The notes below the pieces were generated by a model, which saw nothing but the letters and a program-made list of their open reading frames with translations, did no database searches and was not told the origin of the DNA. Shown piece after piece: positions 1 through 64,000 of a DNA stretch of 64,000 nucleotides. The stretch spans positions 6,247,950 through 6,311,949 of the forward strand of contig OZ025887.1 of NCBI GenBank assembly GCA_964019415.1, read 5' to 3'. This DNA is from Ianthella basta (Eukaryota; Porifera; Demospongiae; Verongiida; Ianthellidae). The translations under genes were made by a program, and so were the position numbers. How positions within the stretch are numbered: the first letter of the stretch is position 1; every line of letters begins with the position of its first letter.

Positions 1-31
1 GTATGACTCTGTACCACCACTCTTTCTGCAG

Positions 32-1871
32 GACCACGGGAGTGTATGCGAGGATTCTCCTGAAGATTATTGTGTCTGACATACTCAAGTTCACGGTGAT
101 CTTCTTCATTGTTCTGTACATCTTTATTGGCTCCTTCTATCTGGCCCTGAGGGCTGGGGTGAGTAGCATTGACATGTCAACTGGAGACATCTCATCAGAT
201 ATCGAGGTCTTCAGTTTGGAGACCCTGTGAGCTCTGCATGTAATACATGTGCAAATGTGCACACACACACACACACACATGTACATGTATGTGATGCCAC
301 TCTGTGCAGGTACCCTTGGCATGTAGTGTTCACTGGTATCCGAATCCTGACTGAGTCCGGGGACATCCTTGGTGGTGGCTACTTTGCTAATAATGATGAA
401 GGGCAGTACATTGGCTACCAGTGAGTGTGCTTGTAGTGACGTCATCTGATGTCTGATGTCATCTGATTCTGCCCTTCCCCTTTAAATTACCCCCTTCCCT
501 TCCCCTCCCTCCCTCTCCTCAGGTGGTTCTCTGTTGTCCTGTATCTAATCTTCTTGTTTTTAGTGATTGTGGTCCTGCTGAACCTGCTCATTGCCCAGAT
601 GAGTGACACCTACACTAAAGTACAGGAAGATGTGGAGGGAAACTTTGCAATTGCACGGGCAAGAATCATCTCCAGGCTGCAGAAAGGGAAATGGCTGTTT
701 TGTAAGGAGGTGAGAATCACTTCAATGTGAATTATATTTGTAGGTAGGTACTTAATCTAAACAACACCTGTCTCTTGCCTTGTCGTATGCAGACATACAG
801 GAAGCGCTACTTCCAGAAGCACATTTGGACAGGTTAGTAATGCTTGCTGTTTGAATTGACCAGTTGTGCATGTTTGGCTCCTCTGCTCTCCTCAGAGCTC
901 ACAGATGAAGAGCTGAAACAGGAAGAGCAAGAGGAAGAGGCCGAGGGGAAAGTTGCGTGAGTTGTTCCATTCGAATTACCTACTGTATGTACTCCTTGTG
1001 ATTGGGTGCAGCCAGATAGAGCATGGTGCAGATTTATTGCCAGGTCACCCATGTGTCTTCTCCTTTGTGTTGGGTGCAGTCAGACGGAACAGAAGATTGA
1101 CCGGCTACAAGAAATGGCAGCTGAGAATGCCAGAAGACTTATGAATAGAGAGGATACAGCTCTGCAATATAAGAGGTGTGTGCTGGGATGGTCATGATGG
1201 TATATAAAACCATTCTGTGTGTTCCTCCTTCTGTTGCATGGGTGCAGTCTACTGGCACAGAAGGTTGATCAGCTACAAGAGTTAATGGCTGAGAACTCCA
1301 GAAGACTGCTGAATAGAGAGGATACAGCTCTGCAGTATAAGAGGTGTTTTCTTGAAATGAACATGATGATGTGTTGCCGAGTCACTCTGTTTGTCCTTCT
1401 TCTTGTGTTGGGTGCAGTGTGTTGGAACAGAAGGTGGACCTTCTTACTGAAATGGCAACTCAACGACTGGACAATAGGGAGGATTCAGCTCAGCATATTA
1501 AGAGGTGTTTGTTGGGATGAACATGATGATGTGTTGCTGTATCACCCCATGTCACCTCTTGTGTTGGGTGCAGTCTGCTGGAACAGAAGATTGACCAGAT
1601 GTCAGCTGAATTCACCAGAAAACTGCAGGAGAGAGAGGATGCAGCTCTGCAGTATAACAGGTGTTTGATAGTTGAAATACAATGATGTGTTGCTTTATGT
1701 ATATATAACCTCAAGATTATTCCTTCTTGTGTTGGGTGCAGGCGGCTGGAAGAGAAAATTAAGCGACTTACTGAAGTGACTGCTGAATTGATGGCTGATC
1801 TGACCACAGCTGTGCTGGAGGGTAGGCCTGGCCTTGAAGGAGACCAGGCAGGCGCACATAGCAAACGTTGA
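32..1871 (+). CDS. TRP-type ankyrin channel A, 3' part only
   Basis: The window opens in an intron; the S5 exon follows its acceptor. Core exons seen: 32-226 (S5), 310-420 (pore loop), 523-709 (S6 and post-S6 helix), 793-832 and 896-956, then five C-terminal coiled-coil exons ending at a TGA at 1869-1871. The visible part is about 362 residues. S6 carries LLNLLIAQMSDTY, the TRP-like end of the inner pore helix, and is followed by a basic helix (FAIARARII). The pore exon reads TESGDILGGGYF. Ankyrin and S1-S4 parts lie upstream of the window. By family knowledge this is the pore half of a plasma-membrane cation channel subunit that would assemble as a tetramer. Ligand and ion selectivity cannot be read from the sequence. 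Confidence 0.85.
1080..1871 (+). repeat. Coiled-coil exon array of gene A (5 exons)
   Basis: Exons 1080-1175 and 1248-1343 are 96 nt; 1418-1504 and 1574-1660 are 87 nt; terminal exon 1742-1871 ends in TGA. Every internal exon starts and ends in phase 2 and encodes a variant of LEQKxDxLxEMxAE...RREDxALQYKR. The introns are also alike, with an acceptor context close to TTGGGTGCAG, so exon plus intron was the duplicated unit. Confidence 0.88.
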
Positions 1872-2099
1872 AGTGGCAGTACTGATGGCGACTGTGAAGA
1901 CTGCAATAATTACTATTAACAATTTGCTGCTATAGCAACAAGGCTGCTTAGTAGACATAGATATCTTATTGGAGTGTATATATATACAACTGACAGTACT
2001 TTCCAATATAATATTATGTATTACTAATTTAGTTGTTTGCACATAGCTCACAACTGTAGTTTGAAGATAACAATAGTATACTGTAATACTAATGGTGGA

Positions 2100-2480
2100 A
2101 TGTTGTCATCTGACAGTCACATCTAGGAGAGTTAGGTGTGCAGGTAACAGGATACCAAACTGGCAGACTGTCAACATCTGCAGATGCTGAAATGCTGCAT
2201 GATCTGCTCATAACTGAAGACTGGGACACTGTTGACCATAATACTATAGCCAACAGCAATTTAACCTGTGTCCATGTTGGTCCTGACAGTCTGCAACCTG
2301 CATGTGGTGCATGGTGTTTCTGTGTGATTGGCACACAACATAGACAGTGGTTCTTTGATGTTCCCACTCATACAGAGAGGTTGATGTATGAGAGCACATA
2401 TACACAACCTCAGTCGCTGACATTGCACACATCACAAACTGGCTATACCCTTTCCACACTGCTGCTGCATGCTATTACCT
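2100..2480 (+). repeat. Dispersed 3'-flank element, copy 1
   Basis: This block begins near the end of the 3' flank of gene A and recurs downstream of genes B, C, D and F. It contains an open frame of about 66-116 codons in several copies. The frame is kept only because the copies are recent duplicates, and I see no start context, splice structure or known domain. I treat it as non-coding flank carried along with the channel genes. Confidence 0.6.
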
Positions 2481-2489
2481 TCTATTAAA

Positions 2490-2545
2490 GAAGTTGGTTG
2501 AAAAGACAGCTGAGAATACCAGAAGACCTCTGAACAGAGAGGATG
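2490..2545 (+). pseudogene. Relic of a coiled-coil exon downstream of gene A
   Basis: The stretch matches the 96-nt coiled-coil exon class (ACAGCTGAGAATACCAGAAG followed by a degenerate CTCTGAACAGAGAGGATG). It lies about 620 bp past the stop codon and lacks the usual donor. It looks like an orphaned exon left by contraction of an array. Confidence 0.6.
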
Positions 2546-3250
2546 TTGGTTCGAGTAGGAGTGCAGTGCTTTCCTGGTTCTTAGTGTCATGCTTAGTTCC
2601 CTTCTATAAGGAAAGAAGGGTCCTGTACCTCATTGAAGTTGATACTGTTATAGAATCTCATTAAATGGTCCTATCATCATGACCACACAGCAACAGATGA
2701 GGTAATTATGTATTTATTTATATAATTACTACAGAATTGGAGATCACAATCTTGGTGTGATTTTGTCTTCAAGATTCACATTTTGGCTGAGCAGATCATT
2801 AATTGGCAAGCACCATTACCATTTTGCTTTGCTCAGTGTCACTGCCAATGTTCAGTGTTGTACATTTCCAGCTTACTAGGGAAACCAAGTAGGAAAATCA
2901 AGTGCACCCACCCATAAACTGTTGATTGCTGTATGTTTGGAAGTAACAGAAATGAGAGGGGACTTGGATTCATCGGCTTTGTAACTAGGTAACCATAGAG
3001 TGAATTTGCACTTCCCATTGGTTTATGAATGTGTTCACAGGAAAAGGAATTAGACTTCTATGTGTTTTCATTGCTTGCTTCAGAGGTAACGTTTTAAAAA
3101 GGAATGGGAAAGCTTCCACATACCATAATGTTACAAGTACACGGAATTCCAAGAAACTACATTACTATTAGGAAATGTCCTTTAGTCTGTGGCTTCTTAG
3201 GGTATTCAGTGTGACCTACTAACACTGGACGCATCCTGTGTGCTGATGAA
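2546..3250. other. Intergenic upstream region of gene B
   Basis: No coding signal is seen. The last 150 bases (from about 3100) are strongly conserved in front of genes C and D, including GGAAATGTCCTTTAGT and the block around TTCTTAGGGTATTCAGTGTG. They probably hold the proximal promoter of this subgroup. Confidence 0.5.
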
Positions 3251-3258
3251 TATTTAAG
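3251..3258 (+). promoter_or_regulatory. TATA-like box of gene B
   Basis: TATTTAAG lies 107 bp upstream of the chosen ATG, at the same distance as in genes C and D and within a conserved block. Confidence 0.5.
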
Positions 3259-3357
3259 CGCACATTCTGTCAAGTGACTTTACAGCTCTATACAGCTACC
3301 TTCAACCAGACACATTTCTCTTAAGTAATATTTTGTTTGGTGTCTAGATGAGCAAAG

Positions 3358-9717
<6,360 letters not shown>

Positions 9718-9914
9718 AGTGGCAGTACTGATGGCGACTGTGAAGAATGCAATAATTACTATTAACAATTTGCTGCTATAGCAATGAGGCTGCTTAGCAG
9801 ACATAGATATCTTATTGGAGTGTATACAACTGACAGTACTTTTCATTATTAGATTATATATTAGTTGTTTGCATGTAGTTGACATGCAGTTGTAGCTTGA
9901 AGATAGCAATAGTA

Positions 9915-10289
9915 TAATACTAATGGTGGCATATTGACAAGTGACAATCATGGTACCAAACTGGCTGACTGTCAACATCTGCAGATGCTGAAATGCTGCA
10001 TGATCTGCTCATAACCGAAGACTGGGACACTGTTGACCACAACACTATAGCCAACAGCAATTTAACCTGTGTCCATGTTGGTCCTGACAGTCTGCAACCT
10101 GCATGTGGTGCATGGTGTTTCTGTGTGATTGGCACACAACATAGACAGTGGTTCTTTGATGTTCCCCACTCATACAGAGAAGTTAATGTATGAGAGCACA
10201 TGCACAACCTCTGTCTGCTGACATTGCACACATCACAAACTGGCTATAGCCTTTCCATGCACACTGCTGCATGTTATTACCTTCTATTG
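9915..10289 (+). repeat. Dispersed 3'-flank element, copy 2
   Basis: Near-identical to the block downstream of gene A, including CTGACTGTCAACATCTGCAG and the conserved stretch to the TATAGCCTTTCC region. Confidence 0.6.
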
Positions 10290-10361
10290 AAGAAGTTGGT
10301 TGACCAGCTGTAGATGAAAAGGCAGCTGAGAATACCAGAAGACCTCTGAACAGAGAGGATG
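10290..10361 (+). pseudogene. Relic coiled-coil exon downstream of gene B
   Basis: A more complete version of the relic after gene A: AAGTTGGTTGACCAGCTG, then an in-frame TAG, then GCAGCTGAGAATACCAGAAG. It retains the exon's register but lacks normal splice sites. Confidence 0.6.
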
Positions 10362-10837
10362 TTGGCTCGAGCAGGAGTGCACTGCATTCCTGGTTCTTAG
10401 TGTCATGTTTAGTTCCCTGGTCCTGTGCCTCACTGACAATGTTCAATGTTGTACATTTCCTACTTTGTATAACAAGAATGCAAACCAAGTGCGCCCAGCC
10501 ATAAACTGTTGATTGCTGTATGTTTGGAAGTAACAGAAATGAGTGAGGACTTGGGCTCATCGGCTTTGGCTTAGGTAACCATAGAGTGAATTTGCACTTC
10601 CCATTGGTTTATGAATGTGATCAAGGAAAAAGGAAATCAGACCTCATTGTGTTTTCATTGCTTGATTCAGAAGTAAAATACTAAAAAAGAACGGCAGGAG
10701 CTTCCACATACCATAATGTTACATGCACACGGAATTCCAAGAAACTCCATTACTATTAGGAAATGTCCTTTAGTTGTGGCTTCTTAGGGTATTCAGTGTG
10801 ACCTACTAATATTGGACGCTTCCTGTGTGCTGATGAA

Positions 10838-10845
10838 TATTTAAG
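10838..10845 (+). promoter_or_regulatory. TATA-like box of gene C
   Basis: TATTTAAG lies 107 bp before the ATG in the block conserved with B and D. Confidence 0.5.
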
Positions 10846-10934
10846 CGCACATTCTGTCAAGTGACTTTACAGCTCTATACAGCTACCTTCAACCAGACAC
10901 ATTTCTCTCAAGTAATATTTTGTTTGGTGTCTAG

Positions 10935-10958
10935 ATGAGCAAAGATGATGCCGAGTGA
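10935..10958 (+). promoter_or_regulatory. Upstream ORF overlapping the start of gene C
   Basis: Seven codons plus TGA overlap the main start in another frame, at the same spacing as in gene B. Confidence 0.5.
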
Positions 10959-13900
10959 GAATGGAAATTACGAAGTTGACATAGAAATGGATGAAATGGG
11001 GAGTGCGGCTGACCTTGTTGATGTGGACTTTCAGCCAATGAAGAAGAAAAAAGAAATAGTGGATCTGCCTTTCAAGGGCAGGTTCAAAAGTATTCTGATG
11101 GAAAACTATGACAAGGAGTTGTGGTGGGTTATGGTTGAAGACCAAATAAAGAAAGATGGTGACTTTGCAGCGAAGGTGAGAGGCAGTTCTGTATTCCTGC
11201 ATACACAGTGTTATGGCTGGCTTAATAACATTGACACACACACACATTGTAGGTTGTAGTGAAGATGCAGGCAGAAGAGGACAAGATGAGGGAGGAGGCC
11301 ATTGTTGAAGTGATGGTAGACCTTCTCCTTGAGATGGAGGGGTTGACAGTGCACAATGGCTTGGTGTATGTGCTGGATGAGGGGCTGGAGAGCTACCCTG
11401 TAAGTGTAGAGGGGAAACACACATTCTTCATTGCACAGCATTGATATTACAAGCACCCTCTCTTATACATAGATGGAGCTCATGGTTGTTGAGCTGCTGA
11501 AGCGTGGGGCAGATCCCAACGAAGAGAGAGGCACAGGTGGGTCCACACCACTCCACCTTGCCATTGTCGAGAATAAAGATCAACTGGTGAAAGCGTTGTT
11601 GGAGAAAGGGGCCCATTTGGAGACCAAGAACGACTATGGCTATACTCCTCTCTTGAAAGCAGTGAAATATGGTGCATCTGAAGAAATAGTTGATCTCATC
11701 CTGGAGCATGGTGCAGATGTGCACATTCTTGCAGAAGATAGGAAGACTGCTCTGCATTTTGCTGCACAGAAGGGCAATGTGATCATGATGAGAAAGATGA
11801 TAGAGAGAGGTCTGTCTGTGGATGCTGAGGACAAAGACGGCTGGACACCGCTCCATGAGGCAGCCTACTATGGGAGTAAGGGTGCAGCTGAAGTTCTCAT
11901 TGAGAATGGTCAGTCGCTGGTCTTACACTTCATGCATGGTGTCTTTCAACTACATTCATCCGCTCACTTATTTGGAATCCCATGTCATCTCATGCCATTG
12001 TCATATCATTGTCATCATCGTGCTATACCATGTCATGTCATGTCATTTTCATTGCTATATCATTGTTATTGTTAATGTCATTGTCATTATCATTGTCATA
12101 ATCATTGTCATTGTCATGTCATGTCATGTCATGTCATTCCCATGTCTGCATATGGAATGGAGAAGTATTTCGAGTAAAGTTTAAGAGAAGAGCACTCGTT
12201 GCTCACAATACATATGTTAGGGACTTGGGATGAGTGTACCAATCAACATCATGGTGAACTAGCCGTCAGTTATGTACGGTGTGTGGTAGTATACTACTCA
12301 GGACAATTACGTACTGTATGTGACAATGTATGAATGACGTCAAATCATTGTGTTACAAGGTTGAATAATACAGCAGGAAAACATGCAATGGAGTACTATT
12401 GAAGTAATTAATTTATGGATGAACTGCTATTGAAATGAATTGAATGAATATTGTACTGGGAAATGAAACAATGGAGAAAAGAAAGTGTTCAAAGGATTTA
12501 GACAAACCCACAGGCCTTTCAACTATTGTGCTAAGCCTTTTGATGCTATTCTCTTGCTAATTGGCACCAATGCAGAGTATCATGGGATGCAATCTCATGT
12601 TACTTCATGAATTAATTGTCTTTCTGTTCACTAACAGTTACTTTTGTATGTATCTTGAAAATGCTCTCATGAATAGCATTGTAAACCTCTCAATGCTATA
12701 AGTTGAATGTGAATTTCATGTATGTACTTGCATGTATGTATGGTATGTGCGTATGTGCATGCAATTCAGAAGTGTGGTTAGTGTGCCAATTGTGTGGCCC
12801 AAGTAAGTGCAGTGATGTCAGTATGATGTCATCAGGCAGTAATACTCACTGTAGTATTGTAGACTGGTGCATGCATGCATGTACACATGTATCTACCACA
12901 CCCAAGCACTGCACTGATTAAGGGCTGCCCTGCGCTCTACCACATTCTGCTCTGCACACCTTACCCACCCTCACTTTCATGACTGTGTGGTCATGCATTC
13001 TTTAGGGGCTTTTGCGAATGCCAGAGATCACAGGAAGCGGACTCCTCTGCATGTGGCAGCCAACGGTGGAGACAAGGAGCTCATTGAATTTCTCCTATGC
13101 AACAAGGCAGATCTCAGTGTGGCTGATTTGGATGGCAACACTCCATTGGACCTTGCTGCCAAGGAGAGGTATGAGGAAGTTGTTAACCTCCTTGTGACCC
13201 AGTCATACTCTTCCAAGAAAGATGATGCAGTGAAGCAGACCATTAAAACTGCCTTGGATTCAGAAAGAGTCAAGGATGACCTTGTCAGACAGAAGATTGG
13301 AGAGATGTCACCAGCTAGGTATGACTTGCAATGAATGCGAGCAGTGCATGTCATGCATGCGTTCTAATTGCCATGCACCTTCATGACCATCTGCCTTCCT
13401 TCCCTTAACATCCACAGTGTTGTCAGCATGTTCAAGCCCAAGGAAAGTGGTGGCAAAGAGGAGTACAAATTCCTTGAGCAGTTTGTCACCAACTCAAAGC
13501 TGAAGGTGATGTAATGCAGACTCACAGGCATGTAACATGAAGTGATCTTTGATTGACATTTCTGAAACAACTCCATGTATTTGTACTTCACCTATAGTCA
13601 CGGATTACATAATTATATAAATGCACTTAATGAGACACTGTAGAATGTCCCCCTTTTCAGCTGAATCAGTCATCGAATGCTTCTTAGCTATGTACATTTA
13701 GTTGGTACTCACCTGCCTGACTCTCCAGAAATCAACCATGGCCATCATGGATCACTTTGTACTGGGCAAGAGACGTGGGCGTGTAAACTGTGAGATTATT
13801 GAGGCTGATGTGAAGGGAACTCCACCAGACCAGGATGACTTTGATGAAAGCAGCCCATCTCTGCTTGATGTCATTGTGGAACAGCAGGACAAGGTGTGAA

Positions 13901-16900
13901 TCCTTAAGTCCGTGTACATTTTAATGTGTTTGCAGTTCTCTCTTGAATTCACTCCTGTAGTGTATTAAAACTGAGTTCAGTATGCATGTAAACTGGGCTG
14001 AGAAGCATCTGACATGTCCTCTCTCATCCACTCTCCCCACCTCAGGAGCTAGCCCAACACCCTTCAATTAAAGCCATATTAGACTACAAATGGAAGACAT
14101 TTGGAAGATGGCTCTTCGTGTGAGTGGTAAACACTACCAGTGGTTATGTTCAGTCATTGTCTTCATTTCGTTGTTGTGCTGTTAAATCATTACATGTTCT
14201 TGCTCTCTCAGCTTTTCCTTCATGGTGTATGCTGTTCGTATGCTGTTCCTTGGACTGGCTCTGCTCATTGCTGCTCGACCTGACCTGGACAACCCTGGCT
14301 GTTACAGAGATGGATGGGACTACTTCAGGGGAGTTTGTGAGGGGATTTCCATCATTCTTTACCTCTTCAAACTTGTTGATGAGCTTCAAGAGATGTTCAG
14401 GTATGTGACTGCACTTGTGATCATTTCTGTGCATGCATCATCAGATAGGTAACTCACCTTCAGCACCCTTTAATGTCAGTGTGTCTCACAATACAAAATT
14501 CTTCCTTTCCAGTTTCCCAAAAGTGTACTTCAAGGACTATTACAACTACATGCAGCTGGTTTCGGTCATCCTGCCTTTCCTCATCATCCCTTTCCGGGCA
14601 GCCACCACATGGTGTGCCTCCACTGGAGATGGCTACTGTGTTGACCCCACTCTCCTGCCAAATTCCACAAATGTCTCCATGGACATCAATGTGGCTTGCA
14701 TCACTGCATCCCATGTCCAGTGGATCATTGCCTCACTGGCCTACATGGCCAATGCCTTTTTGGTCATGGAGTTCCTTGCTCTGTTCAGGTATCTACTGCA
14801 GGCAATTTCTTGTGGTATTCCACAGTACCATTATGGCTCTGTCCTGTCCTTCCCTCTGCAGGATCACGGGTGTTTACACAAGGATTATCTTAAGGATACT
14901 TGTGTCGGACATGCTCAAGTTCATAGTTATCTTCATGGTTGTTCTTTACATCTTTGTTGGATCTTTCTATCTGGCCCTGAGGGCCGGGGTGAAGGGCATC
15001 GACACGTCTACTGGGGACATCACTTCAGACATGGAAGTGTTCAGGCTCCAGACCCTGTGAGTTCTGAATGCAATACGTGTACATATGTGCACACAGGCAC
15101 ACACACACACACATGTATATGCATGTGGTGGCACCCTGTGCAGGTACCCCTGGAATGTCGTGTTCATGGGTATCCGAATCCTGTCTGAGTCTGGAGAAAT
15201 CTTTGATGGTGACTACTTTGCTACTAATATTGAAGGGGAGTACATTGGCTACCAGTGAGTATGCATGTAATGACATCACTGGTCTTTCCAGCCTGGCCCT
15301 GTTATAGAGTGACCCTTCTCCCCTCCTCCCCAGGTGGTTCTCTATTGTCCTGTACCTGGCCTTCCTGTTTGGTGTGATTGTGATCCTGCTGAACCTGCTC
15401 ATTGCCCAAATGAGTGACACCTACACTAAAGTACAGGAAGACGTGGAGGGGACCTTTGCCATTGCAAGGGCTAGAATCATCTCCAGACTACAGAAGGGGA
15501 AATGGCTGTTTTGCAAGGAAGTGAGGAATCACTTTAATGGGTACATGTTTGTGGGTACTTGATGCAAAGATGACCTGTCCCTTGCCTTGTTGTATGCAGA
15601 CATACAGGAAGCGCTACTTCAAGAAGCACATTTGGACAGGTTAGTCATGCTTGTTGTTTGAATTGACCAGTTGTGCATGTTTGGCTCCTTTGCTCTCCTC
15701 AGAGCTCACAGATGAAGAGCTGAAAGAGGACAAGCAAGAAGAAGAGGCTCAGGGGAAAGTTGCGTGAGTTGTTTTATTAGCATAGACACTTCCTGTGTTG
15801 GGCAAAGTCTGATGGAGCAAAGTGGGCTTACTTTATTGAATTTAAGAGTTACATGTGTGTTGGCATTAATTTACTGTAACAGTTGGCTTGCTTTTTTTCT
15901 CCTTAATTGTACGTGCTCAATTTGCAGGGATTGACTTATACATTGCCTGATCACCCATGTGTCTTCCTCCTTGTGTTGGATGCAGTCAGACAGAACAGAA
16001 GATTGACCGGCTACAAGAAATGACAGCTGAATGTTCTAGAAGACTTATGAATAGAGAGGATACAGCTCTGCAGTATAAGAGGTGAGTGCTGGGGTGATCT
16101 TGATATAATGCATGTTGGACTACTCTGTGTGTTCCTCCTTGTGTTGGGTGCAGTCTGCTGGTACAGAAGGTTGGCCGGGTGCAGGAAATAACAGCTGAGA
16201 ATACCAGACGACTGCAGGAGAGAGAGGACACAGCTCTGCAGTATCACAGGTGTGTTTTGAGATGAACATGATGAGGTTTTGCTGTATCACTCCGTTTGTC
16301 ATTCTCCTTGTGTTGGGTGCAGTGTGCTGGAACAGAAGGTTGACCTTCTTACTGAAATGACAGCTCTAGGGCTGGATAGGAGAGAGGGTTCAGCACAGAA
16401 TATTAGAAGGTGCTTGTTGGGGATATGGGCATGATGATGTGTTTGCTGGATCACTCAATGTGTCCTTCTCATGTTGGGTGCAGTGGATTGGAGCAGAAAG
16501 TTGATCACCTTACCGAAATGACAGCTCATCGACTGCAGGATAGAGAGGATTCAGCTCAGACCATCAAGAGGTGCTTATTGTGATGGACATTATGTGCTGC
16601 TGAATCACACTGCATGTACGTATGTATGTATGCCTTCTTACTCGTGTTGGGTGCATGCAGTCTGATGGAACAGAAGGTGGACCACGCTACTGAAATGACG
16701 GTCCAAGGACTGCAGAAGAGGGAGGATTCAGCTCAGCATATCAAGAGGTGTTTGTTGGGATGGACATGATGATGTGTTGCTGTATCACCCCATGTGTCCT
16801 CTTTTGTTGGGTGCAGTTTGTTGGAACAGAAGATTGACCAGATGTCAGTTGAATTCACCAGAAAACTGCAGAAGAGAGAGGACACAGCTCTGGAGTATAA

Positions 16901-17119
16901 CAGGTGTTTGATATTAAGATGAAACACAATGATGTGTTTCAGCATCATTTCATGTGTTCTCCTTCTTGTGTTGTCTGCAGGCTGCTTGAACAAAAGATTC
17001 ACCGACTTACTGAAGTGACTGCTGAATTGATGGCTAATCTGACCAAAGCAGTGCAGAAGGAGGAGGAGGGTGGGACTGGCCCTGAAGGAGACCAGGCAGG
17101 TGCACATAGCAAACCTTGA
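10945..17119 (+). CDS. TRP-type ankyrin-repeat channel C
   Basis: The spliced model gives 1063 residues. Core exons: 10945-11175, 11253-11399, 11473-11908, 13006-13318, 13418-13505, 13729-13893, 14046-14119, 14212-14400, 14513-14788, 14862-15056, 15144-15254, 15334-15520, 15600-15639, 15703-15763; then seven coiled-coil exons. From exon 4 onward it is almost identical to B, and up to exon 5 almost identical to D. The N-terminus differs from B by a lysine-rich stretch (MKKKKEIVDLPFKGRFKS). Ankyrin repeats, S1-S6, glycosylation sequons and pore (SESGEIFDGDYF) are intact. Near-identity with B means short-read mapping would confuse the copies. Expected role: tetrameric plasma-membrane cation channel subunit; stimulus unknown. 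Confidence 0.87.
15986..17119 (+). repeat. Coiled-coil exon array of gene C (7 exons)
   Basis: Exons 15986-16081, 16154-16249, 16323-16409, 16484-16570, 16661-16747, 16817-16903 and terminal 16981-17119, a one-to-one copy of the B array at +7402. The terminal exon differs from B by a few residues (LMANLTKAVQKEEE, ending SKP). Confidence 0.88.
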
Positions 17120-17316
17120 AGTGGCAGTACTGATGGCGACTGTGAAGACTTCAATAATTACTATTAACAATTTGCTGCTATAGCAACAAAACTGCTTCGT
17201 AGATATAGATATCTTGCTGGAGTGTATACAACTGAGAGTACTTTCCATTATTAGATTATATATTAGTTGTTTGCACATAGTTGACATGCAGTTGTAGCTT
17301 GAAGATAGCAATAGTA

Positions 17317-17691
17317 TAATACTAATGGTGGCATATTGACAAGTGACAATCATGATACCAAACTGGCTGACTGTCAACATCTGCAGATGCTGAAATGCTG
17401 CATGATCTGCTCATAACCGAAGACTGGGACACTGTTGACCATAATACTATAGCCAACAGCAATTTAACCTGTGTCCATGTTGGTCCTGACAGTCTGCAAC
17501 CTGCATGTGGTGCATGGTGTTTCTGTGTGATTGGCACACAACATAGACAGTGGTTCTTTGATGTTCCCCACTCATACAGAGAAGTTAATGTATGAGAGCA
17601 CATGCACAACCTCTGTCTGCTGACATTGCACACATCACAAACTGGCTATAGCCTTTCCATGCACACTGCTGCATGTTATTACCTTCTATTG
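17317..17691 (+). repeat. Dispersed 3'-flank element, copy 3
   Basis: Copy of the B 3' flank at +7402. Confidence 0.6.
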
Positions 17692-17763
17692 AAGAAGTTG
17701 GTTGACCAGCTGTAGATGAAAAGGCAGCTGAGAATACCAGAAGACCTCTGAACAGAGAGGATG
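17692..17763 (+). pseudogene. Relic coiled-coil exon downstream of gene C
   Basis: Copy at +7402 of the relic after gene B, with the same in-frame TAG. Confidence 0.6.
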
Positions 17764-18239
17764 TTGGCTCGAGCAGGAGTGCACTGCATTCCCGGTTCTT
17801 AGTGTCATGTTTAGTTCCCTGGTCCTGTGCCTCACTGACAATGTTCAATGTTGTACATTTCCTACTTTGTATAACAAGAATGCAAACCAAGTGCGCCCAG
17901 CCATAAACTGTTGATTGCTGTATGTTTGGAAGTAACAGAAATGAGTGAGGACTTGGGCTCATCGGCTTTGGCTTAGGTAACCATAGAGTGAATTTGCACT
18001 TCCCATTGGTTTATGAATGTGATCAAGGAAAAAGGAAATCAGACCTCATTGTGTTTTCATTGCTTGATTCAGAAGTAAAATACTAAAAAAGAACGGCAGG
18101 AGCTTCCACATACCATAATGTTACATGCACACGGAATTCCAAGAAACTCCATTACTATTAGGAAATGTCCTTTAGTTGTGGCTTCTTAGGGTATTCAGTG
18201 TGACCTACTAATATTGGACGCTTCCTGTGTGCTGATGAA

Positions 18240-18247
18240 TATTTAAG
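18240..18247 (+). promoter_or_regulatory. TATA-like box of gene D
   Basis: TATTTAAG lies 107 bp before the ATG, as in B and C. Confidence 0.5.
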
Positions 18248-18336
18248 CGCACATTCTGTCAAGTGACTTTACAGCTCTATACAGCTACCTTCAACCAGAC
18301 ACATTTCTCTCAAGTAATATTTTGTTTGGTGTCTAG

Positions 18337-18360
18337 ATGAGCAAAGATGATGCCGAGTGA
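18337..18360 (+). promoter_or_regulatory. Upstream ORF overlapping the start of gene D
   Basis: Third copy of the seven-codon uORF overlapping the channel start. Confidence 0.5.
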
Positions 18361-21300
18361 GAATGGAAATTACGAAGTTGACATAGAAATGGATGAAATG
18401 GGGAGTGCGGCTGACCTTGTTGATGTGGACTTTCAGCCAATGAAGAAGAAAAAAGAAATAGTGGATCTGCCTTTCAAGGGCAGGTTCAAAAGTATTCTGA
18501 TGGAAAACTATGACAAGGAGTTGTGGTGGGTTATGGTTGAAGACCAAATAAAGAAAGATGGTGACTTTGCAGCGAAGGTGAGAGGCAGTTCTGTATTCCT
18601 GCATACACAGTGTTATGGCTGGCTTAATAACATTGACACACACACACATTGTAGGTTGTAGTGAAGATGCAGGCAGAAGAGGACAAGATGAGGGAGGAGG
18701 CCATTGTTGAAGTGATGGTGGATCTCCTCCTTGAGATGGAGGGGATGACAGCACACAATGGCTTGGTGTATGTGCTGGACGAGGGGCTGGAGAGCTACCC
18801 TGTAAGTGTAGAGGGGAAACACACATTCTTCATTGCACAGCATTGATATTACAAGCACCTTCTCTTATACATAGATGGAGCTCATGGTTGTTGAGCTGCT
18901 GAAGCGTGGGGCAGATCCCAACGAAGAGAGAGGCACAGGTGGGTCCACACCACTCCACCTTGCCATTGTCGAGAATAAAGATCAACTGGTGAAAGCGTTG
19001 TTGGAGAAAGGGGGCCATTTGGAGACCAAGAACGACTATGGCTATACTCCTCTCTTGAAAGCAGTGAAATATGGTGCATCTGAAGAAATAGTTGATCTCC
19101 TCCTGGAGCATGGTGCAGATGTGCACATTCTTGCAGAAGATAGGAAGACTGCTCTGCATTTTGCTGCACAGAAGGGCAATGTGATCATGATGAGAAAGAT
19201 GATAGAGAGAGGTCTGTCTGTGGATGCTGAGGACAAAGACGGCTGGACACCGCTCCATGAGGCAGCCTACTATGGGAGTAAGGGTGCAGCTGAAGTTCTC
19301 ATTGAGAATGGTCAGTCGCTGGTCTTACACTTCATGCATGGTGTCTTTCAACTACATTCATCCGCTCACTTATTTGGAATCTCATGTCATCTCATGCCAT
19401 TGTCATATCATTGTCATCATCGTGCTATACCATGTCATGTCATGTCATTTTCATTGCTATATCATTGTTATTGTTAATGTCATTGTCATTATCATTGTCA
19501 TAATCATTGTCATTGTCATGTCATGTCATGTCATGTCATTCCCATGTCTGCATATGGAATGGAGAAGTATTTCGAGTAAAGTTTAAGAGAAGAGCACTCG
19601 TTGCTCACAATACATATGTTAGGGACTTGGGATGAGTGTACTAATCAGCATCATGGTGAACTAGCCGTCAGCCATGTACGGTGTGTGGTAGTATACTACT
19701 CAGGACAATTACGTACTGTATGTGACAATGTATGAATGACGTCAAATCATTGTGTTACAAGGTTGAATAATACAGCAGGAAAACATGCAATAGAGTACTA
19801 TTGAAGTAATTAATTTATGGATGAACTGCTATTGAAATGAATTGAATGAATATTGTACTGGGAAATGAAACAATGGAGAAAAGAAAGTGTTCAAAGGATT
19901 TAGACAAACCCACAGGCCTTTCAACTATTGTGCTAAGCCTTTTGCTGCTATTCTCTTGCTAATTGGCACCAATGCAGAGTATCATGGAATGCAATCTCAT
20001 GTTACTTCATGAATTAATTGTCTTTCTGTTCACTAACAGTTACTTTTGTATGTATCTTGAAAATGCTCTCATGAATAGCATTGTAAACCTCTCAATGCTA
20101 TAATTTGAATGTGAATTTCATGTATGTACTTGCATGTATGTATGGTATGTGCGTATGTGCATGCAATTCAGAAGTGTGGTTAGTGTGCCAATTGTGTGGC
20201 CCAAGTAAGTGCAGTGATGTCAGTATGATGTCATCAGGCAGTAATACTCACTGTAGTATTGCAGACTGGTGCATGCATGCATGTACACATGTATCTACCA
20301 CACCCAAGCACTGCACTGATTAAGGGCTGCCCTGCACTCTACCACATTCTGCTCTGCACACCTTACCCACCCTCACTTTCATGACTGTGTGGTCATGCAT
20401 TCTTTAGGGGCTTTTGCGAATGCCAGAGATCACAGGAAGCGGACTCCTCTGCATGTGGCAGCCAACGGTGGAGACAAAGAGCTCATTGAATTTCTCCTAT
20501 GCAACAAGGCAGATCTCAGTGTGGCTGATTTGGATGGCAACACTCCATTGGACCTTGCTGCCAAGGAGAGGTATGAGGAAGTTGTTAACCTCCTTGTGAC
20601 CCAGTCATACTCTTCCAAGAAAGATGATGCAGTGAAGCAGACCATTAAAACTGCCTTGGATTCAGAAAGAGTCAAGGATGACCTTGTCAGACAGAAGATT
20701 GGAGAGATGTCACCAGCTAGGTATGACTTGCAATGAATGCGAGCAGTGCATGTCATGCATGCGTTCTAATTGCCATGCACCTTCATGACCATCTGCCTTC
20801 CTTCCCTTAACATCCACAGTGTTGTCAGCATGTTCAAGCCCAAGGAAAGTGGTGGCAAAGAGGAGTACAAATTCCTTGAGCAGTTTGTCACCAACTCAAA
20901 GCTGAAGGTGATGTAATGCAGACTCACAGGCATGTAACATGAAGTGATCTTTGATTGACATTTCTGAAACATCTCCATGCATTTGTACTTCATCTACTGT
21001 ATAGTCACGGATTAATACATAATTACGTATATAAACTAATTTAATGACACCGTAGAATGTCCCCCTTTTCAGCTGAACCAGTCATTGAATGCTTCTTAGC
21101 TACATACATTTAGTTGGTACTCACCTGCCTGACTCTCCAGAAATCAACCAAGGCCATCATGGATCACTTTGTGTTGGGCAAGAGACGTGGGCGTGTAAAC
21201 TGTGAGATCATTGAGGCTGACACGAAGGGAATTTCACCAGACGAGGATGACTTTGATGAAAGCAGCCCATCTCTGCTTGATGTCATTGTGGAACAGCAGG

Positions 21301-24300
21301 ACAAGGTATGAATCTTTAAGTCTGTGTTTGAAGGTCTCTCTTGCATTCATACATAACTCAGTATACCGAGCATCAAGTATGACTGTCAATTGGGTAGACA
21401 TGCAGGGTTGATTAATGACCAGTGAGGAGCACCTGACATGTCCTCCCTCATCCACCCACCCCACCTCAGGAGCTAGCCCAACACCCTTCAATTAAAGCCA
21501 TTTTGGACTACAAATGGAAGACATTTGGGAGATGGCTCTTTATGTGAGTGGTACAATTTACACTACCAGTGGTTATTTGCAGTCATCGATGTGTGTCTTC
21601 ATTATGTAGGGTTCTGTGAAATCATTACATGTTCTTTGCTCTTTCAGCTATTCCTTGATGGTGTATGCTGTCCGTATGCTGTTCTTTGGACTGGCTCTGC
21701 TCATTGCTGCTCGACCTGACCTGGACAACCCTGGCTGTTACAGAGATGGATGGGACTACTTCAGGGGAGTTTGTGAGGGGATTTCCATCATTCTTTACCT
21801 CTTCAAACTTGTTGATGAGCTTCAAGAGATGTTCAGGTATGTGACTGCACTTGTGATCATTTCTGTGCATGCATCATCAGATAGGTAACTCACCTTCAGC
21901 ATCTCTTTAATGTCAGTGTGTCTCACAATGCAAAATTCTTCCTTTCCAGTTTCCCAAAAGTGTACTTCAAGGACTACTACAACTATGCACAGCTGGTTTC
22001 AGTGATCCTGCCTTTCCTCATCATCCCTTTCCGGGCAGCCACCACATGGTGTGCCTCCACTGGAGATGGCTACTGTGTTGACCCCACTCTCCTGCCAAAC
22101 TCTACAAATGTCTCCTTGGACATCAATGTGGCTTGCATCACTGCATCCCATGTCCAGTGGATCATTGCCTCACTGGCCTACATGGCCAATGCTATTCTGG
22201 TCATGGAGTTCCTTGCTCTGTTCAGGTAACTACCAATGGTGACTGTGGGGTATCTACTGCAGGCAATTTCTTGTGGTATTCCACAGTACCATTATGGCTC
22301 TGTCCTGTCCTTCCCTCTGCAGGATCACGGGTGTTTACACAAGGATTATCTTAAGGATACTTGTGTCGGACATGCTCAAGTTCACAGTGATCTTCATGGT
22401 TGTTCTGTACATCTTTGTTGGATCTTTCTATCTGGCCCTGAGGGCCGGGGTGAAGGGCATCGACACGTCTACTGGGGACATCACTTCAGACATGGAAGTG
22501 TTCAGGCTCCAGACCCTGTGAGTTCTGAATGCAATACGTGTACATATGTGCACACAGGCACACACACACATGTACATGTATATGCATGTGGTGGCACCCT
22601 GTGCAGGTACCCCTGGAATGTCGTGTTCATGGGTATCCGAATCCTGTCTGAGTCTGGAGAAATCTTTGATGGTGACTACTTTGCTACTAATGATGAAGGG
22701 GAGTACATTGGCTACCAGTGAGTATGCATGTAGTGACATCATCTGGTCTTCCCAGCCTGGCCCTGTTATTGAGTGACCCTTCTCCCCTCCCCCTCCCCAG
22801 GTGGTTCTCTATTGTCCTGTACCTGGCCTTCCTGTTTGGTGTGATTGTGGTCCTGCTGAACCTGCTCATTGCCCAGATGAGTGACACCTACACTAAAGTA
22901 CAGGAAGACGTGGAGGGGACCTTTGCCATTGCAAGGGCTAGAATCATCTCCAGACTACAGAAGGGGAAGTGGCTGTTTTGCAAGGAAGTGAGGAATCACT
23001 TTAATGGGTACATATTTGTGGGCACCTGATGCAAAGATGACCTGTCCCTTGCCTTGTTGTATGCAGACATACAGGAAGCGCTACTTCAAGAAGCACATTT
23101 GGACAGGTTAGTCATGCTTGTTGTTTGAATTGACCAGTTGTACATGTTTGGCTCCTTTGCTCATCTCAGAGCTCACAGATGAAGAGCTGAAAGAGGACAA
23201 ACTGGAGGAACAGGCTGAGGGGAAAGTTGCGTGAGTTGTTTTATTAGCATAGACACTCCCTGTGTTGGACAAAGTCTGATGGAGCAAAGTGGGCTTACTT
23301 TATTGAATTTAAGAGTTACACGTGTGTTGGCATTAATTTACTGTAACAGTTGGCTTGCCTATGGTTTTTCTTCTTAATTGTTCGTGCTCAATTTACAGGG
23401 ATTGACTTATACATTGCCTGATCACCCATGTGTCTTCCTCCTTGTGTTGGATGCAGTCAGACGGAACAGAAGATTGACCGGCTACAAGAAATGACAGCTG
23501 AATGTTCTAGAAGACTTATGAATAGAGAGGATACAGCTCTGCAGTATAAGAGGTGAGTGCTGGGGTGATCTTGATATAATGCATGTTGGACTACTCTGTG
23601 TGTTCCTCCTTGTGTTGGGTGCAGTCTGCTGGTACAGAAGGTTGGCCGGGTGCAGGAAATAACAGCTGAGAATACCAGACGACTGCAGGAGAGAGAGGAC
23701 ACAGCTCTGCAGTATCACAGGTGTGTTTGAGATGAACATGATGAGGTTTTGTTGTATCACTCCATCATTCTCCTTGTGTTGGGTGCAGTGTGCTAGATCA
23801 GAAGGTTGACCTTCTTACTGAAATGACAGCTCTAGGGCTGGATAGGAGAGAGGGTTCAGCACAGAATATTAGAAGGTGCTTGTTGGGGATATGGGCATGA
23901 TGATGTGTTTGCTGGATCACTCAATGTGTCCTTCTCATGTTGGGTGCAGTGGATTGGAGCAGAAAGTTGATCACCTTACCGAAATGACAGATCATCGACT
24001 GCAGGATAGAGAGGACTCAGCTCAGACCATCAAGAGGTGCTTATTGTGATGGACATTATGTGCTGCTGGATCACACTGCATGNNNNNNNNNNNNNNNNNN
24101 NNNNNNNNNNNNNNNNNNNNNNNNNNNNNNNNNNNNNNNNNNNNNNNNNNNNNNNNNNNNNNNNNNNNNNNNNNNNNNNNNNNNNNNNNNNNNNNNNNNN
24201 NNNNNNNNNNNNNNNNNNNNNNNNNNNNNNNNNNNNNNNNNNNNNNNNNNNNNNNNNNNNNNNNNNNNNNNNNNNNNNNNNNTCACACTGCATGTACGTA

Positions 24301-25224
24301 TGTATGTATGCCTTCTTACTCGTGTTGGGTGCATGCAGTCTGATGGAACAGAAGGTGGACCACGCTACTGAAATGACGGTCCAAGGACTGCAGAAGAGGG
24401 AGGATTCTGCTCAGCATATCAAGAGGTGTTTGTTGGGATAGACATGATGATGTGTTGCTGTATCACCCCATGTGTCCTCTTGTGTTGGGTGCAGTTTGTT
24501 GGAACAGAAGATTGACCAGATGTCAGTTGAATTCACCAGAAAACTGCAGGAGAGGGAGGACACAGCTTTGCAGTATAAGAGGTATTTTTTCTTGAAATGG
24601 ACATGTCATTGATGATATGTTGCTGTATAACTCTGTTTGTCCTCTGGGTGCAGTGTGCTGGAACAGAAGGTAGGCCTTCTTACTGAAATGGCAACTCAAC
24701 GACTGGACAATAGGGAGGATTCAGCTCAGCATATTAAGAGGTATTTGCTGGGAGGGACATGAGATGTTGCTGTATCACTCCATTTGCCCTTCTTGCAATG
24801 GTTGCAGTGCACTGGAACAGAAGGTGGAGGACTCAGCTCAGCATATCAAGAGGTGTTTGTTGGGATGGACATGATGATGTATTGCTGTATCACCCCATGT
24901 GTCCTCTTGTGTTGGGTGCAGTTTGTTGGAACAGAAGATTGACCAGATGTCAGTTGAATTCACCAGAAAACTGCAGAAGAGAGAGGACACAGCTCTGGAG
25001 TATAACAGGTGTTTGATATTAAGATGAAACACAATGATGTGTTTCAGCATCATTTCATGTGTTCTCCTTCTTGTGTTGTCTGCAGGCTGCTTGAACAAAA
25101 GATTCACCGACTTACTGAAGTGACTGCTGAATTGATGGCTAATCTGACCAAAGCAGTGCAGAAGGAGGAGGAGGGTGGGACTGGCCCTGAAGGAGACCAG
25201 GCAGGTGCACATAGCAAACCTTGA
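18347..25224 (+). CDS. TRP-type ankyrin-repeat channel D
   Basis: The spliced model gives 1136 residues, the longest member. Core exons: 18347-18577, 18655-18801, 18875-19310, 20408-20720, 20820-20907, 21141-21305, 21470-21543, 21648-21836, 21950-22225, 22323-22517, 22607-22717, 22801-22987, 23067-23106, 23170-23230; then ten coiled-coil exons. Up to exon 5 it matches C; from exon 6 it is more diverged (ADTKGISPDEDDF in the linker, NYAQLVSV in S3). Ankyrin repeats, S1-S6 and pore (SESGEIFDGDYF) are intact. The C-terminal exons return to near-identity with C. A 200-N gap lies in an intron of the array, so further exons there cannot be excluded. Confidence 0.85.
23457..25224 (+). repeat. Coiled-coil exon array of gene D (10 exons)
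   Basis: Exons 23457-23552, 23625-23720 (96 nt); 23789-23875, 23950-24036, 24339-24425, 24495-24581, 24654-24740 (87 nt); 24808-24852 (45 nt); 24922-25008 (87 nt); terminal 25086-25224. The exons at 24495 and 24922 are near-duplicates, and the exon at 24654 resembles the third exon of gene A. The 45-nt exon joins the start and end of a normal unit with the middle 42 nt missing, staying in frame and phase. Confidence 0.85.
24083..24282. other. Assembly gap, exactly 200 N
   Basis: The gap lies in the intron between the fourth and fifth coiled-coil exons of gene D. The bases on both sides are the same (TCACACTGCATG). In C this motif occurs once in an otherwise identical intron, so the gap is probably of zero or negative true length. 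Confidence 0.95.
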
Positions 25225-25421
25225 AGTGGCAGTACTGATGGCGACTGTGAAGACTTCAATAATTACTATTAACAATTTGCTGCTATAGCAACAAAACTGC
25301 TTCGTAGATATAGATATCTTGCTGGAGTGTATACAACTGAGAGTACTTTCCATTATTAGATTATATATTAGTTGTTTGCACATAGTTGACATGCAGTTGT
25401 AGCTTGAAGATAGCAATAGTA

Positions 25422-25700
25422 TAATACTAATGGTGGCATATTGACAAGTGACAATCATGATACCAAACTGGCTGACTGTCAACATCTGCAGATGCTGAAA
25501 TGGTGCATGATCTGCTCATAACCGAAGACTGGGACACTGTTGACCATAATACTATAGCCAACAGCAATTTAACCTGTGTCCATGTTGGTCCTGACAGTCT
25601 GCAACCTGCATGTGGTGCATGGTGTTTCTGTGTGATTGGCACACAACATAGACAGTGGTTCTTTCATATCCCATGCTCATGCAGAGAAGTTGATGTATGA
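25422..25700 (+). repeat. Dispersed 3'-flank element, copy 4
   Basis: Matches the flank of C and then diverges at about 25660 (TTTCATATCCCATGCTCATG). The relic coiled-coil exon seen after A-C is absent. Confidence 0.55.
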
Positions 25701-26149
25701 GAACACATAATTATACGTACACAACCTACTGAAGAAATGCAAATTGAAAGAGGATTAAAGAATGGGAAATATGCACTACGAATATTACAATCATATCCCT
25801 TATTCTTCAAATGTATACCATTTAAAACAATCACTTTAAATATGCATCAATTAATGTAGTCACTATGTACACTCATCTAACCACTTATACCTACAATTAA
25901 GCTTGGCTGAGCAGCCTCTGATCCTCATGCTGCAGTCACTCTAGTTATCATTCTAATTCTAGTATACCTTCAATTTGTCCACGTCTAGCTAGCTATACTT
26001 GTATATGACTTAATTCCTACCTGCATGTACAGTATGCTATTTCCTGTGTGCATTAATGGCTTTAGTTACGAAAACACATAGTATGTATGAAAGCAATAAT
26101 AGACATTCAAATCAGATGCATTTGTTCAGCTTTGGACTCTTGTCTTGTA
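25701..26149. other. Intergenic, AT-rich, nothing recognised
   Basis: No coding signal, family relic or repeat is evident. Confidence 0.5.
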
Positions 26150-28125
26150 GAGCAAGGACAACAATGGCAGATAGTCAGCAATGAAATGAATGGCATGGAA
26201 GGGGAAGAATACCCCTTTGATCTCAACTATTATATTTGTCATAGTGAAGATGAAGCACAGCTTGGTCCTTTATTAAGGATGGTTTTAAGAATATATAGTG
26301 GTTGCAGTTGGGAATTACTTTAGAAAGATGGTGTCTGGAGGGAAAAAGAACTGTTGTGTTCCTGCATGCATGTAGCTGCAAGTAGTTATAATATTAGTGG
26401 TATAGCTTGTGATATGCTGCATGTCCTTACACTGTAGGTGGAAGAGCAGAAACAGGCCACTGTTGAAGTGATGGTAGACATACTGTATATGTCATCATGA
26501 TCACTTCAGATGAAGAACAGGCTGTATGTGACAATTTGATGTTACAGTGAGCTACGTAAGGGGCTGAGATGATAATGCTATTGTAATTGTTAGGAAATGC
26601 TCAAGGTATGCTCTGAGCTAGTATACACATTGAAAGTGGCTGTTCTCCCGAATTGGCAATTTCCGTTACAGAGTCGGTTTTCCACTGAATTAGCATGTAG
26701 TAAAACATGACATTGTTATTCCCAAACCCACCATTTCCTATATGAAGAGTCATGATGCCTCCCAACCGAACCAGTAGGGTGGTACAGAATGATACTGTTT
26801 CCGCGAATTTGGCATTTCCTATTCAGAGTCTGGATGTCTGCTGACGTAGTGGGTCATGACGGTGCATGGTACAAAGTGGTAGCATCCCTTGATTTACAAC
26901 AGATTTTATGAAATCCTCATCTGTTCTAACCTTTGGATAGTCATTGACCATGCAGTAAGTACATGGGTACCTCTGGTGTAAACCCACAGGAGATATTTCT
27001 AAACAATAGGTGGTGACACAGCATTTGACTCTGCCACTCTGTCTTTGGTTAGATGGTATGGATCCAAGGGATAGTGGATTCTGTACCAGTTAGGGGCATA
27101 GATGAAGTGACTACGTATTGCATCAGCTCATGCAAGGAGAGCTTAATAACACCTGTTGCTAAGGAGATAGCTTGCCACTCTATAAAAAGTGAAGGAACTG
27201 AACTCAATAAAGAGAAAGGCCGGATTGTCATTGTGACAGAACCATAGCACACTGCATCTCAGCCATTAACATTGAAGGAAGGTGTATGGTAGTGGAACAA
27301 ACATTATCTGCCCTTGTACCACCAGAACACATGTGTGGCATTAGGGGCACTTTGTCAACATACCAGCTGGAGCTGATTAGCCTGTGGTGTAGTACTTGTG
27401 ATGCGTGGTGTCAGGCCACAGTACTGTAGTACTGTATATAGTATTGTATGCTGGTGTTGCTACAATACCAAAGCACTGCACTGTCCTATTGTTAAGGCCA
27501 GCCTTACACACAACACCATTTTCTACTCCATGCACATTAACCATCCTCACTTCCATGACTGTCTGGCCATGCATGCAGTACAGGTGACTGCACTGTAGAG
27601 ATCATAGTGAAGTGAGGGCTTCTCAGCTGGCTCAGGCACGATCAAGGGTACTTTATAAAATACCAGCTTGAACAACAAGGTTGGAACCTTGCCAATATTT
27701 GCCCAGATGTTCCGGTCCTCTTCAGGGAGAAAGAGTATCTTGTTGAAACATTGGCCAGGCTCTGACCCTGTTGTTCAAGCTGGTATTTGGAGAACTACCA
27801 TTTCTCCTGTAGAGATCACAGACTCTTCCATGTCAGCCAAGGGTGGAGCTAGGGGATGGTCCACTTCATTACTCTTACACAAAAATGCAGACTCCCACTT
27901 TACTAATACAGATGTCAACATCCCACTGAACCTCGCTGCTAAGGAGCGGTTCAAGTAAGCCTCCTGAAGCACTCATGTTCTTCCACGAAAGATGATGTAG
28001 TGACAATGACTCTTGAAACTATCATGTTGACTTTGTCTAGAGATGCTTGATCTGCTACTGAACTTCGTGAACTGAACAAGAAGATTGAATACATGCCACC
28101 ATTCAAGTATGACCTAGAATGTATG
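26150..28125 (+). pseudogene. Decayed TRP-channel gene copy (exons 1, 2, 4; possibly 3)
   Basis: 26152-26345 aligns by eye with exon 1 of F, including the AAGGACAACAATG start context and a degraded GTTGCAGTTG near the end. 26439-26485, after a normal-looking acceptor, matches exon 2 (GCCACTGTTGAAGTGATGGT). About 27180-27300 weakly resembles exon 3. 27810-28110 matches exon 4 with frameshifts and stops (GAGATCACAG, ACCTCGCTGCTAAGGAGCG, AAAGATGATG, ATGCCACCATTCAAG). The transmembrane exons are absent. The copy is old and non-functional. Confidence 0.65.
27658..27788. mobile_element. Small foldback (MITE-like) element inside the gene relic
   Basis: A 20-bp perfect inverted repeat, AAATACCAGCTTGAACAACA at 27658-27677 and its reverse complement at 27769-27788, bounds 131 bp. 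The inner sequence is partly self-complementary, so the whole can form a long hairpin. It is absent from intron 3 of the intact genes. Confidence 0.6.
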
Positions 28126-28569
28126 CAGACAATGTAGCTACTGTACTTCATATAATGATGGAGTGGAATCCTGCCTTTGGAACAACTGGAGGACAAACCA
28201 TAAGGATATAGAAGGAGGTGATAGTTGAGTGAAGAAAGTGAATTGGAACTTGGCTCTGGAGTTGAATGGTGACCAGCTGCATGTATGAGAATGGAATTGA
28301 TGCACCAACCACAATTTGCACAAGACAGAACAGCCTTTAACTTCTAGCTAATCTAGTGTGTTTGCTATGCAATTTTGTTGCTATATGTATCTCACCACTG
28401 TCCATGGCAATCCCTACCGTCTACAACTTAGTCCAATGGCAGAGTGTGTCTGTGTGATGTGCACCTATATCCGTTCACACTTTCATGCTCAGAGGATTCT
28501 GTATGATAACACATCACAATCTTAGTCTGTCAATATTGCATTGCAGTATTGTTTGCTTCCTTGTCACAT
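28126..28569. other. Intergenic, nothing recognised
   Basis: No coding signal or clear family relic is seen. Confidence 0.4.
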
Positions 28570-28690
28570 CTTGCTATGAAGAAGTGCTTAGTGGAGCAGG
28601 AGGTTTGAATGGGAAATTCTCACGAGCTTGTGGTTTCTCACCACACATAGACACTGTCAGTGACTTCCTACTATTGGAGTATTTGCGGTA
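28570..28690 (+). promoter_or_regulatory. Conserved upstream block of gene E
   Basis: Sequence around CTTAGTGGAGCA, GGAAATTCTCA and CTTCCTACTATTGGAG is shared with the region before F (35290-35375) but not with B-D. E and F therefore form a separate promoter class. Confidence 0.5.
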
Positions 28691-28722
28691 AAGGCCCACT
28701 CGAGTACTTCCTGTGTACTGGT

Positions 28723-28730
28723 TATTTATA
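28723..28730 (+). promoter_or_regulatory. TATA-like box of gene E
   Basis: TATTTATA lies 115 bp before the ATG, just after the block conserved with F. Confidence 0.45.
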
Positions 28731-28837
28731 AGAGCTTGATTTGATGACTGAGTATGACTTTGCTAGCTGCCTTCAAATCAGACACAACGTTTGGATAGAA
28801 TCTTCTGCTAGACATCTTGTTGAGCTAGGGAACAACA

Positions 28838-31800
28838 ATGTCAGTTGAAAATGGTAGATATGCAGTTGGCATTGAAATGGATGAGTTGGAAGAACAAGAC
28901 CACTCAGCCAATGGAGAAGGCAGAACATCCTTCAAGGACAGGTTCAAGAGTATTCTAATGGGCTACAATGATGAGAAGACTTGGTGGGTTGCAGTCGAAG
29001 ACCTGCTTAAGAGAGATGCTGACTTTGCAGAGAAGGTGAGAGGCAGTTCTGTATTCCTGCATACACAGTGATATGGCTGGCTATACCAAATTTGACACAC
29101 ACATGCAGGTTGCAGCGAAAGGGGAGAAGCTGAAAGAGCAGGCCACTGTTGAAGTAATGGTGGACCTCCTCCTTGACATGGAGGGGATCACAATGCATAT
29201 GGGATTGGTGTATGTGCTCATTGAGGAACTGGAGAGCTACCCTGTAAGTGGTGTAGAGAGGGGGAACTGTGTGCACTATAGCATTGATGTCACATGTTAG
29301 CTGTCCCTCTCCCTTTCAGCTGGAGCTCATGGCTATTGAGCTGCTGAAGCGTGGAGCAGACCCCAACAAGGAGAGAGGCACAGGTGGGTCCACACCACTC
29401 CACCTTGCTGTTGCAGAGGAAGAACTGGAGTTGGTGAAGATGCTGCTGAAGAAAGGAGCTCGTTTGGAGAACATGAATGACTATGGCTGTACTCCCTTCT
29501 TGGAAGCAGTGAAATATGTTGCATCTGAAGAAATAGTTGATCTCCTCCTGGAGCATGGTGCAGATGTGCACACTCTCACAGAAGATAGGAAGACTGCTCT
29601 GCATTTTGCTGCACAAAAGAATGATGAGGTCACAATGAGAAAGATGATAGAGAGAGGCCTTTCTGTTGGTGCTGAGGATAAAGACGGTTGTACACCACTC
29701 CACGAGGCAGTCCACTATGGGAGTAAGGGTGCAGCTGAAGTTCTCACAGAGAAAGGTCAGTCTTTGGTGTTTTACGATATAAATCTTCCTAATCTTCCCC
29801 CTGTTGTATTATTGTCCTGTATTGTAAATGTATGTCTTAGGGGAGCACAATCATAGGCAATTTGCGTCTCGTGCAACCCTTTCCCTACGGGGATAAAATC
29901 ATTTCAATTCAATTCAACCAGCTTCATCGACTCATTAATTTCCCTGTGGAATGTCGTGGTTGATAATAGTGCTTAATTTGTGCATGTGCAATTGGGACTG
30001 TACATGTCCTGTGCATGAGAGTCCCACTCCTACTTCAGGTACCATGGTAGGGCTAGCTACGTATGCATGTACACATGTGTGTATGTAGCTATATCTGTGG
30101 ATTGCTTGTGTGTGCATGTATGCATGTATGTATATATGTATGCATATGTATGTATGTATGTATGTATGTATGCATGTGTGTGCGTATGATTGTATGAAAT
30201 CAATGTACATTTAATGTTAAACGGAGCCTGGATGTCTGCTGAGCTATAGCAGGACAAACGGGCACTGGTCCCCAAATTTACCATTCCTACAAGGAAGGTA
30301 TTGAGCCATGTGCCACAGATCACTATCAAGATTGGAGAATGATGACTATATAGAGAGAAGTTACTACTCTGAGCTAACATACCACCCTATAAGAAGAAAA
30401 TGAACTCGTTGCAAAAACTTTCAGAGGATACAATTTCCTACTGAAACCGTAGCATGGCATAGTGATATATAGTTGTGTCAACATAACTGAGTTTCATAAT
30501 TAATTGTGTGCATGGTTGTGCATTCTGTAGGGGCTTCTGTGAATGCCAGAGATCACAGGAAGCGGACTCCTCTGCATGTGGCAGCTGAGGGTGGAGATGA
30601 GGAGCTCATTGCATTACTCCTAGACAGCAAGGCAGATCCCAGTGTGGCTGATCTGGATGGCAACATTCCACTGGACCTTGCTGCCAAGGAGCGTCATGAG
30701 GAAGCTGTCAACCTCCTCTCGATACACTCATACTCTTCAAAGAAAGATGACGCAGTGATGAAGACCTTGGAAAATGCCATGGGTTCTGAAAGGGTCAAGG
30801 ATGACCTTGTTGAAGAGAAGATTGGAGAGATGTCTCCATTCAGGTATGAACTGGAAAGATTTTGGAAAACTTATACTCTCGTGTCACCTCCATGTGCTCT
30901 CCTCCCCCTCCCCTCACCTCCCTCCATCTTTATCTCTCCCTACCTCCTGGCATCCACAGTATTGTTAATATGTTCAAGCCGAAGAAATGTGGTGGCAAGG
31001 AGGAGTACAAGTTCCTTGACCAGTTTGTCATAAACTCAAAGCTCAAGGTGAAGATAACGTGCAAATGTCCAGGTGTAACACATTACGTATGTTGTATCCA
31101 GAATATTATACCAACTGGACTATACACTGTGGCACACGCATGCATCTGGTTGGAATTTTCTAGCAGCTTGTTACCTGTACAAATATTGGTCAGAGTACAT
31201 GCACCACAGCATTAGGCCACTAGACCTATAGATAGGTGACAAGAAGTCTGTTTGTGCATAATTACCAGTCAGCTGGGCTTTAAGGTCAAGCGTTAGCTTA
31301 CCTTCAGCATTCCATACTATTCACAGTGGTCCATTATAAGCCTTGGGCTGTTCAATTTAATGGTTATCTCCATTTACGTTCCATACCACCTAATAAGCTA
31401 TGTACTGAATGGGTTAATTATGAGAATGTCAGTGACTGTCTTCCTCCAGCTTAATCTGAATACAATTTCACTCTCTAGAAATCAACCAAGGCCATCATGG
31501 ACCAGTTTGTACTGGGCAAGAGACGTGGGCGTGTCAACTGTGAGATCATTGAGGCTGACAAGAAGGGAATTCCACCAGACCAGGATGACTTTGATGAAAG
31601 CAGTCCATCTCTGCTTGATGTCATTGTGGAACAGAATGACAAGGTGTGAATCCTTAGTCTGTGTACATTCTAATGTGTTTGAAAGCATATAGCTCACAGT
31701 TCTTCCCCAACCACATACAGGAGCTTGCCCAACACCCTTCAATCAAAGCCATTCTGGACCACAAGTGGAAGACATTTGGGAGATGGCTCTTTGGGTGTGT

Positions 31801-34603
31801 GTGCTCACAATTAGCTTTGTAGAATTCCAAAGCTTTTTGCCAAAATATTGTATTAACATTTGTTTTATGCTATTCTCTGCTCAGCCTTTCCTTGATAGTG
31901 TATGCTGTCCGTATGCTGTTCTTTGGACTGGCTCTGCTCACTGCTGCTCGACCTGACCTGGACAACCCTGGCTGTTACAGAGATGGATGGGACTACTTCA
32001 GGGGAGTTTGTGAAGGGATCTCCATCATTCTCTTCCTTGTCAAACTTGGTGACATGGTTCATGAGATGTTCAGGTATGTGATTGTGTTTCATTGCATCTT
32101 TCGTTATATATGTAGCTGTATATGGCATAGGTACTTTGTCTCATCATTCCTTCAATGCTGATCAATGTTACAGCACACAGTGTGATGTTAATTCTTGCAC
32201 TGCAGTTTTCCAAAGTTGTACTTCAAGGACTACTACAACTACATGCAGCTGCTTGCAGTCATCCTGCCTTTCCTCATCATCCCTTTCCGGGCAGCCACCA
32301 CATGGTGTGCCTCCACTGGAGATGGCTACTGTGTTGACCCCACTCTCCTGTCAAACTCTACAAATGTCTCCTTGAACATCAACATGGCTTGCATTACTGC
32401 ATCCCATGTCCAGTGGATCATTGCCTCACTGGCCTACATGGCCAATGCCATTCTGGTCATGGAGTTCCTTGCTCTGTCCAGGTAACTACCAATGGTGACT
32501 GTGGGGTATCCATGCATGCATAGTACAATGTATGCCTCTGTACCACCACTCTTTCTGCAGGACCACGGGTGTGTATGTGAGGATTCTTCTACGGATAATC
32601 GTATCTGACATGGTCAAGTTCACAGTGATCTTTGTTATCTTTCTGTACATCTTTGTTGGCTCCTTCTATCTGGCCCTGAGGGCTGGGGTGAGTAGCATCG
32701 ACATGTCTACTGGGGACATCATGTCAGATATCGAGGTGTTCAGTTTGGAGACCCTGTGAGTTCTGCATGTGAGACACATGCACATGCAGACACTATTGTA
32801 CAGTACATGTACACACATACAAAACATGCACACACACTGGACCCTGCATGTGAAGTGTGACACATGTGGTGCCACCATGTGCAGGTACCCCTGGCACGTG
32901 TTGTTCACCGGTATTCGAATACTGATGGTTGGAGATGTTATTGGAGACTACTTTGCCGATGATGAAGATGGACAGTACATTGGCTACCAGTGAGTGTGAA
33001 TGCAGTCACATCATCTGGTACTGCCCCATCCATGCAATTAATGTAGTTTAACCCTGGTTGTATGTCAATATAATGGCTTGACTGTCATCCCTTCTCTCCC
33101 TCCTACTCTCAAGGTGGTTCTCCATTGTCTTGTATCTGGTCTTCATGTTTGTTGTAATCGTGATCCTGTTGAACCTGCTGATTGCCCAGATGAGTGACAC
33201 CTATGCTAAAGTACAGGAAGATGTGGAGGGAAACTTTGCCATTGCACGGGCCAGAATCATTGCCAGGCTGCAGAAGGGGAAGTGGCTGCTTTGCAAAGAA
33301 GTAAGGAATCAGTGCTATATTATACAGTATGTACATGTACGTATGTGGGCACTTTATGCAAACATGCATGACTTGTCCCTTGCCTTGTTGTATGCAGACA
33401 TACAGGAAGCGCTACTTCCAGAAGTACGTTTGGACAGGTTAGTCATGCTTGTTGTTTGAATTGACCAGTTGTGCATGTTTGGCTCCTTTGCTCTCCTCAG
33501 AGCTCACAGATGAAGAGCTGAAAGAGGACAAGCAAGAAGAAGAGGCTCAGGGGAAAGTTGCGTGAGTTTTTTTTATTAGCATAGACACTCCCTGTGTTGG
33601 ACAAAGTCTGATGGAGCAAAGTGGGCTTACTTTATTGAATTTAAGAGTTACATGTGTGTTGGCATTAATTTACTGTAACAGTTGGTTTGCCTATGTTTTT
33701 TTTCTCCTTAATTGTACGTGCTCAATTTGCAGAGACTGACTTATACATTGCCTGATCACCCATGTGTCTTTCTCCTTGTGTTGGGTGCAGTCAGACAGAA
33801 CAGAAGATTGACCGGCTACAAGAAATGACAGCTGAATGTTCTAGAAGACTTATGAATAGAGAGGATACAGCTCTGCAGTATAAGAGGTGTGTGCTGGGAT
33901 AATCAAGATGAAACATACTCTGCATGCATGCATCTTTCTCCTTGTGTTGGATGCAGTCTGCTGGTACAGAAGGTTGACCGAGTGCAAGAAATATCAGCTG
34001 AGAATACCAGAAGGATGCTGCATAGAGAGGATACAGCTCTGCAGTATCACAGGTCAATTATTGCAATGGACATGATGATGTGTTGCTGTATTACTCTGTG
34101 TGTCTTCCTCCTTGTGTTGGGTGCAGTGTGCTGGAACAGAAGGTGGACCATGCTACTGAAATGACAGTCCAAGGACTGCAGCAAAGGGAGGATTCAGCTC
34201 AGCATATTAAGAGGTTTTTGTTGGGAGGGACATGATGATGTGCTGCTGTATCACCCCATGTCTCCTCTTGTGTTGGGTGCAGTCTACTAGAGCAGAAGAT
34301 TGACCAAATGTCAGCTGAATTCACCAGGAAACTGCAGAAGAGAGAGGACACAGCTCTGCAATATAACAGGTGTTGTTATAATATAATAGGATGAAACACG
34401 ACAATACACATGTTGATGTATGTATCACCTTATGCACGTGTTCTCCTTCTTGTGCTGTGTGCAGGCTGCTGGAACAGAAAATTAACCAGCTTACTGAAGT
34501 GACTGCTGAATTGATGGCTGATCTGACCAAAGCAGTGCTGAAGGAAGGGGAGGGTGGGCCTGGTCCTGAAGGAGACCAGGCAGGTGCACATGGCAAACAT
34601 TGA
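28838..34603 (+). CDS. TRP-type ankyrin-repeat channel E
   Basis: The spliced model gives 988 residues. Core exons: 28838-29035, 29109-29243, 29320-29755, 30531-30843, 30960-31047, 31479-31643, 31721-31794, 31885-32073, 32206-32481, 32561-32755, 32885-32989, 33114-33300, 33398-33437, 33501-33561; then five coiled-coil exons. Exons 1 and 2 are shorter than in B (66 and 45 codons), in frame, from loss of acidic residues. The pore exon is 105 nt, two codons shorter than in B, and reads LMVGDVIGDYFADDEDGQY. S6 ends LLNLLIAQMSDTY. No uORF is present. Ankyrin repeats and S1-S6 are intact. Predicted plasma-membrane cation channel subunit of the E/F subgroup; pore differences could change permeation (inference). 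Confidence 0.87.
29777..29918 (+). mobile_element. Probable retroposon tail in intron 3 of E
   Basis: This segment interrupts intron sequence that is continuous in F (TTTCACCACAAG... then CAGTTTCATC). It ends in CTACGGGGATAAAATCATTT and an ATTCA-type tail. The layout resembles the 3' end of a 5'-truncated non-LTR element. No reverse transcriptase sequence is present. Confidence 0.45.
30118..30182 (+). repeat. TATG-type microsatellite in intron 3 of E
   Basis: Imperfect tandem TATG/CATG units. Frames across it are not coding. Confidence 0.8.
33791..34603 (+). repeat. Coiled-coil exon array of gene E (5 exons)
   Basis: Exons 33791-33886 and 33957-34052 (96 nt), 34127-34213 and 34283-34369 (87 nt), terminal 34465-34603. 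The third exon combines the start of one B exon type with the end of another (VLEQKVDHATEM...QQREDSAQHIKR). Confidence 0.87.
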
Positions 34604-34774
34604 AGTGGCAGTACTGATGGCGACTGTGAAGACTGCTCACTTGCAATAATTATATAATTCACTGTTTACTGTTATAGCAGAAAGGCTGTCAAGTAGACAA
34701 TCATAGTTATCTTGCTGTTGCAAAGCTGAGAGTATTTTCCATTATATGATTATTTATTATTACTAATTAGTTGT

Positions 34775-35125
34775 TTTGTTGATCTGGACTTTCAGCCAAC
34801 GCCAATGAAGAAGGAGATAAAATGACAGAATATTATAGACTTTAAAGGACCTGCAGGTTCATGAACATTAATTTTGCATGGCTTACATGACTAGAATACG
34901 AGGTGGGATGCTGTTGCATGAAGACCCATTGAAGTGGCTGGCACTTTGACATAAAAGCTGTACTCAGCAATACTACACAAGCGCTCCAAAGCACTGCACT
35001 GTCGGAAGGCCTTCCTTACACACCCTACCACATTCTGCTCCATGTATCCCATAGATCCACATTTGTATAGTTGCATAGCCATGCATGTAGGTGCCTCTGT
35101 GAGCTACAGAGATCAATATAAATGC
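34775..35125 (+). pseudogene. Relic of TRP-channel exons 1 and 4
   Basis: 34775-34930 resembles exon 1 of the B-D type (CTGGACTTTCAGCCAA, then ACTTTAAAGGACCTGCAGGT, then GAGGTGGGATGCTGTTGCAT). 34985-35125 resembles the end of intron 3 and start of exon 4 (CAAAGCACTGCACTGTC, then GTGCCTCTGTGAGCTACAGA). Frames are broken and the intervening exons are missing. Confidence 0.6.
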
Positions 35126-35289
35126 CTACTGGGGTAAACCACACAGTCTTCCTATACATGGATGCCCAAAGATTTCAATGTATAATTTTATCCTGTGTAG
35201 CTCAGGTTCTTGGGGTCAGGCCTGTCATCTTTGCGCACATTATGAGTTATGCAGTATTCATGCCATGTCTTATTTAATAGTACTACTGA

Positions 35290-35375
35290 AGAAATGCTTA
35301 GTGGAGCAAGAAGGAAATTCTCAATTGTCTGTGGTTTCTACCAGACACCACAGCTTCCTACTGTTGGAGGACTTC
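35290..35375 (+). promoter_or_regulatory. Conserved upstream block of gene F
   Basis: Matches 28570-28690 upstream of E (CTTAGTGGAGCA, GGAAATTCTCA, GCTTCCTACTGTTGGAG). Confidence 0.5.
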
Positions 35376-35387
35376 CTGTGGACTAAC

Positions 35388-35395
35388 TATATAAG
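35388..35395 (+). promoter_or_regulatory. TATA box of gene F
   Basis: TATATAAG, the best TATA match in the cluster, lies 83 bp before the ATG. Confidence 0.55.
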
Positions 35396-35470
35396 TGCAT
35401 GGTTTGCTAAGTGAGTGTAACTGTGCTAGCTGACTTCGAATCAGACACCTCATATGGATTAAGGACAACA

Positions 35471-38400
35471 ATGTCAGGTGAAAATGGTAGATACACAGTT
35501 GGCATTGAAATGGATGAGTTGGAGGAACAAGAAGATCCCACAGATCTGGACTGCCAACCAGTGGAGGAAGAGGAGACAGTGGTAGGACCATCCTTCAAGG
35601 ACAGGTTCAAAAGCATTCTGGTGGACTACTACGATGAAAAGACTTGGTGGGTTGCAGTTGAAGACTATCTCAAGAAAGATGGTGACTTTGCAGAGAAGGT
35701 GGGAGCAGTTCTGCATTCCTGCCTGTGCAGTGTTATCCATGCAAGGCTAGCTACGTAAATAATATTGTCACACACTTGTATATATAGGTTGCAGTGAAAT
35801 TGCAAGCAGAAGGAGAGAAACCGAGGGAACAGGTCATTGTTGAAATTATGGTGGACCTCCTCCTCGACATGGAGGGGATCACGGTGCACAATGGATTGGT
35901 GTATGTGCTGGAAGAAGGGTTGGAGAGCTACCCTGTAAGTGGTGAAGAGAGGTGCACTGTAGCTTTGATGTTACAGCTTCTCACTCTTTCTTGCTCAGCT
36001 GGAGCTCATGGCTATTAATCTGCTGAAGCGTGGAGCAGACCCCAACAAAGAGAGAGGCACAGGTGGGTCCACATCACTCCACCTTGCCATTGCAGAGGAA
36101 AGACTGGAGTTGGTAAGGATGCTGCTGGAGAAAGGAGCGTGTTTGGAGACCAAGGATGACTATGGCTGTACTCCCATCTTGGAAGCAGTGAAGTACGGTG
36201 CAGCTGAAGAAATGGTTGATCTCCTCCTGGAGCATGGTGCAGATGTGCACACTCATGCAGAAAATAGAAAGACTGCCCTACACTTTGCTGCACAGAAGGG
36301 TGATGAGGTCACAATGAGAAAGATGATAGAGAGAGGTCTTTCAGTGGGTGCTGGGGACAAAGACGGTTGTACACCACTCCACGAGGCAGCCCACTATGGG
36401 AGTAAGGGTGCAGCTGGAATTCTCATGGAAAAAGGTCAGTCATTGGTGTTTCACCACAAGACTTACAAACCAGTTTCATCAGCTCACATACTTCCTGTGG
36501 GATGTCATAGTGGATAGCAGTGTTAAGTGGGAAGAGCCTGTGAGATCCCACTCTAGGGTCAGGCTGCATGGTAGGGCTATGGAAAGAGGTGGTAGGGTTG
36601 CATGGTAGGGTTTTGTATGTGTGTAGGCATGTATGTTCCAGGCATGCTTGACCCAGCTTTTGAGCCTGGCCTTTTATATGGACAAATACTGCATATTTAT
36701 GTATAGTATGTATATGTACATACCACCACGTGTATGTATGCGTACACCCCCCCATGCACACAATCCCAACTAACTAGCCTGATTGAGTCATGCATAGATT
36801 AGATCAATCAACATATTGCAACCAATAGTGATGCGTGCATGGTGATGGGGTAGAGCTTAGTATGCAAGTGCAATGGATTGTGGTATACCAGAATAGTCAA
36901 AGACATTGGAGGACTCATGCATGTTATTAAACAGTCTGTTCTCGTCATCCACCTCATTAATGAAAATGACTGTGTACATGTAGCTTGGTGTTACAGTAAT
37001 CCATGTCTAGTGCAGTAATTGATATGCTGATGAGTAGGGACTTCTGCAGAACTAGCAAGTGGTACAGGGTGGTACTGTTTCTTGAGCTCACCATTTCCCA
37101 GTATGAGAGTCAGGCACCGATAACACTTAACACTTACATAGGTGTTACAGTTCGCAGAATGAAGTAATGCTCATAGTCAACAAAGCAATGGCAAATTGAC
37201 TAATGAATATTATACACTTGTATCTGGGATTTAGCTAAAAGGCTATTAAACAGAGGATCTGACAATTAGGGACACTTTGACAACATTCCTGCAGCCTGTT
37301 CACCCATGATGCAGTGCTTTGATGAATGACATCATCAGGAAATAATTGCACTCCTGTAGCACACCTGCTGGTGTTACCACCACTCCAAAGTGCTGCACTG
37401 TCCAAAGACCAGCCTTACACACACTACCACTTTCTATTCCATGCACTTCATCTCTCTCACTTTCATGGTTGTATGGTCATGCATGTAGGGTGAAGATCTT
37501 TACACGTACTGTATGAACATGGTTATATACGCACATGTGGCTATTTATACTTGCTGTAGGGGCTTCTGTGAATGCCAGAGATCACAGGAAGCGGACTCCT
37601 CTGCATGTGGCAGCTGAGGGTGGAGATGAGGAGCTCATTGCATTACTCCTGGACAACAAGGCAGACCCCAGTGTGGCAGATCTGGATGGCAACATTCCAC
37701 TGGACCTTGCTGCCAAGGAGCGTCATGAGGAAGCTGTTAACCTCCTCCTGAAGCACTCATACTCTTCAAAGAAAGATGATGCAGTGAAGCAGACCCTGGG
37801 AAATGCTATGGGTTCAGAAAGGGTCAAGGATGACCTTGTTGAAGAGAAGATTGGAGAGATGTCTCCATTCAGGTAAGACCTGGATGAATGTTCTAAGTGC
37901 CCTGTCATGTGCTGCCCTCCCCTCTCCTCACTCCCTCTTCTTCCCCTCTCATCTTTATATCATCTGTAGTATTGTTAACATGTTCAAGCCCAAGAAATGT
38001 GGTGGTAAGGAGGAGTACAAGTTCCTCAAGCACTTTGCCACCAACTCCAAGCTCAAGGTTATAAGATGCACCTGTCCAGGTGTAATACACATAATATTAT
38101 ACTATATAGCCAGAATATCAGCAGTCAGTGCCAACTGGACTAGTATCGTAGCATATGAGTGCATCTGGCATGGATTGCCTGCATTTGCTGGGAATGGATT
38201 GAGCTTAGCCTACTGGACTTTTAGATTCAGCAGTAGTGGTTCAGCTAGTAACATATTTGTTACAAACCTTTTAATCCAACAGGTCAATCTGCTGCATCAT
38301 GCCACTAGACCTAGAGTAAGGTCAGAAACAGTTTGTTTGGACATGTATAAATTCCAGCCAGCTGGGCTTCAAGGTTAAGCTGCTGCTTGCCTTCAGCATT

Positions 38401-41400
38401 CCATGCCAGTGGTCCATTATAACCCTTGGGCCGTTCAACTATGGACACTTTAATGGTTACCTCAATCCACAGTCTGTCACCTCGGAAGCTATGTACATAT
38501 GTATTCAGATGCGTGGGATAAATGATTAATCCTAAGAACATCTGCATGTGACTGTCTTCCTCCAGCCTATAGTCAAATAACACCAATTTACTTTAACTCT
38601 CTAGAAATCAACCAAGGCCATCATGGACCAGTTTGTACTGGGCAAGAGACGTGGGCGTGTCAACTGTGAGATCATTGAGGCTGACATGAAGGGAATTCCA
38701 CCAGATCAGGATGACTTTGATGAAAGCAGTCCATCTCTGCTTGATGTCATTGTGGAACAGAATGACAAGGTGTGAATCCTTAAGTCTGTGTACACTCTAA
38801 TGTGTTTGAAGGGTTCATATTCTCATAGTAGCAGAACTGAGAACTATTCTTGCCAGTATCTCAGTATATGTACAGTACATGCGTTCCAACTTGAACTTTC
38901 AAAGTAGTTCACAGTTCTTCCCCAACCACACACATGTGTGCAGGAGCTTGCCCAACACCCTTCAATCAAAGCCATTCTGGACCACAAGTGGAAGACATTC
39001 GGGAGATGGCTCTTTGGGTGTGTGTGCTTGTATGCGCAATTAGCACACTGTAGTTTGTGTGCCATCATCTATACTTCTGTCAAAATTTTCTGTTATTATA
39101 TAGCATTAATAATTTTGATTTAATAATTTGTTTCATGCTGTTCTCTACTCAGCCTTTCCTTGATAGTGTATGCTGTCCGTATGCTGTTCTTTGGACTGTC
39201 TCTGCTCATTGCTGCTCGACCTGACCTGGACAACCCTGGCTGTTACAGAGATGGATGGGACTACTTCAGGGGAGTTTGTGAGGGGATCTCCATCATTCTC
39301 TTCCTTGTCAAACTTGGTGATTTGATTTATGGAATGTTCAGGTATGTGACTGCGTTTCTATATTTCTTCCATCACATAATGTAGCTATGACATAGGTAAT
39401 AAGTTGGGCTCATTTTCCTAAAAGTTGGTGAGTTTCACAGCCATTATGCAATGTTCTTGTACTGCAGTTTCCCCAAGTTGTTCTTCAAGGACTACTACAA
39501 CTACATGCAGCTGGTTTCGGTCATCCTGCCTTTCCTCATCATTCCTTTCCGGGCAGCCACCACATGGTGTGCCTCCACTGGAGATGGCTACTGTGTTGAC
39601 CCCACTCTCCTGCCAAATTCCACCAATGTTGCTCTGGACATCAACATGGCTTGCATCATGGCATCACAAGTGCAGTGGATCTTTGCCTCACTGGCCTACA
39701 TGGCCAATGCCTTCTTGGTCATGGAGTTCCTTGCTCTGTCCAGGTGACTACCAAAGAAATGTGTGGGGCATTCATGCATGCATAGCATCATGTATGACTT
39801 TGTACCACCACTCTTTCTGCAGGACCACGGGTGTGTATGCGAGGATTCTCGTTCAGATTATTGTGTCTGACATGATCAAGTTCACAGTGATCTTTGTTAT
39901 CTTTCTGTACATCTTTGTTGGTTCCTTCTATCTGGCCCTGAGGGCTGGGGTGAGTAGCATCAACATGTCTACTGGGGACATCATGTCAGATATCGAGGTG
40001 TTCAGTTTGGAGACCCTGTGAGTTCTGCATGTGACACACATACAAAACATGCACACACACTGGACCCTGTGAAGTGTGACACATGTGGTGCCACCATGTG
40101 CAGGTACCCCTGGCATGTGGTGTTCACCGGTATCCGAATACTGATGGTTGGAGATATTTTTGATGGTGGCTACTTCAATGATAATGAAGATGGACAGTAC
40201 ACTGGCTACCAGTGAGTGTGAATGCAGTGACATCATCTGCTCCTACCCCATCCACACAATATAGTTTATATGACCCTGGTTAAATGTCAATAATGGCATA
40301 TTATGACCCATAATCCCTTCTCTCCCCTCCCCTCCCCTCCCCTCTCCTCCCCTCCCTCCCCAGGTGGTTTTCTATTCTCCTTTATCTGGTCTTCATGTTT
40401 GGTGTGATTGTGGTCCTGCTGAACCTGCTCATTGCCCAGATGAGTGACACCTACACTAAAGTACAGGAAGATGTGGAGGGAAACTTTGCCATTGCACGGG
40501 CCAGAATCATTGCCAGGCTGCAGAAGGGGAAGTGGCTGTTTTGTAAGGAGGTGAGGAATCCTGTCAATGCATGAGCATTGATTTGTAGGTAGATACTTAA
40601 TCTAAACAACACCTATCCCTTGCCTTGTCGTATGCAGACATACAGGAAGCGCTACTTCAAGAAGTACATTTGGACAGGTTAGTCATGCTTGTTGTTTGAA
40701 TTGACAAGTTGTGCATGTTTGGCTCCTTGTCTCCTCAGAGCTCACAGATGAAGAGCTGAAAGAGGACAAGCAAGAAGAAGAGGCTCAGGGGAAAGTTGCG
40801 TGAGTTGCTATATTGCATACAAATATGATGGCCAGATCATTATACACCGCAGATATCTGCAGATCAAGAGGTGTTCACTAGGAATAGATACAATTTTAGT
40901 GAATTATTCCATGTGTCTTCCTCCTTGTGTTGGGTGCAGTCAGTCAGAACAGAAGATTGACCGACTACAAGAAATGACAGCTGAGAATGCCAGAAGACTG
41001 GAACAGAGAGAGGATACAGCTCTGGAGTACAAGAGGTATGTGTTGGGATGGACTGAATGATGTGTTGCTGTATCACTCTGTCTGTCCTGTTCCTTGTGCA
41101 TGGTTTAGTCATATGATACAGATGGTCGAGCAGATGGCAGCTGAACTCAGCAGAAAATTGCTGAAGAGGGAAGATACAGCTCTGCAGTATAAGAGGTGTG
41201 TGTTATAAAGGTCAAGATGTGTTCTTGTACCACCCCATGTCTCCTCCTCCTTGTGTTGGGTGCAGTCTGCTGGAACAGAAAGTGGATGAACTAAATGTAA
41301 AGACTGCTGAGAATGCCAGAAGACTGCAGGAGAGAGAGGATAAAGCTCTGCAGTATAAGAGGTGCTCGTTGGGATGGACATGATGTGTCACAGTATCACC

Positions 41401-41550
41401 CATGCATGCATGCTTCCTCCTCCTATTATTTGGTACAGTATGCTGGAACAGAAGATTGACTGGCTCACTGAACTGACTACTGAACTGGCCAGAAAGCTGG
41501 AAGGTGGTCCTGACTCTGGAGGAGACAAGGCAGGCCCACATAGCAAGTGA
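35471..41550 (+). CDS. TRP-type ankyrin-repeat channel F
   Basis: The spliced model gives 965 residues. Core exons: 35471-35698, 35788-35934, 35999-36434, 37560-37872, 37970-38057, 38605-38769, 38944-39017, 39153-39341, 39468-39743, 39823-40017, 40104-40211, 40364-40550, 40638-40677, 40739-40799; then four coiled-coil exons. The start is the ATG in AACAATGTCAGGTG, matching E, G and H. The N-terminus is acidic (DELEEQEDPTDLDC). The pore exon is 108 nt and reads LMVGDIFDGGYFNDNEDGQY. S1-S6, S3-S4 sequon and post-S6 helix are intact. A region of about 1.1 kb between exons 3 and 4 holds no exon I can see. Closest to E in promoter and sequence. Confidence 0.87.
40940..41550 (+). repeat. Coiled-coil exon array of gene F (4 exons)
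   Basis: Exons 40940-41035 (96 nt), 41109-41195 (87 nt), 41266-41361 (96 nt) and terminal 41439-41550. The second exon is atypical (HMIQMVEQMAAELSRKLLKR) and its acceptor lacks the usual GGGTGCAG context. Confidence 0.85.
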
Positions 41551-41825
41551 AGAAGTGGCAATTCTGAGGGCGACTGCAAAGATTGATCAATTACAATTAA
41601 AAATTAACACTTTGCTGCTGTTGTAGTGTGGCTGCCTAGAGTGCAGACACAGACAGACACAGATATCTGCTGTTGTAGCTGAGAGTATATTCCTTTGTAA
41701 GATTACGTATTGCTATTATAATTACATGTAGTGCACATCTGTAACTGGAAGATGTATTGATATCATTATAGCTATGTAAATTAAGATGAAGTTGCAGGCC
41801 ATCACAGATGTCTCACTGTCTAACC

Positions 41826-42110
41826 AGTCCTCATCCTGCATGTCCACATTGACATGTGACAATCACATCCGGGAGAGTTAGGTGTGCAGGTAACGTGATA
41901 CCAAACTGGCAGACTGTCAACATCTGCAGATGCTGAAATGGTGCATGATCTGCTCATAACCAATTCCTGAAGGCTAGCTGCATGGGGTGAACAGTGTTGA
42001 CCGTACATGTTGAACTAGCCCATGCACAGTAACCTGTGTACTTGTTGGTCCTGACAGTCTGGTCCACAACCTGCATGTGTGTGCATGGTGTTTCTGTGTG
42101 ACAGGCACAT
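41826..42110 (+). repeat. Dispersed 3'-flank element, copy 5 (diverged)
   Basis: Shares TGATACCAAACTGGCAGACT and following bases with the flanks of A-D. It then diverges around 41960, where an unrelated stretch interrupts the match, and resumes near GTTGGTCCTGACAGTCTG. Confidence 0.5.
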
Positions 42111-42279
42111 GACATTTGTACTGTTGGCTGCATTTGCACTAAGTTCTTTCAATTCAGGAGCATTTTCATTCAACTATCAAGGAGGGATGTAGTTGGAGAC
42201 TCATTGAAGTGCACGTGGTGCTTTGATGTATTATGTCATCAGATGCATTCTCTGTCACACTGCACGCAACCGTTCCAAC

Positions 42280-42410
42280 TGTCTTACCCTACCACCTTCT
42301 GCTGCTCGCATCCCACACATCCGCGTTTGTATGGTTGTTGGCCATGCATGTACTGTAGGTGCCTGACAGCATGCAAACTTGCCAGCATGTGGCAGCTGAG
42401 GCGATACAGT
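42280..42410 (+). pseudogene. Relic of the intron 3/exon 4 junction
   Basis: CCACCTTCTGCTGCTCGCAT, then CCATGCATGTACTGTAGGTG, then CCAGCATGTGGCAGCTGAGG match the end of intron 3 and start of exon 4, with deletions. Confidence 0.5.
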
Positions 42411-42800
42411 GCTGTATATACGCCATAGTGAACAATGCTGTCTGCCAAGTAGCTTGCATGCAAATAGTGTTATACGGTTTCTTCAGCAATGGCAGGTTGT
42501 TTGTACAACCTGGTATGCGTGTACTTGTCATTGGATTCCTACCGAGAGACGTACACTACCACCTCCTGGCTAGGAGGTGAAGGCATCCAGTGATAGACTG
42601 TTTGATGTGAATGAACCAATGAATGAACCAATGTTTGTGTGTGTGTGTGCTAACAGCCTCTCTCAATAGCAGCAACAACTACTCATTATGCAGTGTCAGA
42701 AATCTGTGTATGATTTGGTGACAGATCTGAGGGTATAAAGTACAGTTGGAAATGGATGAAGTGATAGTCGTTACTACCTGCAATGTCACCTGCTTCATCA
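42411..42800. other. Intergenic region between convergent genes F and G
   Basis: Only a short GT run near 42636 is notable. Confidence 0.4.
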
Positions 42801-43847
42801 TCATGTGTCGGCATTATCCATGCCATCTTTCTCTGCCTCGTCCCCTCCAACAGTGCTTGCAACCCTACATTCCTCCCAAATCTTCAGCAGTTTTCTGTCC
42901 AGTTCAGCTGTCATTTCAGAAAGCTGGTCAATCTTCTGTTCCACCAGGCTGCACCCATAAGAATGAGGAGTACATGTGAGGTGATACAGCAACACATAGC
43001 CTCTATCTCTGTTTGTGCTAACACCTCTTATACTGCAGAGCTGTATCCTCTACATTATGTAGTCTTCTGGTGTTTTCAGCTGTCAGTCCACTAAGGTCAT
43101 CGACCTTCTGTTCCAACTGACTGCACCCAACACAAGGAGGAGGAAACACAGCATACATATGTAGCAATAAAGCAACACATCATTACATTGACCCAACAAG
43201 CACCTCTTATACTGCAGAGCTGTATCCTCTCTCTTCTGAAGTCTTCTGCTGTTTTCAGTAGTCACTTCATTAAGCTGGTGAATCTGCTGTTCTGTCAGAC
43301 TGCACCCAACACAAAGAGGAGGACACACGGGTGAAGTGATACAGCAACACATCACCATGCATGTCTACATAAACACCAGCACACACTTCTTATACTGCAG
43401 AGCTGTGTCTTCTCTCTTCTGAAGTCTTCTAGTATTTTCAGTAGTTACTTCGTTTAGCCGGTCAACCTTCTGTTCCATCACACTGCACATGCAGACCCAA
43501 GAATAAATAAAGCTACATGCACATGAAGGTATATATGACCAGCAACATATCATATCTGTCCATCTCAGTGAATACCTGGCAAATTGTAGAACAGTATCCT
43601 CCCACTTTAGCAACCTTCTGGTATTTTCAAACATCATTTCTGTTAGTCGATCAACCTTCTGTTCCACCACACTGCACCCAACACAAGGAGGAGGGCAAAT
43701 GTTTGGGGTGATTTGGCAAAGCATCATGTTCATCTCAACTCATTCCTGCACCTCTTATAGTACAAAGCCGTGTCCTCCCTCTTCAACAGTCTCCTGCCAT
43801 TTTCAGCAGTCAGTTCTTTTAGCCGGTGGATGTTCTGTTCCAGCAGG
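42801..43847 (-). repeat. Coiled-coil exon array of gene G (6 exons)
   Basis: Exons 43847-43752, 43671-43576, 43482-43387, 43299-43204 and 43120-43025 are all 96 nt; terminal 42948-42801. The 87-nt class is absent. The third exon ends AA instead of AG before its donor, changing the junction residue. Confidence 0.86.
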
Positions 43848-46800
43848 CTGCACCCAACCAGGGAGGAAGGCATGAGTGATCCGGTCAGTCCCATGTAGTT
43901 AGCTGTGCAGCTCGCGCTACACCCGACACAAGAAGTGTGCTACATGGTACAGCTCACACAGCTCTCTCCTCAGCCTTCTCCTCTTGCTGCTCCTGTTTCA
44001 GCTCTGCATCTGTGAGCTCTGAGGAGGGCAGAGGAGCCAAACATGCACAACTTGTCAATTCAAACAACAAGCATGACTAACCTGTCCAAATGTATTGCCG
44101 GAAGTAGCGCTTCCTGTATGTCTGCATACAACAAGGCAAGGGACAGGTTAAGCTGTACAAGTGCCTACAAACATGCATGCATACACCAATGCTTGCATTT
44201 AATATGTAACAAGCTGGTCCCTCACCTCCTTGCAAAGCAGCCACTTCCCCTTCTGCAGCCTGGCAATGATTCTGGCCCTTGCAATGGCAAAGGTCCCCTC
44301 TGCATCTTCTTGTACTTTAGTGTAGGTGTCACTCATCTGGGCAATGAGCAGGTTCAGCAGGACCACAATCACGCTAAACAGGAAAGCCAGGTACAGGACA
44401 ACAGAGAACCACCTGGGGAGGAGGAGGGGGGAAGGGGGTCACTTAAAGGGGCAGGGTAGGACCAGATGATGTCACTACATGCACACTCACTGGTAGCCAA
44501 TGTACTCCCCTTCATCGTTAGTAGCAAAGTAATCACCCAGGACATCTCCAGCCTCAATAAGGATTCGAATAGCAGTGAACACTACATTCCAAGGGAACCT
44601 GCACGGGATGGCACCACAGGCATTACAGGGCCTAGTGTGTGTGCATGATGGTTTGTGTGTATCACATGCAGAACGCACAGGGTCTCCAGTGTGAACACCT
44701 CCAGATCTGATACAATGTCTCCGGTTGACATGTCGATATCACTCACCCCAGCCCTCAGGGCCAGATAGAAAGATCCAACAAAGATGTACAGAACAACAGT
44801 GAAGATCACTGTGAACTTGAACATGTCTGACATAATAATCCTTAAGAGAATCCTCACATACACACCCGTTGTCCTATAGAGGGAGGGCTGGGTGTACCAT
44901 GCGCAGTCCTCTGGCTACATACCCATATACTTACATGTACAGTTGTCTGCTGTGTATATAGAAGTAGTTACATACAGTAGCTACGTACATACCTGAACAG
45001 AGTAAGGAACTCAATGACCAGAATGGCATTGGCCATGTAGGCCAGTGAGGCAATGATCCACTGGACATGGGATGCAGTGATGCAAGCCATGTTGATGTCT
45101 AAGGAGACATTTGTGGAATTTGTCAGGAGAGTGGGGTCAACACAGTAGCCATCTCCAGTGGAGGCACACCATGTGGTGGCTGCCCGGAAAGGGATGATGA
45201 GGAAAGGCAGGATGACCGCAAGCCACTGCAAGTAGTTGTAGTAGTCCTTCAAGTACTCTTTTGGGAAACTGTAAAATGAGAAAGTTGCAATTAATTCACA
45301 CACACGAGCATAGGGGCATATTGGACTTAGGGAAAAGGGATGGTTCAAATATACCCACCTAACAATCTCTGATATCTCAGAGCAAATCTGCATCAGAAAG
45401 AATAGGAGGGAAAGACCTTCAAAGCATCCTCTAGCAATGTCCCATTCATCTCTGTAACAGCCAGGGTTGTCCAGGTCAGGTCGAGCAGCAATGAGCAGGG
45501 CCAGTCCAAAGAACAGCATACGAACAGCATACACCATGAAGGATAAGCTGAGAGCAAAGGAATATAAAATCATTCACAACTCCAAACTGATGATTGTGCA
45601 GCCTCTTCCAAGCCTCACAAGAAGAGCCATCTGGCAAATTTCTTCCACTTGTAATCGAGTAATGTCCTAATGGAAGGATGCTGGGCTAACTCCTGTGTGC
45701 GAGGGGAGGGGGAGGGGGACATGTCAACCTCTTTTCACTGGTCCAATTCAACCCTCCTTACTCAATTGAGACTACACCTAATTTAAGACTGTTTACTATT
45801 TCACATGTTATCCATTGCTATAGTATTAATGCATTTACTTATACTGTATACCAATCATAGAATGTACACAAAAATGTGGTTTCACACCTTGTCATTCTGT
45901 TCCACAATGACATCAAGCAGAGACTGGCTGTTCTCATCAAAGTCATCCTGGTCTGGCGGGATTCCCTTTGTGTCAGCCTCAATGATCTCACAGTTGACGC
46001 GTCTCTTGCCCAACACAAAGTGGTCCATGACAACCTTGGTTGATTTCTATGAGTCAAATAATAGGGAACCGTCAACTTTGTAATATACAGCTGCAACAGT
46101 CCTTTCAGCTACACCATGGAGGAAGGTTGACCTTTCAGCTACACCATGGAGGAAGGTTGACATTCTGAATAGTAATGTGCCGTACAAAGAAGCCCAAGGC
46201 TTCTGCATGAGCTGTCACATGCAAATGAAGTGGCCTTTAAAGATGATGTATATAGCTAGTGACCAAGGTCTGAATGTGGTAGAACAATCTTCACTATAGT
46301 GTGCATAGTTTTCCAAAAATGCCATTTAGGACCTTCCTAATGTACACAGATAGGTAGTGCATGTGTCCCTAACCATTTCAGTGGATGCAAGTGAAGTTAA
46401 TACTATAGATGAATGCTACAAGACATGTCTTAGCCATGCAACATCCATGGCATTCTGCATGTCGGGGCTGCACTGGCTGTGCTGTCAACGTCACCTTGAG
46501 ATGTGAGTTGGTGACAAACTGCTTAAGGAACTGATACTCCTCCTCGCCACCACATGACTTAGGCTTGAACATACTGACAACACTGTGGGTATCAAGGGAA
46601 GCATATGAAGGAAGTAATTAAGAAATTAATGACCCTGTTCATGCACATTCATCTCAAGCCTGTGGGCACACCTAAATGGAGACATCTCTTCAATCTTCTC
46701 TTTGACGAAGTCATCCTTGACCCTTTCTGAGCCCATGGCCTTTTTAAGGGTCTTCTTCACTACATCATCTTTTTTGGAAGAGTACGAATGCATCAAGAGG

Positions 46801-48135
46801 AAGTTGAAGACTGATTCATACTGTTCCTTGGCAGCAATGTCCAGTGGAGTGTTGCCGTCCAGGTCAGCAACATTGGAGTCTGCGTTCTTGTCTAGGAGCA
46901 ATGCAATGAGCTCCTCATCTCCCACTTCGGCTGCCACATGCAGAGGAGTCCGGTTTCTGTGATCTCTGGCATTCACAGAAGCCCCTACAGCATGGCAGCA
47001 TGACCATGGAAATGTGGAATGGGTGACTAGTGAAACCAGAGTAATTGGGTGACTGTAGTCTGTGCATCTGCACGTTGTAATGGTCACACCAGCACATGTA
47101 TCAGCTGTGACAATCTTGAGCAATTCCTATATCAAGGACTGACCTTTCTCGGTGAGAATTTCAGCTGCATCCTTACTCCCATGGTGAGCTGCTTCATGGA
47201 GCGGTGTGCAACCATTGTTGTCCTCAACATCTGCAAGTAAACCTCTCTCGGTCAATATTCTGATCATGTTTGCATCATCATGTTGTGCTGCAAAGTGCAG
47301 AGCAGTGTTCTTATCTTTTGTGACAGCGTGTACATTTGCACCATGTTCCAGGAGGAGGTCAATTATTTCAGCAGATGCACCAAAGTTGACTGCTTCTAAG
47401 AGGGGCGTGTAGCCGTAGTCATCCCTGGTCTCCAACTGAGCTCCTTCTATCAGCAATTTCTTCGCTAAATCAAGATTTTCCTTGATTATGGCAAGGTGGA
47501 GTGGTGTGGATCCGTTATGGCCTCTCTCTTTGTTGGGGTCTGCCCCACGCTTCAGCAGCTCAATAGCCATGAGCTCCAGCTGAAAGGGAGAGACAGAGAG
47601 TGTCACATCGATGCTATTAAATCAATGTAGCTTGCCACACCACTTACAGGATAGCTCTCCAGCCCCTCATCCAGCACATACACCAATCCCTTGTGCACCG
47701 TGATCCCCTCCATGTCGAGGAGGAGGTCCACCATCACTTCAACGATAGCCTGCTTTCGCGACCTCTCCCCTCCTGCTTGCGACTTCGCTGCAACCTGCAG
47801 GTGTGCAGTAGACTATACTTTAAAGATGGCTACTTCGCCCGTGTCTCCTGTCACGCGGTGGCAGATGCAAGAGAGTTGCGTGCTTGCGACTAGCTAACCT
47901 TGTCCGCAAAGTCACCATCTTGCTTCAGGAATTCTTCGACCGCGTCCCACCATGTGTGGGTTTTGTCGCAGTCACTCAGAACGCTCTTGAACCTGTCCAC
48001 ATAGGATGGCCCTACTGCGTTCTTCTCCTGCGTAGGTTGGTACGCTATCGCGAAGCCGAGGTCCTCCCGATCTTCTGTCGTCCAATCCAAGCTATCCATT
48101 TCAATCGTTTCGTCTCCAACATTGCCGCCTGACAT
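42801..48135 (-). CDS. TRP-type ankyrin-repeat channel G (inverted)
   Basis: The spliced model gives 1045 residues. Core exons on the minus strand, 5' to 3': 48135-47899, 47794-47648, 47579-47144, 46984-46672, 46582-46495, 46046-45888, 45692-45619, 45547-45359, 45268-44993, 44873-44679, 44598-44491, 44412-44226, 44121-44082, 44018-43958; then six coiled-coil exons. The N-terminus is the most diverged (ETIEMDSLDWTTEDREDLGF). The linker lacks the GR of GRRGRVNC, as in H. The pore exon reads LIEAGDVLGDYFATNDEGEY. S1-S6 and post-S6 helix are intact. The terminal exon is unlike the others and ends in an acidic stretch (GGDEAEKDGMDNADT). Two shared linker features (RRVNC and 159-nt exon 6) group G with H. 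Confidence 0.87.
46101..46160. repeat. 30-bp perfect tandem duplication in intron 5 of G
   Basis: The unit starting CCTTTCAGCTACACCATGGA occurs twice back to back at 46101-46130 and 46131-46160. Confidence 0.9.
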
Positions 48136-49345
48136 CGCTAGTCCAACTCAACTAAGTTGGTCCTTCTTGTTAACAGATCCAGGCAACTTCACGGCACCCT
48201 GCGACGCCGCTAATCACGTCACCAGAACCACACACTTGTTCGCTTCACTTCACTTGCCCTGAACACCTGAGCAGCTAGCTATAGCCATGCAGGGACGACA
48301 AACTCATTACACTCAAAGCTGGGTACATTGTGCGTCTTATTTCACACATGTCCTCAGTTCTTTGCTTCCTCTAATTGCTTTGTGACTAGCTACATCTCAT
48401 CCATTCCCTCACAGTCTAGCTAAGCACTGGGGTGAGCCTGAGTGAGCCCATGCTAGCTTGCAGTCTGCACACTCAGGGTATATGGTTAAGCTAGGTAGGT
48501 AGGTGTGTGTGTCACCACCACACTATACCTGCTTTGGGCTGGACCCAGCTATGAGCTTTACTGCATGACATGTCATTTCCATGTGCATTTGGCAGTTGTG
48601 ATGACAAGTGTCAAATACTTGTAAGGTTGCCTGTTCAGGGATCTGACTGGAGCACTGGCAGCTTACAACCAGCTGCATACTTGTCATTCTTTCCCTACCG
48701 AAGGCATACCATTACCTGCAAAGGCATGTGGCAAAGGTCATCTGATTGCCTGTTCAGAGATCTGACTTGAGCGCTGGCAGCTTACAACCAGCTGCAAACG
48801 TGTCATTCATTCCCTACTGAGGACATGCCATTACCTGCAAAGGCATGTGGCAAAGGTCATCTGATTGATTGACTGAACCGTGCACACATGGCTGACTATG
48901 GCACTTGCTCACTGTGGTACAGGAATGGGTACCACTCAAGCTGCCCACAGCACCTCTGGCGCTAGTCTAGGCTGCTAGACCATCTTGTTGATATGGGATG
49001 GTCTAGCTAGCCAGACCACTCTGACACCTACATGAGTGAACCTCGAGTGCATATCTTCAGGGCAAGAGACACGGTGAATGGTCCCTCTACATTGTCAGTG
49101 ATGATTGGAAGATTAAAACAGCTCACCAGCAATCTAGTGATGGAGTTTAAGAACATGAGAAGGTATGCCCATGTCACTGCCTAACTACCCCAGTGTAGGT
49201 GCTAGAAGTTAACCAGTTATGCTCTTATTTCTTTGAATTGGTGCATTGAGCACTTTGATTGCTCTTGTAGCCGAGGTGGACCCTGCAGCAGACTGTGGGT
49301 CCTTCTTTACCATTACAGTTAGCAGCCATGTACAACTCCCTACAT

Positions 49346-49381
<36 letters not shown>

Positions 49382-49464
49382 GTAGGGGGTCTTCTAAACA
49401 TCTAAGGAATGACTAGAATTTTGGCAAGGTCAGTTTCAAAGACAAAGCACTTGTGGGCTGGCTG
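48136..49464. other. Upstream region of G and 3' flank of the oxidase gene
   Basis: No coding exon is recognised. It contains the 119-bp tandem duplication (48627-48865) and a short AC run at 49351-49378. The promoter of G should lie in the first few hundred bases, but I see no clear TATA box. Confidence 0.5.
48627..48865. repeat. Tandem duplication of 119 bp
   Basis: A segment beginning TTGCCTGTTCAGGGATCTGA repeats at a 119-bp period (48627 and 48746) with about ten differences between the copies. Confidence 0.85.
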
Positions 49465-49762
<298 letters not shown>

Positions 49763-49905
49763 ACACATCCAATTACACAAGCAGTGTCTAAACTTATATG
49801 ACAGACATATTTGGCACGAAATGAGTTCCATTACTATGTCACAATGAAGAGACATGAAGAATACTGGTGGTCCACGTCTGAAGGCTCCATCCATGATACA
49901 ATAAA

Positions 49906-53563
<3,658 letters not shown>

Positions 53564-53991
53564 CTTAATCACGTGACGTCCGAGACGTTGCGGCCCACGC
53601 ACGTAGTCTCTACCAGCGCCCTAGCTCCTAGCCGCTTCGGTGTAAAGGCGACTGTGAACGGGCGACAGAGACTAGTGGCGCCGCGGAGGATAGGCATCGA
53701 CACGTCGAGAACACCGCCGTGACCGCCCCTCTTAAGATCGTTTAAAGCCTGGCATGAGTGCCATCTTCGCTCTAGCTCCAGCTAGCTAGCTAGCTAATTT
53801 AAAATAGGGTGTAGCCATATACATACCTAGCAAGGGGGCTGTGCTAAATAGCTAGCATACCAGAGGTAGGAAATTCAGTTATCATTAGTACGTGAGCAAT
53901 CACGTAACATTTGGGTGGGTGCTCCCTCGGGTAGAACGGCTGCAGTCTTCGCTAGAGTTTCCGGGTAGCTCACTTGGACCAGGTGGGGACG
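53564..53991. promoter_or_regulatory. Shared divergent upstream region of the oxidase gene and channel H
   Basis: The two start codons face away from each other across 428 bp. The oxidase-proximal part is rich in CG dinucleotides (CGTGACGTCC, GCCGCGGAGG), unlike the rest of the window, and includes a TGACGTC CRE-like core near 53574. No clear TATA box. Bidirectional promoter activity is inference. Confidence 0.5.
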
Positions 53992-56900
53992 ATGTCAGGC
54001 GACAATGGAGATGTAGTTGGCATTGAAATGGCCGAGTTGGAGAAGGAAGATGACCCCTCTGATCCGGAATACCAGCCTACGGAGAAGGAGAAAAGAGCTG
54101 CGGGGCCGTCCTACGAGGACAGGTTTGAGAGCATTCTGACGGACTACTACGACGACAAGAAGACTTGGTGGGATGCGGTGGAAGACCTGCTGAAGAAAGA
54201 TGGCGACTTTGCAGCGAAGGTACGTACAGTGCATTGCTGAATTCAGACCTGCATGCGCAGCTCTTCACTCAGGTTTATTGACCGTAACACTCACATGCAG
54301 GTTACAGCGAAGTCGCAGGAAGAGGGGGAAAAGCCGAGGAAGCAGGCCATTGTGGAAGTGATGGTGGACATCCTTCTCGACATGGAGGGGATCACAGTGC
54401 ACAGAGGATTGGTGTATGTGCTGGATGAGGGGCTGGAGAGCTACCCTGTAAGTGGTGTGGGGAGGCGGGTGTGTGCATTGCGCATGTACGTAGCTACGCG
54501 TAGCTAAGCATGGATATTAGCTACACGCTCTCCATTTCTCATTTAGATGGAGTTCATGGTGATTGAGCTGCTGAAGCGTGGAGCAGACCCCAACAAAGAG
54601 AGAGGTTACAGTGGGTCCACACCACTCCACCTTGCCATCACTGAGGATAAACTGGATTTGGTGAAGAAGCTGCTGAAGAAAGGATCTCATTTGGAGATCA
54701 AGGATGACTACGGTTATACTCCTCTTTTGGAGGCAGTCAACTATGGTGCATCTGAAGAAGTAATTGACCTCCTCCTGGAGCACGGTGCAGATGTGAATGC
54801 TGTCACAGAAGACAAAAAAACTGCCCTGCACTTTGCTGCTCAAAATGATGATGAGGACATGGTGAGAAAAATGATTGAGAAAGGTCTGTTTCTGGATGCT
54901 GAAGACAAAGACGGCTGGACACCACTCCACGAGGCAGCCTACTACGGGAGTGAGGATGCAGCTCAAATCCTCACAGAGAAAGGTCAGCCATGAATCCTTA
55001 TATGCACACAGTACAGGGCTACTCAACTACTGACTTAGTTACTTCAGGAATGTCACAGCTGATACACCTTGCAGGCTCCTATACCAATTGTTGGTGTTGT
55101 TACCATAGCAGTGCATTGTCATATGGCCTACAGTTGCACTTGCATGCACTCCCACTCCTTGCACCCACACCCATTCTCATTTGCATAGTTGTGCTGCCAT
55201 ACTGTAGGGGCCTCTGTCAATGCCAGAGATCATAAGAAACAGACTCCTCTGCATGTGGCAGCTGAGGAGGGAGAGGAGGAGCTCATCACATTTCTCCTAG
55301 ACCATAAGGCAGACTCCAACATTACTGATTTGGATGGTAACACTCCACTTGACCTTGCTGCCAAGGAGAGATATGAGTCAGCCTTCAACCTCCTCCTAAA
55401 GCACTCATACTCTTCCAAGAAAGACGATGCAGTGAAGAAGACCCTAAAAAAGGCTATGGGTTCAGAAAGGGTCAAGGATGACTTCGTCAAAGAGAAGATT
55501 GGAGAGATGTCTCCATTTAGGTATGACCTGGGATGAGTGTGGACAATCCCATTAATTATAATTGTCCCTTATTGTCTTCCCCTCCCTCCTCCTGGCATCC
55601 ACAGTGTCATCAGCATGTTCAAGCCCAAGGCATGTGGTGGTGAGGAAGACTATAAATTCCTCAAGCACTTTGCTACCAATTCAAGCCTCAAGGTGATGTT
55701 AATGCAATGTCATAGCGTGTGTGTGTAGCTAGTGTATATAGCCAAGAGCCATTGCATGTTACTTGGTCTCAATTTCTCTACCCTCCAGAAATCAACCAAG
55801 GCTGTCATGGACCACTTTGTACTGGGCAAGAGACGTGTCAACTGTGAGATCATCGAGGCTGATGTGAAGGGCACTCCACCAGACCAGGATGACTTTGATG
55901 GAAGCAGCCAGTCTCTGCTTGATGTCATTGTGGAAAAGAATGACAAGGTGTGATTCCTTATCTGTGTATATTTAAGTGTGTTTGAAGGTCGACTCCCCCC
56001 CCCCCCCCCCCCCCAGGTGCTAGCCCAGCATCCCTCCATTAGGGCCATCCTGGATTACAAGTGGAAGACATTTGCAAGATGGCTATTCTTGTGAGGTTTG
56101 GGAGGGCTACACAACCATCAGTGGGGGTATTCTGAATTCATTTCATGTTCTTGTCTTCCCAGCCTTTCCTTTGTGGTGTATTCTCTTCGTATGCTGTTCT
56201 TTGGACTGGCTCTGCTCATTGCTGCTCGACCTGACCTGGACAACCCTGGCTGTTACAGAGATGGATGGGACTATTTCAGAGGAGTTTGTGAAGCGATCTC
56301 TCTTCTATTCTTTCTCTCTAAGATTTATGATGAAGTATCAGAAATCATAAGGTCAATTGCTATTTTTGTCATGTTTGTCCGCAGGTGCCTTGCAGTACAT
56401 AACATGCGCTGTTTTGCATTGCAGTTTCCCAAAGGAGTACTTCAAGGACTACTACAACTACCTCCAGCTGCTTGCAGTGACCTTGCCTTTCCTGATTATC
56501 CCTTTCCGAGCGACAACCACATGGTGTGCCTCCACTGGAGTCGGCTACTGTGCACTACCGAGTCTCCTGCCAAACTCCACCAATTTTTCCCTGGAAATCA
56601 ACTCACACTGTATTGCTGCATCACACGTCCAGTGGATCTTTGCCTCACTTGCCTACATGGCCAATGCCATTCTGGTCATTGAGTTCCTCGCACTGTTCAG
56701 GTAACTGCTGTATAAGCATTGTGTGCATGGAGTATATATACAAATCCACTTTGCCATACATATGGTTCTGTACTACCGTAATTCGGGAAATTTTCGTTGT
56801 TAAAATATTTTCGTGGTTGGCTCAAACCACGAAAATTTATCACACGAAGTATTGTTAACAACGCGTTCTTTATACATACAAAACGGTCACGCCAACAGCT

Positions 56901-57705
56901 GAGCGCGGGTTAAAATGGCTCTAGTGCGGTACCTGCAGCGTACAGACGGTTTACCGGACCCCAGAGGCTCACTCGTCCGCAGTACCACGTCAAGCAATCA
57001 CTCGTGTGAACCAAGAGTTGCAGGCAGCCTTGGATTCGGAAGTTGAGGTAAGAGAGGAGAAACCGTCACCGTCACTCTGAAACGTGGCGCATACAACAGT
57101 TACAGTCCCTGGGAAAGCGCTGCCACTGGAAGGTACGCTTCACAACACGGTGTGGCTGCAGCAGCAAGGGACTTTTCACGACAGTTGAAGAGAATCGTAC
57201 GCGAAACAACCGTACGATTGATTAAGGCTGCGTACATTCGAGAAGTACAATGGAAGAGGAGTGATGGACCGGGTGGAGACGTAACAGTGCTTCCCTTGCA
57301 GATCGAAGCGCGGTAGACCAGTTCTGCTTGGCTCTGGCATTGACTTGATATATATTACGCGAAGAATTTTCGTTGTTGAAATATTTTCGTGGTTGCCACA
57401 GACCACGAAAATACTCTCACGCGAAAATTTATCACACGAAAATTTCCGAACACGAAAATTTCCCGAATTACGGTATGCTTCCCTCCTCCTGCAGGACCAC
57501 GGGAGTGTATGTGAGGATTCTCCTAAGGATTATTGTGTCAGACATGCTCAAGTTCTCAGTGATCTTCTTCGTTGCTCTGTACATCTTTGTTGGGTCCTTC
57601 TATCTGGCCCTGAGGGCTGGAGTGACTGTCAACATGTCCAATGGGGCCATCACATCGGACTTGGAGTTGTTCAGCCTACAGACCCTGTGAGCTGATGACA
57701 TGCAA

Positions 57706-57779
<74 letters not shown>

Positions 57780-59223
57780 TTCATGCAATGAGTGCATGAA
57801 TGTATGTGGTGCTACCCTGTACAGGTACCCCTGGCATGTGGTGTTCACTGGTTTCCGAATCCTGATTGAGTCTGGAGGGATCTTCGATGGCGATTACTTT
57901 GCTACTAATGATGAAGGGCAGTACATTGGCTACCAGTGAGTGTGCTTGTAGTGACATTACACAGTACTAGTTCTATCCCACCTTTTAAGTGACCCTCCCT
58001 TCCCTCCCTCCCTCTCCCCAGGTGGTTCTCTATTGTCCTGTACCTGACCTTCCTCTTTGGTGTGATTGTGGTCCTGCTGAACCTGCTCATTGCCCAGATG
58101 AGTGACACCTACACCAAAATACAGGAAGATGTGGAAGGGACCTTTGCCATTGCAAGGGCCAGAATCATTTCCAGGCTGCAGAAGGGAAAATGGCTGCTTT
58201 GTAAGGAGGTGAGGAACTAGCTTGTGACTTCAGTAAGAAAGATGTAGCTAGATCAACCCCATGCCCAATCATCACCATGATGTAAGGGGGCAACAACATC
58301 ACCGCAAAGGTGTTCCGAGCTTGTGACGTACTACATGCACACACAGGTGTATGCATGAATGTTTGTAGGCATTTGTACAGCTTGACGTGTCCCTTGCCTT
58401 GTTGTATGCAGACATACAGGAAGCGCTACTTCCAGCAGTACATTTGGACAGGTTAGTAATGCTTGTTGTTTGAATTGACCAGTTGTGCAAGTTTGGCTCC
58501 TCTGCTCTCCTCAGAGCTCACAGATGAAGAGCTGAAACAGCAGGAGCAAGAGGAGAAGGCTGAGGAGAGATTTGCGTAAGCTGCTCTGTACTGTTGTTTA
58601 ATCCTTGTGCCTGTGCATGCAGCAGTCTTGTCTGACAGAGCATTGTTAGGTACTGCATGGCATGCAGTTGTTGCCATGCAGACAGATGGAGAGGAGTTAT
58701 GTTGTATATGTATTGCTGTAGCTGTTGTTATCACTGAATGTATTGTTCTCCTTGCATTGGGTACAGGCTGATGGAGCAGAAGATTGATAGGCTTACCGAA
58801 ATGACAACTGAACTCACCAGAAAACTGCTGAAGGATGAGGAGCCTGAAGGAGACACAGCTGACACTGAGGGCAAGCAAGCTGAAGCTGCAGAGGACGTGA
58901 CTGACACTGATAGCTGGGATTTTGACTGGAGTGACACTGATGACGATGACGACGATGATGATGGTGACGTGGATGGCAAAGATGGTGATGATGATGATGA
59001 TGATGATGATAAAGATGAAGATGACAAGGCTGGTGATGGTGACAAGGAAGGTGACAAGGATGATGCTGAAGGTGACGAGGATGATGCTGAAGGTGACAAG
59101 GATGATGCCGAAGGTGACAAGGACGATGCTGAAGGTGACAAGGATGATGCTGAAGGTGACAAGGATGATGATCATGATGAAGATATTGAGGGTGATAGTA
59201 CTGATGGTGATGGTGAAGACTGA
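53992..59223 (+). CDS. TRP-type ankyrin-repeat channel H with acidic tail
   Basis: The spliced model gives 985 residues. Exons: 53992-54219, 54301-54447, 54547-54982, 55208-55520, 55605-55692, 55789-55947, 56017-56090, 56163-56351, 56425-56700, 57495-57686, 57825-57935, 58022-58208, 58412-58451, 58515-58575, 58767-59223. The core is as in the other members: acidic N-terminus, six ankyrin repeats, linker without GR (RRVNC), S1-S6, pore IESGGIFDGDYF, S6 LLNLLIAQMSDTY. The S3-S4 loop is diverged (VGYCALPSLLPNSTNFSLEI). Only one coiled-coil segment (LMEQKIDRLTEMTTELTRKL) follows, then about 120 residues dominated by Asp, Glu, Gly and Lys with repeated EGDKDDA units. The acidic tail could bind Ca2+ or other cations or basic partners (inference). 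Intron 9 carries a DNA transposon. Confidence 0.87.
55995..56014 (+). repeat. Poly-C run of 20 at the acceptor of H intron 6
   Basis: Twenty C bases sit directly before the AG of the acceptor at 56015-56016 and form the polypyrimidine tract. Length may be uncertain in the assembly. Confidence 0.9.
56774..57475 (+). mobile_element. TIR DNA transposon with decayed pogo-like transposase N-terminus
   Basis: Perfect 24-bp inverted ends (TACCGTAATTCGGGAAATTT and so on at 56774-56797, reverse complement at 57452-57475) include a TA at each edge, consistent with TA target duplication as in the Tc1/mariner/pogo group. Subterminal copies of ATTTTCGTGGTT and ACCACGAAAAT add further structure. From 56914, broken by frameshifts, are peptides typical of a pogo-like transposase DNA-binding region: MALVRYLQRTDGLPDPRGSL, GRYASQHGVAAAARDFSRQL, TTVRLIKAAYIREVQWKRS and KRGRPVLLGSGID. 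The catalytic domain is missing, so the element is non-autonomous. Confidence 0.72.
57708..57776 (+). repeat. (AC)n microsatellite in intron 10 of H
   Basis: About 69 bp of pure AC. The equivalent intron of every paralogue has a shorter AC run. Confidence 0.95.
58900..59220 (+). repeat. Coding repeat: Asp-rich tail with 21-nt units
   Basis: GAT-rich codon runs give Asp8 tracts near 58936-59010. From about 59045 to 59170, 21-nt units encode EGDKDDA-like heptapeptides, five to six times. The frame is maintained to the TGA at 59221-59223. Confidence 0.85.
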
Positions 59224-59408
59224 CGAATTGAAGATAGCTAAACCTGTAGCTAACTAGTAGTTGCTCCTATATACTTAGGCAGTGTATAGCTAGCTTTTTT
59301 CATGTATTTACGTATATATTATACGTGATTTTTGTAGGTGAAATTGTACAAACTCCCATTTGAAATTTAGCAATTAGGAATGAATCTGGGTTTTGCGGCT
59401 AGCTAAAA

Positions 59409-64000
<4,592 letters not shown>

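Follow-up and report, generated by a model that had tools for sequence, protein, structure and literature searches.

Introduction

TRPV channels such as Drosophila Inactive and vertebrate TRPV1-6 have ankyrin repeats ahead of a channel with six helices, an order shared by the genes described here, and we know of no C-terminal coiled-coil exon array in TRPV channels. C-terminal coiled coils downstream of the pore are present in TRPM and TRPC channels; to our knowledge these coils, and that of PKD2L1, are of fixed length, whereas the paralogues described here have 1 to 10 exon-encoded segments. In PKD2L1 the helix downstream of the pore is reported to be able to oligomerise (PMC4377555), and the tails of the present channels may associate in a similar way.

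The closest described genomic arrangement is that of the LRR genes of Tetrahymena, which have tandem 90-bp exons in variable number, nearly all introns in phase 2, and evidence of ectopic recombination; such recombination between paralogues is proposed as a cause of the variation (PMC6564038). Our genes share with these arrays the tandem exons of equal length, the phase-2 introns and the highly variable copy number. They differ in that the Tetrahymena units encode a leucine-rich repeat in ciliates, in thousands of genes (PMC6564038), whereas here units of two main lengths encode a coiled-coil-type helix that ends a TRPV-like channel, in tens of genes. Because of this precedent the genomic mechanism of phase-2 exon arrays is already known. 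A search of the literature, with most subscription journals outside its scope, found no comparable exon array in an ion channel. Early animals are already known to include a lineage with greatly expanded TRP genes, the demosponge Ephydatia, where the expansion was assigned to TRPA and TRPML; the accessible text of that report does not mention tail exons (PMC7385117).

Channel genes and their tail exons

The window is the whole stretch of Ianthella basta DNA that was analysed, 64,000 nt in length. Splice-aware alignment of a hand-read model of gene B against the rest of the window gave eight related genes, A-F on the forward strand, G on the reverse and H on the forward strand, with only the 3' part of A included (Table 1). 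Genes B-H share one set of 14 core exons and contain no stop codons. The N terminus of gene B matches Pfam Ank_2 (7e-43), with ankyrin matches in six stretches, in line with the approximately six repeats of TRPV channels. Gene B alone scored 23.9 for Pfam Ion_trans, slightly below the cut-off of 25, and a profile built from the channel domains of five paralogues and compared with solved structures gave Drosophila Inactive as its best match (1.5e-11), then TRPV3 (2.6e-7), TRPV1 (2.8e-7) and NOMPC (1.2e-6). By sequence comparison, then, the six-helix domain appears nearest to TRPV among solved structures, and the order of these matches makes "TRPV-like" a more precise description than the "TRP-type" of the first-pass annotation.

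Table 1. Genes, tail exons and other features of the window (exon lengths in nt in brackets)
Feature	Positions	Strand	Description
Gene A core	30-954	+	last 5 of 14 exons, cut by window start
Gene A tail	1080-1871	+	1080-1175 (96), 1248-1343 (96), 1418-1504 (87), 1574-1660 (87), terminal 1742-1871
Remnant, downstream of A	2509-2545	+	decayed unit
Gene B core	3358-8361	+	14 exons; ankyrin repeats and TRPV-like six-helix channel
Gene B tail	8584-9717	+	8584-8679 (96), 8752-8847 (96), 8921-9007 (87), 9082-9168 (87), 9259-9345 (87), 9415-9501 (87), terminal 9579-9717
Gene B four-unit block	8921-9501	+	units 3-6 with introns, similar to L001 units 4-7
Remnant, downstream of B	10325-10361	+	decayed unit
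Gene C core	10945-15763	+	14 exons; mosaic, in part D-like and in part B-like
Gene C tail	15986-17119	+	96, 96, 87, 87, 87, 87, terminal 16981-17119
Remnant, downstream of C	17727-17763	+	decayed unit
Gene D core	18347-23230	+	14 exons
Gene D tail	23457-25224	+	96, 96, 87 x5, 45, 87, terminal 25086-25224
Assembly gap	24084-24283		200 N, in an intron of the gene D array
Gene D shortened unit	24808-24852	+	45 nt, 15 residues (adjacent 29-residue units are 14 residues longer)
Gene E core	28838-33561	+	14 exons
Gene E tail	33791-34603	+	96, 96, 87, 87, terminal 34465-34603
Gene F core	35471-40799	+	14 exons
Gene F tail	40940-41550	+	96, 87, 96, terminal 41439-41550
Gene G tail	42801-43847	-	96 x5: 43752-43847, 43576-43671, 43387-43482, 43204-43299, 43025-43120; terminal 42801-42948
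Gene G core	43969-48048	-	14 exons as aligned; first and last exon ends approximate
Gene H core	53992-58564	+	14 exons as aligned; last exon end approximate
Gene H tail	58767-59223	+	single terminal exon: one coil segment, then long acidic tail with WSD motif

The first-pass annotation had described tandem tail exons, all phase 2 to phase 2, in seven of the eight genes, and the gene models confirm this. Its totals (5, 7, 7, 10, 5, 4 and 6 for A-G, and 1 for H) are exact once the terminal exon is counted, the 10 of gene D being a count that spans the 200-N gap. The unit lengths it gave, 96 and 87 nt, hold for 36 of the 37 internal units (17 and 19, respectively), the exception being the 45-nt unit of gene D. 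With an exon-intron repeat of ~155-190 bp, the array is modular and frame-neutral as had been proposed. The unit scan accepted only open phase-2 frames with GT/AG ends and a length that is a multiple of three, and so could not list broken units; a looser search, run on chosen gaps in 18 tails, found none of these inside arrays.

Occurrence of the array in the genome

A channel-domain search of the same genome gave 181 matches, and those with an S6 exon of at least 58% identity were taken as loci of the family, with eleven more distant relatives outside the survey. Among the matches listed there are 31 such loci, the eight window genes included, and the tail could be read in 27, the others being L004 and L005 (both with N stretches), L022 and L023. 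Arrays of 4 to 10 tail exons, with introns in phase 2 and units of constant length as in Tetrahymena, are present in 17 of the 27 genes; nine have a single tail exon, and L007 has perhaps two, a doubtful count since its first tail exon may itself be terminal. The 92 internal units comprise 43 of 96 nt, 47 of 87 nt, one of 93 nt and one of 45 nt, so that 90 have one of the two main lengths; phase 2-2 was required by the scan itself, and the looser search served as a check on this. The module seems nearly confined to these loci (71 and 51 matches, E up to 1), the exceptions noted being C23:3962507 and C22:2640024-2640422, both known from matches alone.

Collapsed or expanded repeats in the assembly could in principle give spurious differences in copy number, and the gap within the gene D array and the 99.4% identity of the B and C tails are what such an artefact might leave behind. 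However, units and introns differ from each other within a gene, and as many as 17 loci, spread over the three contigs C20, C22 and C23, have arrays of at least four exons. We regard an artefact as a highly improbable source of the copy-number differences, and as unlikely for the family as a whole.

The B and L008 tails have no Pfam match to LRR families. Their Pfam matches are weak and to unrelated families only; the one to Cdc6_lid, at 27.2 bits against a cut-off of 27, is barely over threshold, and we take it as chance.

Helix geometry of the tail

The hydrophobic residues of the tail recur with a period that peaks at 3.55-3.66 in nine of nine arrays, while power at the canonical heptad value of 3.5 is low (0.4-2.7) in all nine. 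Because the peak lies above 3.5, a stutter or skip comes with every unit. Compared with a null in which unit columns were permuted and the repeat kept, the hydrophobic period stands out in eight of nine arrays (p<0.05, uncorrected), the exception being L008 with its eight 32-residue units (p=0.152); the two sets share eight arrays, with L003 only in the first and L015 only in the second. A COILS-type score, computed with a threshold of our own, was above the shuffle mean in 12 of 12 tails and beat all 20 shuffles in six (D, E, H, L001, L008 and L016, but not A, B, F, G, L003 or L013). Since the best shuffle was exceeded in only these six, we describe the tail as likely to be a coiled coil. The idea that a coil runs through the exon junctions thus stands in part: a hydrophobic stripe seems to persist, but the heptad register is not strictly kept from unit to unit.

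The unit lengths agree with this geometry. An undistorted helix has 3.63 residues per turn, and stutters are tolerated in coiled coils; insertions of four residues are well understood, insertions of one are more demanding, and those of two or six break helices (PMC4786415). The 32-residue unit leaves a remainder of four on division by seven, and the 29-residue unit a remainder of one. At 3.63 residues per turn, 29 and 32 residues make 7.99 and 8.82 turns, so gain or loss of a unit adds or removes nearly whole turns while the reading frame is kept; as there are only two main lengths, this is an agreement and carries no statistical test. There are two types of 29-residue unit, in which three residues are apparently missing at different places, which suggests that this length was reached more than once. 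Two usually separate ideas are joined here. One is that helix geometry, alongside the reading frame, may fix the length and phase of an exon, with recombination among the repeats then yielding working proteins; the other is that a family of ion channels can diverge by tail length besides pore sequence.

Modelled as a straight helix, one array of six looked at is in line: L013, with mixed 32- and 29-residue units, where at 3.6 residues per turn the six hydrophobic faces align to within ~20 degrees. The face turns steadily in L008 and G, by ~31-75 degrees per unit. In B and L001 it wanders, over ~126 and 156 degrees respectively, and in D further still. These deviations speak against a coil, as do the polar residues (T13 and N16) at presumed core positions and a 31-residue unit of L003 that contains prolines.

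With moderate confidence, we read the array as encoding a helical tail of coiled-coil type and variable length, in which all units are spliced in and paralogues differ in the length of a rod. Every unit would be included in the transcript, and the tails would associate as a rod beneath the tetrameric channel; where a gene has at least four tail exons, its internal units amount to ~90 to 256 residues. Such a rod would serve as spacer or stalk, or would stabilise the oligomer, and would carry no partner-specific code. A more specific form of this reading, tentative and on balance unlikely, makes the tail a quantised molecular ruler: inside the cell a coiled-coil rod would grow in fixed steps of ~8 or 9 turns and give one animal a graded set of channels distinguished chiefly by tail reach. 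Each step, through gain, loss or exchange of one exon-intron module, would measure ~4-5 nm at 0.15 nm per residue.

Exchange, copy number and selection

Introns of adjacent array exons are homologous in 39 of 63 pairs, compared with 6 of 280 controls, which bears out the suggestion that introns were duplicated together with exons. Units 3-6 of gene B and units 4-7 of L001 differ at 15 of 581 columns, introns included, whereas outside this block nearby exons are 74-84% identical, the flanking introns 80% and 67%, the terminal exon 66%, and the cores 74% at synonymous sites. Blocks of units therefore move between paralogues with diverged cores. Gene C is a D/B/D mosaic and most units are common to B, C and D; paralogues exchange and homogenise their arrays. 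Both the shared blocks and the differences in copy number would fit unequal crossing-over together with gene conversion among the repeats. The proposal that copy number is evolvable also gains from its fast change between C and D, which have 7 and 10 exons at a core dS of 0.06, with all three differing units located after the N gap of D.

These exchanges bear on the suggestion of the first-pass annotation, that the length and sequence of the array form a code that decides which paralogues co-assemble. Array length does differ between paralogues, and the C-terminal coiled coil of PKD2L1 is reported to be important for assembly, although the same paper reports channel function without it (PMC4377555). 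A pairing code is weakened by the exchange of modules between paralogues, as seen in the near-identical blocks of B and L001 and in the units common to B, C and D. Its variation would be expected at positions e, g, a and d; instead the outward f positions are the least variable in 32-residue units (0.90 bits compared with 1.33-1.97 for the others; p=0.07, only suggestive), which speaks against a code. The suggestion thus finds no support, and we think such a code very improbable. Low variability at f is also unusual for a simple coil and hints that the outer face may have a job.

Alternatively, the arrays may simply have drifted, with unequal crossing-over changing their length to no functional effect and only changes that break the frame or helix being purged. 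The C/D difference, the mosaic gene C, the shortened unit of D and the decayed units found past the ends of A, B and C are all in keeping with drift. Against it, dN/dS is 0.11-0.57 between paralogue arrays (11 chosen gene pairs, nearest equal-length units matched) and 0.32 within arrays (90 pairs with <35% differences). The units are constrained coding sequence under purifying selection, a result that concerns the units and not their number. Arrays have moreover been kept in three supported clades, and we consider drift alone somewhat unlikely, and continue to prefer a rod whose length distinguishes the paralogues.

Splicing of the array

An array of frame-neutral units could also serve as a set of cassettes, skipped or chosen by tissue to tune the tail, as the first-pass annotation had raised, and the splice donors offer some encouragement. 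A G at +5 is present in 22 of 92 array donors, compared with 277 of 349 core donors (p 8e-23, with units non-independent), and the match to the donor consensus is weaker in the array (5.47 of 9 compared with 6.05 of 9). However, U1 duplex energies do not differ between array and core donors (p=0.41), constraint acts on the units, and the array introns of the window have a median of only 74 nt. Short introns usually go with intron definition. Cassette use therefore seems to us distinctly unlikely, and inclusion of all units in the helical rod is the reading we retain.

Array and single-exon tails

In a protein tree of 30 rows, made only of paralogues from this genome and midpoint-rooted for drawing only, arrays are found in three supported groups, of which one is the main cluster together with C22 (10 rows), another joins G and L008, and the third lies at C20 4.97-5.02 Mb (5 rows). 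A single tail exon is found in L018/L019 (deepest by the midpoint rooting), L010/L011, the C3 group, L009 and H. The 30 rows do not settle the branching order among array and single-exon groups; an ancestor with one coil exon would be the simpler reading. If length matters, the family is a natural experiment, with 17 paralogues of 4 to 10 tail exons to set against nine with one.

Single-exon genes also differ in how they end. Acidic tails that carry a WSD motif close six of the nine (H, L010, L011, L017, L020 and L021) and none of the 18 other genes, L007 included (Fisher p 0.0003, kinship not corrected for); the acidic tail and the long coil seem to be alternative tail designs.

Exchange and decay of tail units

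Gene C, one of the eight TRPV-like channel genes in the window (10945-17763), is a mosaic in which a D-like 5' part gives way to B-like sequence in the middle and over most of the tail, after which the gene returns to D-like sequence at its end. Remnants of a decayed coiled-coil unit lie 3' of genes A, B and C (see the table), and these three 37-nt stretches show no differences among them. Beyond the related loci that were fetched from the same genome, unit-like matches were seen at C22:2640024-2640422 and C23:3962507-3962584, the latter of which contains a stop; both are possibly partial or decayed arrays.

Unit remnants and the single-exon tail of gene H
Feature	Position	Strand	Remark
Decayed coiled-coil unit remnant	2509-2545	+	downstream of gene A
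Decayed coiled-coil unit remnant	10325-10361	+	downstream of gene B
Decayed coiled-coil unit remnant	17727-17763	+	downstream of gene C
Gene H single-exon tail	58767-59223	+	acidic, WSD motif

Splice signals and tail endings

The acceptor region in the last 20 nt of the array introns is very uniform, roughly CTTGTGTTGGGTGCAG; of the 119 acceptors of tail exons that were read, the majority share it. Several 96-nt units (for example 1248-1343) carry an extra in-phase GT 9 nt upstream of the exon end, so splicing at this GT could in principle yield an 87-nt form. Among the nine single-exon tails, six (H and the related loci L010, L011, L017, L020 and L021) finish with an acidic segment that contains a WSD motif, an ending found in none of the 18 remaining genes with a read tail.

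Other genes and matches

Two innexin-family matches elsewhere in the genome, at C10:4951318 and C10:4966959 (E about 5e-5), lie just over the cut-off; to our knowledge, innexins are not expected in a sponge. Within the window, another gene seems to start 3' of H (about 59400-64000, plus strand), and by eye its putative product resembles a MYST-type acetyltransferase. An FMN-dependent dehydrogenase gene (50008-52084, minus strand; PF01070 match of 5e-60 for 51254-52084) lies amid the channel genes, and a long TG/CA repeat adjoins it.
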